From Bacillus sp. 103mf (GTDB taxonomy: Bacteria; Bacillota; Bacilli; Bacillales; Bacillaceae_G), in contig NZ_FPAF01000002.1 in assembly GCF_900116295.1 (NCBI RefSeq), positions 288,592-352,591 on the forward strand: a stretch of DNA of 64,000 nt, in the 5' to 3' direction. Positions 1 through 64,000 of this stretch are shown piece after piece. The notes below the pieces were generated by a model. That model was not told where the DNA came from. It did no database searches and was given only the letters and a program-made list of their open reading frames with translations. A program made the position numbers and the translations under genes. Numbering within the stretch: position 1 is the first letter of the stretch; the number at the start of each line of letters is the position of its first letter.

Positions 1-168
1 GTAATTGTATGACTGTAAAATTTCTGCTGTGCTGTCTGTTGACCCTCCATCAATGACGATATGCTCTAAATTAGGATAATCTTGAGAAAGCACACTTTCA
101 ATCGTTTCTTGAATAAACTTATCCTGTTGATAGGAAGGCGTAATAATACTAACAAGCGGTTGATCCAT
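1..168 (-). CDS. Glycosyltransferase family 2, N-terminal fragment (runs off window)
   Basis: The first 56 codons of a minus-strand gene are present and the rest lies beyond the left edge. The translation starts MDQPLVSIITPSYQQDKFIQ and continues through VLSQDYPNLEHIVIDGGSTDST, the standard nucleotide-sugar-binding start of GT-A fold GT2 enzymes. The ATG at 168 is preceded by GGAGG at 176-180 (read on the minus strand). It heads in the same direction as the three GT23-like genes upstream of it, so it is probably the last gene of the same glycosylation operon. The acceptor and sugar donor cannot be judged from this fragment. Confidence 0.85.
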   Translation of the reverse strand, partial: MDQPLVSIITPSYQQDKFIQETIESVLSQDYPNLEHIVIDGGSTDSTAEILQSYNY

Positions 169-210
169 GTATATACCTCCTTGTTTTCATTTCATTCTTA
201 ATAGGCTTAT

Positions 211-1149
211 TTATAGAAGCTTAATTGTTCCTTCCGGCCAATCTTTTAGACGACTGACTGCTACTGAAACATTAGAAGTATGATTACCGATAAAATAATC
301 GCATTTCATGGCTAGATACGTATCTCTAATAATATCTACACCTTTCTGTATTGTACTATAATAAGGTACACCACCATTATGCACAGAAACATGATCATAA
401 GGTGTTCGCTGGCAGTTAGTATAAATTAATTTATTACCATACAATCCTTTATATCTTGTCAAAATACTCTCAGAATCTGTTAGCAAAAAAATAGATGCTG
501 TCGGATTATTTATTAGATAATGATCAATTTCTTGCGGATATAAGTCATTAACCTGATATAAATCCGGACGCTCATTAATTTTGTCGCTACCACGAATATG
601 CACTCCTAAAATAGGATATTTATTTTCCGTATTTTTAAGATAAAAGTCTTCGATTTCAGCAGATAGATAAGGTTGCAATTTAAAGTATTTTCGATAAAGA
701 TAGTCATATACATCTTTAACCCCCAAACCATATGCCGGGTGACCTTCTTTAATCCATTGTGTAAGATAGTCTACATAAATGTGCACATTACTTACCAACA
801 CATTTTCAGGTCTACTAAAAACACTAGCTATAGCTACATACTCCAAATCTGTTAAATCTTTTGTACCTGGAAAACGTAAATTACTATAATTCCATTTTGA
901 TGGATAGCAGGTATAATTTTCTTTTTCAAGATCGTAAACGGAATAATTTGATACAGGCAAAAAATACATTGTAAATGCATCTTTAACGAATGGAGCCTCA
1001 GAAGCATACAAAGAATCGGCTCCCCAAAAAATAACGGGAATGCGGTCGGTGAGTTCAGCGATTAAAAGTTGACCGGCAACATGTGATATATCTGACCAGA
1101 AACCGTTTTCCCAAGCTTTGATTAACAAAAAGCGATTACTTTCGTTCAC
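211..1149 (-). CDS. GT23/FUT8-like glycosyltransferase (putative fucosyltransferase), paralogue 1
   Basis: A 312-residue protein, first of three tandem paralogues. HIRGSDK (residues 184-190) matches the GDP-fucose-binding HVRRTDK loop of FUT8/NodZ-type fucosyltransferases. It is followed by FLLTDSESIL (221-230) and KGVDIIRDTYLA...CDYFIG...SNVSVAV (269-298), which follow the order of FUT8's TD, GVILDIHFL and FSSQVCRVAYE segments. The family link is by remembered motifs. The start is GTG: the paralogue at 1259 has ATG two codons further up, but that codon is ATA here. AAGGAA precedes the GTG at normal spacing. No signal peptide or membrane segment is seen, so it should be cytoplasmic. GDP-fucose genes lie in the same island, which makes fucosyl transfer the leading guess; the acceptor is unknown. 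Confidence 0.72.
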   Translation of the reverse strand: MNESNRFLLIKAWENGFWSDISHVAGQLLIAELTDRIPVIFWGADSLYASEAPFVKDAFTMYFLPVSNYSVYDLEKENYTCYPSKWNYSNLRFPGTKDLTDLEYVAIASVFSRPENVLVSNVHIYVDYLTQWIKEGHPAYGLGVKDVYDYLYRKYFKLQPYLSAEIEDFYLKNTENKYPILGVHIRGSDKINERPDLYQVNDLYPQEIDHYLINNPTASIFLLTDSESILTRYKGLYGNKLIYTNCQRTPYDHVSVHNGGVPYYSTIQKGVDIIRDTYLAMKCDYFIGNHTSNVSVAVSRLKDWPEGTIKLL

Positions 1150-1258
1150 AAATATTCCTTCCCTTTATATTATATTGTATTGTATTGTATTACTAAGTTT
1201 TCTCGTCTTAAAGTTCTTTAGTAATTTCATTCGATACTGATTATATGCTGTCAATTTT

Positions 1259-2185
1259 TCAATACTGAATAAGCTTAATTGTCCCTGCCGGCCAATCTTT
1301 TAGACAACTAACCGCTACAGAAACATTAGAATAATCGGCACCAATAAAATGATCGCATTTCGTGGCAAGGTACGTGTCTTTAATAATATCTATACCCTTC
1401 TGTTGTTTGTTACAAAAAGGTAATCCTGCATGCACTGAAAAATTTTCATCAGATGTTCGTATGGAGTCGGTATAAATTAATTTATTACCATATAACTCTC
1501 GATATCTTGCCAAAATATTTTCACTATCTGTAAGCAAAAATATAGCAGCCGTCGGATTATTTTGTAGATAATTATCAATTTCAAGAGGATATAAGTTATT
1601 AAGCTGATATAAATGGGGAAACTCGTTAATTTTGTCACTGCCACGAATATGCAGCCCTAACAAAGGATGTTTATGCTTCATATTCTTAAAGTAAAAATCT
1701 TCGATTTCAGCAGATAAATAAGGTTGTAGTTTCAAATATTTTTGATACAGATAGCTGTATGCATCTGGATACCCCATACGACATGCTGGGTGACTTTTGT
1801 TAATCCATTGTGTAAAATCGTGTACATAAATGTGACGGGTACTTACCAATACATTTTCTAATTTAGTAAAATAATCAGCTACATTGACTACATCATGAAT
1901 ATCCCTCAATCGTAAATTATCACGATTCCATCTGGATGGATAATATGTGTAATACTCATGTGCAAGATCATCAACGGAGTAATTTGATACAGGCAAAAAA
2001 TACATCGTAAATGCGTCTTCAAACAGCGCATGTTCAGAAGCATACAAAGAACCTTCTCCCCAAAAAGTTACAGGAATACGACCGGTAAGTTCTGCGATCA
2101 AAAGCTGTCCGACAACATGCTCTACATCTGACCAGAAACCGCATCCCCACTCTTTGATTAGTAAAAAACGATTATTTTCGTTCAC
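1259..2185 (-). CDS. GT23/FUT8-like glycosyltransferase (putative fucosyltransferase), paralogue 2
   Basis: Second tandem paralogue, about 308 residues. It carries LGLHIRGSDKINE, FLLTDSENIL and KGIDIIKDTYLATKCDHFIG, so the whole FUT8-like core is intact. An ATG at 2191 would add two residues, but it falls directly against the AAGGAA ribosome-binding site. The GTG at 2185 keeps normal spacing and matches the starts of both sister genes, so I use it. The central segment (about residues 75-150) differs most from its sisters, while the N-terminal FLLIK.W..GFWS and the C-terminal third are nearly identical, as expected if acceptor-facing regions diverged after duplication. It is probably cotranscribed with its neighbours. 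Confidence 0.72.
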   Translation of the reverse strand: MNENNRFLLIKEWGCGFWSDVEHVVGQLLIAELTGRIPVTFWGEGSLYASEHALFEDAFTMYFLPVSNYSVDDLAHEYYTYYPSRWNRDNLRLRDIHDVVNVADYFTKLENVLVSTRHIYVHDFTQWINKSHPACRMGYPDAYSYLYQKYLKLQPYLSAEIEDFYFKNMKHKHPLLGLHIRGSDKINEFPHLYQLNNLYPLEIDNYLQNNPTAAIFLLTDSENILARYRELYGNKLIYTDSIRTSDENFSVHAGLPFCNKQQKGIDIIKDTYLATKCDHFIGADYSNVSVAVSCLKDWPAGTIKLIQY

Positions 2186-2270
2186 AAACATTCCTTCCCT
2201 TTATATATCTATGTCTTACCTTTCTTACTTAAAGCGAATTTAGTGACTTATTGAATATGCTGAACTTATT

Positions 2271-3203
2271 CTAGTGCTGAATAAGCTTGATTGTCCCTTC
2301 CGGCCAAGCTTTAAGGCGAAAGACCGCTAAGGAAACATTAGAATAACTGGCGCCAATAAAATGATCGCATTTCGTAGCGAGATAAGTATCTGTAATAATA
2401 TCAATACCCTTCAGCCTTGTCGGATAATAAGGTAACTGGTGCAGAGGAATAGTATCATAAGGTGTTCGCATACTGTCAGTACAGATTATTTTATCACCAT
2501 ATAACTCTTTATATTTTTCTAAAATACTCTCGGAATCTGTTAACAAAAGAATGGATGCCGTTGGGTTATTTTTTAGATAGTTATCAATTTCTTGCGGATA
2601 TAAGTCATTGAGTTGAGATAAATTCGGAATTTCATCAATTTTGTCACTGCCACGAATATGCACTCCTAAAATAGGGTGCTTATTTTTCATATTCTTAAGA
2701 TAAAAATCTTCGATTTCATCGGACAGATACGGTTGCAGTTTAAAATATTTATTATACAGATAGCGGTGTATATCATGAAACTCTAAACCATATACTGGGT
2801 GACTTTCGTTAATCCATTGGGTAAAGTAAAGTATAGACATGTGAACATTACTTACTAGTACATTTTCAGACCTGTTAAAAAGGCCAGGTATATCTTGTGC
2901 ACCTGAAAAATCTAATTCACCTGGCAAGCGTAAATTATTTCGATTCCATCTTGATGAATAGTAGGTGTAGTTTCCTTTTTCAAGATCATAAACGGAATAA
3001 TTTGATACAGGCAAAAAGTACATTGTAAATGCATCTTTAACTAATGGAGCCTCAGAAGCATACAAAGAATCGGCTCCCCAAAAAATAATAGGAATGCGGT
3101 CGGTGAGTTCAGCAATTAAAAGTTGACCAGCAACATGCTCCATAGCTGACCAGAAACCGCATTTCCAAGATTTGATTAGTAAAAAACGATTACTTTCAGT
3201 CAC
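2271..3203 (-). CDS. GT23/FUT8-like glycosyltransferase (putative fucosyltransferase), paralogue 3
   Basis: Third tandem paralogue, 310 residues and upstream-most on the minus strand. It keeps LGVHIRGSDKIDE, LLLTDSESIL and KGIDIITDTYLATKCDHFIGASYSNVS. The start is GTG at 3203 behind a strong GGGGAGG site about 8 bases upstream; this gene anchors the start choice for its two sisters. It is 86 bases from paralogue 2 and 105 bases from the FkbM methyltransferase gene upstream. The donor is inferred to be GDP-fucose from the family and from manC, gmd and fcl in the same island; neither activity nor acceptor can be read from sequence. Confidence 0.72.
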   Translation of the reverse strand: MTESNRFLLIKSWKCGFWSAMEHVAGQLLIAELTDRIPIIFWGADSLYASEAPLVKDAFTMYFLPVSNYSVYDLEKGNYTYYSSRWNRNNLRLPGELDFSGAQDIPGLFNRSENVLVSNVHMSILYFTQWINESHPVYGLEFHDIHRYLYNKYFKLQPYLSDEIEDFYLKNMKNKHPILGVHIRGSDKIDEIPNLSQLNDLYPQEIDNYLKNNPTASILLLTDSESILEKYKELYGDKIICTDSMRTPYDTIPLHQLPYYPTRLKGIDIITDTYLATKCDHFIGASYSNVSLAVFRLKAWPEGTIKLIQH

Positions 3204-3308
3204 AAAGCTACCTCCCCATTCGTAGATATTTGAATATTTTTATCCGGTTTACTTAAGTTTCTAGAATTTTATCAAGCTGTACTATCAATAAAAGTTAAGC
3301 TTCTTGGA

Positions 3309-3953
3309 CTATATGACTGAAAACTTACTCTTGTTATAAAGAAATATATCATCAAATGGTAATTTTTCTACTAACCTGTAACCCTGCATTGTTAGAAATT
3401 CTTGCACACTTTTCTCTTGATAATTATTTTCTGCTACAATACATTCAATCTTCACCTTTTTAAAATCGATTGACTGAAGAATTGCTAATTCCGCTCCTTC
3501 GCTGTCAATACTTAATAGATCAATATGAGTGACATTGTGATCATCTAAAATAGATTGCAGGGTATATGTTTTAACTTTGATAACCTTACAACTCCCACCA
3601 CGCTCTTGTAAGTCCATATCTATTCTTTTTTTATCCCTGAAATCAAATTTATCAACCAGGCCACTAAGCATTTCTACTGGTCCTTGTATCTGCAAAAAGT
3701 CTTGATATCCATTTTCATTAGATATTGCTCCTTCTATACAAATGCACTTCCTATTTTTACTCAATAATTCAAATACTTCTGGTATTGGCTCAACACAAAT
3801 CCCATTCCAATTTTTGTGCTGTTCAAAGAAATAGCTGTTACTGAGATGTATTCCATTATGAGCCCCAATGTCGACAAAAAATCCGTTTTCCATTCCCTGG
3901 AATATTTTTTCGTTCACAAATTTATCCTGGCCAATCTGGCTATAATATTGCAA
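3309..3953 (-). CDS. FkbM-family SAM-dependent methyltransferase
   Basis: 214 residues. The SAM-binding glycine motif FVDIGAHNG lies at residues 26-34, followed by YFFEQHKNWNGICVEPIPE and DLLSIDSEGAELAIL, the typical FkbM signature order. FkbM enzymes are O-methyltransferases, many acting on sugars or other secondary metabolites. Its position directly upstream of three putative fucosyltransferases suggests it methylates a sugar of the same glycan. The start is TTG at 3953: a stop codon lies only two codons upstream and a G-rich stretch serves as a weak ribosome-binding site, so no longer form is possible. The first obvious ATG (residue 21) would cut into the conserved fold. Confidence 0.8.
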   Translation of the reverse strand: MQYYSQIGQDKFVNEKIFQGMENGFFVDIGAHNGIHLSNSYFFEQHKNWNGICVEPIPEVFELLSKNRKCICIEGAISNENGYQDFLQIQGPVEMLSGLVDKFDFRDKKRIDMDLQERGGSCKVIKVKTYTLQSILDDHNVTHIDLLSIDSEGAELAILQSIDFKKVKIECIVAENNYQEKSVQEFLTMQGYRLVEKLPFDDIFLYNKSKFSVI

Positions 3954-4042
3954 TCGTCAGCCCCCCACTTCAATATGCTTTCGTTACCTCTAAATCCTAC
4001 TTCTATTCTTGTAACCTAATATAAGGTGCTTCTGTTTCACCC

Positions 4043-4232
4043 TATATATATCCATTTTAATTTTTCGACATCTTTGTCTAGCTCTGCTATGCAAAATACA
4101 GCATGACCAGCTACTTGCTTTCTCCTTTTGTTTTAAACATTGCATGTGGTAGGAAAAGGCCCTGACCGTTTCTATACGCAGCCAGATGCTCTCGTTCCCC
4201 CTAAAAAGAAAGAGGTTTTTAACTTATATATA
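4043..4232 (+). repeat. Dispersed ~190 bp repeat, family 1 copy A
   Basis: Starts TATATATATCCATTTT..TTTTTCGACAT and contains the shared core ATGTGGTAGGAAAAGGCCCT and CCAGATGCTCTCG. It ends in an AT-rich segment that is an imperfect inverted copy of the start. It fills the gap between gmd and the FkbM gene, directly downstream of the gmd stop codon. Confidence 0.8.
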
Positions 4233-4239
4233 GTGTCCT

Positions 4240-5244
<1,005 letters not shown>

Positions 5245-5337
5245 TTATACATCTATGATTCTAAGAAACTAAAAAAGTTTTGCTGAACAAGATCCACTTT
5301 GCTTCGTTATAAAAATTTTAATCCCCTATTAAAAGAA

Positions 5338-6777
5338 CTATATTTCCGAATAACAAGTTCTCATCATGAGCCGGATCTTCTCCTGAAAGTCCTTATTTTC
5401 TCGCTCCATGTTATTGGCAATATAGACGAGATGCTCAATTGCAGATTTATAGTTTTTTTGTCTAATATAAATGACTGCTACATTGTACCTTGTCATACTT
5501 AATGAGGGGTATACGGATAAAATGTTCAGATATATCTCTAATGCATCATCGATCAGATTTTCTGCATACAGTTCATTTCCATGTTCTAGCTCTATTTTAA
5601 TGATATCCTCCGTGGTTGATTTCGGATTCAATCCCTTCTGAGCTAACTGTTTCATTCTATCGGAAACGGCCTGTGCGCTCTTTTTCCAAGTAAATGAGGA
5701 TAAAATCTGCTTACTGGCTTTCTGCCCTTTCTCCTTAACCAAGGTACGATTCTCGTAGGCAAATCGCATTACCTTCTGCAAATCACTCCTGTCAATCGAT
5801 AGCCACCATGGATAATCTACCGTATCGAGATTACTTACTTTTTTCTCTGGTAAAGCAACTTCCTTTGAGGAAACGAAGAATGCTGTTTCTTTGTTACAAA
5901 AATCCCGACACGATCCTTTATCCGGTACAATTACCGGGATGCCGCAGGCCATTGCTTCTGCAATGGGCAACCCAAATCCTTCTCCCCTATATGGATGAAC
6001 TAAACAATCACACGCTTTATACAATCCCGCCAGCTCCGCTTCCGAAAATTCCTTATCCATGTATACAATACGTGGATTACTTGGATTAGACATTGCTTCA
6101 AGGATCATTTTCTCGAGTGTTATTCCTTTGTAAAAAGATTGAGTCCCAGTATCTTTGATGAACAAACAAACATCATCTTCTGCAGTAAATTCATTAAGAT
6201 AGGCCTGAAGCAGAATATCGATTCCCTTGCGGCCAATTGTTCCCCCAACGAATAGGAAGCGAAAAGAGGATGGTTCCAAAGCTAGAGCTTCAACACCGTT
6301 GTGAAATACTTTTTCATCTACACCAAGGGGAATCACATGAACTTTGTTTTCGGGAATGCCGCAGCGTATGTAGCTTTCCTTGTTGTATACGCTGTAAACC
6401 CAGATTTCATCTATCCAATACTTCATAGGGATATACCACTCTCTGGGGATTGCACCATATTCCCATGGTTGCATACAAATCCAATGCCTGCTTTTTGGCG
6501 TCGTCCAATCGGGTGGCCACTGGTGAACAATTGTAAAATCTGCTTCAGGAAAAGGCAAGAATCTCTCCTTTCCTCCTACTGCTGTAAGAGATTGAAAAAT
6601 CATCCTCTCTGACTCAGGCACCTTTATTCTAAGGTCAATTTGATGATCTTGCTGAAGATATTTACAAATACTCCGGTTTACGATTGCAAGACTATAATCG
6701 GCAAATTGAGGGCCAATCCAGTTTATTTTGAATGTTCCTATTTTCAACGCTATCCTCCTCGATTTTGATTCTGTCAT
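5338..6777 (-). CDS. GT4-family glycosyltransferase with C-terminal TPR-like tail
   Basis: 479 residues. The GT-B core is recognised by FLFVGGTIGRKGIDILL (174-190) and EGFGLPIAEAMACG (266-279), the E-x7-E nucleotide-sugar-binding element of GT4 enzymes. Residues from about 400 form helical repeats (HGNELYAENLIDDALEIYL; NVAVIYIRQKNYKSAIEHL) with the look of two TPR units, a likely protein-protein or acceptor-binding module. ATG 6777 follows AAGGTGAT. It diverges from another TPR-tailed glycosyltransferase at 6905, with about 127 bp between them. The donor could be GDP-mannose, made by manC here, but that is a guess. Confidence 0.85.
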   Translation of the reverse strand: MTESKSRRIALKIGTFKINWIGPQFADYSLAIVNRSICKYLQQDHQIDLRIKVPESERMIFQSLTAVGGKERFLPFPEADFTIVHQWPPDWTTPKSRHWICMQPWEYGAIPREWYIPMKYWIDEIWVYSVYNKESYIRCGIPENKVHVIPLGVDEKVFHNGVEALALEPSSFRFLFVGGTIGRKGIDILLQAYLNEFTAEDDVCLFIKDTGTQSFYKGITLEKMILEAMSNPSNPRIVYMDKEFSEAELAGLYKACDCLVHPYRGEGFGLPIAEAMACGIPVIVPDKGSCRDFCNKETAFFVSSKEVALPEKKVSNLDTVDYPWWLSIDRSDLQKVMRFAYENRTLVKEKGQKASKQILSSFTWKKSAQAVSDRMKQLAQKGLNPKSTTEDIIKIELEHGNELYAENLIDDALEIYLNILSVYPSLSMTRYNVAVIYIRQKNYKSAIEHLVYIANNMERENKDFQEKIRLMMRTCYSEI

Positions 6778-6904
6778 TTCTTCATCACCTTTTTATTATA
6801 TTAAACATGGTTGAATAAGTTTCCAAAAAAGCACTTTTACCCAGTTGAAATCATATGATGGAAACTGACCATTTAATTTCATGTTATAAGGGAGGAAAGG
6901 AATA

Positions 6905-8065
6905 ATGAATTTGCGCCGACTGTCATTGTGTATGATTGTAAAAGATGAAGAGGATTGTATCGGCAAGTGCTTAAACAGTATAAAGGATGTTGTAGACGAG
7001 ATGATTATTGTAGATACAGGTTCTTCGGACCGAACCGTTGAAATTTGTAAATCATTCGGGGCTCAAGTTTTCGACTTCCCCTGGAATGGAAGCTTTTCAG
7101 CGGCCCGCAACTATGGTTTGGAGCGTGCAACGGGGGATTGGATTTTATGGTTGGATGCAGACGAAGAGGTAGACTCCTCTGATGCATATAAATTTCGTAA
7201 TGTCCTCTACTACGATGACTATCTCCTGTCCATTCATTTAATTAATTATTATGGTGATCTTCCAGATCCAAATAAAACATTCGATATTGCTCATACTCGT
7301 CTTTTCCGGAATTATAAAGGGTTTAAATTTATAAATAATATACATGAAATGCTTAACGCAGATGAAGTTCTGACGGAAAAGGACAAAACTCAGGCCATCA
7401 AAACTGTTCCAATTAAGGTATATCATTACGGATATTTGGATTATGTGAATAAAAATAAAAAGAAATTTGAACGTAATCTTGCAATGTTAAAAAATGAACT
7501 CGCCCAAAAAGATCACAGCCCTTGGATCGATTATCATATTGCAAGTGAATATTACCGTGTAGAGCAATATGACAAAGCATTCGATCATGTCAATCGTTCC
7601 ATTAGAGGTTTCTTGCAGGAGCTAAAAACACCGCCTTCCCTGCTGTACAGACTAAAGTATTCGATATTGATCGCCTCAGGGAGCATTGATGGAGCATGGC
7701 CCGGCATCGACAGAGCGGTTTCTCTCTATCCAGATTATGTAGATTTACACTTTTATAAGGGCTTGATCCTATACATCAAAGAATCGTATGAAGAAGCATT
7801 GGAGACATTTGAACACTGCCTTACATTGGGCGAAGAAAATTTACATCATCTTACGCTAAAGGGATTAGGTAGCTTTCAAGCTTTGTATTATATAGGCTGC
7901 TGCCTTGAAAAGCTCGGACAAATCGAGGCTGCTGCAAAGTCTTACACACTGGCTTCAAGTCTGTCACAAACATTCGATTCCCCTGTAGAGGCTCTACGTA
8001 AACTGAAGATAAAGCACCAAGATATTTTCAAGGAATTGGAATTACCAGCAGATTCAGATGTTTAA
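6905..8065 (+). CDS. GT2-family glycosyltransferase with TPR-like C-terminus
   Basis: 386 residues. The N-terminal GT-A domain begins LSLCMIVKDEEDCIGKCL and carries VDTGSSDRT and the metal-binding LDADEE (83-88). The rest, from about residue 200, is helical with TPR-type spacing (SEYYRVEQYDKAFDHV; HFYKGLILYIKESYEEALET; YYIGCCLEKLGQIEAAAKSY). This architecture resembles the SunS-type peptide glycosyltransferases of Bacillus, which modify proteins, but no bacteriocin precursor is seen here. The ribosome-binding site GGGAGGAAAGG is strong. The nearest downstream gene is the Thr-rich protein at 8204, a reasonable acceptor candidate. Confidence 0.85.
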   Translation: MNLRRLSLCMIVKDEEDCIGKCLNSIKDVVDEMIIVDTGSSDRTVEICKSFGAQVFDFPWNGSFSAARNYGLERATGDWILWLDADEEVDSSDAYKFRNVLYYDDYLLSIHLINYYGDLPDPNKTFDIAHTRLFRNYKGFKFINNIHEMLNADEVLTEKDKTQAIKTVPIKVYHYGYLDYVNKNKKKFERNLAMLKNELAQKDHSPWIDYHIASEYYRVEQYDKAFDHVNRSIRGFLQELKTPPSLLYRLKYSILIASGSIDGAWPGIDRAVSLYPDYVDLHFYKGLILYIKESYEEALETFEHCLTLGEENLHHLTLKGLGSFQALYYIGCCLEKLGQIEAAAKSYTLASSLSQTFDSPVEALRKLKIKHQDIFKELELPADSDV

Positions 8066-8203
8066 ACTCTAATCACTACAGGGCTGTCTATCGATACTCT
8101 ATAATTAAATTAACAATTTTAGAAAAAATAGTGTACTAGCCGTGTCTTTCAAAGGTACTAAATAATAATATGTTATTAGTACTGAAGAAAGAGAGGTGAT
8201 ACA

Positions 8204-8845
8204 ATGTCTTTCCCGATAATTCCCAATATTACACCTACCATTTCAATTACTACTCCACAAACTATACCATTACTTTTCGCTTCCATTGCCTTTGAAGAAC
8301 TAGCTCTAGCTCACATCATCAATGCCGAAGCAGAGAAGCTTCAATTTGTTCTCGGAACATTACCGCCAGGAAGTACTACGCTTTCTCCTCCGGTAGTTAC
8401 GATATCCAATCTTCTTGCTGTTGACTCGAGTGTTCAAAGAACACTTCGTGATGTCATCAAGAAGGAAATGCTATTAGAGTTCAAGTTTGAAAATATACTA
8501 GATTTACTAGCGAGCAGTGCTACTTCTACACCAGGAAGCATATCAATCAATCCTGTTACCGGTGCAACGTGTGGTGTAACTCTTCCTATTTCAGGTACGT
8601 TGCTTACTGCCCTTGGCCTTCCGTTAGTAGGTGCACAAGTAACTCTTGCAGTAACTGGTGCTACACCGGGTGCTAATGTAACTTTCTCGACTACAACACC
8701 TATTACAGATTTGGCTGGTAACTTTAGCGTTTTAGGAACATTTATTGGTGTATCAGGTTCAAACTCTGTAACAATAACAGCTACCGCTACTTCATTAGGA
8801 GTTACAGTTACTACCTCTCAGACTATTACTTTCGTTTGTCCGTAA
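8204..8845 (+). CDS. Putative spore-surface protein: shared N-terminal domain plus Thr/Ser-rich Ig-like domain
   Basis: 213 residues, two parts. Residues 1-105 start with MSFPIIPNITPTISITT and contain LLFASIAFEELALAHIINAE and a VQRTLRDVIKKEMLLEFKFE helix, shared with the proteins at 12800 and 13683. Residues from about 110 are extremely rich in Thr, Ser, Val and Gly with regular beta-strand alternation (TVAVTGAT-type turns, DLAGNFSVLG), typical of an Ig-like or carboxypeptidase-regulatory fold, and end TFVCP. There is no signal peptide, which fits a protein made in the mother cell and assembled on the spore. The many Thr/Ser residues make it the best glycan acceptor candidate in the window. 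AGAGGTGAT precedes ATG 8204. I do not know an established name. Confidence 0.75.
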   Translation: MSFPIIPNITPTISITTPQTIPLLFASIAFEELALAHIINAEAEKLQFVLGTLPPGSTTLSPPVVTISNLLAVDSSVQRTLRDVIKKEMLLEFKFENILDLLASSATSTPGSISINPVTGATCGVTLPISGTLLTALGLPLVGAQVTLAVTGATPGANVTFSTTTPITDLAGNFSVLGTFIGVSGSNSVTITATATSLGVTVTTSQTITFVCP

Positions 8846-8922
8846 TTCTAGAATATATTTCAATGAACTCAGAAAGGATATCCGTTTTTTCTCCTTCAGA
8901 GGGCAAAACTGTTTTAGTCTGC

Positions 8923-8964
8923 AAGCTGACGCCTGTATTCCGCAGGCGTCAGCTTATTATAGTT
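8923..8964 (+). terminator. Rho-independent terminator after the Ig-like gene
   Basis: Perfect 13 bp stem AAGCTGACGCCTG / CAGGCGTCAGCTT with a short loop, followed by a weak T/A tail. It lies 78 bases after the stop at 8845. Confidence 0.75.
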
Positions 8965-9188
8965 AAAATCCACTTCGCAACACACCAAGAACTTAACGTA
9001 GTTCTCAGACAGAATATCTCTACCACTTAGTATCCCTTCGTTTTCCCCGTTATTCTCCTCGAAACAGCTTGCAACTTTATCTCAAACAAATAAGTTTTTT
9101 ATCGTTATATAAAAATATAACTAAAAGATACATAGATTACCATGGGTTTTTATCTTTCTCTATCTTAAGGGATGCATACCTTGAATTA

Positions 9189-9374
9189 GATAAATCATTT
9201 TCATTTTTCGACATATAAGTCGCTGCTATGCAGAATACAACATGACCGCTACTTGCTTTCTCCCTTTGTTTTTAACCATTGCATGTGGCAGGAAAAGGCC
9301 CTGTCCGCTTCTACATACGGCCAGATGCTCTCGTCCCTCTAAAAGGAAAGTTTTTTCAATTTGCATTTATATAC
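9189..9374 (+). repeat. Dispersed ~190 bp repeat, family 1 copy B
   Basis: Contains TTTTTCGACATATAAGTCGC, then the GCATGTGGCAGGAAAAGGCC core and CCAGATGCTCTCG, ending GCATTTATATA. Lies in the 1.2 kb gene-poor stretch between the Ig-like gene and fcl, which otherwise holds a terminator, a possible broken small gene, a hairpin element and copy C. Confidence 0.8.
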
Positions 9375-9487
9375 ATAATCTAGTAAATACGTATAAAAAT
9401 ATATTTAAAAATCTTGCCCTTTTTCCAAATTCATATCATAGCTCCCTTTAGAAACGAGAAATGATTGTGAAAAAGCTTTTATAATAG

Positions 9488-9534
9488 ACAAGAAACAGCC
9501 AAGGCTTTTTTCAAGAAGCGCTTGGCTGTTTTTA
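9488..9534. terminator. AGCCAAGG/CTTGGCT hairpin
   Basis: ACAGCCAAGGC and GCGCTTGGCTGT form a stem around a T-rich loop, followed by TTTTT on the plus strand. A closely related hairpin occurs at 12622-12670. No plus-strand gene ends nearby, so it may belong to the small minus-strand frame at 9541. Confidence 0.45.
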
Positions 9535-9540
9535 TATATC

Positions 9541-9638
9541 TTATTTTACTGGAGGACAGGTCAACCGTATTGCTTTTCGAATTAGTCGCACAATACAAGT
9601 ACATCCGTTGACCTTTAACTTTATAATATATATTTCAT
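9541..9638 (-). pseudogene. Possible 31-residue gene broken by a TA slippage
   Basis: On the minus strand, AAGGAGG sits just upstream of ATG 9638, but the frame closes after five codons (MKYIL-stop). Removing one TA from the following TATATATTATA run opens a 31-residue frame, MKYIIKLKVNGCTCIVRLIR followed by KAIRLTCPPVK, ending at 9541. The interval is 98 bases, two more than a multiple of three. A tiny frame, MNSYIHPNFWDY, ends just upstream (9686-9648). It may be a real small gene inactivated by dinucleotide slippage, or chance. Confidence 0.3.
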
Positions 9639-9688
9639 CCGTCCTCCTTAATAATCCCAGAAATTCGGATGAATATATGAATTCATTT

Positions 9689-9847
9689 TTATCCCGCTAT
9701 TTGTGGGCAGTAAGACCCCCACCTCAAGATTCAGAGAGAAGCAAAGAAGATAGGTGGGGGTCTTACTGCCCGTAAAAGCCCGATTGGGCGGGCTTTCCGT
9801 CAGTGGGGGATGAAGCCCCCCCCCACTGACGGAGAAGTTTCACTTTA
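9689..9847 (-). repeat. Hairpin-rich dispersed repeat, family 3 (full-length copy)
   Basis: Read on the minus strand it starts AAAGTGAAACTTC. It then forms a CCGTCAGTGGGGG...CCCCCACTGACGG hairpin, then GCCCGCCCAATCGGGC, then a long hairpin GGGCAGTAAGACCCCCACCT...AGGTGGGGGTCTTACTGCCC, and ends GCGGGATAAAAA. The best-preserved relative is at 55373-55526. The strong structure and lack of coding suggest a PATE/MITE-type element. Confidence 0.75.
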
Positions 9848-10026
9848 TTTTTCGACATCTAGCTCCCTGCTAGGCTGAATAAAAAGTAACCTGTTCTCGT
9901 TTTCTCTTTTGGTTTTTACTTCGCATGTGGCAGAGAAAAGCTCTGACCGCTTCTATGCACGGCCAGATGCTCTCGCCCGCTTAAAAAGGGGGGCTTTATG
10001 TCGGATTTTTAATTAGCATATATATA
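9843..10026 (+). repeat. Dispersed ~190 bp repeat, family 1 copy C
   Basis: Starts at the end of the family 3 element (TTTATTTTTCGACATCTAG), includes GCATGTGGCAGAGAAAAGCT and CACGGCCAGATGCTCTCGCC, and ends GCATATATATAGG just before the fcl stop codon. Confidence 0.75.
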
Positions 10027-10041
10027 GGCACCATTCTGCTA

Positions 10042-12455
<2,414 letters not shown>

Positions 12456-12479
12456 ATTATACACCCCGATGTCATACAT

Positions 12480-12775
12480 TAGTTGAAATTCTTTTCTTAC
12501 CTTCAGTTAACATATGAGCATAGGCCGTATTGTGCAACAGATAAAAACACATTAAATATCGCATGGTTGATTCTGAAAGGAATACCATCGACTTTTATTA
12601 AAGTGAACCAACAGGTGTACAAGCAGCCAAGCGCTTTTGACGGAAATCCTTGGCTGCTTACCATTTTTTCTCCTTCCTCTCCAATTCCCCAAGGGATTTT
12701 ATGAATTGGACGATATAAAATTCCGCACGAAAAAGCTGTATCATGTACAAGCCCAAGGCAATAAAATACAACTGA
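12480..12775. other. Intergenic, no gene supported
   Basis: Holds the manC upstream region and a hairpin at about 12622-12670 (GCAGCCAAGCGC / CCTTGGCTGC) related to the one at 9488. Open frames here on both strands lack ribosome-binding sites and recognisable composition. Confidence 0.6.
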
Positions 12776-12799
12776 CACTAAAGAAAGAGGTGAATTACA

Positions 12800-13123
12800 T
12801 TGTCTTTCCCGAACATTCCGAATATTACACCGACTATTTCGGTTACTACTGCACAGACTGTACCGTTACTTTTGTCTTCTATTGCCCTTGAGGAATTAGC
12901 CCTGGCTCACATCATCAATGCTGAGGCAGAAAAGCTTCAATTTGTTCTCGGAACATTACCGACAACAACTGCACTTTCTCCTCCGGTCGTTTCGTTATCT
13001 AACCTTCTTGCTATTGACTCAAGTGTTCAAAGAACACTTCGTGACGTTATCAAGAAAGAAATGCTACTGCAGTTCAAATTTGAAAATGTCCTTGATTTGA
13101 TAGCAATCACTCCGCTTCCTTAA
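12800..13123 (+). CDS. Small putative spore-surface protein, NAEAEK family, type 1a
   Basis: 107 residues starting MSFPNIPNITPTISVTTAQT, with LLLSSIALEELALAHIINAE, then SVQRTLRDVIKKEMLLQFKFE, ending LIAITPLP. It is nearly the N-terminal domain of the 8204 protein without the Ig-like part. The start is TTG 12800, set by GAAAGAGGTGA upstream; the same TTG and ribosome-binding site are kept in the copy at 13683. Two predicted helices with conserved Glu/His (EELALAH) could bind metal or pack as a bundle; function is unknown. The gene, its 5' region and its 3' terminator are duplicated at 13555-14200. A weak sigma-K-like promoter lies upstream. Confidence 0.75.
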   Translation: MSFPNIPNITPTISVTTAQTVPLLLSSIALEELALAHIINAEAEKLQFVLGTLPTTTALSPPVVSLSNLLAIDSSVQRTLRDVIKKEMLLQFKFENVLDLIAITPLP

Positions 13124-13279
13124 GAAACTTTTAATCACTTCTGTTTCTAGAGTTATGATAACTAAAAAGACAAAAAGCACTTACATTTATATCCTTGCAC
13201 CAAAGCCTTCTAGTCTATGAATATCATCCGTTTGACTAACCTTAGTGGGCGCGTAAACCGAAGAAGGATTTCATCAGAG

Positions 13280-13310
13280 GCCTCCTGCTTGTAAGCAGGA
13301 GGCTTTTTTA
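13280..13310 (+). terminator. Terminator of the 12800 gene
   Basis: Stem GCCTCCTGCTT / AAGCAGGAGGC followed by TTTTTT. It lies about 157 bases after the stop codon and is conserved in the duplicate unit at 14169. Confidence 0.85.
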
Positions 13311-13682
13311 TGTTCCTTCAACTAGTGTTAACACAGTATCAAAACCAATTTGCTGTCATGGACAACGCACACACTTTAATTTGATCTTTGTCTACATTTC
13401 CTAACTCCGCTGCAATTTCTCCCTTCATTTTCCCCGTTATTCGTATCCGAACAGTTTGCAGCTTTATCTCAAATTTTAGCGTTTTTCTTATCGTCATATA
13501 ACAATTCATCCCCTAATTTTGGATACATACTATCCTTAACTCAGTGTTTCATAGATACCCATGGGATTTTATGTTTCATGAATAAATTGGATGATCATAA
13601 ATGCTATACGCAAAATAGCGGTGTCACTTACAAGCCCAGGATAATAACATACAATTGATACTAAAGAAAGAGGTGAATTACA

Positions 13683-14006
13683 TTGTCTTTCCCGAACATT
13701 CCGAATATTACCCCGACTATTTCGGTTACTACTGCACAGACTATACCGTTACTTTTGTCTTCTATTGCCCTTGAGGAATTAGCTCTGGCTCACATCATCA
13801 ATGCCGAGGCAGAAAAGATTCAATTTGTTCTCGGAACATTACGGTCAAAAAGTAAATTTACTCCTTGCCGGGTCACGTTATCCAATCTTCTTGATATCGA
13901 CGCAAGTGTTCAAAGAACACTTCGTGATGTTATCAAGAAGGAAATACTACTGCAGTTCAAATTTGAAAATGTCCTTGATTTGATAGCAATCACTCCGCTT
14001 CCTTAA
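13683..14006 (+). CDS. Small putative spore-surface protein, NAEAEK family, type 1b
   Basis: 107 residues, a close duplicate of the 12800 protein with the same N-terminus and the same ITPLP end. Divergence is concentrated in the middle: LPTTTALSPPVV there becomes LRSKSKFTPCRV here, which introduces a Cys. The start is TTG 13683 behind AAAGAGGTGA. Upstream (13555-13682) repeats the sequence before 12800, including CAAGCCCA and ACTAAAGAAAGAGGTGAATT. A candidate sigma-K -10 (CATACAATT) lies about 36 bases before the start. Confidence 0.73.
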   Translation: MSFPNIPNITPTISVTTAQTIPLLLSSIALEELALAHIINAEAEKIQFVLGTLRSKSKFTPCRVTLSNLLDIDASVQRTLRDVIKKEILLQFKFENVLDLIAITPLP

Positions 14007-14168
14007 GAAACTTTTAATCACTTCTATATCTAGAGTTATGGTCACTAAAAAGACAAAAAACAACTACATTTATATCCTTGCACCAAAGCCGTTTAGTCTA
14101 TGTATATCATTCGTTTGACTAACCTTGATGCCGGTGATACATATACCGGAGAAGAATTTCATAAGATG

Positions 14169-14200
14169 CCTCCTGTTTGTAAGCAGGAGGATTTTTTTAT
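14169..14200 (+). terminator. Terminator of the 13683 gene
   Basis: Stem CCTCCTGTTT / AAGCAGGAGG followed by ATTTTTTT. It is the duplicate of the terminator at 13280. Confidence 0.85.
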
Positions 14201-14297
14201 GATGAAAAATAAAACGTACAGTATTGAATTTATGGTCACCAGTATAGGCCGAAAACAGCATCTGATGATACGAATACATTTTCATCAGGGCATTTGT

Positions 14298-14326
14298 CAC
14301 AGAAAATATAGGCGAATCATACAATA
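14298..14326 (+). promoter_or_regulatory. Sigma-K promoter for the 14362 gene
   Basis: CACA (14298-14301), exactly 16 bases, then CATACAATA (14318-14326). This fits the Bacillus mother-cell sigma-K consensus mACm-N16-CATAnnnTA at every position. The start codon is 36 bases downstream. It is repeated unchanged at 15997-16025. Confidence 0.78.
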
Positions 14327-14361
14327 ACAACGTACATTAACGAAAAGGAAGGTGTTATACC

Positions 14362-14691
14362 TTGAGTATGCCAACAATACCAGCAGAACCCCATCGTCCA
14401 AATCAGAAGCAAGTTATTATAGATTTATTGGAATCAATAGCTTTAGAGGAAATTGCTTTATCACACCTTTTAAACGCTGAAGCTGAAAAAATGCAAGCCT
14501 TTGTTGGAAAATGTTTAGATTTTCCAACATGTCCTACAAACCGGCAAATTCTTCAATTCAACAGAGAAGCAACCAGATTTGTTGAAACGGTCTTAATGAA
14601 AGAATGGCTATTATTAAGAAAGTTCGAAAATGTAACGGATTTAATCCAAAGCCGGCGTAGAGTATGCTGTAAATGTCGTCCGTCAAAATAA
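14362..14691 (+). CDS. Small putative spore-surface protein, NAEAEK family, type 2a
   Basis: 109 residues. It shares the pattern of the type 1 proteins (LLESIALEEIALSHLLNAEA, then ETVLMKEWLLLRKFENVTDL) but starts MSMPTIPAEPHRPNQKQ and ends in a basic Cys-rich tail, RRRVCCKCRPSK. Clustered cysteines at the end are common in coat and exosporium crust proteins that crosslink. TTG 14362 follows GGAAGGTG at good spacing. A sigma-K promoter directly upstream predicts late mother-cell expression. The gene and about 145 bases of its 5' region are duplicated at 15911-16390. Confidence 0.78.
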   Translation: MSMPTIPAEPHRPNQKQVIIDLLESIALEEIALSHLLNAEAEKMQAFVGKCLDFPTCPTNRQILQFNREATRFVETVLMKEWLLLRKFENVTDLIQSRRRVCCKCRPSK

Positions 14692-15019
14692 AACAAATTT
14701 TCTTTGGAGTAAAGGAAATAAAAAAATAACAATCCTTCGAAAGTATGTCTGGTAGTAAAATCCAAATGGCGTTAGTATAGTTCGTTTTGGTGCAAAGATA
14801 TAAATAAAAACATTTTTCATCTTTCTAATCACAATATAGAGTTCGTTTTGGTATATAAATGCACCATATGTCATTATAAATCACCAATCTTGGACATTCA
14901 TTTTGATTTTTGCACCAAAACGCTTTGTTCTATGGGCATTTTTAACTGCCATATGTAGAAATCATTTCCTCTAGTTGTATCTACTGTCCAACTGAAGTGA
15001 TAAATAAGGAGGAATTATC
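14692..15019. other. Intergenic with inverted repeats
   Basis: No gene is supported. TTCGTTTTGGTGCAAA (14781-14796) recurs inverted as TTTGCACCAAAACG at 14909-14922, bounding about 140 AT-rich bases; part of it (GTTCGTTTTGGT) also repeats directly near 14840. Possibly a decayed small mobile element. Confidence 0.5.
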
Positions 15020-15841
15020 TTGAGTCAATATCAGCATTTCATTTTTCTCGATTATCCAATCAAACCAACCCCCCGTTTTGGGTGGAATAAACCTCCGCAT
15101 GCAAAATTATATGAAATTATTAATAGAAATCGGTTGTTATATGAGGAATACCTAAAAAAATTCTTGAAGCATAAAGAAAAATTTATTCACATCAATAGGC
15201 ATGAAAATAAGGCATTCCCTAATTGTCCTTTTTGGATAAACGGATGGTTGCCTGGCCTAGATTCAGTAGCTATTTACGGATTCTTATGTGAGAATAACCC
15301 AATGCGATATTACGAGATAGGATCTGGAAATTCAACAAAATTTGCAAAACAAGCTATTAAGGATCATAACCTTCAAACTGAGATTCTCTCTATCGATCCT
15401 TCTCCAAGAGCCGAAATTGATTCCATTTGTGATCATGTTGTGAGACAGCCTCTTGAAAACGTTGATTTGCATATTTTTGATGATTTGGAAACAGGGGATA
15501 TTCTTTTTATAGATAATAGCCATCGTTCTTTTATGAATTCGGATGTGACCGTTATTTTTCTAGAAATTTTACCAAGATTAAAACCCGGCGTTTTTATTGA
15601 GTTCCATGATATATATCTTCCTCATGATTACCCTCAAGAATGGATTACACGATATTACAATGAACAATATTTACTTGCATCCACCTTATTGGCGGATGGA
15701 AATAAGTATGAAATTATATTTCCGGGCATGTTTATTGCTCAAGATCCTGAGTTAAGTAAGGTCTTGGCTCCCTTATGGGACGATCCAAAGATGCAAGGCG
15801 TCGAACGGCATGGAGGATCTTTCTGGATCAAAACAAAATAA
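15020..15841 (+). CDS. Class I SAM-dependent methyltransferase
   Basis: 273 residues. The SAM-binding motif YYEIGSGNSTKFAK (97-110) and the following LSIDPSPRAEID and GDILFIDNSHR mark a class I methyltransferase, probably of the Methyltransf_24 type. The N-terminal ~95 residues lack an obvious domain. TTG 15020 follows AAGGAGGAATT. It lies between two copies of the type 2 small protein gene, so it may modify them or their glycan. The substrate cannot be told; sugar O-methylation is inferred from the setting only. Confidence 0.8.
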   Translation: MSQYQHFIFLDYPIKPTPRFGWNKPPHAKLYEIINRNRLLYEEYLKKFLKHKEKFIHINRHENKAFPNCPFWINGWLPGLDSVAIYGFLCENNPMRYYEIGSGNSTKFAKQAIKDHNLQTEILSIDPSPRAEIDSICDHVVRQPLENVDLHIFDDLETGDILFIDNSHRSFMNSDVTVIFLEILPRLKPGVFIEFHDIYLPHDYPQEWITRYYNEQYLLASTLLADGNKYEIIFPGMFIAQDPELSKVLAPLWDDPKMQGVERHGGSFWIKTK

Positions 15842-15996
15842 AACTAATTCTTGTTTAATCGGAGGGTTAGTAGCAGCCTAACTTTGGACTTTTTTATGAT
15901 GTAAAATCATACAGCTCTATATTGAATTTATGGCCACCAGTGTAGGCCGGAAACAGCATCTGATGATACCGAGTACATTTTCATCAGGGCATTTGT

Positions 15997-16025
15997 CACA
16001 GAAAATATAGGCGAATCATACAATA
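15997..16025 (+). promoter_or_regulatory. Sigma-K promoter for the 16061 gene
   Basis: CACA-N16-CATACAATA, identical to the promoter at 14298 and at the same distance (36 bases) from the TTG start. Confidence 0.78.
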
Positions 16026-16060
16026 ACAACGTACATTAACGAAAAGGAAGGTGTTATACC

Positions 16061-16390
16061 TTGAGTATGCCAACAATACCGGCAGAACCCAATCGGCCAA
16101 ATCAGAAGCAAGTTATCATAGATTTATTGGAATCAATAGCATTAGAGGAGATTGCTTTATCACATCTTTTAAACGCTGAAGCTGAAAAAATGCAAGCCTT
16201 TGTTGGAAAATGTTTAGATTTCCCTACACATCCTACAAACAGTCAAATTCTTCAATTCAACAGAGAAGCAACCAGATTTGTTGAAACGGTCTTAATGAAA
16301 GAATGGCTATTATTAAGAAAGTTTGAAAATGTAACGGATTTAATCCAAAGCCGACGTAGAGTATGCTGTAAATGTCGTCCATCAAAATAA
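16061..16390 (+). CDS. Small putative spore-surface protein, NAEAEK family, type 2b
   Basis: 109 residues, differing from the 14362 protein at only a few positions (for example THPTNSQ for TCPTNRQ), with the same CCKCRPSK tail. One Cys of the 14362 protein is replaced by His. The TTG start, ribosome-binding site and sigma-K promoter are all retained. The upstream block starting near 15911 is almost identical to 14217-14361, so this is a recent duplication that leapt over or trapped the methyltransferase gene. Confidence 0.78.
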   Translation: MSMPTIPAEPNRPNQKQVIIDLLESIALEEIALSHLLNAEAEKMQAFVGKCLDFPTHPTNSQILQFNREATRFVETVLMKEWLLLRKFENVTDLIQSRRRVCCKCRPSK

Positions 16391-16422
16391 AACAAATACT
16401 TATTTGAGTAAAGGAGGGGAAG

Positions 16423-16929
16423 GTGTTGTTCTATCTATTTACTGAAGAGAACTATGTATCTTCCTTACGGTCAATCTTTCATATGGAACGTTCTATTTAC
16501 AAGTATTTACATGCAGCACATGATATGGTGGCAATTATTAAAAATCATCATACAGATGAAGATGATGATTTATTGGTTACTATAAAAACTTGTATATTCC
16601 CACTCTTACAAACCATTGCTGACTTAGAAGGAATTTTACTTAGGAAATCTTTTTATATCATTGAACATACTTGCCCTCGTACACAAATAGCAACGATACC
16701 TTTTATATCGAAAGAGAGTTCTCATGAGGACACCTTGAAAACAAAAACTTTATTATATGATATAAAAAAAAATATTAAACAATTATGCCCTAATCGCAAT
16801 CAGATAATCGATGAAACAGTTGAAAAAATTCTACATCTAGAAACTAGGCGGAAACAAGTGTTTGTTCCTAACTACCAATGGAAAAAAAATAATGATCCTT
16901 CGAAAGTATTGCTGACAATAAAATCTTAA
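16423..16929 (+). CDS. Uncharacterised protein, 168 residues
   Basis: I do not recognise this protein. It is helical and slightly acidic in the middle (HHTDEDDDLL), and includes LLQTIADLEGILLRKSFYII, which faintly echoes the KEWLLLRKFENV helix of the preceding small proteins. It begins 33 bases after the 16061 gene with AAGGAGGGG upstream and should be transcribed from the same sigma-K promoter. TTG 16423 or the GTG three bases earlier are equally possible starts. No signal peptide or membrane segment. A role on the spore surface is inferred from context. Confidence 0.65.
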   Translation: MLFYLFTEENYVSSLRSIFHMERSIYKYLHAAHDMVAIIKNHHTDEDDDLLVTIKTCIFPLLQTIADLEGILLRKSFYIIEHTCPRTQIATIPFISKESSHEDTLKTKTLLYDIKKNIKQLCPNRNQIIDETVEKILHLETRRKQVFVPNYQWKKNNDPSKVLLTIKS

Positions 16930-16987
16930 AATTCCGCTTTCGCAGTCTCATATAAAACAACAATCCTTGATATATAATACAAAAAGA

Positions 16988-17054
16988 ATGACACCTTCTT
17001 TTATAGCAGAATTAAGGTAATGAAACCAAATTCTCAATAAAAGATAGGTGTCAT
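16988..17054. repeat. 67 bp imperfect palindrome
   Basis: ATGACACCT-TCTTTTAT..GAATT pairs with AATTCTC..AATAAAAGATAGGTGTCAT. It lies just after the 16423 gene and just before a 30-codon frame (17059-17151, MRTKELPFMQ...). The perfect outer 9 bp and the following stub suggest the edge of a decayed mobile element; it could also terminate the sigma-K transcript, although the T-run is poor. Confidence 0.5.
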
Positions 17055-17253
17055 CCCTATGAGAACGAAAGAACTCCCTTTTATGCAACTTCCGTCTGAG
17101 TTACGAGTCAAATCTATGTTTGTCTATAATCGACAGAAACGGCAGAATTGACCGCACGTATTGAAAATAGACCTTTTTATTATATCGAAAAATAAAGTCA
17201 AGCATATACATAATATGTCACATTTTAACATTAAGAAAGGGGGTATTTTTAAT

Positions 17254-17841
17254 ATGGAAAATAATAAAAGTATAAATGAACTATTAAGAATTGTAGATGG
17301 TATCGAAGGATGGTTGGATTTTTCCGAACAATTCGCACTATTACATTTACCTGCACTGGTTGACCATCTATACGGAGATATAGTTGAAATCGGTTCATAT
17401 AAAGGAAAGAGTACCATTGCATTAGGTTTTGGCAGTTCTTTAATGAGCACAAAAAAGCGTCCGATTTATGCCATTGACCCATTTATACCGGATAACGAAT
17501 TTTATCATGGAAATTATTTTGATATTTTCTGGGATAATATAAAGAATCATGGCCTAGAAGATAATGTTATTCCAATTAAAAAGTATAGTACAGAAGCTTA
17601 TGGTGATTGTCCTAAATCAATAGTAGCTTTATTTATTGATGGTAATCACGAATATTCAAGTGTTAAACATGATATTATTCATTATGCACCGAGAGTTGTA
17701 AAAGGAGGCTTGATTGCTTTCCATGACTATGGTCATCATGATAACCCAGGGGTAGCTCAAGCCATACATGAAGTTTGCACGAATGAAGATTATGAGTATT
17801 TCGGTTTATATGATTCCTTACTCATAATCCGAAAACTATAA
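17254..17841 (+). CDS. Class I SAM-dependent methyltransferase (Methyltransf_24 type)
   Basis: 195 residues from ATG 17254, chosen because AAGAAAGGGGG lies 8-10 bases upstream; a longer frame to 17161 has no ribosome-binding site. VEIGSYKGKST (44-54) is the SAM-binding loop, and YAIDPFIPDN, ALFIDGNHEYSSVKHDI and GGLIAFHDYG are typical of this group, many of which are sugar or macrolide O-methyltransferases. The stop codon runs directly into a family 3 repeat. It is a third methyltransferase in an island with few other biosynthetic genes, so it could methylate the same glycan. Confidence 0.83.
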   Translation: MENNKSINELLRIVDGIEGWLDFSEQFALLHLPALVDHLYGDIVEIGSYKGKSTIALGFGSSLMSTKKRPIYAIDPFIPDNEFYHGNYFDIFWDNIKNHGLEDNVIPIKKYSTEAYGDCPKSIVALFIDGNHEYSSVKHDIIHYAPRVVKGGLIAFHDYGHHDNPGVAQAIHEVCTNEDYEYFGLYDSLLIIRKL

Positions 17842-17932
17842 AGTGAAACTTCCATCAGTGGGGTGCTTCATCCCCCGTTGATGGCTAGTTGAACCAATGA
17901 GGGGCTTACTGCCCGTTTGTTACATAAATAGA
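17838..17932 (+). repeat. Hairpin-rich dispersed repeat, family 3 (shortened copy)
   Basis: ATAAAGTGAAACTTCCATCAG overlaps the methyltransferase stop codon. The first hairpin (CCATCAGTGGGG / CCCCCGTTGATGG) is intact, but the second is reduced to GGGCTTACTGCCCG. The following 250 bases to 18179 hold no gene. Confidence 0.7.
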
Positions 17933-18179
17933 AGCCCCACATTTAGCTGGTAGGAATTCTTACCTTTACAGTTTGATGGATAGAAAAAATAAAAGTCTTA
18001 AGATCATGAAATCGTTAGAGGTTGTTATATAAATATTCCACTTTACTCTTAATTGTGTTTATTACTAATATACAAATACACCAACAATTAATATAGGCTG
18101 CTTGCCAGATTATAACATGAGGGGGAATCAGAGCTTTAACTTCGTTTGACATAATAAGATTCCCCTTTCGATGGAATGA

Positions 18180-19175
18180 TTAAAAAACAGTCCAAATCTT
18201 AAATACATTCCTACTCATTTGCATCCCGCTTTGTTGTAGAAACTCCTGTACATAAGATGCCTCCGGACAATCGAGTATAACAATGGCATCGACATTTCCT
18301 TTTTTATAATGATTAAAGACTTCTGGCATTTTTCTTATAAGTTCTTGCGTCACATATCTCTGCACCTGTAATCCTGTAAAAGGTAAAATATGATGTTCCA
18401 AATATCGGCAAGCGCTTTCCGACCCTACTACCAGCACTTTAGCTTGACGGTCCAATTGGCGGCTCAACCAACTCTGAATATGAAATGCACAGATTTCCAT
18501 AACCTCTCTGCAAGTAGCGGCCTCATCCCTATGGCAGAGAGATTCTGGATTCACCCGATATTCATACATCACTTCTTCTAGTTTAGGGATGTCGCCAACC
18601 TCCAACATGCGAATCCACAGGTCATGATCCTGACAGATGGCATAACGGACATTATAACCGCCTATTTGGTCGAAAACTTTCTTGGAAAAAGTTACTGATC
18701 CATGAATGAAAGGCGGAGCCAAAAAACGATGTTCCATCATCTGCTCCCTTGTTCGGACTCTGTTGGTTCCTTCAATATCACAAAGCAGCTGGGAAGGGAT
18801 AGGCGCTTTTGCTGAAATGCAGCGGATAAATGAACTGACGCCGATACAACCAGGATTGGATTGAATAAAACGAGCTTGCTTTTCTATTCTTTGGGGTAAA
18901 CTGATATCGTCAGCATCCTGCCGGACAATCCATTCTCCCTTCGCCATCGAAATACCAAAGTTTAGTCCATATGACAATCCATAATTTTTCTCCAGATGAT
19001 AAACTCGTATCCGATTATCGTCAACACTATCTAATATTTGTCTAGTTTGATCAGTAGATCCGTCATTCACAATGATACATTCAAAATCTGGGTAAGTTTG
19101 ATTCAGAATACTGTCTATACTTTCTGTCAAATATTCCTCACCGTTGTAAACAGACATAACTACAGAGAACTTCAA
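18180..19175 (-). CDS. Glycosyltransferase family 2
   Basis: 331 residues. KFSVVMSVYNGEEYL opens the GT-A fold; VNDGSTDQT (37-45) and the metal-binding QDADD (86-90) are intact, followed by FIHGSVTFSKKVFDQIGGY and QDHDLWIRM. The last ~110 residues (CRYLEHHILPFTG...ILDCPEASYVQEF) look like a small alpha/beta domain with an unusual VLVVGSESACRYL motif, an extra nucleotide-binding-like module. TTG 19175 is chosen because GGAGGGTGAT sits just before it; an upstream GTG would place the ribosome-binding site inside the gene. Transcribed away from its neighbours. Confidence 0.83.
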   Translation of the reverse strand: MKFSVVMSVYNGEEYLTESIDSILNQTYPDFECIIVNDGSTDQTRQILDSVDDNRIRVYHLEKNYGLSYGLNFGISMAKGEWIVRQDADDISLPQRIEKQARFIQSNPGCIGVSSFIRCISAKAPIPSQLLCDIEGTNRVRTREQMMEHRFLAPPFIHGSVTFSKKVFDQIGGYNVRYAICQDHDLWIRMLEVGDIPKLEEVMYEYRVNPESLCHRDEAATCREVMEICAFHIQSWLSRQLDRQAKVLVVGSESACRYLEHHILPFTGLQVQRYVTQELIRKMPEVFNHYKKGNVDAIVILDCPEASYVQEFLQQSGMQMSRNVFKIWTVF

Positions 19176-19536
19176 GTCATCACCCTCCACCCATAGATTT
19201 AACTAGGAATTAGCAATGATCATAAAAAAAGCATTGCACTTCATGCTATGTCCCTCTATTTGAGCTCAACACAATTTAATCGCCGATAATCGAAAATAAG
19301 CCATCAATAGAACATGCAATTTTGCTATTTTTATAAAAATATATAAGAAAACAGACAATATTCCTTTCTCTTGCATATAAGATAATAATATACATAAAAT
19401 CCCATTTATTTCCCAACAAATGATTTATGCCGTTCTTGAACATGTCTTAAACCTCTTTATCGAACATTTATGAATACAGTATGTCAGGTAAATTAATTTT
19501 ATGCTCAGCGAATAAATGAAAAAAGGAAGAAATCTG
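19176..19536. other. Intergenic, no gene supported
   Basis: AT-rich divergent promoter region between two oppositely oriented genes. No convincing operator or repeat was seen. Confidence 0.5.
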
Positions 19537-19770
19537 ATGAAGGTTGACTGGTTCAGAGTAGATGCAGAGTTCACCGATGTTACTTTAGCTAAACAAATCG
19601 TTTCCCAACTGAATCAAAAGATCCTAATCACGGCGGCACTCAGAGATCATATACGCGGTAATGCCTATGACTTCTATAACAAATATGGCATATTGATTCA
19701 TAATCCTATACCAATTCAGGGACGATTTAATGCTATCTATCTCAATTTACGGAATGGCGTTAACCTATGA
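19537..19770 (+). CDS. Uncharacterised small protein, 77 residues
   Basis: I do not recognise this protein. It starts MKVDWFRVDAEFTDVTLAKQ and ends NAIYLNLRNGVNL, with no membrane segment. ATG 19537 follows AAAAGGAAG at normal spacing. A stop at 19770 precedes the GT2 gene by 83 bases, so the two could be cotranscribed. It may be a short accessory protein or the remnant of a larger gene. Confidence 0.5.
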   Translation: MKVDWFRVDAEFTDVTLAKQIVSQLNQKILITAALRDHIRGNAYDFYNKYGILIHNPIPIQGRFNAIYLNLRNGVNL

Positions 19771-19853
19771 ACAAATTGAAAGAGTGACTTATACCCTTCG
19801 AACGATTATAAGTTGCGTTGCCAGCAAGAAAAAACAGAAAGGCGGAAACAGCG

Positions 19854-20825
19854 ATGCTTAAACTCTCCTTGATTGTTCCCACTTACAACAGGGAAAAGTA
19901 CCTGACCAAAGCACTGCTCTCTTTCCTAAATCAGAGCCTCTCACCCGATAAATATGAAATTCTGATTATAGATAACAATTCTACGGATCAAACAGCCCTA
20001 ACAGTGCGAAAAATCATGGAATCTGCGACCGTTTCTTGGAAATATCTAAAAGAAATGAAACAAGGGCTCCATTATGTGAGAAACAAAGGTATTCTGGAAG
20101 CAAAAGGAGACATCGTGATTTTTGGGGATGACGATATCATCGCCAGCAGCAATTGGTTGGAGAACATTATGCAAGAATTCGAGCAACATCCGCAAACCGG
20201 GATTTGCGGCGGTAAAATTAAACCCTTATGGCAATCACAACCTGAAAACTGGGTTTACGATTACGGATCGCCCGAGATTCATCCTTTATTCGCCTATCTC
20301 GATTATGGAGACGAAAGGGTGTCGCTTCACCATGAATATGTGTTCGGATGCAATTTTGCTATCCGGCGTGATTTAGCCATCCAGATTGGCGGAAGTTTTC
20401 CGGATACATTCCCCACTCATTTGAAGCATCTCTCTGGCACAGGAGAAAACGCCATGATTGATAATACAAGAAAGCTCAATTATGAAATCATTTATTTGCC
20501 TGAAGCCCTCGTATATCATCATATAGATTCATTACGAATGACTTTGAACTATTTTATTGACCGTTATGAGCGTTGGGCTGTTGAAGATGTATTTGCTTTA
20601 TTTAGAAAGAAGGAAAAAAAACAAGCAGCTGCAAAACTAGTACAAATCGCTCTAGATAGATTGTCTCGTCTAGAAATGGACAGCGCCAATAAATTCAATC
20701 CTGAATACTATCGAATTATTCATAAGCGATACGCCTATCAAATGATCCAACAAACAGTCCGAGTCTTAACAGAGCCTTCCCTCTATCATCATATTAGCCT
20801 AGTCAGTTACTTAGAGCAGCCTTAA
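19854..20825 (+). CDS. Glycosyltransferase family 2
   Basis: 323 residues from ATG 19854 (AAAGGCGG upstream). LKLSLIVPTYNREKYL opens the GT-A domain; IDNNSTDQT (40-48) and the metal-binding GDDD (91-94) are present, with FGCNFAIRRDLAIQIGGSFPD and GTGENAMIDNTRKL matching the acceptor side of GT2 enzymes. The C-terminal ~90 residues are helical and basic (FRKKEKKQAAAKLVQ), perhaps membrane- or partner-binding. Last gene of the island; a strong terminator separates it from fabI. Confidence 0.85.
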   Translation: MLKLSLIVPTYNREKYLTKALLSFLNQSLSPDKYEILIIDNNSTDQTALTVRKIMESATVSWKYLKEMKQGLHYVRNKGILEAKGDIVIFGDDDIIASSNWLENIMQEFEQHPQTGICGGKIKPLWQSQPENWVYDYGSPEIHPLFAYLDYGDERVSLHHEYVFGCNFAIRRDLAIQIGGSFPDTFPTHLKHLSGTGENAMIDNTRKLNYEIIYLPEALVYHHIDSLRMTLNYFIDRYERWAVEDVFALFRKKEKKQAAAKLVQIALDRLSRLEMDSANKFNPEYYRIIHKRYAYQMIQQTVRVLTEPSLYHHISLVSYLEQP

Positions 20826-20834
20826 AAACATACA

Positions 20835-20875
20835 ACAAAAAAGCAATTGGCTATATACGGCCAATTGCTTTTTTT
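20835..20875. terminator. Bidirectional terminator between island and fabI
   Basis: AAAAAAGCAATTGG ... CCAATTGCTTTTTTT, a stem flanked by A and T runs, serving both the GT2 gene and convergent fabI. Confidence 0.9.
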
Positions 20876-20883
20876 CAAGCTTT

Positions 20884-21660
20884 TTATCCTAAAATATGAT
20901 ATCCAGAATCTACATGAATATTCTCACCAGTCACACCACTTGCTAGATCACTGAATAAGAATAACGCTGTGTTTCCTACTTCTTCTTGTGTTACGTTACG
21001 ACGCAACGGCGCACGTTCTTCAATTTGTTTTAAGATGCTGTTGAAATCGCCAACACCTTTTGCAGATAATGTGCGAATTGGTCCTGCTGATACAGCATTG
21101 ATACGGATATCATGCTTTCCTAAGTCGTTCGCTAAATATTTTACGCTCGCTTCTAATGATGCTTTTGCAACGCCCATTACGTTGTAGTTCGATACAACGC
21201 GTTCTCCGCCAAGGTATGTTAATGTAACAATGCTTCCGCCTTCTGTCATCACTTCTTTCGCTGCTCTTGATACAGCTGTTAAAGAGAATGAGCTAATATT
21301 TTGTGCTAACAAAAAGCCATTACGAGATGTATCAACGAACTCACCTTTTAAATCATCGCGTTCTGCAAACGCAATACAATGAGCCAGTCCATGAATAACT
21401 CCAACCTCTTCCTTAATTATTTGGAAGCAGCTTGCGATATCTTCATCATTTGTTACATCGCACGGTAATACAAGTGACTTTTGTCCTTCTAATGATTCTG
21501 CTAAATCACGTACATTCTTTTCTAAACGCTCTCCAGCATATGTGAAAATTAAGTTTGCTCCTGCGCTATGTAATGAACGAGCAATACCCCAAGCGATGCT
21601 TCGTTGGTTTGCAACACCCATTACAACAATATTTTTTCCTTTTAAATTGAGAAGATCCAT
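20884..21660 (-). CDS. fabI: Enoyl-[acyl-carrier-protein] reductase (NADH)
   Basis: 258 residues. Reduces enoyl-ACP in the last step of each fatty acid elongation cycle. Rossmann motif VMGVANQRSIAWGIA near the start; the catalytic Tyr pair and Lys lie in SRNGFLLAQNIS / NYNVMGVAKASLE (FabI-type Y-x6-K). The C-terminus GYHILG is family-typical. ATG 21660 follows AGGAGG. A FapR operator lies 38 bases upstream. In B. subtilis this gene marks the end of the cotO-cotZYXWV spore coat cluster; here that side carries the glycosylation island instead. Confidence 0.97.
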   Translation of the reverse strand: MDLLNLKGKNIVVMGVANQRSIAWGIARSLHSAGANLIFTYAGERLEKNVRDLAESLEGQKSLVLPCDVTNDEDIASCFQIIKEEVGVIHGLAHCIAFAERDDLKGEFVDTSRNGFLLAQNISSFSLTAVSRAAKEVMTEGGSIVTLTYLGGERVVSNYNVMGVAKASLEASVKYLANDLGKHDIRINAVSAGPIRTLSAKGVGDFNSILKQIEERAPLRRNVTQEEVGNTALFLFSDLASGVTGENIHVDSGYHILG

Positions 21661-21695
21661 GTATTTATCCTCCTATTTTCATAAATAACAGTAGT

Positions 21696-21716
21696 TATTA
21701 GTACCTGATACTATTT
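21696..21716. promoter_or_regulatory. FapR operator of fabI
   Basis: TTATTAGTACCTGATACTATT. This matches the palindromic FapR site of Bacilli (TTAGTAC...GTACTAA type), placing fabI in the malonyl-CoA-responsive FapR regulon together with fabH-fabF (see 51159). Confidence 0.85.
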
Positions 21717-21826
21717 TTATAATATCATAAATTATCCATAAGGCAAAATAAAAAATCATTTTCTACTATATAATACTTTTTTATTTCAATACAGAAGCAT
21801 TATAATCCTGCCTTATATATTTATAG

Positions 21827-22017
21827 CTATATAAATCCAAATTAAAAAGCCGACATAAAACCATTCTTTTTCGGTGGGCGAGAGCATCTGGCCATGCATA
21901 GAAGCGGTCAGTGCCCTTTCCTGCCCCATGCAAGGTAAAACAAAGGGACAAAGCAAGTGCAGGCTCTTCTGCATAGCCGTAATCTAGATGTCGAAAAATG
22001 AAAATGGATTCATATAG
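21827..22017 (-). repeat. Dispersed ~190 bp repeat, family 1 copy D
   Basis: Reverse orientation: TATATAAATCCAAATT..GCCGACAT at one end, GATGTCGAAAAATG..ATGGATTCATATAG at the other, with GGCGAGAGCATCTGGCC in the core. Lies between the fabI promoter and the SEDS gene. A long open frame that starts inside it is an artefact. Confidence 0.8.
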
Positions 22018-22201
22018 CAAAACATTTTGTAGTTTCTTACATAAGAATCACATAATCATCAATATCATACGTTTCCTTCCCCAACATCTGACATTCCTCT
22101 ATCTAAATCTAAACAACATATTTGCAAACAACAAAAAATCCGCTAAGATGGTAATAGTGTCTTTTTTAATAATAATGAGTAATAGAAAGGAATACAGTAC
22201 G

Positions 22202-23362
22202 GTGAAAGATAAAAATTCTCAATATCAAATAGATTACATTTTAATACTAATTGTACTATCAATCGCTATGGTAAGTTGTTTTGCTATTGCAAGTGCACAG
22301 CCGTCCTTACCGCCAAATTTACAAAAGGTTAACTTCGTCGCCCAGCAAATTAAATGGTATGTAATTGGTGTGATCGCAATTGCTGCCGTTATGATCATCG
22401 ACTTTGATCGTTATAAACAAATTTGCTGGTATTTATATGGATTTGCAATGGTTCTTCTTCTTGGACTTGAGTTTCATATTCCAGGCGCGGTAACAATTAA
22501 AGGGGCAACTGCTTGGTACTCAATTCCAGGTATCGGTAATTTCCAGCCATCAGAAATTATGAAACTCTTTTTAATTCTTGTCGTTGGTCGTATTATCGTA
22601 GACCATAATGAAAAATATGTAATTCGAACACCGCGAGAAGATTTACTCTTACTTGGGAAAATTTTTGCGGCGAGTTTACCACCACTGCTGTTAATTGCCA
22701 AAGAACCTGATTTAGGAAATACGATGGTAATTTCAGCAATGCTTGCTGCTATGATTTTAGTATCCGGGGTTCGCTGGCGCTTTATTTTCAGTTTAGCTGG
22801 CATTGTCGTTGCAGTTGCTACAATCCTTGTGTATATTTACTTTGCGCACACTGCATTTTTTAAAGCGCATATTTTAAAGGAATATCAATTAGATCGTTTC
22901 TACGGTTGGTTAGCGCCTTATGAATACGAAACACAAGGTTTTCAATTAACACAATCTCTTTTAGCAACTGGATCCGGTGAATTGTACGGCAAAGGCTGGG
23001 AAAATGGACAAGTATACTTCCCTGAACCTCATACAGACTTTATATTTACAAATATCGCTGAGAAATTTGGATTTTTAGGAGGAAGCGTCGTTATTTCACT
23101 CTACTTCCTGCTGATTTATCGTATGATTCATATTGCATTAGAAAGTAATGATCCATATGGCAGTTATATATGCGCAGGAACAATTGGGATGTTTACATTC
23201 CAAGTATTCCAAAATATCGGTATGACAATTGGACTACTTCCTATTACCGGTATTACATTACCACTTTTAAGCTACGGTGGTAGTTCCTTACTTACCTATA
23301 TGATTGCAATTGGCTTCATTCTGAACGTACAGTCACGAACAAAGAAATTTATGTTTGATTAA
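22202..23362 (+). CDS. SEDS-family peptidoglycan polymerase (RodA/FtsW/SpoVE type)
   Basis: 386 residues with about ten membrane segments. GATAWYSIPGIGNFQPSEIMKL and GSGELYGKGWENGQVYFPE...HTDFIFTNIAEKFGFLGG carry the conserved SEDS signature, including the acidic TDF element; LPITGITLPLLSYGGSS is the family C-terminal motif. SEDS proteins polymerise lipid II at the membrane. I choose GTG 22202 because AGAAAGGA lies 10 bases upstream and the protein then begins just before the first membrane segment; ATG 22175 is an alternative. A longer frame to 21998 runs into a repeat and is rejected. Alone between fabI and prpE, it is a lineage-specific extra copy. Confidence 0.9.
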   Translation: MKDKNSQYQIDYILILIVLSIAMVSCFAIASAQPSLPPNLQKVNFVAQQIKWYVIGVIAIAAVMIIDFDRYKQICWYLYGFAMVLLLGLEFHIPGAVTIKGATAWYSIPGIGNFQPSEIMKLFLILVVGRIIVDHNEKYVIRTPREDLLLLGKIFAASLPPLLLIAKEPDLGNTMVISAMLAAMILVSGVRWRFIFSLAGIVVAVATILVYIYFAHTAFFKAHILKEYQLDRFYGWLAPYEYETQGFQLTQSLLATGSGELYGKGWENGQVYFPEPHTDFIFTNIAEKFGFLGGSVVISLYFLLIYRMIHIALESNDPYGSYICAGTIGMFTFQVFQNIGMTIGLLPITGITLPLLSYGGSSLLTYMIAIGFILNVQSRTKKFMFD

Positions 23363-23392
23363 ACCATATCCTAGTGGATATGGTTTTTTCTT
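23362..23392 (+). terminator. Terminator of the SEDS gene
   Basis: AACCATATCC / GGATATGGTT stem directly after the stop codon, followed by TTTTTC. Confidence 0.85.
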
Positions 23393-23439
23393 CTCTTCAT
23401 AGCGGTATACTAATCAAAAAAAAGAGTAGGTGATTTCAT

Positions 23440-24180
23440 ATGAAGTATGATGTTATTGGAGATATTCATGGCTGTTTAGAGGAATTTCAAGCATTAACAA
23501 AGCAGCTTGGCTATACATGGGATAGCGGATTACCAGTTCATCCACAAAAACGACAACTTGCTTTCGTAGGCGATATTACAGACCGCGGTCCTCATTCTCT
23601 TCGCATGATTGAAATTGTTTGGGAACTTGTCATACATAAACAAGAAGCATATTATGCTCCTGGCAATCACTGCAATAAATTATATCGTTACTTTCTTGGG
23701 CGCAAGGTGCAGGTGGCACACGGTCTAGAAACAACCGTTGCAGAATACGAATCATTAAGCACACGCGAGCAAAAAATCATCCAGAAAAAGTTTATCGACC
23801 TTTACGAACAATCGCCTCTCTATCACGTACTAGATAACGAAAAACTTGTTGTTTGTCACGCTGGTATTCGCCAAGATTACATTGGAAGAAGCGATAAGAA
23901 AGTTCAAACTTTCGTCTTGTACGGTGATATTACAGGCGAAAAGCATCCTGATGGTTCTCCTGTCCGACGTGACTGGGCGAAGCATTATACTGGGGATGCT
24001 TGGATTGTATATGGACATACACCTGTACAAGAACCTCGATTCGTCAATCATACTGTAAATATTGATACGGGATCCGTATTTGGCGGAAAATTAACAGGAC
24101 TTCGTTATCCAGAAATGGAGACGGTGTCCGTTCCTTCTTCGATGCCGTTTGTGCCAGAGAAATTCCGTTCTATTGACTAA
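23440..24180 (+). CDS. prpE: Bis(5'-nucleosyl)-tetraphosphatase PrpE
   Basis: 246 residues, the usual length. Metal-dependent phosphoesterase signatures in order: GDIHGC near residue 7, GDITDRG near 47, GNHC near 76 and VYGHTP near 190. It hydrolyses Ap4A-type dinucleotides; in B. subtilis it affects spore germination. The terminator hairpin at 24181 overlaps the end of the convergent pseudouridine synthase gene. Confidence 0.95.
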
Positions 24181-24217
24181 AAAAAGCTGATGGAATCATG
24201 ATTCCATCAGCTTTTTC
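24180..24217. terminator. Bidirectional terminator inside the 3' end of the pseudouridine synthase gene
   Basis: AAAAAGCTGATGGAATCA / TGATTCCATCAGCTTTTT, a near-perfect 18 bp stem with T-runs both ways. It contains the last codons (KLMES) and stop of the minus-strand gene. Confidence 0.9.
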
Positions 24218-25092
24218 ATATCTTCGGGTAACTCCGCATGAAATGTAAGCTGCCTTTCTAATATCGGATGATAAAACGTTAAATTTGTACTATGCAGGGC
24301 TTGCCTCTTTATTTCATCCGTTTTCCCGCCGTACAAATCATCACCAAGTAACGCATGGCCAAGATGCGCCATATGAACTCTAATTTGATGAGTACGCCCT
24401 GTTTCTAATTGAAGCGCTACATGTGTCTTATCTTTCAATCTTTTTTGCACATGAAAATGAGTAACTGCTCGCTGCCCATCTTTACGGACCATACGCTCAA
24501 TAATACTATCATCTGTTCTTGCAATGGGAGCATCAATTATTCCGCTGTCCTCTGCTATCATTCCATGAACAATTGCTTCATATGTTCTTTTTACTTGTTT
24601 TTGCTGATGTTGCTTTGATAGCAAATGGTGAATAAAACGATTTTTTGCAATTAACATCAAACCAGATGTATCTCGGTCAAGCCTTGTTACGATATGTACT
24701 GTACTTGCCAAATTTTGCTGATCATAATAATGCAAAAGAGCATTTGCTACACTCCCGATTGGATGCTCTCTTGATGGAATTGTTGACATATACGGCTGCT
24801 TATTAATAACAAGAACAGAATCATCTTCATACACAACTGAGAGAGGAATACTCTCACTTCGCATCCCTTCGCTTCTCTGCTCAGGCGGGAAGTATACTAC
24901 TAACTTTTCTCCTTCTTGCAAAACATGCCGTACATTTACATGATGTTCATTCACTTCAATTTCTCCGCCATGAAACTTTATATCTGTTAATGCTGCTTTT
25001 GAAATACCTTTCGCTTTCAAAAATTCTCGAATAAGCATTCCTTCATCCGTTTTTGTTATACACCACGTTAAAGTAAACCTTCTCAATTGCAT
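24196..25092 (-). CDS. RluD-type pseudouridine synthase (YjbO)
   Basis: 298 residues. An S4-like N-terminus is followed by the catalytic RLDRDTSGLMLIAKN around residue 140 with the active-site Asp, and ETGRTHQIRVHMAHLGHALLGDDLYGG near 225-251, all hallmarks of RsuA/RluD synthases that modify 23S rRNA. It corresponds by position to B. subtilis yjbO (yjbM-nadF-yjbO order). Its stop codon sits in the shared terminator with prpE. Confidence 0.93.
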   Translation of the reverse strand: MQLRRFTLTWCITKTDEGMLIREFLKAKGISKAALTDIKFHGGEIEVNEHHVNVRHVLQEGEKLVVYFPPEQRSEGMRSESIPLSVVYEDDSVLVINKQPYMSTIPSREHPIGSVANALLHYYDQQNLASTVHIVTRLDRDTSGLMLIAKNRFIHHLLSKQHQQKQVKRTYEAIVHGMIAEDSGIIDAPIARTDDSIIERMVRKDGQRAVTHFHVQKRLKDKTHVALQLETGRTHQIRVHMAHLGHALLGDDLYGGKTDEIKRQALHSTNLTFYHPILERQLTFHAELPEDMKKLMES

Positions 25093-25144
25093 AACTCTCT
25101 TCTAACCCTCTCTAATGGTGTGTTTACGATGCAAAACCAACCCG

Positions 25145-25195
25145 TACGAGCCCGATTAGCCGGGCTAACCTTTCATGAAAGGAAGTTACACTTTA
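25145..25195 (-). repeat. Hairpin-rich dispersed repeat, family 3 (short copy)
   Basis: Reverse orientation. On the minus strand AAAGTGTAACTTCCTTTCAT with a CTTTCATGAAAG hairpin, then GCCCGGCTAATCGGGC. It lies between nadK and the pseudouridine synthase gene and touches the nadK stop codon. Confidence 0.6.
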
Positions 25196-25990
25196 CTGAT
25201 CCGCAACAAATGAATCGCGCACCCGCTTCCAAAATGGAAATGGGCGAAATCTAACAAATCGAACCCTTTGATTTGCGACCCGATATTGAATTGATTTAAC
25301 ATCTTGGTGAACCATTGTTAAATGATCAATTGTAATTTGCAAGTTCATTCCTGTAACTGGTTTTAACACACACGTATGATGCTTCGGTAGTACGAGCGGA
25401 GATCCGACTGTACGGAAAACGCGGTTATTAATAGACGCCATTTCTGTAATTTGAATCGCTTCCAACGATGGATGAATAATTGCACCACCAAGTGCTTTAT
25501 TATACGCAGTACTACCAGAAGGTGTTGAAATACAGAGACCATCGCCGCGAAATGTTTCAAAATATTCACCACGAATTTCTACATCCATAACAAGCGTTCC
25601 TTCACTGCTTTTTACCGTTGCTTCATTCAGCGCTAAATATTGTGATTCTTTACTTCCATTCATATAACGAATAATGACCTCTAATAATGGATATTCAACA
25701 ACTTGAAAAGGCGTTTTCGCAATTGCAATGACAAGCTTCTCAACTTCTGTCGGTAACCAATCTGCATAAAATCCTAAATGCCCAGTATGCACGCCGACAA
25801 ATGCTGTTTTGTCTAACCGATTTTGGTAGCGATGAAACGCATGCAGCAGCGTTCCGTCTCCTCCAACGGAAATTACAATATCTGGCTCGTTTTCATCCAT
25901 TGTAAATTCAAAATTACATAAGTACTCGATCATCGTACCCATAAGCGCATTTGATGATTGATCTCCCTTTGACATAATTGCAAATTTCAT
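25193..25990 (-). CDS. nadK: NAD kinase
   Basis: 265 residues. Phosphorylates NAD to NADP. The GGDGTLL motif is at 43-49; [30 protein letters not shown] and SPLVLPKH follow as in other bacterial NAD kinases. Equivalent to B. subtilis nadF (yjbN, ppnK). It is transcribed after relQ with a 21-base gap. The start at 25990 follows a weak purine-rich site. Confidence 0.95.
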
Positions 25991-26011
25991 CGCCCAACAC
26001 CCTTTAGTTTA

Positions 26012-26647
26012 TTATTCTGTTTCCTTCGTCTCTTTCTTGCGCGAAAAAATCTTTTGTGCCTCTTTAATTTCAAGACGAATCGAAGACATCTCTTCGTCTA
26101 ATAAATAAGCTGCTTCAGCTGCGCGCTGCAAACGCACTTTAATATCTTCTGGAAAGCGCCCACGATATTTATAATTTAAAGAATGCTCGATTGTTGCCCA
26201 AAAATTCATTGCTAACGTTCGAATTTGAATTTCAACTAACACTTTTTTCTCTCCGCGAATCGTTTGCACAGGGTAACTAATAACAACGTGATAGGAGCGA
26301 TATCCACTGTCTTTCTTTTTCGTCACGTAATCGCGTTCTTCGACAATTTCAAAATCGTTACGTTTTCGTAAAAATTCTACAACTGGCTTAATATCATCAA
26401 CAAATTGGCACATCATCCGAAGCCCCGCAATGTCTTGCATCTCTTCTTGCAAACGACTGAGCGAAATGTTTCGTTTTTCTGCTTTATCAATAATACTTGC
26501 AACAGATTTGACTCTACCTGTTACAAACTCAATCGGCGAATGTTCGGCCAACATTTCAAACTGAGAACGCATTCCTTTTAATTTTACTTTCAATTCTCCT
26601 ACAGCTTGATGATAAGGAGCTAAAAATTCTTCCCAATTTCGATCCAA
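26012..26647 (-). CDS. relQ: Small alarmone synthetase RelQ (GTP pyrophosphokinase)
   Basis: 211 residues, same length as B. subtilis YjbM (SasB). It makes (p)ppGpp without a hydrolase domain. Visible synthetase motifs include SPIEFVTGRVKSVASI, QDIAGLRMMCQFVDDI, KDSGYRSYH and EIQIRTLAMNFWATIEHSLNYKY. The usual start in relatives aligns with TTG 26647 (MDRNWEEFL), preceded by GGTGGTGG; upstream TTG/GTG codons at 26650-26662 would swallow the ribosome-binding site. First of the relQ-nadK-rluD-like unit. Confidence 0.93.
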   Translation of the reverse strand: MDRNWEEFLAPYHQAVGELKVKLKGMRSQFEMLAEHSPIEFVTGRVKSVASIIDKAEKRNISLSRLQEEMQDIAGLRMMCQFVDDIKPVVEFLRKRNDFEIVEERDYVTKKKDSGYRSYHVVISYPVQTIRGEKKVLVEIQIRTLAMNFWATIEHSLNYKYRGRFPEDIKVRLQRAAEAAYLLDEEMSSIRLEIKEAQKIFSRKKETKETE

Positions 26648-26700
26648 TGTAACCACCACCAAAACAAATCAGTTTCTTTTATCTCACTGAAAGCTTCTCT

Positions 26701-27072
26701 TTACAGAAACACTCTTTCTACTTCATTTACGAGTTTCTCACCATAATTTGCATTTCCTTCAATATTTTCAATTAAATAATCTAATTCTTCCTTCATTTGT
26801 TCTAACTCAATTTCAACGTCTTGAATACGCACAAACATTTTTTCGTCATTCTGCATTGCATGTTTTAATTCTTCCCAACACGTATGTGGGATGCTTACGT
26901 AAATAAAAGATGTTTCATTCTCTAAAATATATAAAAATGATAAATTGTCTGAATCCACAAGTACATGACTACGTGCCTTTAATTCTTCTACACATAGCTC
27001 TGTATTTTCTGCACAAAAAATAAGAGCATTCTCTCTTTTTTCTACGCTCTTAACTTGAATTTTATTTTGCAT
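26701..27072 (-). CDS. Conserved Bacillus protein YjbL
   Basis: 123 residues. Positional match to B. subtilis yjbL, between yjbK and relQ. No known catalytic motif; the N-terminal half is beta-rich (VKSVEKRENALIFCAENTEL) and the second half contains a helical, acidic segment (IELEQMKEELDYLIENIEG) that may form a coiled coil. Function unknown; probably transcribed with relQ. Confidence 0.8.
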   Translation of the reverse strand: MQNKIQVKSVEKRENALIFCAENTELCVEELKARSHVLVDSDNLSFLYILENETSFIYVSIPHTCWEELKHAMQNDEKMFVRIQDVEIELEQMKEELDYLIENIEGNANYGEKLVNEVERVFL

Positions 27073-27215
27073 ACTTTAACTCCTCCATATCATACTTCCT
27101 GTCATAATCAACACTTTCATTGTAACATAACATACACTGAAACAAATAAAACATTGATTGAAATTTAAGAAAAAGCGATAATGAGTAACAGATATTTTAT
27201 AAAAGGAGCGTACAT

Positions 27216-27794
27216 ATGAAACAAGAAATTGAAATTGAATTTAAAAATATAGTGACAAAAGAAGAATTCCATTCTTTATGTCACGCATTTTCCATTACAA
27301 CATTTGCAAAACAAGTCAATCATTATTTCGAAACGCCAGCATTTTCATTAAAAAACGCTGGTTCTGCCCTTCGTATTCGCTATAAAAATAATACGTATAC
27401 GCTAACACTCAAACAGCCAGCAAAGGTTGGCTTATTAGAGACACATCAAACGTTAACAGAAGAAGAAGCTCACATAATGATTGAAACAAATAAAGTAATC
27501 GAGGGTACTGTTTCTAAGCAATTAGAAAGCCTACAAATTCCTGTTTCTTCAATACAGTATATGGGCAGCTTAACAACAGAACGAGCAGAAACAACATTCG
27601 AAGGCGGTACACTCGTATTCGATCATAGTTTTTATTACGAGCATGATGATTATGAAATCGAATATGAAGTAAGCGATGAGCAGGCTGGACAAACAGCATT
27701 TTCTTCTTTCTTAAAGGAACATAATATTCCTGTCAGACATACAAAAAACAAAGTGCAACGCTTTTTTCTTGCCAAAGAGCATAAAGAACAATAA
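27216..27794 (+). CDS. CYTH-domain protein YjbK (triphosphate tunnel metalloenzyme)
   Basis: 192 residues. The CYTH signature ExExK appears at the start (EIEIEFK, residues 4-10), with ALRIRYKNNTYTLTLKQ, EYEVSD and KVQRFF lining the predicted tunnel. CYTH proteins bind metal and inorganic or organic triphosphates. Diverges from yjbL; ATG 27216 follows AAAGGAG. Matches B. subtilis yjbK in position. Confidence 0.9.
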   Translation: MKQEIEIEFKNIVTKEEFHSLCHAFSITTFAKQVNHYFETPAFSLKNAGSALRIRYKNNTYTLTLKQPAKVGLLETHQTLTEEEAHIMIETNKVIEGTVSKQLESLQIPVSSIQYMGSLTTERAETTFEGGTLVFDHSFYYEHDDYEIEYEVSDEQAGQTAFSSFLKEHNIPVRHTKNKVQRFFLAKEHKEQ

Positions 27795-27852
27795 ACTAGC
27801 AAAGGATTGATTGAGAGCTATTTATTTGCTCTTCATGACAATCCGTTGCTAC

Positions 27853-27926
27853 AATAAAGTGAAACTTCCTTCAGAGGGTGCCTTTTCCTACTGAAGGAAA
27901 GCTCTCACCAATCGGGCTCTTACTTA
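27853..27926 (+). repeat. Hairpin-rich dispersed repeat, family 3 (short copy)
   Basis: ATAAAGTGAAACTTCCTTCAG, hairpin CCTTCAG...CTGAAGG, then ACCAATCGGGCTCTTACTT. The second hairpin is missing. Confidence 0.7.
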
Positions 27927-28008
27927 CAATTATCTCTCGCCTATCTCTTTGTTTTTCTACAAATAATAGCGGGGATAGATATATTTGATGGAAAAAGGAG
28001 TTATAAGG

Positions 28009-28404
28009 ATGAACAAGCAACCAACGACACCATTTGAAGCAATTGGCGGTGAACAAGGCATTGCAAGATTAGTCGATACATTTTATTCCTATGTCAGTAA
28101 ACACCCTGACTTATCTCCCATCTTCCCAGACGATTTAACAGAAACTGCTAGGAAGCAAAAACAATTTTTAACGCAATATTTAGGAGGACCGAGCCTTTAT
28201 ACAGAAGAGCATGGTCATCCCATGCTACGCGCTCGCCATCTGCCATTCGAAATTACACCAAAGCGAGCAAAAGCCTGGCTCTCCTGTATGGAGCAAGCGA
28301 TGGATGATACGGATGTACACGGACCGATTCGTGACTTTATATTTGAACGTTTAACATTAACTGCACAGCATATGGTTAATACTCCTGAAACAGGTGAAGC
28401 TTAA
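28009..28404 (+). CDS. Truncated hemoglobin YjbI (group II, trHbO)
   Basis: 131 residues. [18 protein letters not shown], the [28 protein letters not shown] block with the proximal His, and the Trp in KAWLSCM are typical of group II truncated globins. ATG 28009 is preceded by AAAGGAGTTATAAGG. It overlaps spxH (TAATG), as in B. subtilis yjbI-yjbH, so the two are translationally coupled. Confidence 0.93.
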
Positions 28405-29297
28405 TGGATAAACAGGAAACAAAACATACTGTACCAATCTCTTCTTCAAAATGTGAGCCTAAGTCTGTAGAAGCATATTTATTTATTGATCCACTATGTA
28501 AAGATTGTTGGGAAATTGAGCCATTAATAATTAAATTATGGCTCGAATATGGAAAATACTTTTCACTCCGTCACATCGTTACTGGTAAAGTAGAAGGGGC
28601 TATTTCCCCATCACACAAATGGAATAAACCTGCTAATATTCGATTTGTGTGGGAGAAAACAACAAGTTTACAAGGGTTTTCTTGCGACGGAAAAGTATAT
28701 ATGCACAGCGGCGCATCAACTCCATATATCACTTCACTTGCAATTAAAGCAGCAGAATTACAAGGTCGAAAAGCAGGTTCGAAATTTTTACGAAAACTCC
28801 AAGAGTGCATTTTACTCGAAAATATAGCAAAACCAAACATAGATACGCTGCTCATATGCGCGAAACAAAGTGGAATTGATGTGGAAGAATTCAAACAAGA
28901 TTTACATTCTGTAAGTGCAGCAAAAGCATTTCAATGCGATTTAAAATTTACGAATGAAATGCACATTACAGAAATTCCTTCTCTCGTTTTCTTTCATGCA
29001 AATTCAAACGAAGAAGGAATTAAAATTGGCGGTATTTATTGTTACGATGTATACGTACAAGTATTAAAAGAAATTGTAAAAGAAGAAATTGAGCCACAAC
29101 CACTTCCTTCTCTAGAACTATTACTAGAGCATGTTCAGTTTATATCAACAAAAGAAATTGCTTTTATTTATAATTACTCTGAAAATGAAACAGAACGAGA
29201 AATGAAAAAATTGTTACTGAAGAGAAAAGTGCGCATGATTGATATAAAACGAGAACATTATTGGAAATGGATTACAAAGGAAAACGACCTAGTGTAA
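28404..29297 (+). CDS. spxH: ClpXP adaptor SpxH (YjbH), DsbA-like
   Basis: 297 residues. Thioredoxin/DsbA-like protein with CKDC at residues 32-35 ([14 protein letters not shown]). It delivers Spx to ClpXP for degradation. spx itself is at 37137 in this window. Slightly longer than the B. subtilis protein. Ends in a terminator that directly follows the stop codon. Confidence 0.93.
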
Positions 29298-29315
29298 ACA
29301 CTAGGTCGTTTTCTT
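29281..29315 (+). terminator. Terminator of yjbI-spxH
   Basis: AAAACGACCTAGTG / CACTAGGTCGTTTT with a TTTTC tail; the stem includes the last codons of spxH. Confidence 0.88.
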
Positions 29316-29526
29316 TACGGCTTATAAAAATATTAAAGGGGATGGGAGAAATTTCACGTTCAAACAAAGGGGTATATGTTTGTATGTGAATTCGTTCACG
29401 TTTATTATATTACAAGATTCGACGTTAATTGACAACCTTTTTTGTCGAATTTCACATTTCTGTCACATTCTAAACGTTTTCATTTTAGAATACAATATAT
29501 AGAGAGTCTTTTTAGGAGGGTTTTCA

Positions 29527-29700
29527 TTGAAAAAATCCTATCTTGTATTACTCCTTTGTATTATTTTTTTGTTTTTTTGTTTATACGTTCTCTCATTATT
29601 ACAAGTGTTTCCGCTTATTTTAGCACTTCCACTTTTATTTGGAGCAATTATATTCGCTGTATCTTATTTCAATAACCAAAAGCGTTTCAAAGGGTTTTAA
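29527..29700 (+). CDS. Small membrane protein, 57 residues
   Basis: Starts at TTG 29527 behind TTAGGAGGG at ideal spacing: MKKSYLVLLLCIIFLFFCLY, then a second hydrophobic segment LILALPLLFGAIIFAVSYF, ending NNQKRFKGF. Two membrane spans with a short basic tail. I do not know an established name. It stands alone, with its own terminator at 29705. Confidence 0.75.
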   Translation: MKKSYLVLLLCIIFLFFCLYVLSLLQVFPLILALPLLFGAIIFAVSYFNNQKRFKGF

Positions 29701-29704
29701 CAAA

Positions 29705-29735
29705 AAAACGAGAGTCATGCGACTCTCGTTTTCTT
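29705..29735. terminator. Bidirectional terminator between the small membrane protein and pepF
   Basis: AAAACGAGAGTC / GACTCTCGTTTT stem, T-run on both sides; pepF stops at 29737. Confidence 0.9.
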
Positions 29736-29736
29736 T

Positions 29737-31563
29737 TTACTTCTCTTCAAATAGAAGTGCTTCTAATTCATTTAATTTCTCTTCAAATACTTGCATTGCT
29801 TCCTTTACAGGCTCTGATGACGTCATATCAACACCAGCTTTTTTCAATACTTCAATTGGATAGTCAGAGCTTCCTGCTTGTAAGAACTCATTAATGTAAC
29901 GTTCTACAGCTGGCTTACCTTCTTCTAAAATTTGTTTTGATAGAGCAGTTGCTGCACTGAAGCCCGTTGCATATTGATATACATAATAATTGTAATAGAA
30001 ATGTGGAATACGGGACCACTCTAAACCAATTTCTTTATCGATAACTAAGCTATCGCCGAAATACTTTTTATTTAGCTCATAGTAAATGTCCGTTAACATA
30101 TCTGGTGTTACTGCATGACCTTCTTGCACTTTTTGATGAATCACATGTTCAAACTCAGCAAACATAGTTTGACGGAATACTGTGCCACGGAAACCTTCTA
30201 AATAATGATTCAATAAGTATAGGCGCTTCTTCTTATCATCTGTCGTTTTTAATAAGTAGTCATTGAGAAGTGCCTCATTACATGTAGACGCTACCTCCGC
30301 GACGAAAATCGAATAATCACCATACACGTAAGGCTGCGTTTTTCTTGTATAGTAACTATGCACAGAGTGACCGAACTCGTGCGCAAGCGTAAATAAATTA
30401 TTTACATTATCATGCCAGTTCATTAATACATATGGATTTGTTCCATATGCACCAGATGAATAAGCGCCGCTTCGTTTCCCTTTATTTTCATATACATCTA
30501 CCCAGCGATTTTCATATGCTTCTTGTAAAATTTCAACATACTCTTCCCCAAGTACATGTAATGATTGTAAGAGCATATCTTGCGCTTCTTTATATGTGAC
30601 GTTCATTTTCACTTCTGGTACGAGCGGTGTGTATAAATCGTACATGTGCAATTCATCTAATCCAAGTGCTCGTTTCCGAATATCAATGTAACGATGTAAT
30701 AAATGTAAATTTTCATTTACTGTTTCCACAAGCTGATCATACACAGACTCTGGAATATTATTATTGCTCAGCGCAGCTTGGCGAGCAGAATCATATTTAC
30801 GGACACTTGCATAAAAATTATTTCGCTTAATTGCACCGTTTAATGTGCTTGCAAATGTATTCTTATATTTCCCATACGTTTCATATACAGCATGAAATGC
30901 ATCACGGCGCACACGAGGATCATCACTTTCTAAAAATTGAATATAACGTCCATGCGTCACTTCTACCTCTTCCCCATTTTCATCTTGAATAGATGGGAAT
31001 TTCAAGTCTGCGTTATTTAGTATACCAAACGTGTTACTAGATGCACCCATAACCTCAGAAGCTTGAGCTAATAACGCTTCTTCCGCCTCTGATAATACGT
31101 GAGGACGTTGACGCGTAATTTCTTCTAATGCATGCTCATATACCTTTAACTCTTTATTTTCTTGTAAAAATGATTGTAATGTCTCTTCTTCAATTGTTAA
31201 AATTTCTGGCACAATGTACGCCATGCCACTTGACGCTTGAGAGTATAAACTTTTTGCACGATCATTTAACGCTTGATAAGATGAATTTGTTGTATCTTGG
31301 TCATAGCGCATATGTGCGTATGTATACAGTTTGCCAAGACGCATTGATATCTCATCTTCATATTGCAGTGCCTCTAGCAATGTATTTGCTGACTCTCCAA
31401 GTTTTCCTTTAAATTCCGTCAGCTTTGGTAATAGTTCTTTTACCGCTTGAAATTCCGTTTCCCACTCTGCATCCGTTTGGAAAATATCTTCTAAGCGCCA
31501 CGTGTTTTCTACTTCAATCTCGCTACGCGCTGGCAGTGCTTTTACAGTTTTTGGTTCAGTCAT
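29737..31563 (-). CDS. pepF: Oligoendopeptidase F
   Basis: 608 residues. M3-family metallopeptidase that cleaves cytoplasmic oligopeptides. The zinc motif HEFGHSVHSY is present, followed by the EVASTCNEALL segment with the distal Glu ligand. ATG 31563 (MTEPKTVKAL) is supported by AAGGAGGG; a frame reaching to 31644 begins in a repeat and is not used. A family 1 repeat starts 28 bases upstream, so its promoter must lie in or beyond that element. Between spxH and coiA as in B. subtilis. Confidence 0.95.
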   Translation of the reverse strand: MTEPKTVKALPARSEIEVENTWRLEDIFQTDAEWETEFQAVKELLPKLTEFKGKLGESANTLLEALQYEDEISMRLGKLYTYAHMRYDQDTTNSSYQALNDRAKSLYSQASSGMAYIVPEILTIEEETLQSFLQENKELKVYEHALEEITRQRPHVLSEAEEALLAQASEVMGASSNTFGILNNADLKFPSIQDENGEEVEVTHGRYIQFLESDDPRVRRDAFHAVYETYGKYKNTFASTLNGAIKRNNFYASVRKYDSARQAALSNNNIPESVYDQLVETVNENLHLLHRYIDIRKRALGLDELHMYDLYTPLVPEVKMNVTYKEAQDMLLQSLHVLGEEYVEILQEAYENRWVDVYENKGKRSGAYSSGAYGTNPYVLMNWHDNVNNLFTLAHEFGHSVHSYYTRKTQPYVYGDYSIFVAEVASTCNEALLNDYLLKTTDDKKKRLYLLNHYLEGFRGTVFRQTMFAEFEHVIHQKVQEGHAVTPDMLTDIYYELNKKYFGDSLVIDKEIGLEWSRIPHFYYNYYVYQYATGFSAATALSKQILEEGKPAVERYINEFLQAGSSDYPIEVLKKAGVDMTSSEPVKEAMQVFEEKLNELEALLFEEK

Positions 31564-31590
31564 TTGTAAACCCTCCTTATTCATATCCCC

Positions 31591-31789
31591 TATATAAATC
31601 CATTTTGATTTTTCAACATACAAGTCGCCGCCATGCAGAAACAATATGATCGCTACTTGCCTTCTCCTTTTGTTTTAAATCGTGCCCGTGGCAGAAAAAG
31701 GCCCTGACCGCTGCTATGCACGGCCAGATGCTCTCGTTCACCTAAAAGGAAAGGGTTTTATGCTGTTCTTTCAATTCGTATTTATATAG
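31591..31789 (+). repeat. Dispersed ~190 bp repeat, family 1 copy E
   Basis: TATATAAATCCATTTTGATT at one end, AATTCGTATTTATATAG at the other: the clearest pair of imperfect inverted ends (each includes TATATAAAT on its outer side). Core GTGGCAGAAAAAGGCCCTGA and GGCCAGATGCTCTCG. Fills the pepF-coiA gap. Confidence 0.85.
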
Positions 31790-31805
31790 TACAATTCGAT
31801 TCTTC

Positions 31806-33047
31806 TTATGTAATTCCTTCTGGGTACTTTTCTATTATATCCGTTTTCACTTCACTCATGTTGTACTTTGCTTCCAAAAGCATAAGAGCCTCTGTTAAAA
31901 ATAAGCGATCAAATTTCCGCACTTCCTCTTCTGTTTTAGGAACAAAAAAACAACGTATTTTTCGATATTTGTAAACATCAACTTGCTCAATTTCCCCAAT
32001 TACACATAAAAATCGCATATATTCTCTCACTGCTTGCTGCCAAAATATTTGCGGAAAATATGGCAGGGACCTTCTACGAATCCCCCTATGTCGTTCCACA
32101 TACTGAAAAACAGTATGCAATGAAAAATATTCTCCTACCGCAAATTTTCCCAGTAGCTCAATTAAAATATAAGCTTGCCATATGAAAGAATGCGTACGAA
32201 ATGCCAAAAGCGATGGTAACGGAACACCTATTTCAGCAGGAAAACAAGAAGGAGATATACGATTCTCATAAAGAAGCTCTAAAAAAGAACGCTCCCCCTG
32301 CTTCCACATATGAATGCCATTTGCTCGGAAGCGCTGTTTTTTATTCATCCACTCTTTTTCTAAACGTTCAATGGAAATAGGTGATGTTGTAAGAAGGGTT
32401 TTGAATGTAGTGATAGGAAGAGGAAAATAAATTGCATGTGAAAAAACGATCGACGAGGAAAAAGGTAAAAGAAGATTACATTTGAAAAAAGCTTTTACAT
32501 TAGGACAAAAATAGAGGAGATATGGATTTGGATAATATTGTACACAGCAGGAATGAAAAGAGGATAGCGACAACCAATATGCCCCGTGACGTTTGAATTG
32601 ATTCCCTCCTAAAATCCATAATATTTGAATCCCTTCTTTCCAATACCCTTCTGTTCGTTTTAACAACTGCTTCTCTGATAAAGTTGCGCATTGATATTCA
32701 ATTGCAATTTGCCGATTATCAATTGTTACAAACAAATCCGGCCGCTGCTGAATCGCTGGTAAATAGTGCTCTATCTTTATTGAACAAACTTGTGACTGAA
32801 ACCATCTGTATAACTGCTCTTTCCCCCGCAAATGGTACGCCGATTCATTTTCAAATTCAACTTTACAGCTATGTGATTTCTTATGTGCAAAGTGCCACTG
32901 CTTTTGTTTTCCTAACTTCAGCTGTACTTCGTAATGACAAATGGGACAGAAAAAGCGCTCGTTCTCCCGTAACATCATAAGCTGCTTTTCCTGCCATCCA
33001 TGAAGAAGATGAATTTCTTCTCCATTTTCTCTCTTCGCAACAAACAT
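31806..33047 (-). CDS. coiA: Competence protein CoiA
   Basis: 413 residues. The N-terminal zinc-finger-like FCPICHYEVQLKLGKQ with FAHKK is followed by a nuclease-like region (FVTIDNRQIAIEYQCATLSE), the CoiA pattern. CoiA is needed for recombination of DNA taken up during transformation in other Firmicutes. Somewhat longer than B. subtilis CoiA. Positional match: pepF-coiA-mecA in B. subtilis, here with cls between coiA and mecA. Confidence 0.9.
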   Translation of the reverse strand: MFVAKRENGEEIHLLHGWQEKQLMMLRENERFFCPICHYEVQLKLGKQKQWHFAHKKSHSCKVEFENESAYHLRGKEQLYRWFQSQVCSIKIEHYLPAIQQRPDLFVTIDNRQIAIEYQCATLSEKQLLKRTEGYWKEGIQILWILGGNQFKRHGAYWLSLSSFHSCCVQYYPNPYLLYFCPNVKAFFKCNLLLPFSSSIVFSHAIYFPLPITTFKTLLTTSPISIERLEKEWMNKKQRFRANGIHMWKQGERSFLELLYENRISPSCFPAEIGVPLPSLLAFRTHSFIWQAYILIELLGKFAVGEYFSLHTVFQYVERHRGIRRRSLPYFPQIFWQQAVREYMRFLCVIGEIEQVDVYKYRKIRCFFVPKTEEEVRKFDRLFLTEALMLLEAKYNMSEVKTDIIEKYPEGIT

Positions 33048-33106
33048 AGAATCATTCCTTTCTTCCGTATGGACTATTCGACAATAACAAACGAGTTCCT
33101 GCCCAG

Positions 33107-33228
33107 ATAAAGTGAAACTTCCTTCAGTAAGGTTTTTTTACTGAAGGTTAGTTGAACCAATCGGGCTCTTACGGGTAGTTTTTTCGTCTTGAGACACTTG
33201 AAGATACTGCCCGTTAATGCGGGATACA
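33107..33228 (+). repeat. Hairpin-rich dispersed repeat, family 3 (near full-length)
   Basis: ATAAAGTGAAACTTCCTTCAG, first hairpin CCTTCAGTAAGG..CTGAAGG, GTTGAACCAATCGGGCTCTTA, then a degraded second hairpin and TACTGCCCGTTAATGCGGGA. It stands between coiA and the cls terminator. Confidence 0.75.
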
Positions 33229-33229
33229 A

Positions 33230-33256
33230 AAAAGACTCATTTCCATGAGCCTTTAA
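33230..33256 (-). terminator. Terminator of cls
   Basis: On the minus strand AGGCTCAT / ATGAGTCTTTTTTG, just after the cls stop codon. The stem is short. Confidence 0.7.
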
Positions 33257-34797
33257 AGTAACGGAGATAATAAACGGTATGTCGATTCTACAATCCGCAT
33301 CACAAGACGACGGTTATTAAAACGATCGACATGAATTTCATTCGACACCTGCAAATCTTTTTCAAAATCGGTCACAAGTTTGCGAATACTGTTTGTATCA
33401 TATAAAAAAGCGTTCACTTCAAAATTCAAATGAAAACTTCTCATATCCATATTTGCCGTTCCAATTGACGCCAAATCAGAATCAACAATCACAACCTTGC
33501 TGTGTAGAAATCCTTTTTCATATTCATATATCTTGACGCCTGCCTCTAATAATTCTGGAAAATAAGAACGAGACGCATAAAATACCGTCCTCTTATCCGG
33601 TTTACTCGGCATTAACAAGCGAACATCAATACCTGCTAAGGCCGCTACTTTTAATGCTGATAAAATATCATCATCTGGAATAAAATATGGCGTTGCAATC
33701 CAAATTGATTTTCGTGCCGAGGCAATCATTGCAAAATATAAATGCTTAATCGTTTCCCACTTATTATCAGGTCCGCCTGCAACGAGCTGCACACCTCCCT
33801 GTTCATCCCCTTTTACAACATCCGCCTGTAAATAATCAGGAGTTAATACAGCTTCCCCCGTCATATAAAACCAATCTTGTAAAAAGATAAGTTGTAAACT
33901 TCGCACAGCTTCGCCTCGTAAATACAAATGAGTGTCTCGCCAAAAACCAAAATATTTATTTTCTCCTAAATACTCGTCCCCAATATTTAAACCGCCAACA
34001 AACCCTTCATTTCCGTCAACAACAATAATTTTCCGGTGATTTCGATAGTTAATCTTGTCGTTTAAAATAGGAAAACGTACAGGAAAAAACGGAACCATTT
34101 CAACACCGGCATTGTTCAATTCCTCAATATATGTGTTTGAAAGTTTAAAACTCCCTACAGCATCATATAAAAATCGAACGCTTACACCCTCTTTTGCTTT
34201 TTGAATAAGAATGTCCTTAATTTTTGTACCAATTTTATCATCACGCACAATATAATATTCCATATGAATATGATGCTTTGCCTTTTTCAATCCATCTAAA
34301 ATAGCTTGAAATGTCTCTTTCCCATTTGTTAATACTTTCGTTTCCGTATGAAAGGAAATATTTAATGCCCCTAAACGATCAGCTAACCGAAATAACAATT
34401 CTTGATGTTCATGCTTTTTCAATATACGATCTTGATCGTACTCATGCCCTTTATACTGTAAAAATGCTTGTTCGTCTAAAAGCGCTTTCTTTTGAAACAT
34501 TCGTTTCCTTCGAAAATTTTGTCCAAACAGAAGATATGCAAAAAAACCGATTACCGGAAAAATGCCAAGTACAATTAACCAAGTTAGTGTTTTCGAGGGA
34601 TGACGATTTTCTAAAAAAATGACAAAACCAATTAGAAACCCTGATATTGTAAATAAAATGCTTAAAATTCCTAAAAACGAAATATCTTTAATACCAATTA
34701 CATCTGAATAAAATGCTACATCAATAAATAGACGCAACGAAATAAATACCACAAATAAACCAATTAAAAAGAACAATAGCTTCAACGTATTTTTCAT
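33253..34797 (-). CDS. cls: Cardiolipin synthase
   Basis: 514 residues. Two N-terminal membrane segments (about residues 5-60) are followed by two phospholipase D HKD motifs: NHRKIIVVDGNEGFVGG near 250-266 and HSKVVIVDSDLASIGT near 430-445. It joins two phosphatidylglycerol molecules to form cardiolipin. Normal length for Bacillus Cls. Not at this place in B. subtilis, so its position is particular to this group. Confidence 0.95.
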   Translation of the reverse strand: MKNTLKLLFFLIGLFVVFISLRLFIDVAFYSDVIGIKDISFLGILSILFTISGFLIGFVIFLENRHPSKTLTWLIVLGIFPVIGFFAYLLFGQNFRRKRMFQKKALLDEQAFLQYKGHEYDQDRILKKHEHQELLFRLADRLGALNISFHTETKVLTNGKETFQAILDGLKKAKHHIHMEYYIVRDDKIGTKIKDILIQKAKEGVSVRFLYDAVGSFKLSNTYIEELNNAGVEMVPFFPVRFPILNDKINYRNHRKIIVVDGNEGFVGGLNIGDEYLGENKYFGFWRDTHLYLRGEAVRSLQLIFLQDWFYMTGEAVLTPDYLQADVVKGDEQGGVQLVAGGPDNKWETIKHLYFAMIASARKSIWIATPYFIPDDDILSALKVAALAGIDVRLLMPSKPDKRTVFYASRSYFPELLEAGVKIYEYEKGFLHSKVVIVDSDLASIGTANMDMRSFHLNFEVNAFLYDTNSIRKLVTDFEKDLQVSNEIHVDRFNNRRLVMRIVESTYRLLSPLL

Positions 34798-34840
34798 ATC
34801 CGCCCCCCTTACTTACAATCACCGTTCGTATATGTGCATT

Positions 34841-34875
34841 TAAAAAGCCGATTTCATTATAAGGAAATCGGCCTA
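34841..34875 (-). terminator. Terminator of mecA
   Basis: On the minus strand GGCCGATTTCC / GAAATCGGCTTTTTA, at the mecA stop codon. Confidence 0.88.
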
Positions 34876-35547
34876 CATTCCAGGAGAAAAATGATGACGA
34901 ATTGTTTCAAGTGCCCCTTCAGCAACAATTTGCTTTCCATATTCACGAACACGATGAATTGTTAAAGCGGATTCCTCGCCATATTCTAACATTACGCTTA
35001 AAATACGGTCAATTTCCTCTTCATCGTGCACTACCTCATCAAACTCGACATATACATAATAGCGGTTTTCAAATGAATATAATTCATCTTTTATCTCTTC
35101 AAATATAAGTCGATGACTCAATGAAATAACATGCTCAAAGTCGTCAAATTTAATTAAAAAACCGAATGTACCATCTTCGTTAAAAATTGCTCCTGCTTCT
35201 GCCTCTTCTAATTCCTGCTCAAATAACGATTCAATTCGCTCATCTAAAGGAATATCGATAATCTTATCAAGACCAATTGGTAATTCTAATTTTTGTCCGT
35301 CTTTCGAAAGCTGTGCTTTCGTTACAAGTACCTCAATTCCCTTTTCAAGTGCCTGCACTTGAATCCAAAGCGGCCCGTCTATAAAAAAGTCATCATGGTC
35401 ACGCGCTTCATCCATCATTTCCCAAAATAATTGTTCACTTTTATCGCGATTATACCAAATGTCTTCACGGTTAAATCCACGGTCTTCTATATCAATGTAC
35501 GAGATATAAAATTTCATCGTATGATCATTAACTCTTTCAATATCCAT
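34873..35547 (-). CDS. mecA: ClpC adaptor protein MecA
   Basis: 224 residues, the expected length. The N-terminal MDIERVNDHTMKFYISYIDI and C-terminal RYYVYVEFDEVVHDEEEIDR are MecA signatures. It targets ComK and other substrates to ClpCP and thereby controls competence. The acidic middle (EQELEEAEAGAIFNEDG) is usual. Its upstream region carries two repeat copies. Confidence 0.95.
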   Translation of the reverse strand: MDIERVNDHTMKFYISYIDIEDRGFNREDIWYNRDKSEQLFWEMMDEARDHDDFFIDGPLWIQVQALEKGIEVLVTKAQLSKDGQKLELPIGLDKIIDIPLDERIESLFEQELEEAEAGAIFNEDGTFGFLIKFDDFEHVISLSHRLIFEEIKDELYSFENRYYVYVEFDEVVHDEEEIDRILSVMLEYGEESALTIHRVREYGKQIVAEGALETIRHHFSPGM

Positions 35548-35712
35548 AATGCACCTTTCCCTTCCTATTTGGAATGGTTATGAAGGGACTCCCCAATCAT
35601 ATTACAAAAAAATTAGAATCTTGTACTCTCATTTTATGATAAGATGCACCAGAATGGAAATAAAATCACCTTATTTACCAAAAAAACAGTCATTTACCTA
35701 ATTTCTCATTCA

Positions 35713-35889
35713 ATATATACGTACAAATTGAAAAAACCTCTTTTTTTAGATAGGCGAGAGCATCTGACCATGCATAGGAGCGGTCAGGTCCTTTTTCTGC
35801 CACGGGCGGGATTTAAAACAAAGGGAGATAGCGAGTGCAAAGCACCTTTTTTCTTCATAGCCGCGATTTATATGTTGAAAATCAAAAAC
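35713..35889 (-). repeat. Dispersed ~190 bp repeat, family 1 copy F1
   Basis: Reverse orientation: TATATACGTACAAATTG..GGCGAGAGCATCTGACCATG..GTCAGGTCCTTTTTCTGCCA..ATGTTGAAAATCAA. It is followed immediately by a second, internally deleted copy. Confidence 0.75.
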
Positions 35890-36001
35890 CGAACTAAAAT
35901 ACTTTCTTTTTATGGGCGAGAGCATCTGGCCTAGCATCACAGCGGTCATGTTGTTTCTTCGTAGCAGCAACTAGTAGCGTCGAAAAGTTAAATTGGATTC
36001 C
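35890..36001 (-). repeat. Family 1 copy F2, internally deleted
   Basis: Same orientation as F1: GGGCGAGAGCATCTGGCC, then GCGGTCATG joined directly to the GTAGCGTCGAAAAGTTAAAT end, lacking about 70 internal bases. F1 and F2 together fill most of the 664-base mecA-terC gap. Confidence 0.65.
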
Positions 36002-36211
36002 CCTCTTCTTATTTCAGAAAAAATATTGGACATGCTATCACTGGAAATGATTGTCCTATATTCTTTTTTCCTGCATATGATGTAAACGAAACAAGCTTAC
36101 AAATACATCGGCTGTCCATATATCTCTTACCTATGACGTGACTGAAAACAAATCCGCTCCTAATAGACGATATTTCTCTCTATTAGGACTGAGTAAACGG
36201 AGGCAAACTGA

Positions 36212-36880
36212 ATGGATTTAGACTTTCTCACATCCATCTTTATAATCGTTGGTATTGATGTTGTATTAGGCGGCGATAACGCAATTGTCATTGCACTCGC
36301 TAGTCGAAACTTACCAGAGGCAGAACGGAATAAAGCTATTGTTTTAGGCACTGGTTTAGCCATCATATTACGTATCCTACTCACAATAATGGCCGTTTAT
36401 TTACTTAATATTCCCTTTTTGCAATTAGCAGGTGGCATTTTACTCACTTTCATTGCAATCAATCTGCTTACAGATAACAGCCATGATCTTTCTAGTATTA
36501 AGGCAAAGACAACATTATTCCAAGCTGTGCGAACAATCGTTTTCGCAGATCTTGTTATGGGATTTGATAATGTACTTGCAATCGCAGGAGCTTCTCATGG
36601 AAATATTACATTAGTTGTTCTCGGATTACTCATTTCTATTCCTATTATTATTTGGGGAAGTAAGCTTATTTTATTATGCATGGAAAGATTTCCTCTTCTC
36701 GTCTATATCGGCGCTACAATCTTAGCTTACACAGCAGGCAGCATGGTAACACATGAAAAAAATCTTAGATCATTTTTCGAGACAAAACCACTTTTCACGG
36801 CAAGCATTCCCTTTCTTTTTATGATTACGGTGCTACTAGTTGGAATTGTTGTAAACCAAGTAAAGCTGCGAAATACTTGA
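36212..36880 (+). CDS. TerC/YjbE-family integral membrane protein
   Basis: 222 residues with about seven membrane segments. The family acidic motifs are present in the membrane: GGDNAIVIALA near residue 21 and DLVMGFDNVLAIAGA near 112. The family is linked to metal ion (manganese) export or metalation of secreted enzymes. Positional equivalent of B. subtilis yjbE. ATG 36212 follows AAACGGAGG. Confidence 0.9.
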   Translation: MDLDFLTSIFIIVGIDVVLGGDNAIVIALASRNLPEAERNKAIVLGTGLAIILRILLTIMAVYLLNIPFLQLAGGILLTFIAINLLTDNSHDLSSIKAKTTLFQAVRTIVFADLVMGFDNVLAIAGASHGNITLVVLGLLISIPIIIWGSKLILLCMERFPLLVYIGATILAYTAGSMVTHEKNLRSFFETKPLFTASIPFLFMITVLLVGIVVNQVKLRNT

Positions 36881-36920
36881 ACTATTTATCATTGATTATT
36901 ATCAGACTTTTGCTGTCTGC

Positions 36921-37020
36921 TATAAATACAAGTAAAAACCCCATTTCTTTTTAGGGGGACGAGAGCATCTGGCCATGCATAGCAGCTACATATATGTTGA
37001 AAAATCAAAATGGATTTATG
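36921..37020 (-). repeat. Family 1 copy G, internally deleted
   Basis: Reverse orientation: TATAAATACAAGTAAAAACC..GACGAGAGCATCTGGCCATG..CATATATGTTGAAAAATCAA..TGGATTTATG. About half the core is missing. Confidence 0.65.
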
Positions 37021-37070
37021 CAAAATATCGGTCGTTTGACGAAATGTACAGTATATGCTCCGTATAAAAT

Positions 37071-37127
37071 GAAAAGGAACTGATTCGCTCATCCTGCTAA
37101 AACAGGAGAGGGAATCAGTTCCTTTTG
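37071..37127 (-). terminator. Terminator of spx
   Basis: AAAAGGAACTGATTC ... GAATCAGTTCCTTTT, a 15 bp stem with a 27-base apical segment that itself contains CCTG..CAGG; it lies ten bases past the spx stop codon. Confidence 0.85.
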
Positions 37128-37136
37128 CATATTATA

Positions 37137-37532
37137 TTAATTTACAAGACGCTGCGCTTCTCGCAATTGGAACGTTCTCACTGTTCGTGGTAAGAAACGA
37201 CGAATTTCATCTTCGTTATAACCAACTTGCAGGCGTTTTTCATCAATGATAATAGGACGACGAAGAATACCTGGGTAATCGCGAATAAGCTTATATAAAT
37301 CTTGAAGAGGTAAAGATTCTAAATTAATATTCAATTCTTGAAAAATTTTAGAACGAGTTGAAATAATCTCATCTGTTCCGCTTTCCGTCATACGTAAAAT
37401 CTCTTTAATTTCCTCAATCGATAATGGATCAGAGAAAATATTACGTTCTGTATAAGGAATATGGTTTTCCTCTAACCATAATTTCGCTTTTCTACAAGAC
37501 GTACAACTTGGAGAACTATATAGTGTTACCAT
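37137..37532 (-). CDS. spx: Transcriptional regulator Spx
   Basis: 131 residues, exactly the family size. The redox switch CTSC occupies residues 10-13 and the RPIIID block with the conserved Arg lies near 92. Spx binds RNA polymerase alpha and reprograms transcription under disulfide stress. Its adaptor SpxH is encoded at 28404. Expected to be autoregulated at multiple promoters; the 437 bases upstream are AT-rich and free of genes. Confidence 0.97.
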
Positions 37533-37969
37533 ACATTACTCACTCTCCTTAAAAGAGTACAAATTCTGTACTATTTCACATTTTTATAATTATACTCAAA
37601 CAAATTTTGTATTACTCATGATTACTTATCTAAAAATAAAGAACTTCTAAACCTGTAAGCGAACTTCTCTAAAAAAATAATTACTTTAAATAAGTAACTT
37701 CTATAATTCATTATACAATAGAACAGAAGAGAAATATACAATAATTTTTCTTCATAATATACATAAAAGTTATGCAAAAGATGTGCATTTTGTAAGAAAA
37801 GTATGTATACAAGAAAACAAAGGAACGTCTGTTCTTAATTTATTTTATCAAACTACTTTCCCGCCGTCTATACAAATTACACAAATACACTCTTTTTATC
37901 AAACAATTCTTTTTTTTTTGTCTTTTCCAACATACAATATAACTATACTTATGCAAAGGAGGATTACAT
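37533..37969. other. Long upstream region of spx, no gene seen
   Basis: Very AT-rich divergent promoter region between spx and a small membrane protein gene. No repeat of families 1-4 is present. Confidence 0.5.
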
Positions 37970-38173
37970 ATGGGAGCTTTTTTTCTTGATTTTGTAATCG
38001 TTGCAGCATTAGTCATTGGGATCACCGCAACTATTGGGGTTGTAACAAATGGGATCGGCGAAAAATTGTTTGGCCGCAAAGACAAAATGAAATTCGTAAA
38101 TAAATCTGCCGAAGTGCAAACCGGCTGGAATCAAGTTGGCGGTAAGGGAATTTATAAAAAACATACGTATTAA
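37970..38173 (+). CDS. Small membrane-anchored protein, 67 residues
   Basis: One N-terminal membrane segment (FLDFVIVAALVIGITATIG) followed by a basic soluble tail (KLFGRKDKMKFVNKS...KKHTY). AAAGGAGG lies at good spacing before ATG 37970. Monocistronic, with its own terminator. I do not recognise it. Confidence 0.75.
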   Translation: MGAFFLDFVIVAALVIGITATIGVVTNGIGEKLFGRKDKMKFVNKSAEVQTGWNQVGGKGIYKKHTY

Positions 38174-38212
38174 AAAAAGAAGCAGGATTCGAATCCTGCT
38201 TCTTTTTTCATG
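38174..38212. terminator. Bidirectional terminator between the small gene and oppA
   Basis: AAGAAGCAGGATTC / GAATCCTGCTTCTTTTTT, a perfect stem with T-runs on both strands. Confidence 0.92.
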
Positions 38213-38216
38213 CGTA

Positions 38217-39857
38217 TTATTTTCCTACAGAAGTCCATTTAAAGCTTAGCTCTGGACCATATTTATTGATGTAAAGATCTTTTATTGTTTCACGCTCTAA
38301 AAATGCTCTTCCGCGTTGATAGATTGGTGCAATTGCCGCTTCATCAAATAGGATTTTTTCTGCTTTCGAAAGATTATTCCAACGTTCTTTTACATCAGAT
38401 CCTTCTTTCTTAGCCTTTGTAATCAGTTCATCATATTGAGCATTTGAATAACCCATTTTATTTTGTGCACCATTTGTTACAAATAAATCAAGGAATGTCA
38501 TTGCATCTGGGTAGTCTGGTCCCCAACCGCTATATGAGATATCATAATCACCACTGCTCTCTAACTTTAACACTTGTGCAAAAGGTTGTACTTTCACATT
38601 TAGTTTTAAGCCTGGTAAATTCTTTTCTAATTCACCTTTTAAAAACTCACTAATTTTCTTCGCTAATTCTGTATCAGAGTTTAATAACGTTAATTCAATT
38701 GTGTCTTTTCCAAGCTCTTTTTTACCAGCTTCCCAATACTTTTTCGCTTCTTTCAGATCCACTTTTGCAAGATTTCCATTTTCTTTACGGAAATCTTTCC
38801 CGTCAGCATTCTTAACAAATTCTTCTGGAACTAAGCCACCAGCTGCTTTTGAACCGTTATTCAACATTGTATTTATCATACCGTTGCGTTCAAACCCTAA
38901 AGAAATCGCTTTACGAATATTTTTATTTGCTAAAGCAGGATTCTTTTGATTTAAACGTAAGAAGAATACTGTTGGATCACTTGTCGTTTTAAAACCGCTA
39001 TCTTTTCTATATTTATCTACAAATTCTGCTGATAAAAGAACGCGGTCAACTGCTTTTGTTTCATATAAATTTACCGCTGTTCCTGTCTCTTTTACGATAT
39101 TATAGTTGATTTCCTCTAATTTAACTGTTTTATTATCCCAATAAGATGGATTTTTCTTTAATTGGAAGCTTTGCTCATGTTTCCATTCACTTAATACAAA
39201 TGGACCATTATATAATGTTGTATTTGCTTCTAGTCCATGCTTTTGACCTTGTTCTTTTACGAATTTTTCATTAAGTGGGAAGAACAACGGATATACTGTT
39301 AAATTCACAAAATACGGAACCGGATTGTCTAATTCTACTTCGAATGTATAATCATCAACTGCTTTGACACCTAATTGGTCTGCTGGCAATTGTTTCATAT
39401 TGATCTTCTCTGCATTCTTCACATCAAACATAATGTAAGCAGATTTTGCAGCTGTATCTGGATTTACTGCTCGTTGCCAAGAATACACAAAATCTTTTGC
39501 TGTTACAGGGTCCCCATTTGACCATTTTGCATCTTTACGTAATTTAAATGTATATTTCTTTCCATCTGTTGATTTTTCATACGACTCGGCAGCACCTGGA
39601 ACTAATTTTTGATCTTTTCCAAGACGATATAACCCTTCCATTGCATTGTTCATTACGCTTGAAGATGCTGCGTCTGTTGTTAATGTTGTATCCATCGTTG
39701 GAAGCTCAGTTGTTTCAACCATATTGATTACCTGCTTCGCATTACTTGTGTCCCCTTTTGCTTTCGCCTGCGAATCATCTTTTGAATATCCGCATCCCCC
39801 TAGAATCATGCTTACTGTCAATGTTGATGCAAGTAGCACCGGCACCTTTTTCTTCAT
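38217..39857 (-). CDS. oppA: Oligopeptide-binding lipoprotein OppA
   Basis: 546 residues. Lipoprotein signal peptide with lipobox LGGC (Cys22), then the solute-binding protein family 5 pattern (EGLYRLGKDQKLVPGAAESY; FTLRKDAKWSNGDPVTAKDF). It captures peptides for the OppBCDF permease; in Bacilli this feeds nutrition and signalling peptides (Phr, PapR). It lies downstream of oppF behind a terminator and with 338 bases of its own upstream DNA, so it is expressed separately; in B. subtilis oppA comes first in the operon. Confidence 0.95.
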   Translation of the reverse strand: MKKKVPVLLASTLTVSMILGGCGYSKDDSQAKAKGDTSNAKQVINMVETTELPTMDTTLTTDAASSSVMNNAMEGLYRLGKDQKLVPGAAESYEKSTDGKKYTFKLRKDAKWSNGDPVTAKDFVYSWQRAVNPDTAAKSAYIMFDVKNAEKINMKQLPADQLGVKAVDDYTFEVELDNPVPYFVNLTVYPLFFPLNEKFVKEQGQKHGLEANTTLYNGPFVLSEWKHEQSFQLKKNPSYWDNKTVKLEEINYNIVKETGTAVNLYETKAVDRVLLSAEFVDKYRKDSGFKTTSDPTVFFLRLNQKNPALANKNIRKAISLGFERNGMINTMLNNGSKAAGGLVPEEFVKNADGKDFRKENGNLAKVDLKEAKKYWEAGKKELGKDTIELTLLNSDTELAKKISEFLKGELEKNLPGLKLNVKVQPFAQVLKLESSGDYDISYSGWGPDYPDAMTFLDLFVTNGAQNKMGYSNAQYDELITKAKKEGSDVKERWNNLSKAEKILFDEAAIAPIYQRGRAFLERETIKDLYINKYGPELSFKWTSVGK

Positions 39858-40157
39858 ATATTATACCCTCCTCCAAAATGTTAGATCTTTCATTGAAAAT
39901 AATAAAAAGTGATTAAGTTCTAACAATTCATATTATACATACAAATTGATTATTTGTATATTTATTTTTCTATTTTATGAAAATTTTCTGTTAACATTTT
40001 ATACCTTCTCCTTGTTTTAATATCAATGTATTTGTTGATTTTTCGTTATTTTTTAACTTATTTAAATTATCTGAATATAATTGTAGGATTTTTATGATAT
40101 ATATTCTGTACAAAATACTATGCTTTCTCTCTTTGTTTTTAAGTGTTCTTATAAAAG
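39858..40157. other. Upstream region of oppA
   Basis: AT-rich, no gene. Must contain the oppA promoter, since a terminator separates it from oppF. Confidence 0.55.
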
Positions 40158-40195
40158 AAAAAAACCGAGCACATTTTCCATGTGCTCGGTTTCTC
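40158..40195 (-). terminator. Terminator of oppBCDF
   Basis: AACCGAGCACA / TGTGCTCGGTTTTTTTC on the minus strand, right at the oppF stop codon. Confidence 0.92.
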
Positions 40196-41140
40196 TTATT
40201 GATAGATTTCTTTATATTTCTTATACTCCGCCTCTGAGCAAAGAACAAAATGTCCTGGGCGAATTTCGCGCATTTGCGGCACTTCATTACCATATTGATG
40301 CTGAGACGGATCGTATACGATACGTTTACGATTACGCTCATAATCTGGATCTGGAAGCGGAATTGCTGATAGTAGTGATTTTGTATACGGATGAATTGGA
40401 TGCTCGTATAACTCTTCACTCGTTGCAAGTTCCACGATTTTCCCGTGATACATAACACCGATGCGATCACTAATATACTTTACCATCGATAAATCATGGG
40501 CAATAAATAAGTATGTTAAACCTTTTTCTTTTTGTAGCTGTTTCAATAAGTTAACCACTTGCGCCTGAATTGACACGTCAAGTGCCGAAATCGGCTCATC
40601 GGCAATAATAAAGTCCGGTTCTACAGCTAACGCCCTTGCAATTCCAATACGCTGACGTTGTCCACCAGAGAATTCATGCGGGAAACGACTTGCATGCTCA
40701 CGGTTCAAACCAACCGTCTCAAGTAAGTCATACACACGCTTCATCCGATCTTCTTTATTTTTAGCAAGACCGTGAATATCAATTCCTTCTGCAATAATAT
40801 CTCCAACGCTCATACGCGGATTTAATGATGCGTATGGATCTTGGAAAATCATTTGCATTTTACGGTTAAATTTCTTTAATTCAGCACGTGATTTCTTACC
40901 GTGTACATTTTCCCCGTCAAACAATACTTCTCCTGCTGTTGCGTCATATAAACGAATAATTGTTCTTCCCGTTGTTGATTTACCAGAACCAGACTCTCCT
41001 ACAAGTCCAAATGTTTCTCCGCGGTAAATATCAAACGTAACATCATCAATCGCTTTTACAACTCCGCCGTTCACGTTAAAATATTGTTTTACATTTTTTA
41101 CTTCAATTAATTTTTCACGATTATTAGTCATGCTGTTCAC
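40196..41140 (-). CDS. oppF: Oligopeptide ABC transporter ATPase OppF
   Basis: 314 residues. Walker A GESGSGKST, signature SGGQRQRIGIARAL, Walker B DFIIADEPISALD, and the C-terminal peptide-transporter extension (HPYTKSLLSAIPLPDP). One of two ATPases energising peptide import. Overlaps the oppD end by 17 bases, indicating coupling. Confidence 0.95.
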   Translation of the reverse strand: MNSMTNNREKLIEVKNVKQYFNVNGGVVKAIDDVTFDIYRGETFGLVGESGSGKSTTGRTIIRLYDATAGEVLFDGENVHGKKSRAELKKFNRKMQMIFQDPYASLNPRMSVGDIIAEGIDIHGLAKNKEDRMKRVYDLLETVGLNREHASRFPHEFSGGQRQRIGIARALAVEPDFIIADEPISALDVSIQAQVVNLLKQLQKEKGLTYLFIAHDLSMVKYISDRIGVMYHGKIVELATSEELYEHPIHPYTKSLLSAIPLPDPDYERNRKRIVYDPSQHQYGNEVPQMREIRPGHFVLCSEAEYKKYKEIYQ

Positions 41141-42170
41141 CCGCTTTCATTTGTCGAATACGTCTTTGGACAATTTCAGGTGGCTCCACTTTTGGAGCTT
41201 GTTCATGAAGCAGCCACGTTGCTGCATAATGCGTATCACTTACTTTAAAGAAAGGTGGTTCCATTTCAAAGTCAATTTTTAATGCCTGTGGATTACGCGC
41301 TGCAAATGCATCACCTTTTGGCGGCTTTAATAAGTCTGGCGGCGTTCCTGGAATTGCATATAACTCTTCTTCTCCGCCTTCTAAACTTGGCATAGAAGCT
41401 AATAATCCCCATGTATACGGATGTTTCGGGTTATAGAAAATTTCATCAACCGTTCCAATCTCTACAACTTTCCCTGCATACATAACAGCTACACGGTCCG
41501 CTACATTGGCAACAACACCTAAATCATGCGTAATAAAAATGATAGCCGCTTCTGTTTTTTGCTGAATGTCTTTCATTAACTCTAAAATTTGTGCTTGAAT
41601 TGTTACATCAAGCGCAGTTGTCGGCTCATCGGCAATTAATAATTTCGGATTACAAGCAAGCGCCATCGCAATAACAACACGTTGTCTCATCCCACCTGAA
41701 AATTGGTGCGGATATTGCTTAAGACGTGCTTCTGGATTTGGAATTCCTACAAGGTCGATAAGCTCTAACGCAACTTTACGCGCATCAGCTTTATTCATTC
41801 CTTGATGTTTAATAAGGCCTTCCATAATTTGATTACCAATTGTCATCGTTGGATTTAACGAAGTCATTGGATCTTGGAAAATCATCGCAATCTCTTTTCC
41901 GCGAATTTGTTGCATTTCTTTTTCAGACAGCTTCGTTAAATCACGACCGTCAAAAATAATTTCTCCGTTCTTAATGCGCCCTGGCGGCTTTGGAATTAAG
42001 TCCATCAACGCTTTAGATGTAACGGACTTACCAGAACCAGATTCCCCCACAATTGCTAGCGTTTCTCCTTTTTTCAAATCAAAAGTAACTCCGCGCACTG
42101 CTTGTACTTCACCAGCATGTGTGTCGAATGAAACTTGTAAATCTTTTACTTCTAACAAAGTTTTCATCAT
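41124..42170 (-). CDS. oppD: Oligopeptide ABC transporter ATPase OppD
   Basis: 348 residues. Walker A GESGSGKS, signature SGGMRQRVVIAMAL, Walker B KLLIADEPTTALD, then HPYTWGLLASMPSLEGG and the C-terminal extension typical of OppD/DppD. Two adjacent ATG codons lie after AAAGGAGAGGG; either could be used. Pairs with OppF. Confidence 0.95.
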   Translation of the reverse strand: MMKTLLEVKDLQVSFDTHAGEVQAVRGVTFDLKKGETLAIVGESGSGKSVTSKALMDLIPKPPGRIKNGEIIFDGRDLTKLSEKEMQQIRGKEIAMIFQDPMTSLNPTMTIGNQIMEGLIKHQGMNKADARKVALELIDLVGIPNPEARLKQYPHQFSGGMRQRVVIAMALACNPKLLIADEPTTALDVTIQAQILELMKDIQQKTEAAIIFITHDLGVVANVADRVAVMYAGKVVEIGTVDEIFYNPKHPYTWGLLASMPSLEGGEEELYAIPGTPPDLLKPPKGDAFAARNPQALKIDFEMEPPFFKVSDTHYAATWLLHEQAPKVEPPEIVQRRIRQMKAGEQHD

Positions 42171-42187
42171 TCCCTCTCCTTTCTTCT

Positions 42188-43204
42188 TTATTTACGCATT
42201 TTTGGATCTAATGCATCACGTAAACCATCTGCTAATAAGTTAAATGCTAAAATCAACAAACTAATTACAGTCGCTGGAATAAACATCATATGTGGATATG
42301 TTTGAATTGACTTATACCCATCACTTACTAAAGAACCTAATGATGCTAATGGCGGCTGAATTCCAAGGCCAATGAAACTTAAGAAAGCTTCTCCGAATAC
42401 CGCATGTGGAATTGTAAACATTGTCATAACAATGATAGATCCCATTAAGTTTGGCACTAAATGTTTTACAATTAATTGTGTATTTGTTGCTCCAAGTGTG
42501 CGTGATGCTAATACGTACTCTTGATTTTTCATTTTCAACACTTGTCCACGCACAATACGTGACATGCCAATCCATCCTGTAAGAGTCATCGCTAATGTAA
42601 TTGATAGAATACCAGGATCCATTACAATTACCATTAAAATTACGATAATTAAGTACGGAATACCATTTAATACTTCAACGAAACGCTGCATGAAGTTATC
42701 AACACGACCTCCGTAGAATGCGGAGATACCACCATATGCAACCCCAATAACTAAATCAATTGCCGCTGCTAATAATGCGATATATAAAGATACTCGTGTT
42801 CCTTCCCACGTTCTTGTCCAAATGTCACGGCCAAGATCATCTGTACCAAACCAGAAATATTCTTTAATATCACGTTTCTCATACTGATCTACACCATATT
42901 GGTCTACACCATCAAAAGGCAGCCAGTGGATCTTCTCTAGAACCGGTATTTTCGGCGGTATTTTTGAACGATCTAAATCTTGATCTTTATAAGAATATTT
43001 GCTCATCATCGGACCAAAAATCGCTAATAGAATAATTAAAGCAAGAATAATTATCCCAAAAACTGCGCCTTTATGTTGAAACAGACGTCTTCTTACATCT
43101 TCCCAAAACTTTACACTCGGACGGGCAATAACTTCATTATCCGTATTGCTGCGATTTGCTGGTTGAAATAAATCTGGCGATATTTTTTGTACATCTTTCA
43201 TCAT
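42188..43204 (-). CDS. oppC: Oligopeptide permease OppC
   Basis: 338 residues. N-terminal cytoplasmic stretch, one membrane span, a periplasm-side loop and then the permease core; the EAA-type loop (LGATNTQLIVKHLVPNLMG) contacts the ATPases. Overlaps the end of oppB by four bases (ATGA). Confidence 0.95.
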   Translation of the reverse strand: MMKDVQKISPDLFQPANRSNTDNEVIARPSVKFWEDVRRRLFQHKGAVFGIIILALIILLAIFGPMMSKYSYKDQDLDRSKIPPKIPVLEKIHWLPFDGVDQYGVDQYEKRDIKEYFWFGTDDLGRDIWTRTWEGTRVSLYIALLAAAIDLVIGVAYGGISAFYGGRVDNFMQRFVEVLNGIPYLIIVILMVIVMDPGILSITLAMTLTGWIGMSRIVRGQVLKMKNQEYVLASRTLGATNTQLIVKHLVPNLMGSIIVMTMFTIPHAVFGEAFLSFIGLGIQPPLASLGSLVSDGYKSIQTYPHMMFIPATVISLLILAFNLLADGLRDALDPKMRK

Positions 43205-44130
43205 TTTTTCCCTCCCGCTAAACGAATACGAGGATCAACTACACCGTATAGTACATCGACAATAAAGATAACAAGAATAAAAAGTGCACTATAGAAAATT
43301 GTTGTACCCATAATAACTGTATAATCGTTTAATGGAATAGACTTAACGAACTGTTCCCCTAAACCTGGTACAGCAAATACTTGCTCAACAACAAGTGTTC
43401 CTGTCATTAAAGCAGCAACCATTGGGCCTAAAATCGTAATGATTGGAATAAGAGCATTTCGCAGTGCGTGTTTTATAATAATTACACCTTGACTAATCCC
43501 TTTTGCTTTTGCTGTTAAAATGTACTCTGCTTGCATAACTTCTATTAATTCGGTACGTGCAAAACGAGCTATTGTAGCTATTACAGATACCGACAATGCA
43601 ATTGTTGGAAGAATTGTATATTCAAACCCTTTCCAAAACGCTACCGGTAACCAGCCCGCTTTTACTGCTACATAATATTGTAGTAGTGCCGCAAAAACGA
43701 ATGCAGGTACAGACATTCCGAGTACCGAAATGAACGTTGCCCCGTAATCAGCCCACGTGTTCGTACGAAGTGCTGCAACAATACCTAATAATAATCCAAT
43801 AATAGTTCCTAAAACAATCGCTTGAAAACCTAATTGTGCAGATGGACCAATGCGGCCAACAATCATATCTGTTACTGGACGGTTATCATACTGGAATGAT
43901 ACCCCCAAGTCCCCTTGAACTAAATTTTTCATATAATGCACATATTGCACTGGTAGCGGATCATTTAATCCATATTTTTCTAAAATGATTTCTTTTTGTG
44001 CTGGTGATAATTTCTCCTGATTTTTAAGCGGAGAACCTGGCAACAACTTCATTAAAAAGAATGTTAAAGTTGTGATTAAAAATAATGTAATGATCATGTA
44101 CACGAAACGTTGTAATGTATAACGTCCCAT
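43201..44130 (-). CDS. oppB: Oligopeptide permease OppB
   Basis: 309 residues, MGRYTLQRFVYMIITLF start. Six membrane segments, the PLPVQY motif and the EAA loop (AKGISQGVIIIKHALRNALI). ATG 44130 follows GGGGAGGTG; an upstream GTG would overlap that site. First gene of the oppBCDF operon. Confidence 0.95.
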   Translation of the reverse strand: MGRYTLQRFVYMIITLFLITTLTFFLMKLLPGSPLKNQEKLSPAQKEIILEKYGLNDPLPVQYVHYMKNLVQGDLGVSFQYDNRPVTDMIVGRIGPSAQLGFQAIVLGTIIGLLLGIVAALRTNTWADYGATFISVLGMSVPAFVFAALLQYYVAVKAGWLPVAFWKGFEYTILPTIALSVSVIATIARFARTELIEVMQAEYILTAKAKGISQGVIIIKHALRNALIPIITILGPMVAALMTGTLVVEQVFAVPGLGEQFVKSIPLNDYTVIMGTTIFYSALFILVIFIVDVLYGVVDPRIRLAGGKK

Positions 44131-44621
44131 AAATAGCACCTCCCCATTTTTTCAAAAGCAATAAGATAGTTTAAAATATTCTTACTATTATCTTTAAAAA
44201 TAAGAGCATACGCCCATCATAGGCATATACCCTTGAAAACGATGGAATAAATTACATTATTACTACCATTTGTAATAAACCTATTTAAATATGAGATTAA
44301 ATCTAGCAAATCAGGTTCTCTAATTGCGCATTATGTACCTTCATTTGTAAAAATTAGAATTAAAAGAATAATCTCCAAGTTTCTACAATTTTCATTATAC
44401 ATATAATACGACGATTGTGAATATAATTTTTTATTTTTTTGTTAAAATTTTTAATTTACAGTGTATTTTATATATATTTTGTAAAGACAGGGCTTAACAT
44501 TGCAGTTATCTAATTAAAGGAAAATGCAAAATTATATATATTTTTCTAAAAATTCTTTATAGTACATATTATAACTTTTATAGTATAATAATTCTAGTAA
44601 TATTTTGCGGAGGGGAAGCAT
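44131..44621. other. Divergent promoter region oppB / DUF3899 gene
   Basis: 490 bases, very AT-rich, no gene or repeat. A good -10 (TATAAT, 44584-44589) serves the rightward gene. Confidence 0.55.
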
Positions 44622-44996
44622 TTGAATACACTTTTTTCACGTATTAGTATACTAACAGGAGTCTCAATTGCGATTTCTGGCGCATATGCTGCTATATTTT
44701 CCAATTCTTTTTTGTTGTATTTTGTTAATATTATGTTTTATATCGCTTTACTCTTCATTATTATCGGAGGATTTGTATTCCTATTTCAACGCGGTTTTTT
44801 CAATGTAACAATGTATGCTTTTAAAAAATTAGGTCGATCCAATAAAAAGATTGAATCTTTAATTGAAGGAGAAGAAGAGTGCGATCCGAAAGAAATATTA
44901 TATCGAACTTATTCCTTTACATGGACATACCCTATCGTCATTACTGGTATCATATTAGGAGCATTATCAACAATTATTGGTTTCGCTATTAAATAA
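44622..44996 (+). CDS. Small membrane protein (DUF3899-like)
   Basis: 124 residues. Two N-terminal membrane segments, a basic/acidic cytoplasmic stretch (KKLGRSNKKIESLIEGEEEC), and a C-terminal membrane segment (PIVITGIILGALSTIIGFAI). I recall this as the DUF3899 family next to trpS in the B. cereus group; function unknown. TTG 44622 with GGAGGGGAAG upstream. Confidence 0.8.
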   Translation: MNTLFSRISILTGVSIAISGAYAAIFSNSFLLYFVNIMFYIALLFIIIGGFVFLFQRGFFNVTMYAFKKLGRSNKKIESLIEGEEECDPKEILYRTYSFTWTYPIVITGIILGALSTIIGFAIK

Positions 44997-44997
44997 T

Positions 44998-45025
44998 TTG
45001 CAAACGATTTATCATGTGTTATAAT
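44998..45025 (+). promoter_or_regulatory. trpS leader promoter
   Basis: TTGCAA, 16 bases, TATAAT (45020-45025); it ends about 20 bases before the T-box leader begins. Confidence 0.65.
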
Positions 45026-45047
45026 AGTACAACAATTTTATACGTAT

Positions 45048-45282
45048 GCAATGAGAAAGAAGAGTACATATTGAGGCAATTTCAGAGAGCTTGTGGTTGG
45101 TGAGAACAAGTAATTGTACAATATGGAATGGGCTTTTGAGCACCAAACCGAAACGTTTCAGGAGTAGGCTTTGGCGTCACATCCAACGTTACAATGGATA
45201 AAGAGATTTTGCTTTCGCAAAATAATTAGGGTGGTACCGCGGTCCATTCGTCCCTACTTTTAGGGATGAATGGGCTTTTTTG
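45048..45282 (+). ncRNA. T-box riboswitch (tRNA-Trp) upstream of trpS
   Basis: Conserved T-box AGGGTGGTACCGCGG at 45228-45242, preceded by stem I elements. The specifier is TGG (45129-45131), placed after GAA as in other T-boxes. The terminator CCATTCGTCCCT...AGGGATGAATGG with TTTTTT follows; uncharged tRNA-Trp pairs with the specifier and the T-box to block it. It controls trpS by tryptophan availability. Confidence 0.95.
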
Positions 45283-45286
45283 TATT

Positions 45287-45340
45287 CGAAAAGCGCAAGC
45301 GGCTCGTTCAAAACCACAAAACGTTAGGGTTCTAGACGAA
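45287..45340 (+). repeat. Family 4 repeat fragment inside the trpS leader
   Basis: GAAAAGCGCAAGCGGCTCGT..GGGTTCTAGACG, a shortened copy of the element downstream of trpS (46379 onward), inserted between the T-box terminator and the trpS ribosome-binding site. Confidence 0.65.
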
Positions 45341-45347
45341 AATATGA

Positions 45348-46376
<1,029 letters not shown>

Positions 46377-46378
46377 GA

Positions 46379-46650
46379 AGAAAAGCGCAAGCGGCTCGCT
46401 CAGAATGGAAGGGGGATGGAGCTCCTGACGTAGAGGTGATTTTTACCTCGCAGGAAGGCGCGAAGCCACCGACCATTCTAGCCGCTGGAGCTAGACATCA
46501 AAGAAAAGCGGAGCCGACTATTTAGCCCTGTTGGCTAAGGTTCTTTCGCACAGAAAGTGATTTTTACTTTCTCGTGCGGAAGGTTCTTAGACAGGAAGGG
46601 CTAGGAGGCAGAGCTAGACAAGAGAAAAGCGGATGCGGTTCGCTCACTCG
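46379..46650 (+). repeat. Family 4 repeats, two full units plus a partial
   Basis: Unit 1 (46379-46499): AAAAGCGCAAGCGGCTCGCT..AGCCGCTGGAGCTAGACA. Unit 2 (46503-46620): AAAAGCGGAGCCGACTATTT..GAGGCAGAGCTAGACA. Unit 3 is cut off. Each folds end to end (GAATGG / CCATTC; AGCCCT / AGGGCT). Probably bcr-type repeats of the B. cereus group. Confidence 0.75.
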
Positions 46651-46754
46651 TATGACGATTTTTGTCGAATGGTCTTTATTTCGTGTCGAATCGGCGATAT
46701 ATCGCAAATATCGCCGATAAATGCATTACTTCCGTCGATATCTTAGCGGACACA

Positions 46755-46812
46755 CAAAAAAGGAATGATCCTAAAAGGCACCTACGCGCCTTTTGGATCA
46801 TTCCTTTTAATT
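46755..46812. terminator. Bidirectional terminator trpS / yjbA
   Basis: AAAAGGAATGATCC..AAAAGGC / GCCTTTTGGATCATTCCTTTT, a long stem with an inner GCGC, closing two convergent genes. Confidence 0.9.
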
Positions 46813-47553
46813 TACCTTTTGCTCATTTTCCATTTCCCACAACTTTTCAAAGAACGGTTGTCCTCTTACAAGTCGCTCACAAAGCTGTTCATGTTTACCT
46901 GACCATCCGTGCTTCGCTTCGTCATACAAGCGATTCCACACTTCTTCAAACGGTAGATGTTGTACAGCTGGATATGCTGCTGGATCCCATTCTGTATACC
47001 AATAGCGAATCTCCGCTGGATTTTTCGTTGTATGTAGCTGGTCTAGTGCCATAAAGAGCAGTTGTTTTAATTGTCGTTCTTTCCGTGTTAACCCATTCAT
47101 CATATGCGGGGAAGGTGATAAAATATGATGTTCCTTTTGCGGCGATTCCATTTCAAAATCATATGTTTCTGCTTGTACGTTTTCTACCATTTCATACACC
47201 ATTTGCTCTTGTCTTGGAATCAGTCGGCTTTTACGTATTGGAATATTGTATCCAATTGTATCAATCGCAATTATTCCTTTTCCATCTGATACAACAAAGC
47301 AATACTCTTGCTGCAGTCGTTCATGGTTTTTTCGAATATACGCCTTATGATGTACGTCTTCCAATAGTTTTTGCGGAAGCTCTAGCAATTCGTTCTCGAT
47401 GTAATGATATAATGTGGAATCTACTTTTACTAATGGTACTTGATCTAACAATTCGATCGTATCATCCTTCCGCCATTCATAGAAATGACAGACGTTATAC
47501 CCGTTTTCTTCACCTTCAAACCAATTTACCCATACATCATGCAGATATAACAT
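46807..47553 (-). CDS. Conserved Bacillus protein YjbA (DUF3603-like)
   Basis: 248 residues, almost the length of B. subtilis YjbA, and in the same place next to trpS. Contains [20 protein letters not shown] and [20 protein letters not shown]. No catalytic motif is evident. The stop codon lies in the shared terminator. Confidence 0.88.
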
Positions 47554-47719
47554 TGCTTACCCCTCACTTCACAACTGTTTGTATATCTCATTATGGTCAT
47601 CTTTCGTAAAATTTATTCCAATGGAGGAAATATATTCTTATTAATTAATTTCTTCATAATCCTCTATCTTTCATGCTGAACAGTAAAACTTTCATTAGAT
47701 TTTTGCAGCAAATAACAAG

Positions 47720-47755
47720 CCATCAGTGGAATTGTTCTTCATCCTTCACTGATGG
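47720..47755 (+). repeat. Family 3 hairpin remnant
   Basis: CCATCAGTGGAATT..TTCACTGATGG, a single first hairpin of family 3 without the conserved GTGAAAC start. Lies between yjaZ and yjbA. Confidence 0.5.
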
Positions 47756-47824
47756 CCAACTAGGCTTCACTTCTCGCGGAATTTTAAGGTGTAGACTCAT
47801 ACAGGATAAGCAGATTAGCAACTT

Positions 47825-48622
47825 TTATGAGTCAAAAGACAATGCCCCCTCTAAAATAGCTTTAGCATCCATTTCTATTAAAGAAGTTGTGTTCCATTTC
47901 TTATGCTCTACACAATCTTTTACAATATGAAATCCCACAGCATATCCAAGCATTTTCGGATAAAATCCTCGTCCATTTAGTAATATATCGTGCTCGCGTG
48001 TCCCTCGTTGTATCCCCCGCTTACCTTGTATAAACCGACGCCAAAACATAATTGCCTCTTCTTTCTTATAATAAGACACCCACGGAGCATAGTAACTTCC
48101 CCCGTGCCGTTCATACACCGCATGTTCTGCCAATCCCTCCATCATCATTGTGTCCAAAATGGTATACGCTTCTTCTCCCTTCTCATTTGCATGAATTCGA
48201 CATATATGATGATATTCATGAGTAAGCAATGCCTTTAACTCGGCAATCGAATTTTGTGAACTCACAAACAAAAACAAGACATTTCGCATTGCTAATCCCG
48301 CTTTTCCGTTATATTCTCGTTGAACAGTTCGATTATACGGATCGGATAACAAAATAAATACCGGTATATCAGGTCCTTTTAACCATTGTTGCAGCTTTTT
48401 ATATTCTATCGCCAATCGCTCCCATACTCGTTCTTTTTGCAATACGTCTATTTCTTCCTCACCACCTACTACCGGACGAAACATTCCTTTTGAAACAAGA
48501 AACCGATACAACGCTTCTTTCTGAAGCGGAATATACTTTGTAAACTTCTCACAAATTTTTTCTGGCTCCTGATAATACTTACGCATCCACACCGCCGTTT
48601 GAATCACTCCCACCTCTCCCAC
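47825..48622 (-). CDS. Predicted Zn-dependent protease YjaZ (DUF2268)
   Basis: 265 residues. The HEYHHICR motif (HExxH type) and a downstream glutamate (MMEGLAEHAVYERHGG) mark a gluzincin-like metalloprotease. Positional match to B. subtilis yjaZ (fabF-yjaZ order). Substrate unknown. Confidence 0.88.
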   Translation of the reverse strand: MGEVGVIQTAVWMRKYYQEPEKICEKFTKYIPLQKEALYRFLVSKGMFRPVVGGEEEIDVLQKERVWERLAIEYKKLQQWLKGPDIPVFILLSDPYNRTVQREYNGKAGLAMRNVLFLFVSSQNSIAELKALLTHEYHHICRIHANEKGEEAYTILDTMMMEGLAEHAVYERHGGSYYAPWVSYYKKEEAIMFWRRFIQGKRGIQRGTREHDILLNGRGFYPKMLGYAVGFHIVKDCVEHKKWNTTSLIEMDAKAILEGALSFDS

Positions 48623-48666
48623 TCTCCTTTCGTTCCATACATATGCAACGAAACGAAAGAAAGCAT

Positions 48667-48700
48667 AAAAAAAATGCAGATTTTCATCTGCACTTTTTTT
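48667..48700. terminator. Original fabF terminator, now displaced
   Basis: AAAAAAAGTGCAGATGAAAA..TCTGCATTTTTTTT on the minus strand: a strong stem with T-runs. It lies beyond a 225 bp insertion from the fabF stop, so in the ancestral sequence it directly followed fabF. Confidence 0.88.
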
Positions 48701-48702
48701 AT

Positions 48703-48710
48703 TTATATTC
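48703..48710. repeat. Target-site duplication of MITE, left
   Basis: TTATATTC, repeated exactly at 48936-48943 on the other side of the element. Confidence 0.85.
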
Positions 48711-48935
48711 GTAACTACTCAGCTATACCTTTTAGAAATTTAGAAAAGGGTATGATTCTAGTGAAGATGTGTCTCTCTATTACTTATAAATTCATTACCT
48801 ATTGTCTACTTTTGTTTTCAAACCTTGCACGTGGCAGGAAAAGGCCCTGACCGCTCCTATGCATCGCCAGTCCATCTCGCCCATTTAAAAAAAATGCTTT
48901 TCTGTCGTTTTTTCATAAAGTAACTGAGTAGTTAC
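48711..48935. mobile_element. 225 bp MITE (family 2) in the end of fabF
   Basis: Perfect 12 bp terminal inverted repeats GTAACTACTCAG / CTGAGTAGTTAC, flanked by an 8 bp direct repeat TTATATTC. No coding capacity. The second half (48829-48915) contains GCACGTGGCAGGAAAAGGCC and related sequence of the family 1 core. A relative sits at 60704. A transposase acting in trans is implied but not encoded here. Confidence 0.9.
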
Positions 48936-50170
48936 TTATATTCTTTAAATACTAATGCTGCGTTATGTCCACCGAAACCTAATGAGTTACTTAATACAGC
49001 ACGTACTTTTTGTTGTCTTGCTTTATTTGGTACACAATCTAAATCACACTCTGGATCTGGTGTTTCATAGTTAATTGTTGGCGGAACAACGCCATCTTGA
49101 ATTGTTTTCACAGATATAATTGCTTCTACCGCACCAGCTGCACCTAATAAATGTCCTGTCATTGATTTTGTTGAACTTACCGCTACTTTATATGCATGCT
49201 CGCCAAATACTTCTTTAATTGCCATTGTTTCATATTTTTCATTCGCTTCTGTACTTGTGCCGTGCGCATTAATATAATCGATATCTTCTGGCTGAAGACC
49301 CGCTTCTTCTAACGCTTGACGCATCGCACGCACGCCGCCTTCACCGCCAGGAGCTGGTAGCGTAATATGGAACGCATCACCTGTTGCTCCGTATCCAACG
49401 ATTTCAGCATAAATATGTGCACCACGTGCTAACGCATGCTCTAATTCTTCTAATACAAGAATTCCTGCTCCTTCTCCCATTACGAATCCACTTCGATTTT
49501 TATCGAACGGACGACAAGCAGTTGCTGGATCTTCATTAAATGTTAATGCTTTAGCTGAACAAAATCCAGCAACCGCCATATTTGTTAACGGTGCTTCTGC
49601 TCCGCCTGCAATCATCGCATCTGCATCTCCGCGCTGAATAACTTTATATGCATCACCAATAGAATTTGCACCGGATGCACAAGCTGTCACTGTACATGTA
49701 TTAATCCCTTTTGCACCTAATGCAATGGACACCTGGCCTGCAGCCATATCAGGAATCATCATTGGTACGAGGAATGGACTAACGCGGCGTGCGCCTTTTT
49801 CATAAAAAACTTTGTACTGCTCTTCATACGTTTCCATACCACCGATTCCGGATCCAACCCACACACCAATGCGCGGCCCATTTTCTTCTGTAATTTCTAG
49901 CTTTGCATCTTCCACAGCCATTTTTGCCGCAGCTACTGCATATTGTGTAAAGCGGTCCATACGACGCGCTTCTTTCTTATCAATATATTTCTCGACTTCA
50001 AAGTCATTAATTTCCGCGGCTACTTTCGCAGGAAATTGATTTGCATCTAAGCGTGTAAGATGTCCAATTCCAGATACACCATTTTTAATATTTTCCCAAG
50101 CAGTTTCTACATCCGTTCCCACTGGAGTAACTGCTCCTAATCCTGTAATTACAACACGCTTTTTTTCCAT
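48932..50170 (-). CDS. fabF: 3-oxoacyl-[acyl-carrier-protein] synthase II
   Basis: 412 residues. Condenses malonyl-ACP with acyl-ACP. Active-site Cys in [13 protein letters not shown] near 163, His in [13 protein letters not shown] near 300 and [14 protein letters not shown] near 335. A MITE has inserted exactly at the last codon: without it the gene would end FKEYK-TAA from its own sequence; with it the last Lys (AAG) and stop (TAA) come partly from the MITE end, so the protein is unchanged. Cotranscribed after fabH. Confidence 0.97.
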
Positions 50171-50198
50171 ACAACATACACTCCTTTTCTCTCAGTCC

Positions 50199-51131
50199 TT
50201 ATTTACCCCAACGAAGAGCAACTGCTCCCCATGTTAAACCGCCGCCAAAACCAACTAATATGATGAGATCGCCATCTTGAATACGTCCATTTTGCAATTC
50301 TTCTACTATAGCAATCGGAATTGAAGAAGCTGACGTATTCCCAAACTTGGAAATTGTCGTACTCATTTTTTCTTGCGGTAAATTTAGCCGTTCTCTCGCT
50401 GATTCCATAATACGAATATTTGCTTGATGAGGCACTAAAAAGTCCACATCTTCTTTCGTAAGACCTTCTTTTTCTAAAACACGAAGACACGAATCACCAA
50501 GCTGACGAACAGCAAACTTAAAGACTTCTCTGCCATTCATCATAACATATTCATCACGATAAAGGTGTTTACCACCACTTCCATCCGCTCCTAATTCAAA
50601 TGAAAGAATCCCTTTTCCTTCTGAAACGGCCCCCATAACAACAGCGCCTGCTCCATCTCCAAATAAAACCGCTGTATTTCGGTCATTCCAATCTACAATT
50701 TTAGATAATTTATCGCTACCAACTACTAATATATTTTTATAAGTTCCAGTTTGAATAAATTGTTGCGCTGTAATCATTCCGTACATAAAACCAGCACAAG
50801 CTGCGCTTAAATCCATCGCTGCTGCATGCTTTGCTCCGATTTCTTCTTGAACTACGCAAGCAACCGCTGGAAACGAACGGTCTGGTGTTACTGTTGCAAC
50901 TAAAATAAGATCAATTTCTTCTCCGCTAACCCCTGCATCTTCAAGTGCTTTTTTTGCAGCTTCCACAGCCATATGTGAAGTATCTATTGTATCATCAGCA
51001 ATTCGTCTTTCTTCAATCCCTGTTCTTGTTCGAATCCATTCATCAGATGTATCCATTATTTTCTCTAAGTCGTGGTTTGTGACAACTTTTTCTGGTACAT
51101 ATCTCCCGATCCCTAAAACGCCTACATTCAC
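50199..51131 (-). CDS. fabH: 3-oxoacyl-[acyl-carrier-protein] synthase III
   Basis: 310 residues. Initiates fatty acid synthesis by condensing acyl-CoA (branched in Bacillus) with malonyl-ACP. Catalytic Cys in [13 protein letters not shown] near 112, His in [10 protein letters not shown] near 237 and Asn in [13 protein letters not shown] near 268. First gene of fabH-fabF, with a FapR operator upstream. Equivalent to B. subtilis fabHA. Confidence 0.97.
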
Positions 51132-51158
51132 ATTACAACCCTCCGATTTATATCAATT

Positions 51159-51177
51159 CTTATGACTTGGTACTAAT
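51159..51177. promoter_or_regulatory. FapR operator of fabH-fabF
   Basis: On the minus strand ATTAGTACCAAGTCATAAG: one half-site (TTAGTACC) is perfect and the other is degenerate, as is common for this operon. Together with 21696 it ties fabI and fabHF to the same regulator. Confidence 0.78.
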
Positions 51178-51211
51178 TTTAAATGATAAGTTTCCTTTTG
51201 TCTATACGTTA

Positions 51212-52084
51212 TTAATTTGTTATTTTATAGTACATTGCAAGTCTTTCTCGAAAATCACGCAATTCTGGATACAATTTTAAGTTGGACAACATCCCTTGAA
51301 TAACTGGAACTCGCGGATGATCCGTTTTCATTTCTGATTCCAGTACATCTAGTGTAACCATTAATTCATCACTTCCTAATTGGTCTACTAGCGCACTCTT
51401 TAACTTCATAATTTCATTTATAAATAATTCTTCCTTATGTCCATTCATTACATTCGTATTGCACAAAAAATGATTGAGTTCTCGTTCTACAATGACTGGT
51501 TCGTCCTTTGAACGTTGCAGTCCCGCTACGATATCATCTATTCTCTTTAAGATAAATTTTGTCGTATACGCTATATCTAAATTTACCATATTAAAGATAA
51601 TTAACTCTAAATATCCACGTGATATTCCTTCTAGCATGATAATTAAGTCAACAAGATGAGAGGTAATCTCTTCCCCATAAATAGAAAGTAAACTGTTTCG
51701 ATAAAAAGCATGTGATTCTAGTTTCATTCTCGTCATAAATACTTCTACTTCTTTATTAAAGGGAATTACATTTTCTCTCATACACATAATAATGAATTCT
51801 TTTTTTTGTTGTAATTCGTCAAACTGACAATGTAATTGTTTTTCAAATTTCTCACGTGGAAGTAATACTTCTTTTTCAATATCCATCAGTTTATTTTGAA
51901 TCTGATCGTAGTAATACTCGAGCGTTGCCAATACTAATGTATCTTTCGATTTAAAATACAAATAAAAAGCACCTTTAGAAATACCGCATTCTGTTGCTAT
52001 TTCTTGAATAGACGTTGCATTCACGCCCTTCATCGCAAATAATTTGATTGCTGTTTCAATAATTAACCGTTCTTTTTCCTTCAT
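51212..52084 (-). CDS. TetR-family regulator (YerO-like)
   Basis: 290 residues, long for TetR but like B. subtilis YerO. N-terminal HTH GVNATSIQEIATECGISKGAFYLYFKSKD; the long helical C-terminus is the ligand/dimerisation part. It diverges from an RND pump gene and three TGAC...GTCA palindromes lie between, so it very likely represses the pump and perhaps itself. Confidence 0.88.
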   Translation of the reverse strand: MKEKERLIIETAIKLFAMKGVNATSIQEIATECGISKGAFYLYFKSKDTLVLATLEYYYDQIQNKLMDIEKEVLLPREKFEKQLHCQFDELQQKKEFIIMCMRENVIPFNKEVEVFMTRMKLESHAFYRNSLLSIYGEEITSHLVDLIIMLEGISRGYLELIIFNMVNLDIAYTTKFILKRIDDIVAGLQRSKDEPVIVERELNHFLCNTNVMNGHKEELFINEIMKLKSALVDQLGSDELMVTLDVLESEMKTDHPRVPVIQGMLSNLKLYPELRDFRERLAMYYKITN

Positions 52085-52122
52085 CTTTTTCCTCTCCTAA
52101 AAAAACACTCTTATCCGCATTA

Positions 52123-52136
52123 TGACTCATCAGTCA
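52123..52136. promoter_or_regulatory. TetR operator 1
   Basis: TGACTCATCAGTCA, a near-perfect palindrome just upstream of the regulator gene. Confidence 0.7.
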
Positions 52137-52172
52137 AAAATTGCAAGTAGTTCACAATATTTTACCTTTCCG

Positions 52173-52202
52173 TTGACTGTTGACCAGTCAGTCATTTATA
52201 CT
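52173..52202 (+). promoter_or_regulatory. RND pump promoter with overlapping TetR operator 2
   Basis: -35 TTGACT (52173-52178), 18 bases, -10 TATACT (52197-52202). The palindrome TGACTGTTGACCAGTCA (52174-52190) covers the -35 and spacer, a position suited to repression. Confidence 0.75.
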
Positions 52203-52212
52203 TTGGTTATTA

Positions 52213-52226
52213 TGACCGATGAGTCA
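52213..52226. promoter_or_regulatory. TetR operator 3
   Basis: TGACCGATGAGTCA, downstream of the -10 and before the pump's ribosome-binding site; same half-sites as operators 1 and 2. Confidence 0.7.
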
Positions 52227-52250
52227 GTTTCAATAAAAAGGAGCGTAGAA

Positions 52251-55200
52251 ATGAATAAAATGATTAACTTTTCGTTAAACAATAAGTTCGCCGTCTGGCT
52301 ATTAACGATTATTATTACGATTGCAGGAATCTATTCTGGTCTCCGCATGAAATTGGAAACAATTCCGGACATCACGACACCACTTGTAACAGTGACAACC
52401 GTGTATCCTGGTGCTACTCCAACTGAAGTAGCAGAAAAGATTTCGAAACCAATCGAACAACGACTGCAAAACCTAAGCGGAGTAACTGTTGTCAGTTCCT
52501 CTTCTTATCAAAACGCATCTTCTGTTCAAGTAGAATATAACTTTGATAAAAATATGGAAAAAGCAGAGACAGAAGTAAAAGAGGCGCTCGCTAACTTACC
52601 TTTACCGGAAGGCGTAAAAGAACCGAAAATTTCTCGTCTTAGCATCAATGCTTTTCCTGTTATTTCATTAAGTGTCACAAATAAAAATGAATCTCTTGCA
52701 CAGCTAACACAGCGAGTAGAAAAAGATATTGTTCCAGGCTTACAAGGATTAGACGGCGTTGCCTCTGTTCAAATTTCAGGTCAACAAGTAGAAGAAGTAC
52801 AACTTGTCTTTAATAAAGAGAAAATGAAAGAATTAGGCCTTAGCGAAGAGACAGTCAAGAACATGATTAAAGGTTCTAACGTTTCTATGCCGCTCGGACT
52901 ATATACATTTAAAGATAAAGAAAAATCCGTTGTTGTAGATGGCAATATTACAACGTTAAATGCTTTAAAAGAAATGAAAATCCCGCTTATCCCTTCTACA
53001 AACCAGGAGAGTTCACACGGGCTGGCTCAGGCGCAGCAGCCTAATATGAATCCAGTTGCAGCGGGGCAAGCATTGGCTATTCCAACTGTATCATTGCAAG
53101 ATATTGCCGATATCAAACAAGTTGGAAAAGCAGAATCCATCTCGCGTACAAACGGAAAAGAAGCTATCAGCCTACAAATTGTAAAAGCTGCTGATGCGAA
53201 TACAGTTGACGTTGTAAATGCTGTAAAGAACAAAGCAAATGATTTTGAAAAGAAATTTGCTAACATCGAAATCACTTCAACATTCGACCAAGGTGCGCCA
53301 ATCGAAAAATCAGTTAGCACAATGTTAAGTAAAGCTATTTTTGGTGCCATTTTCGCTGTTATTATCATCATGCTGTTCTTGCGTAACATTCGAACAACGC
53401 TTATTTCTGTTATTTCAATTCCACTTTCTTTATTAATTGCAATTTTATTATTAAAAGAAATGGATATTACATTAAATATGATGACACTTGGGGCAATGAC
53501 TGTCGCTATCGGCCGCGTTGTCGACGATTCCATCGTTGTTATTGAAAATATTTACCGGCGCATGGCTTTACCAGGTGAAAAATTAAAAGGAAAAGACTTA
53601 ATTCGCGAAGCAACGAAAGAAATGTTCGTGCCAATTATGTCATCGACAATCGTAACCATTGCAGTCTTTTTACCGCTCGGTCTTGTGAAAGGAATGATCG
53701 GTGAACTATTCTTACCGTTTGCTTTAACAATTGTTTTCGCCTTATTAGCATCTCTTCTTGTAGCTGTTACAATTGTTCCAATGATGGCACATTCTTTATT
53801 TAAAAAGGAAAGTATGAAAGAAAAACAACAACATCATGAAGAGAAGCCAAGTAAACTTGCGAATGGATATAAATTCCTTCTAGAATGGGTATTAAACCAT
53901 AAAATTATTACGTCTAGCATTGCGGTTTTATTATTAGTAGGAAGCATTGCATTTCTTCCGATTGTAGGTGTAAGTTTCTTACCATCTGAAGAAGAGAAAA
54001 CAGTAATCACCTCTTATAATCCAGAACCTGGCCAAACATTGCAAGATGTCGAAAATATTGCGACAAAAGCAGAAGATTATTTTAAGAAAAATAAAGATGT
54101 GAAAACAATTCAGTTCTCACTTGGCGGAGAAAATCCGATGAGCCCGGGTAAATCGAACCAAGCATTATTCTTTGTTCAATACAAAGACGATACAAAGAAC
54201 TTTGAGAAGGAAAAAGAAAAAGTCGTGAAAGATCTGCAAAAGATGACGGACAAAGGAGAATGGAAAAACCAAGACTTCTCATCTGGCGGAGGCAACAATG
54301 AAATTAAGTTATACGTATACGGCAATAATTTAGAAGAGATTAAACCTGTCGTAAAAGAGATTCAAAGTATCATGAAAAAAGAGAAAACGTTAAAAGATAT
54401 CGACTCGAGCATTTCCAAAACATACGATGAATACACATTAGTGGCAGATCAAGAGAAGTTAAGTAAACTCGGACTAACTACCGCGCAGATAGGCATGGGA
54501 CTTTCCGACTCTCACGAACGCCCTGTCTTAACAACAGTTAAAAAAGACGGAAAAGAAATGAATGTGTATGTTGAAGTGAACAAACAAAACTACGAAAACA
54601 TCGATGATTTAACAAATCGAAAAGTACAAACGCCGCTAGGTACAGAAGTGACTGTAAAAGACATTATGACTGTAAAAGAAGGAGAAACGTCTAATACCGT
54701 AACAAGACGGGACGGCCGCGTATATGCAGAAGTAACTGCAAAACCAACAACAGACGATGTCGCAAAAGCTTCTCAAAACATTCAAAAAGAAGTAGATAAG
54801 CTAGACTTACCATCTGGCATTGAGGTGTCAATGGGCGGTGTATCTAAAGATATTCAAGAATCCTTTACACAACTTGGCTTAGCGATGTTAGCCGCCATTG
54901 CGATTGTATACTTCGTTCTTGTGATAACATTCGGCGGGGCACTGGCGCCATTTGCGATTTTATTCTCGCTTCCATTTACAATAATCGGTGCCGTTGTTGC
55001 CTTACTAATTTCCGGTGAAACATTAAGCATCTCTGCAATGATTGGTGCCCTTATGTTAATCGGTATCGTTGTTACAAACGCCATCGTATTAATTGACCGC
55101 GTTATTCATAAGGAACGCGAAGGTTTTACAACACGCGAAGCATTATTAGAAGCTGGTGCGACAAGATTACGCCCAATTTTAATGACGGCTATCGCAACGA

Positions 55201-55376
55201 TTGGCGCCTTACTTCCACTTGCATTAGGCTTTGAAGGAAGCGGCCTTATCTCAAAAGGTCTTGGCGTCACAGTAATCGGTGGATTAACAAGCTCTACACT
55301 ATTAACATTATTAATCGTACCAATTGTGTATGAAGTAGTAAGTAAATTCAAACGGAAAAACAAAGTAGCTAAATAA
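52251..55376 (+). CDS. RND-family efflux transporter (SwrC/YerP-like)
   Basis: 1041 residues. The N-terminal membrane span, two large extracellular loops and two six-helix blocks follow the RND plan. The proton-relay GRVVDDSIVVIENIYR is intact. B. subtilis SwrC exports surfactin and affects swarming; here the substrate is unknown. ATG 52251 (AAAGGAGCGTAGAA) starts at MNKMINFSLNNKFAVW; an upstream frame to 52122 crosses the operators and is rejected. The stop codon runs into a family 3 repeat. Confidence 0.93.
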   Translation: MNKMINFSLNNKFAVWLLTIIITIAGIYSGLRMKLETIPDITTPLVTVTTVYPGATPTEVAEKISKPIEQRLQNLSGVTVVSSSSYQNASSVQVEYNFDKNMEKAETEVKEALANLPLPEGVKEPKISRLSINAFPVISLSVTNKNESLAQLTQRVEKDIVPGLQGLDGVASVQISGQQVEEVQLVFNKEKMKELGLSEETVKNMIKGSNVSMPLGLYTFKDKEKSVVVDGNITTLNALKEMKIPLIPSTNQESSHGLAQAQQPNMNPVAAGQALAIPTVSLQDIADIKQVGKAESISRTNGKEAISLQIVKAADANTVDVVNAVKNKANDFEKKFANIEITSTFDQGAPIEKSVSTMLSKAIFGAIFAVIIIMLFLRNIRTTLISVISIPLSLLIAILLLKEMDITLNMMTLGAMTVAIGRVVDDSIVVIENIYRRMALPGEKLKGKDLIREATKEMFVPIMSSTIVTIAVFLPLGLVKGMIGELFLPFALTIVFALLASLLVAVTIVPMMAHSLFKKESMKEKQQHHEEKPSKLANGYKFLLEWVLNHKIITSSIAVLLLVGSIAFLPIVGVSFLPSEEEKTVITSYNPEPGQTLQDVENIATKAEDYFKKNKDVKTIQFSLGGENPMSPGKSNQALFFVQYKDDTKNFEKEKEKVVKDLQKMTDKGEWKNQDFSSGGGNNEIKLYVYGNNLEEIKPVVKEIQSIMKKEKTLKDIDSSISKTYDEYTLVADQEKLSKLGLTTAQIGMGLSDSHERPVLTTVKKDGKEMNVYVEVNKQNYENIDDLTNRKVQTPLGTEVTVKDIMTVKEGETSNTVTRRDGRVYAEVTAKPTTDDVAKASQNIQKEVDKLDLPSGIEVSMGGVSKDIQESFTQLGLAMLAAIAIVYFVLVITFGGALAPFAILFSLPFTIIGAVVALLISGETLSISAMIGALMLIGIVVTNAIVLIDRVIHKEREGFTTREALLEAGATRLRPILMTAIATIGALLPLALGFEGSGLISKGLGVTVIGGLTSSTLLTLLIVPIVYEVVSKFKRKNKVAK

Positions 55377-55526
55377 AGTGAAACTTCCATCAGTGGGATT
55401 TTTCTTCATCCCCACTGATGGTTAGTTGAACCAATCGGGCTTTTATGGGCAGTTATCCCCACCTCTCTTCTTTGCTTCCCTTTCAATATTGAGGTGGGGA
55501 TCTTACTGCCCGTTAATGCGGGATAA
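55373..55526 (+). repeat. Hairpin-rich dispersed repeat, family 3 (full-length, best copy)
   Basis: ATAAAGTGAAACTTCCATCAG overlaps the pump's stop codon. First hairpin CCATCAGTGGG..CCCCACTGATGG; then GTTGAACCAATCGGGC; second hairpin GGGCAGTTATCCCCACCTC..GAGGTGGGGATCTTACTGCCC; end GTTAATGCGGGATAAAA. Confidence 0.85.
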
Positions 55527-55575
55527 AAAAAGCGAGACCTTTCCATCAAAACGGAAGGGTCTCACTTTTTTATTT
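55527..55575 (+). terminator. Terminator of the RND gene, displaced by a repeat
   Basis: AAAAAAGCGAGACCTTTCC / GGAAGGGTCTCACTTTTTTA, a strong terminator now about 150 bases from the stop codon. Confidence 0.88.
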
Positions 55576-55757
55576 TTCAGACCGACAAGTCACTGCTATG
55601 TAGAAAATAACATGACAGCTACTTGCTTTCTCCTTTTGTTTTAACCTTGTACGTGGCAGAAAAAGGCCCTGACCGCTTCTACGCACGGCCAGATGCTCTC
55701 ACCCACCCTAAAAAGAAAGTGGTTTTTATGTCAGTTTTTCAATTCGTATTTATTTTA
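55575..55757 (+). repeat. Dispersed ~190 bp repeat, family 1 copy I
   Basis: TTTTTCAGACCGACAAGTC.., core CGTGGCAGAAAAAGGCCCTG and GGCCAGATGCTCTC, ending TTCAATTCGTATTTATTTTA; the last bases include the comZ stop codon (minus strand). Confidence 0.75.
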
Positions 55758-55934
55758 CTCCTTCGCATCCGCTTTCCCAAGTTCATACGCTTCGCCCATA
55801 ACTTTCATTAATAATTCCAATACAGGCTGTGCTTTTGCCATATCTAATGCCACACCGTGATCATCTAAAATCGCCTTTGCTTCTGGTAAATGCTTCATTG
55901 CGATTTGTAAAAACTGCATATTTTTTTCGTTCAT
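55755..55934 (-). CDS. comZ: ComZ
   Basis: 59 residues, MNEKNMQFLQIAMKHLPEAK through GEAYELGKADAKE. It is alignable throughout with B. subtilis ComZ, which represses comG and lowers competence. AGGAAATATG gives the start. B. subtilis has med just before comZ and fabHA just after; here med is absent and the TetR/RND pair lies between comZ and fabH. Confidence 0.9.
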   Translation of the reverse strand: MNEKNMQFLQIAMKHLPEAKAILDDHGVALDMAKAQPVLELLMKVMGEAYELGKADAKE

Positions 55935-55974
55935 ATTTCCTCATCCTTTCCACATCAAAACTTTCTTTTCCAGT

Positions 55975-56835
55975 TTACCACGTGTTACTTGTCTCGTATA
56001 ACTTCCTATATTTTTTTATATGAGAAATTTGACGCAGCATCCCCTTTTCTAAGGAAAACTTGCTCGGAACAACTATCTTTTCCTCATCACCTTTTAAACA
56101 CTCTTTCTTCTGTATTTGATCCCCCCCTGTTTTCTGTAATATTTCAATTCCTTTTTGCCACCGGTTTTTCTCTTCGCTACAAAGAGCATATAGTTTCATT
56201 TCCAACTTCCTTTGACCAATCGTATATAAACAGTTCGCAACATCTTCAACATACAAAAGATCACATGTACATTCTTCTATAGGAAGAGAAATCGTTTGTT
56301 GTTTTAACCCCGCTAGAATGATGTGGTGATACGTCATAAATGATGGTTGCCACGGTCCATATACTGCCGGAACACGTAGTATGCAGTAATCTGCATCGCC
56401 TTTTTGTACTTCTCGTTCAATTTTTGAAAAAAGCATACTATTTTCATTGTCACTAGAAGCATGACTCACTTCTACAGAAGATGAAATAACGAATTTTATT
56501 TTTTTTCGTCTGCAAAAACTCTCAAATCGCTTTACATATTGCAATATGGTGCGTTCATTTCTAAAATTCTTTTGCTGATTCGGCTCACATAAGCAAAAGT
56601 ATGCAGCATCAATATCTGTTTTCTCCAAAACTTCCCATCCGTCATGATCCCGCAACGAAAAATACATAAACAATGCATTTCGACCAATCAAACATAATTT
56701 TTCTTCATTTATTTTGGAAACACTGTTCATATCATCAAAATCAAACGCATACACTTCAATTTCTTCTTCAAGGAACTTCTGCACAAGATGATAACCTATA
56801 AACGTTAACGCCCCAACGACAATTACTCGTTTCAT
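55975..56835 (-). CDS. NAD-epimerase/dehydratase-like protein YjaV
   Basis: 286 residues, extended SDR fold. The dinucleotide loop reads VGALTFIGYHL, lacking the middle Gly of GxxGxxG. ISSSVEVSHASS replaces the SYxxxK region and no Tyr-x3-Lys pair follows (next are FSKIEREV). VPAVYGPWQPSF and LLYVEDVANCLY are kept. It probably binds a nucleotide but lacks normal SDR catalysis. By position, B. subtilis yjaV. Confidence 0.85.
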   Translation of the reverse strand: MKRVIVVGALTFIGYHLVQKFLEEEIEVYAFDFDDMNSVSKINEEKLCLIGRNALFMYFSLRDHDGWEVLEKTDIDAAYFCLCEPNQQKNFRNERTILQYVKRFESFCRRKKIKFVISSSVEVSHASSDNENSMLFSKIEREVQKGDADYCILRVPAVYGPWQPSFMTYHHIILAGLKQQTISLPIEECTCDLLYVEDVANCLYTIGQRKLEMKLYALCSEEKNRWQKGIEILQKTGGDQIQKKECLKGDEEKIVVPSKFSLEKGMLRQISHIKKYRKLYETSNTW

Positions 56836-56857
56836 TTTCGCTCCCTCCTCACATACA

Positions 56858-56886
56858 TAAAAAGCTCCTTATGTATAGGAGCTTTA
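56858..56886 (-). terminator. Terminator at the end of yjaU
   Basis: AAAGCTCCTATACATAAGGAGCTTTTTATG on the minus strand; the stem includes the yjaU stop codon and lies only 24 bases before yjaV starts. Confidence 0.75.
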
Positions 56887-57615
56887 TAAATCTTCATACC
56901 ACTTAAAAAACTGACATGCATTTTGCGCCATTTTATATTTTACATCCTGTAGATGAAATGATAATGAAGTCGGACAATTCTCTTGCAAACGTTTCTTTTC
57001 ATATTCCCGAAACAACTGTTTTCGTTCTTTTTTTTCTTGAGCAGATACAAATATTTTTACTGGAACGGAGGATACTAAATATGGAAATGCTTTCTTTTCA
57101 ATTTTTCGTTCTAATTCTGATTCCGCTGCATCATATGCTTGCATCAATTCACGAATTAATCGCTTATAAAAAAATTTGTGCTCTTTTTCAAATTCAACAT
57201 GTGCTGGTAAATGAAGACACGGATTAAACATAAGAACCGAACGCACACATTCTGGATATTGCGCCATCATTTGCAGAGCAACAAGCGCACCCATCCCTTC
57301 TGCTATGATATGAATCTTTTCGTTCAAAATTTCCTTTTTCATAACAATATGATACAACCGCTTTGCCAGACGTACCGCCTGTTCATTCCCCCAATGTCTA
57401 CCGTATAAATTAGAGGAAAAGACTGTATAACCCTTCTTTCGCAATTCGTTTAAAAGTTGTAGCCGTCCTGCATGCTGAAGCCATAAACTTGTACCATTCT
57501 CAATAAAGTAATTGTAGTCGCCTAATAGTAATATACCGAATCCATTTGGCTTTTCTGGCAAGTGAATCACACATGGCTCTTGTTCTAAAAAGAAAAAACG
57601 TTCCGTAATACTCAT
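56884..57615 (-). CDS. Alpha/beta hydrolase-like protein YjaU
   Basis: 243 residues, alpha/beta hydrolase fold (NGFGILLLGDYNYF; RKKGYTVFSSNLYGRHWGNE). The nucleophile elbow, normally GxSxG, reads IIAEGMGALVAL: Ser is replaced by Gly. So it is probably not a serine hydrolase. Positional match to B. subtilis yjaU. Confidence 0.85.
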   Translation of the reverse strand: MSITERFFFLEQEPCVIHLPEKPNGFGILLLGDYNYFIENGTSLWLQHAGRLQLLNELRKKGYTVFSSNLYGRHWGNEQAVRLAKRLYHIVMKKEILNEKIHIIAEGMGALVALQMMAQYPECVRSVLMFNPCLHLPAHVEFEKEHKFFYKRLIRELMQAYDAAESELERKIEKKAFPYLVSSVPVKIFVSAQEKKERKQLFREYEKKRLQENCPTSLSFHLQDVKYKMAQNACQFFKWYEDL

Positions 57616-57770
57616 ACTTCTCCCGCCTTATATGACAACATCAAATTTACTCTTTTATAATGTATGATACGAAGAGCAATTTGCTTTGCAAAAACGACAA
57701 ATATTTTTCTATATTCTTTTTCGAGTTATGATACAATAAAGACAAACTGAACGAATAGAGGTGTAAAAAG

Positions 57771-57956
57771 ATGCGTGTAATTTGGGCCTTTATCTGGTCG
57801 TTCTTGCTTGTGCAAATGATGAGCTACGTAATTAGCTCTATGACGCCAGGCGTTACATACGATTTTGGGCAAGCGTCTATTTTTTCTGTAGTTATTACTG
57901 TACTTGTGATCGCACTTGGAGCATTAATTCCAAACGAACCTGCACAGCAGCATTAA
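57771..57956 (+). CDS. Small membrane protein YjzD (DUF2929-like)
   Basis: 61 residues with two membrane segments (IWAFIWSFLLVQMMSYVIS; VVITVLVIALGALI). AGAGGTG upstream of ATG 57771. Same size and place as B. subtilis yjzD. Confidence 0.88.
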   Translation: MRVIWAFIWSFLLVQMMSYVISSMTPGVTYDFGQASIFSVVITVLVIALGALIPNEPAQQH

Positions 57957-57989
57957 TAAAAAAGAGTCCGGATATCCGGACTCTTTTTT
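57957..57989. terminator. Bidirectional terminator yjzD / clpB
   Basis: AAAAAAGAGTCCGG ATAT CCGGACTCTTTTTT, a perfect stem. Confidence 0.93.
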
Positions 57990-60594
57990 ATTGAACTTTG
58001 GCAATTAACTCGTTATTTGATACATCAATCAATACATGACTATGATCTGTAATCGTGCCGGCAATGAGCGCACGCGCTAACTTCGTCTCTACTTGACGCT
58101 GTACGTAGCGTTTTAGAGGACGCGCACCGTACATTGGATCAAATCCAGATTCCACAATAAACTCTTTGGCAGCATCTGTTAACTCAACCGTTATATGACG
58201 ATCCGTTAAACGATGTTGCAACTCTTTCACGATTTTATCAACAATACCCTTTATTTCATTTGTTGTAAGTGGTTTAAAGAGAATGATTTCGTCCACTCGA
58301 TTTAAAAATTCTGGGCGGAAGTGACCGCGAAGTTGCCCCATTACAAGGTTTCTTGCTTCTTCTTGAATAGAACCGTCTTCTTCTAATCCTTCAAGTAAAT
58401 ATTGCGATCCGATATTGGACGTCATAATAATGACTGTATTTTTAAAATCAACTGTACGTCCTTGTGAGTCTGTAATACGCCCATCATCTAACATTTGCAG
58501 TAAAATATTAAACACTTCTGGATGCGCTTTTTCAATTTCATCTAATAAAATAACAGAATACGGTTTACGGCGCACAGCTTCTGTTAATTGTCCGCCCTCT
58601 TCATACCCAACATAGCCTGGAGGCGCTCCGATTAAACGAGATACGGCATGCTTTTCCATGTACTCAGACATATCAATTCGAATCATTTGTTCTTCGCTAT
58701 CAAATAAAGACTGCGCCAACGTTTTCGCAAGTTCCGTTTTCCCAACACCTGTTGGTCCTAAGAAAATAAACGAACCAATTGGACGATTTGGATCTTTAAT
58801 TCCTGCACGAGCACGTAATACTGCATCTGCCACAAGACCGACCGCTTCTTCTTGTCCGATGACACGCTCAGATAAAATTTGCTCTAAACGAAGCAACTTC
58901 TCACGTTCTCCTTCTACGAGCTTTGCAATCGGAATACCAGTCCAGCGCGATACGATATTCGCAATTTCTTCTTCACTTACTTCTTCACGAAGAAGACGAT
59001 TATCTTGCTGTTTATTCGCACTTGCTTCTTCTGCTTCTTTCAATTCTTTTTCTACAGCTGGAATTTTGCCGTGACGAAGCTCTGCTGCTTTATTTAAATC
59101 ATAATTTCCTTCCGCTTCTTCTAGTTCCCTTCGCAAACGCTCTAAACTTTCGCGTAAATCGCGCACTTTATGAATTTCTTCTTTCTCTTTTTGCCACTGC
59201 GCCCGCATTCCACTCGCTTTTTCTTTTAAATCCGACAACTCACGCTGCAATGTTTGCAGGCGTTCCCTACTTGCGAGGTCCATTTCTTTACTTAGCGCAG
59301 CCTCTTCAATTTCTAACTGCATAATACGACGTGTTATTTCGTCTAGCTCTGTTGGCAGCGAATCAATTTCTGTCCGAATCGTTGCACATGCTTCATCAAC
59401 TAAATCGATTGCTTTATCCGGTAAGAAACGATCAGAAATATAGCGATCTGATAACGTTGCAGCTGCGACAAGAGCACGATCATGAATATTCACACTATGA
59501 TAAATTTCAAATCGTTCTTTTAAGCCGCGCAAAATAGAAATGGTATCTTCAACTGTCGGTTCTTCTGCTAATACTTGCTGAAAACGACGCTCTAATGCCG
59601 GATCTTTCTCAATATATTTGCGATATTCATCAAGCGTTGTTGCTCCGATGCAATGCAACTCTCCGCGCGCTAACATTGGTTTTAACATATTTCCAGCATC
59701 CATTGCTCCTTCTGTTTTACCAGCCCCAACAATAGTATGCAGCTCGTCGATAAATAATAAAATCTTTCCTTCACTTTTTTTAATTTCATTTAAGACCGCT
59801 TGCAGACGCTCTTCAAATTCACCACGGAATTTCGCACCTGCAACAAGCGCACTCATATCAAGTGAAAAAATCGTTTTATCTTTTAATCCTTCCGGTACAT
59901 CTTTGCGGACAATACGCTGTGCTAATCCCTCAACGATTGCCGTTTTCCCAACACCAGGTTCACCAATTAATACAGGATTATTTTTTGTTTTACGCGATAA
60001 AATGCGAATCACACGTCGGATTTCACTATCACGTCCAATGACTGGATCAATTTTCCCTTGCCTTACTTCCGCCACTAAATCACGACCATATTTTTGCAAA
60101 GCTTCGTATGTTACTTCTGGATTTTGACTCGTCACTCTTTGATTCCCCCGAACTTCTGTTAATGCTTGCAATAACGCTTCTTTCGTAATACGAAACGACG
60201 TAAATAATTCACGTATATCATTCGTTTTCTTTTCATCACATAACGCAAGAAGAATATGTTCCACTGAAATATAATCATCTTGCAAATGCTTCGCTTCTTC
60301 TTCAGCCCTTACAAGCAACCCCTGAAGAGCGCTTGTAATATAAACTTTTCCTGCTTCCGTGCCTCCTCCTGTAACCGATGGCTTTCGCTTTAACAAGCGT
60401 TCTACTCCTTGCACGAACTGCTCTATATTTACATTCATCTTTTGGAAAATACGAATTGCTAATCCATCTTGCTGCTGAAGAAGCGCGGCTAAAAGATGTA
60501 CAATATCAATTTCTTGATGATGATGCTTAATAGCAATTGATTGTGCACCCATAATCGCTTCTTGTGTTTTTGTCGTCATTCGATTCAAGTCCAT
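57988..60594 (-). CDS. clpB: ATP-dependent disaggregase ClpB
   Basis: 868 residues. N-terminal Clp_N repeats, first AAA domain with GEPGVGKT near 205, coiled-coil middle domain (residues about 400-530), second AAA domain with GPTGVGKT near 605. It rescues aggregated proteins together with DnaK. I start at [11 protein letters not shown] (ATG 60594) behind AAAGGAG; a longer frame upstream would cover its promoter and CtsR site. B. subtilis lacks clpB, so this is a group-specific insertion between yjzD and yjzC. Confidence 0.96.
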
Positions 60595-60616
60595 CACAGC
60601 CACAACTCCTTTATAG

Positions 60617-60633
60617 TTTGACTTTTTTTGACC
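60617..60633. promoter_or_regulatory. CtsR operator of clpB
   Basis: On the minus strand GGTCAAAAAAAGTCAAA: heptamer direct repeat GGTCAAA-AAA-AGTCAAA, the CtsR consensus. Lies between the -10 and the ribosome-binding site. Confidence 0.92.
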
Positions 60634-60647
60634 TTTGATTTGATTAT

Positions 60648-60677
60648 ACGACAAATCACCTATTTTATTCAACGATG
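60648..60677 (-). promoter_or_regulatory. clpB promoter (sigma-A type)
   Basis: -10 TATAAT (60653-60648) with -35 TTGAAT 18 bases upstream, read on the minus strand. Confidence 0.6.
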
Positions 60678-60703
60678 AGGACTTTTTGACAATCTTATTT
60701 TTT

Positions 60704-60959
60704 GTAACTACTCAGCTATACCTTTTAAAAATTTAGAAAAGGGTATGATTCTAGTGAAGATGTGTCTCTCTATTACTTATAAATTCATTTTTTGTGCATA
60801 GACTGCTGTCATACAAACACAACAGGAGCCTGCACTTATTTTTCAAACCTTGCACGTGGCAGGAAAAGGCACTGACCGCTCCTATGCAGCGCCAGTCCCT
60901 CTCGACCATTTAAAAAAATGCTTCTCTGTCGGTTTTTCATAAAGTAACTGAGTAGTTAT
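60704..60959. mobile_element. 256 bp MITE (family 2), second copy, upstream of clpB
   Basis: Begins GTAACTACTCAGCTATACCT and ends CTGAGTAGTTAT; the last base breaks perfect inversion. It shares the first ~75 bases and the last ~110 with the 48711 copy, but has a different 30-base middle. No clear target duplication remains; the flanks are T-rich. Confidence 0.82.
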
Positions 60960-60983
60960 CTTTTTTATTTATTCACCAAAACA

Positions 60984-61016
60984 AATCCCGCAGCTTATAA
61001 CTGCGGGATTTATTAT
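60984..61016 (-). terminator. Terminator of yjzC
   Basis: AAATCCCGCAG ... CTGCGGGATTT on either side of TTATAA, at the yjzC stop codon. Confidence 0.88.
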
Positions 61017-61192
61017 GGTCTTCGTTTATATGTCCATTGTCTATTTTGATTTGTAACTTCTGGAAATTTATCTCCAGCAGAAAGCTTTACCATTTTCGGA
61101 TCCTTAACCATACTTCCTGTTTCACCAATTTCAACATATATACCATCATTAGGTGCTTTTTGACCAGCTCGGAATCGATGACTTTGTCCCAT
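61013..61192 (-). CDS. YjzC-family small protein
   Basis: 59 residues from ATG 61192 (MGQSHRFRAGQKAPNDG), same length and very similar to B. subtilis YjzC. Ends NRQWTYKRRP. An ATG six bases upstream is too close to AAGGAGA to be used. Function unknown. Confidence 0.9.
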   Translation of the reverse strand: MGQSHRFRAGQKAPNDGIYVEIGETGSMVKDPKMVKLSAGDKFPEVTNQNRQWTYKRRP

Positions 61193-61586
61193 GTCCATTC
61201 TCCTTCCATTCCATCATTACATCTTTAGTATGTCCCATTTTAGAAAACCTTTTCTGTTATGTTTAGGAAACCAAGCTCATATAATGAAATTACACATTTT
61301 AGCAGGAGATACATCAGTATATGTAGAAACAAAAAAAACTGGCCATAAAGACCAGTATCAAAGGAGAGTCAAACAACTTATACGAGAAGATTACATTTTC
61401 ATTATAAACACGGTAATCCCCACATTGTAACCCCTTTCACAATTTGTACAAAAGGAAAGGAACATTATTCGAACTTTCAGAAAAAAACTTGACTTTTCTC
61501 GTTACCAATGACAAATAGTAGACAACGCAATCATGCAGGAATTAAGATGAATATACACAAAACTTTTTATAAAAGGTGTGAGACGC
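61193..61586. other. Intergenic, no gene firmly supported
   Basis: Holds a small hairpin ACTGGCCATAAAGACCAGT at about 61339-61357. A 48-codon frame starting near 61284 has no ribosome-binding site. Confidence 0.5.
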
Positions 61587-62396
61587 ATGAAAAAACAACA
61601 TTTAATTGCATTAGATTTAGATGGCACTTTACTTACAGACCAAAAAATAATTTCAGCTCGTACAAAACAAACCATTGCAAAAGCAAAAGAACAAGGCCAT
61701 ATCGTTGTAATCTCAACGGGCCGTCCATTTCGTGCGAGTCATGCATATTATAAAGAACTTGGCTTAAATACACCGATTGTAAATTTCAACGGCGCATACG
61801 TTCATCATCCACTTGATATGAACTGGGGAATGCATCACTCTCCACTCGAACTTACTACTGCTCAAGAAATCGTTCGTACGTGTATGGAATTTGGAGTGAA
61901 AAATATTTACGCAGAAGTAATTGATGATGTATATATGAAACAACTTGATGAAGACAAAAAACATATTTTCGAGTTCGGCTCTCCGAACATCTTCACAGGT
62001 GATTTACTCAATATTTTACAAGATCATCCAACTTGCTTATTAATTGATGCACATGAGTCAAAATCCAATTCTATTCGCCAACATTTAACAGATATGCATG
62101 CAGAAGTAATTGATCATCGCAAATGGGGAGCTCCTTGGCCGATTATTGAAATTGTGAAAAGCGGGTTAAATAAAGCAATTGGCCTCCAAAAAATTTCAAG
62201 TCACTACAATATCCCAAAAGAACGTATCATTGCGTTTGGTGATGAGGATAACGATTTTGAAATGATCGAATTTGCCGGACATGGAATCGCCATGGGGAAC
62301 GCCATTCCAGAATTAAAATCATTAGCAAATCACATAACATTATCAAACGAAGAAGACGGCATTGCCCTTTATTTAGAGGAGGCACTTGGATTGTAA
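61587..62396 (+). CDS. Cof-type HAD phosphatase (YitU-like)
   Basis: 269 residues. HAD motifs: DLDGTLL (N-terminal nucleophile Asp), STGRP, the K of VKSGLNKA, and FGDEDNDFEM. The Cof subfamily acts on small phosphorylated metabolites, including FMN precursors. ATG 61587 follows AAAAGGTG. Probably B. subtilis yitU. Confidence 0.9.
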   Translation: MKKQHLIALDLDGTLLTDQKIISARTKQTIAKAKEQGHIVVISTGRPFRASHAYYKELGLNTPIVNFNGAYVHHPLDMNWGMHHSPLELTTAQEIVRTCMEFGVKNIYAEVIDDVYMKQLDEDKKHIFEFGSPNIFTGDLLNILQDHPTCLLIDAHESKSNSIRQHLTDMHAEVIDHRKWGAPWPIIEIVKSGLNKAIGLQKISSHYNIPKERIIAFGDEDNDFEMIEFAGHGIAMGNAIPELKSLANHITLSNEEDGIALYLEEALGL

Positions 62397-62494
62397 GGTG
62401 AAAATTCCCTGCTTATAGTCTGACACCAAGCGCACATACTATAGGAGACACAGCAAATGTGTCCATGCTTTTCTGCTAAAAGGAGGCATTACGA

Positions 62495-62635
62495 ATGGGT
62501 AAAAAGAACAAATCAAAACGTTTCGTGCAACAAGGAGCAGATTCTGTTATGCAACACGACGCAAGATTCCCATACCGTGGTACATTAGCTGAAGCAGAAA
62601 AAGAACGAAAAAACTCTTCTCTCGGAGGGTTCTAA
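62495..62635 (+). CDS. Small basic protein, 46 residues
   Basis: MGKKNKSKRFVQQGADSVMQ..RGTLAEAEKERKNSSLGGF behind AAAAGGAGG. Overlaps the next gene by one base (TAATG). Unknown; likely a conserved Bacillus small protein. Confidence 0.8.
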   Translation: MGKKNKSKRFVQQGADSVMQHDARFPYRGTLAEAEKERKNSSLGGF

Positions 62636-62838
62636 TGGGTAACTTACTATTCCAACAAGCACGAGATGCCGTCTCACAAGCTGTATCTTGTTCAAATGAT
62701 AGCGAACAGCAAGCACTTGTTAATAAAGCAAAAAATGCATTGCTGTCCGCTTATACGAATTCTTCTACTGCCGAAAAAGTACAATTGCGCGAAATGCAAG
62801 AAAAACTGCAAAGCATTTCAACAGGCGAGCAACTGTAA
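62635..62838 (+). CDS. Small helical protein (DUF3813-like)
   Basis: 67 residues, MGNLLFQQARDAVSQAVSCS, all-helical. GGAGGG upstream. I recall it as DUF3813 next to yitU homologues. Translationally coupled to the preceding gene. Confidence 0.82.
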   Translation: MGNLLFQQARDAVSQAVSCSNDSEQQALVNKAKNALLSAYTNSSTAEKVQLREMQEKLQSISTGEQL

Positions 62839-62847
62839 CTAGAGGAA

Positions 62848-62884
62848 CAAACAAAAAGAGGACCAAACGCGGTCCTCTTTTATT
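62848..62884. terminator. Bidirectional terminator
   Basis: AAAAGAGGACC..GGTCCTCTTTT with TTTATT on either side. Confidence 0.9.
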
Positions 62885-63740
62885 AATCTTTACGGAACAA
62901 TCCAAACACCCCAACTGTTTCGAGAACGTTTGTGAATGCACCTGGATCTACTTTTTTTATAACTCTTTCTAATTCATATAACTCGTAGCGAGTAATAACG
63001 ATCATTAACATCTCTTTATTTTCATTTGTAAACGCACCTGTCGCTGGAACTGTAGTAATTCCTCGAACTAATCGTTCATGAATTGCCTTTCGCACCTCTG
63101 TTCCATTTTTCGTTACAATAAATGCCGTAATTTTCACATGACGCGTATGTATGGCATCAATAATACGTGAAGATACATATAATGTCACTAACGTATAAAG
63201 CGCTTTTTCCCAACCATATAAATAACCGGCCAGGGTAATAATAATCGCATTAAACAAGAAGAAATACGTTCCGACCGGCTTATCTTTCACCCTAGATAAA
63301 ATCATCGCGATGATATCTAAACCGCCTGTTGAGGCTCCCCACTTTAAAGCAAGTCCTACTCCTACCGCAGAAATTACCCCTCCAAAAATGGCATTTAAAA
63401 TAATATCATGAGATACAGCTTTTACTGGTACTATCTCTAAAAACAACGTCATAAATATGACACTTAAAAAACTAAATAATGTGAATGACTTCCCTACTTT
63501 TTTCCAAGCTAAAATAACAACAGGAATATTAAACAAACTAAAAAGAACTCCCGTTGAAATATGTATTGACAGAAAATCTCCTAACACTTGTGAAAGCAAT
63601 TGCGATAATCCAGCAAAACCACTAGCATACACTTTCGCTGGTGTTAAAAATAAGTTCATTCCAATCGCATTCAACAAACCGGCAACGATAACAACGACTA
63701 ATTTTTTGGTAAGCTCAGCATAATTCAGTTTTAAGTCCAT
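62883..63740 (-). CDS. YitT-family membrane protein
   Basis: 285 residues. Five to six membrane segments, then a soluble DUF2179-type domain (EMLMIVITRYELYELERVIK near 235-255). Function unknown; paralogues are common in Bacilli. Confidence 0.88.
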   Translation of the reverse strand: MDLKLNYAELTKKLVVVIVAGLLNAIGMNLFLTPAKVYASGFAGLSQLLSQVLGDFLSIHISTGVLFSLFNIPVVILAWKKVGKSFTLFSFLSVIFMTLFLEIVPVKAVSHDIILNAIFGGVISAVGVGLALKWGASTGGLDIIAMILSRVKDKPVGTYFFLFNAIIITLAGYLYGWEKALYTLVTLYVSSRIIDAIHTRHVKITAFIVTKNGTEVRKAIHERLVRGITTVPATGAFTNENKEMLMIVITRYELYELERVIKKVDPGAFTNVLETVGVFGLFRKD

Positions 63741-63845
63741 ATCTCCCAGTCCACCTTTATATAAATTCCATCGTATACATTATACATAGTCTTAACGAAA
63801 ACGGAAATGATAAACATACAACCGTTATGAAGGGAGTTGAATCAT

Positions 63846-63977
63846 ATGCCTCATACAAGTGACAACGACAAAAAAGCGCGTGATAACAACGCAAAACGCA
63901 CGCAAAAAAATGAAGAACAGCAAAAAAATATACAGCAAGGAAAACGCGCTTACTCCAAAAAGACGGATCATCTATAG
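63846..63977 (+). CDS. Small hydrophilic protein (DUF3941-like)
   Basis: 43 residues, MPHTSDNDKKARDNNAKRTQ..AYSKKTDHL, rich in Lys, Asn and Gln. AAGGGAG upstream. Matches what I recall of the DUF3941 family. Confidence 0.75.
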   Translation: MPHTSDNDKKARDNNAKRTQKNEEQQKNIQQGKRAYSKKTDHL

Positions 63978-64000
63978 TAAACAATTTTCTTACTTATAAT

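Follow-up and report, generated by a model that had tools for sequence, protein, structure and literature searches.

The island at positions 1..20825 of the DNA analysed here (64,000 nt of Bacillus sp. 103mf, contig NZ_FPAF01000002.1, hereafter the window) may be a spore-fibre glycosylation locus, in which a conserved core of A-ENA-type genes and a GT2 glycosyltransferase gene is joined by an unusual GDP-fucose/GT23 module. We consider this reading to stand about evenly between right and wrong. Directly seen are the gene families, the A-ENA homology of the small proteins, and the link of that family to sporulation and to a GT2-TPR glycosyltransferase. The original prediction was of a dedicated spore-surface fucosylation system: its gene content, spore link and fucose supply stand, the word dedicated is doubtful for the core, and the form now proposed is sharper in naming A-ENA fibres. 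Pfam and NCBIfam searches bear out the gene inventory behind it (Table 1), apart from a supposed glycosyltransferase fragment at 1-168, which is an ORF clipped by the window edge and no broken gene.

Table 1. Features of the island, with window positions, strand and supporting matches
Feature	Position	Strand	Evidence
GT2 glycosyltransferase, N-terminal 56 aa only, cut by left window edge	1..168	-	PF00535 E 1.2e-14
GT23/FUT8-like putative fucosyltransferase, copy c	211..1149	-	PF19745 27.1 bits, just under cut-off 27.6
GT23/FUT8-like putative fucosyltransferase, copy b	1259..2191	-	PF19745 29.3 bits; PF10250 O-FucT E 4e-5, 23.8 bits, below cut-off
GT23/FUT8-like putative fucosyltransferase, copy a	2271..3203	-	PF19745 32.3 bits
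FkbM-family methyltransferase	3309..3953	-	PF05050 E 1.7e-18; TIGR01444 above cut-off
gmd, GDP-mannose 4,6-dehydratase	4240..5238, likely start 5202	-	TIGR01472 424 bits, cut-off 415
GT4 glycosyltransferase, weak C-terminal TPR matches (GT4-TPR)	5338..6777	-	PF13692 E 1.1e-15
GT2-TPR glycosyltransferase, candidate initiating protein O-glycosyltransferase	6905..8065	+	PF00535, TPR_1/TPR_2
A-ENA-type domain with 106-aa Ser/Thr-rich (33%) C-terminal extension	8204..8845	+	PDB 9ihh E 8e-18, residues 6-107
fcl/wcaG, GDP-L-fucose synthase	10042..11076, likely start 10983	-	PDB 7ll6 E 1e-74, 1bsv E 2e-60
manC-type mannose-1-phosphate guanylyltransferase/mannose-6-phosphate isomerase	11073..12479, likely start 12455	-	PF00483, PF01050
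Likely A-ENA-type fibre subunit	12800..13123	+	PDB 9ihh E 3e-18, residues 6-103 of 107
Likely A-ENA-type fibre subunit	13683..14006	+	protein 86% identical to that of 12800 gene; in five-protein profile
Sigma-K-like promoter site AC-N17-CATACAATA	14299..14326	+	44 nt before gene 14362; shuffle P 0.04
Likely A-ENA-type subunit, second subfamily, Cys-containing C-terminus	14362..14691	+	paralogy; in five-protein profile
Methyltransferase (Methyltransf_24)	15020..15841	+	PF13578 E 2.8e-13
Sigma-K-like promoter site, near-copy of 14299 site	15998..16025	+	44 nt before gene 16061; shuffle P 0.045
Likely A-ENA-type subunit, second subfamily, Cys-containing C-terminus	16061..16390	+	PDB 9ihh E 5e-13
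168-aa protein directly after second-subfamily A-ENA gene	16423..16929	+	weak similarity, best E 0.001
Methyltransferase (Methyltransf_24/TylF)	17161..17841, likely start 17254	+	PF13578 E 1.5e-18
GT2 glycosyltransferase	18180..19190	-	PF00535 E 8.5e-38
GT2 glycosyltransferase	19818..20825	+	PF00535 E 4e-29

The five small paralogous proteins, confirmed as a set, can now be named. Their joint profile matches PDB 9ihh, "ex vivo spore-silk A-ENA fibers", with an E value of 1e-26, and three of the five (8204, 12800 and 16061) also match as single queries, the 13683 and 14362 proteins having been compared within the profile. The alignment covers nearly the whole 101-aa chain of 9ihh, and this alignment together with the entry title indicates that the five are likely A-ENA-type endospore-appendage subunits, a spore-fibre identity for genes to which Pfam and NCBIfam assign no family above cut-off. 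Unlike 9ihh, the window has five paralogues inside a sugar island, one of them lengthened by a Ser/Thr-rich stretch; this extended protein (8204) is a candidate tip, anchor, acceptor or main glycan carrier. An AlphaFold2 model of a small protein, built on an alignment of 5 sequences only, consists of two long helices forming a hairpin (pLDDT 75.7, pTM 0.55). Assignment to F-ENA was rejected, there being no DUF4183 match in any of the five at E up to 0.1, as was assignment to the BclA/exosporium-leader type (no TIGR03720 or collagen-repeat match in Pfam and NCBIfam).

The A-ENA family is present in 58 of 398 genomes of the class Bacilli, all 58 of which have SpoIVA, against 269 of the 398 overall (hypergeometric 1.4e-11, a value that is too small because of kinship among the genomes). 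Sigma-K promoters had been proposed for two of the small genes, and exact sigma-K-like sites do precede 14362 and 16061, but alone these are weak because of their shuffle P values and because the two upstream regions are near-copies. Stronger support comes from enrichment across the family: once near-identical upstream regions were dropped, which reduced 158 A-ENA gene hits to 124, an exact site was found for 13 of the 124, compared with 5/366 neighbours and 1/215 far genes (14/77 versus 3/195 in an earlier, smaller run). Within the window, no exact site was found before the other three A-ENA genes or before the GT23, gmd, fcl and GT2-TPR genes. In Ruminiclostridium, the A-ENA-type domain heads collagen-like proteins, one carrying BclA_C. 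A-ENA homology, SpoIVA co-occurrence, these collagen-like fusions and the sigma-K-like enrichment together bear out a spore-surface role for the island, which we regard as well supported. Spore coat genes had been proposed for this side of fabI from B. subtilis, and CotO and CotZ do lie there in all five related genomes scanned, a setting that also favours the spore-fibre reading.

GT2-TPR homologues were found in the fetched regions of 29 of 51 A-ENA loci, were not found in those of the remaining 22, and occurred in none of 20 control regions located 200 kb away in 20 of the same genomes. The loci came from 50 genomes, since one genome gave two; several were clipped by contig ends (8.8-19.9 kb), and eight A-ENA-positive genomes (G027, G147, G148, G171, G263, G369, G370 and G379) were left out. 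Both R. sufflavum and R. hungatei have a GT2-TPR gene (~51% identical) directly upstream of the collagen-like A-ENA-domain gene. A widespread appendage family is thus tied to a probable glycosyltransferase partner. Among solved proteins, the window GT2-TPR matches GmaR (E 1.3e-32) and SunS (E 4e-19), and it scores 85 bits (E 4e-24) against the NCBIfam SunS family, below the equivalog cut-off of 350. This confirms homology of the GT2 domain, with sugar transfer to Ser/Thr being putative. GmaR acts on flagellin and SunS on sublancin.

Other parts of the island recur less often. GT4-TPR homologues are present at 4 of the 51 loci, and gmd at three of these four and nowhere else among the 51. At locus L062 the core genes (GT4-TPR, divergent GT2-TPR, A-ENA) are arranged as in the window and are 74-82% identical to their counterparts there. 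Rhamnose-type genes of L062 stand where the window has fcl/GT23, while gmd and manC-like genes recur at L063 and L066. Neither GT23 nor fcl was found at any of the 51 other A-ENA loci, and fucose is therefore not required for A-ENA fibres in general. Conversely, three of five genomes with GT23 and gmd/fcl lack A-ENA. Because core and fucose module thus occur apart, it is doubtful that the core is dedicated to fucosylation. The 168-aa protein, which has no Pfam or NCBIfam match, has homologues at 6/51 A-ENA loci against 0/20 controls, four of the six having supplied the profile, which gives no more than a hint of a conserved partner. A similar-sized protein occupies its place in L062, L063, L064 and L066.

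The predicted GDP-L-fucose supply by manC, gmd and fcl is sound. Of these genes, gmd passes its TIGR01472 cut-off; fcl has 18 PDB matches at E up to 1e-30, all named GDP-fucose synthase or the same enzyme, and its best NCBIfam match (NF047922, GDP-L-fucose synthase) reaches 311 bits, below the cut-off of 500. For manC the best NCBIfam match is TIGR01479 (233 bits, below the cut-off of 373), and the PMI domain PF01050 is present.

Among the three tandem GT23-like proteins, one shares 67 and 72% identity with the other two, and two of the three exceed the cut-off of PF19745 (FUT8_N_cat). A three-copy profile matches the PDB alpha-1,6-fucosyltransferase (E 5.5e-6, residues ~151-292), and the HxRxSDK and TD motifs are retained in every copy. 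Unlike FUT8, these proteins have only 310-312 aa, their PF19745 match is confined to profile positions 333-472 of 499, and in the "HVRR" stretch Gly takes the place of the second Arg. Relatives of these genes are accompanied by both gmd and fcl at 17 of 24 loci. The original assignment as fucosyltransferases thus holds at the level of family and of gene neighbourhood, with the activity itself being a prediction. In Bacilli GT23 is very rare (1/398 genomes, namely the centre genome of that set itself). In a tree of 54 of 68 rows (3 from the window and 65 relatives), the window trio forms one clade (98/98), sister to a single Paenibacillus copy, the nearest relative being in Paenibacillus sedimenti (100/97). 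As the window trio is its own clade, one common triplication for clostridial and window triplets was rejected. With tblastn, no A-ENA-type match was found at the 24 GT23 loci, and when five GT23 genomes were searched whole, the A-ENA family was present in only two and absent in three, so that GT23 may use another acceptor.

From these gene families we infer the following order of steps. The five small genes would encode A-ENA (spore-silk) subunits that form fibres on the spore at a late stage of sporulation. In the mother cell, GT2-TPR would add a first sugar, perhaps GlcNAc, to Ser/Thr of the A-ENA proteins as acceptors, and GT4-TPR and the GT2 enzymes would extend the glycan chain. GDP-L-fucose provided by manC-gmd-fcl would then serve the three GT23 enzymes, each attaching fucose at different positions, and the methyltransferases may cap it, although their action on fucose is a guess. 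Taken together, the gene content suggests that the spore fibres may be coated with fucose, and the island offers an opportunity to test whether fucose synthesised by such a locus is put onto spore fibres by bacterial FUT8 relatives. For B. cereus-group strains, there are reports of fucose in the spores.

Another explanation is that the island makes a fucose-containing spore-surface polysaccharide (exosporium or crust), or a glycan on other spore proteins whose genes lie left of the window, and that the A-ENA genes are mere hot-spot neighbours. We think this unlikely, because the A-ENA and GT2-TPR pairing recurs at so many loci, GT2-TPR resembles protein/peptide glycosyltransferases, and no polysaccharide flippase or polymerase match was found in the 20 island ORFs scanned. 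It draws on the absence of A-ENA matches from the GT23 loci, on the position of the island's left end beyond the window, on the coat genes CotO and CotZ, which lie on the island's side of fabI in all five related genomes scanned (6 regions fetched), and on the B. subtilis crust, whose glycans, according to PMC7439481, come from glycosyltransferase and nucleotide-sugar operons.

The GDP-fucose/GT23 block could also be a horizontal acquisition that lies next to an ordinary A-ENA locus and is either functionally unconnected with it or in disuse. The rarity of GT23 in Bacilli outside the centre genome, the Paenibacillus sedimenti affinity, and the repeats and apparent insertion-element remnants between blocks would fit such an origin, but the genes read as intact ORFs, the GT23 copies keep their motifs, and gmd and manC-like genes recur at other A-ENA loci, which makes this quite improbable. 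A further reading is an island for protein glycosylation in vegetative cells (flagellin or S-layer) that lies beside spore genes by chance. In its favour, fucose-like sugars are known on flagella and S-layers, and GmaR is the best solved relative of GT2-TPR. Since the five fibre-subunit genes interleaved here belong to a sporulation-linked family, and no flagellin or S-layer match was found in the 20 ORFs scanned, we find that highly improbable.

The proposed fibre glycosylation has partial precedents. According to PMC7157674, SgtA of C. difficile modifies BclA3 with O-GlcNAc on Thr, and sgtA is immediately upstream of bclA3, an arrangement of transferase and spore-surface protein genes like that of GT2-TPR and A-ENA, also in R. 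sufflavum and R. hungatei. The SgtA start implied by the published forward primer, MITISLCMI, resembles SLCMIV of the window GT2-TPR, a comparison covering the start region only. The window differs in having an A-ENA subunit and not a collagen stalk as the partner, and in its additional fucose module. A broader proposal is that A-ENA fibres of Bacilli and some Clostridia are generally glycoproteins, with their own SgtA/GmaR-like initiator and a swappable sugar-supply module (rhamnose-type in one genome, GDP-fucose here), and that this Bacillus has gained FUT8 relatives which attach (methyl)fucose to the fibres at sites of three kinds; we put this forward tentatively and hold it to be somewhat unlikely. 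In the F-ENA fibres of the B. cereus group (F-Anchor, F-BclA), as described in PMC11952670, a small subunit is combined with larger proteins that share its domain or hook to collagen/BclA-like parts. The logic of a subunit plus a larger same-domain protein is similar in the window, but F-ENA uses DUF4183, to which the five small proteins show no match. Neither "A-ENA" nor "silk" occurs in PMC11952670 or PMC12921279.

The exosporium glycoprotein BclA of B. anthracis/B. cereus and the sps/cge genes of the B. subtilis crust likewise combine sugar-supply and transferase genes for the spore surface. Their sugars, however, are rhamnose and anthrose (BclA) and legionaminic acid and rhamnose (crust, PMC7439481), and not fucose as in the island. 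Among the titles and abstracts listed as matches, there was no paper on A-ENA fibres (bioRxiv preprints and most subscription journals lay outside the scope) and none on a fucosyltransferase acting on Bacillus spores; the single "fucose" is an HPLC standard in PMC4191935 and part of a reference title in PMC6222408. Because spore-surface sugars influence adhesion and hydrophilicity, as reported for B. subtilis, a species-variable sugar module would help to explain differing spore surfaces.

As for the chromosomal setting, interspersed repeats and apparent insertion-element remnants separate the blocks of the island, and a plasmid search with 1-20825 matched one record, a B. arachidis plasmid in which 50 bases of a repeat align. 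Judged by fabI, the strain is probably a Bacillus close to the B. cereus group yet not within it. The window FabI is ~85% identical (214/253 aligned residues) to FabI of 5ycr/2qio, which we take to be B. cereus-group proteins. At the DNA level, the best match of fabI is 69% among 39 genomes of another order and 74% over ~800 bases among 151 genomes of one Bacilli family.

The five small proteins of the island left of fabI (at 8204, 12800, 13683, 14362 and 16061), which matched no Pfam or NCBIfam family above cut-off, are predicted to be spore-fibre subunits. A profile of all five matched PDB 9ihh, titled 'Ex vivo spore-silk A-ENA fibers', with E 1e-26 over profile positions 1-105, and the next matches among solved proteins reached only E 0.55 or worse. 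Compared singly with 9ihh, the 12800, 8204 and 16061 proteins gave E 3e-18, 8e-18 (residues 1-107) and 5e-13, respectively; the 13683 and 14362 proteins were compared via the profile only. Past its A-ENA part the 8204 protein has 106 further residues, 33% of them Ser or Thr. AlphaFold2 models the 12800 protein, with moderate confidence (pLDDT 75.7), as a hairpin of two helices.

Homologues of these proteins (the A-ENA family) belong to spore-formers. In an even sample of 398 genomes from class Bacilli, 58 carry the family and 269 carry SpoIVA, including all 58 A-ENA-positive ones, an overlap with a chance of 1.4e-11 under independent draws, which kinship makes too small a figure. The family also appears to be modular, judging by domain matches. 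In Ruminiclostridium sufflavum and R. hungatei, collagen-like proteins begin with its domain, and one Ruminiclostridium protein of this kind bears a BclA_C domain (146 bits against a cut-off of 38). Ten long A-ENA-domain proteins scanned gave three collagen matches above cut-off and two more below, and other proteins with this domain carry Ser/Thr repeats or Cys-containing domains.

The glycosyltransferase GT2-TPR goes with the A-ENA family. At a tblastn threshold of 150 bits, its homologues (43-78% identity) were present at 29 of 51 loci round A-ENA-type genes, from 50 of the 58 positive genomes, versus none of 20 control regions, each 200 kb off, from 20 of those 50 genomes. GT4-TPR was found at four of the 51 loci, gmd at three and manC at two, and GT23 and fcl at none within the fetched regions. 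At two clostridial loci (L174 and L175), a GT2-TPR gene, its product about 51% identical, immediately precedes the gene for a collagen-like protein with an A-ENA domain. Among solved proteins, GT2-TPR matched GmaR (E 1.3e-32) and SunS (E 4e-19). According to PMC7157674, the C. difficile gene for SgtA immediately precedes bclA3, and SgtA transfers O-GlcNAc onto Thr of BclA3. A primer published there implies that SgtA begins with MITISLCMI, which resembles the SLCMIV start of the GT2-TPR family, although these nine residues are too few to establish membership.

The sugar module of A-ENA loci is swapped. At L062, in another genome, the window's core (GT4-TPR, divergent GT2-TPR and an A-ENA gene) is repeated at 74-82% identity and adjoined by dTDP-rhamnose genes (RmlB and RmlD passed their cut-offs, and RmlA was a best match), with gmd and another SDR where the window has fcl and GT23. 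A manC-like gene accompanies gmd at L063 (gmd just below cut-off) and L066 (gmd above); therefore sugars derived from GDP-mannose are a recurrent feature of some A-ENA loci (3/51). Compared with the 51 other loci, only the window combines fcl and GT23 with A-ENA genes. A family-less protein weakly similar to that at 16423-16929 follows second-subfamily A-ENA genes at L062, L063, L064 and L066, and L071 and L075 were grouped with these on weak similarity.

Along most of its length the window's fcl aligned with GDP-L-fucose synthases, and the alignment shows the conserved C-x-YP and SHVxPAL stretches, where the catalytic Cys and His lie. The GT23 profile matched alpha-1,6-fucosyltransferases in the PDB (E 5.5e-6) across the segment that holds HxRxxDK and TD, motifs kept in all three window copies. 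A scan of GTDB species genomes with two peptide patterns gave 24 loci that hold GT23 relatives, none from records titled Bacillus; gmd and fcl lie in the fetched DNA of 17, and the remaining seven span less than 7 kb or stop less than 2 kb from the match. A 54-protein tree places the window trio in one clade (98/98), sister to a Paenibacillus copy (100/97); the trio thus arose by a duplication separate from the clostridial triplets. Within the 398 Bacilli, GT23 occurs in one genome, the centre genome Paenibacillus sedimenti, picked for having it. Near the Paenibacillus GT23, gmd and fcl genes, an 817-aa ORF (L001:18421-20874) is possibly a surface protein of a different kind, its first 60 residues being similar short units. 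Two clostridial GT23 clusters (L018:5184-7231 and L004:4007-6085) hold ORF pairs resembling, by eye, pyruvate-dehydrogenase-type E1 subunits, a hint of some unusual sugar or acid alongside fucose.

The A-ENA-type subunits would probably form fibres on the spore, with GT2-TPR starting O-glycans either on these subunits or on the 8204 protein's Ser/Thr-rich tail, a first half argued from homology and linkage. GT4-TPR and the GT2 enzymes would then lengthen the glycan, the GT23 enzymes attach fucose supplied by the local GDP-fucose pathway, and methyltransferases perhaps cap the chain, a second half argued from enzyme family and gene proximity only. The strongest rival places the fucose glycan on another spore-envelope component. 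By tblastn of the fetched DNA, none of the 24 GT23 loci has an A-ENA-type gene; two of five GT23-bearing genomes searched whole carry the family. Taken singly, both A-ENA fibres and FUT8-type enzymes are already known, and the literature matches listed held no report of A-ENA fibre and FUT8-type genes in one locus or of the A-ENA/GT2-TPR pairing.

The window is probably part of a Bacillus chromosome. The original prediction of a spore-surface fucosylation island stands as an observation with small corrections, and in part, more exactly, as an interpretation. Pfam and NCBIfam placed gmd, fcl, manC and three GT23-like ORFs as described, and the four other glycosyltransferases, three methyltransferases and five small paralogues are likewise present; the supposed glycosyltransferase fragment at 1-168 is the first part of a GT2 gene that runs past the window edge. 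CotO and CotZ lie on the same side of fabI in all five relatives scanned (six regions fetched); Pfam found neither among 20 island ORFs, and this strain's genes may lie further left.

Sigma-K control of S- and L-ENA fibres is held likely in an excerpt of PMC12921279. Exact sigma-K-like sites (AC-N14-18-CATANNNTA) precede 13 of 124 A-ENA-type genes; among neighbouring genes 5 of 366 have one, and among far genes 1 of 215. With one -10 mismatch allowed, the counts are 52, 48 and 16. The two sigma-K promoters claimed for small genes do correspond to exact sites, before 14362 and 16061, with shuffle P of 0.04 and 0.045, and manC has one too (P 0.025); because these values arose among 20 genes tested, the window's sites alone prove little.

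FabI and copies of a roughly 160-nt interspersed repeat in the window
Feature	Position	Strand	Remark
FabI	20884-21660	minus	about 85% identical to solved FabI proteins 5ycr/2qio (counted on the printed alignment)
Repeat copy	4043-4225		
Repeat copy	9191-9360		
Repeat copy	9838-10000		
Repeat copy	31590-31770		
Repeat copy	55560-55740		
Repeat copy	21850-22010	minus	
Repeat copy	35720-35890	minus	
Repeat, partial copy	near 36944-37018		
Repeat, partial copy	near 48805-48901		
Repeat, partial copy	near 60840-60915		

The 64 kb hold seven or more copies of the repeat, which are 75-84% identical to one copy and mostly intergenic by ORF coordinates. It had no Rfam match at the gathering cut-off, and its consensus fold is weak, with two doubly changed pairs; a stretch of 50 bases within the 9191 copy matches a Bacillus arachidis plasmid with 90% identity. 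Strong inverted repeats lie at 9700-9833 and about 17850-17920, and similar words follow the methyltransferase ending at 17841; by eye they look like the ends of a lost insertion element. An RsaE/RoxS sRNA (29280-29399) and a T-box leader (45042-45258) upstream of a trpS-like gene are both ordinary.
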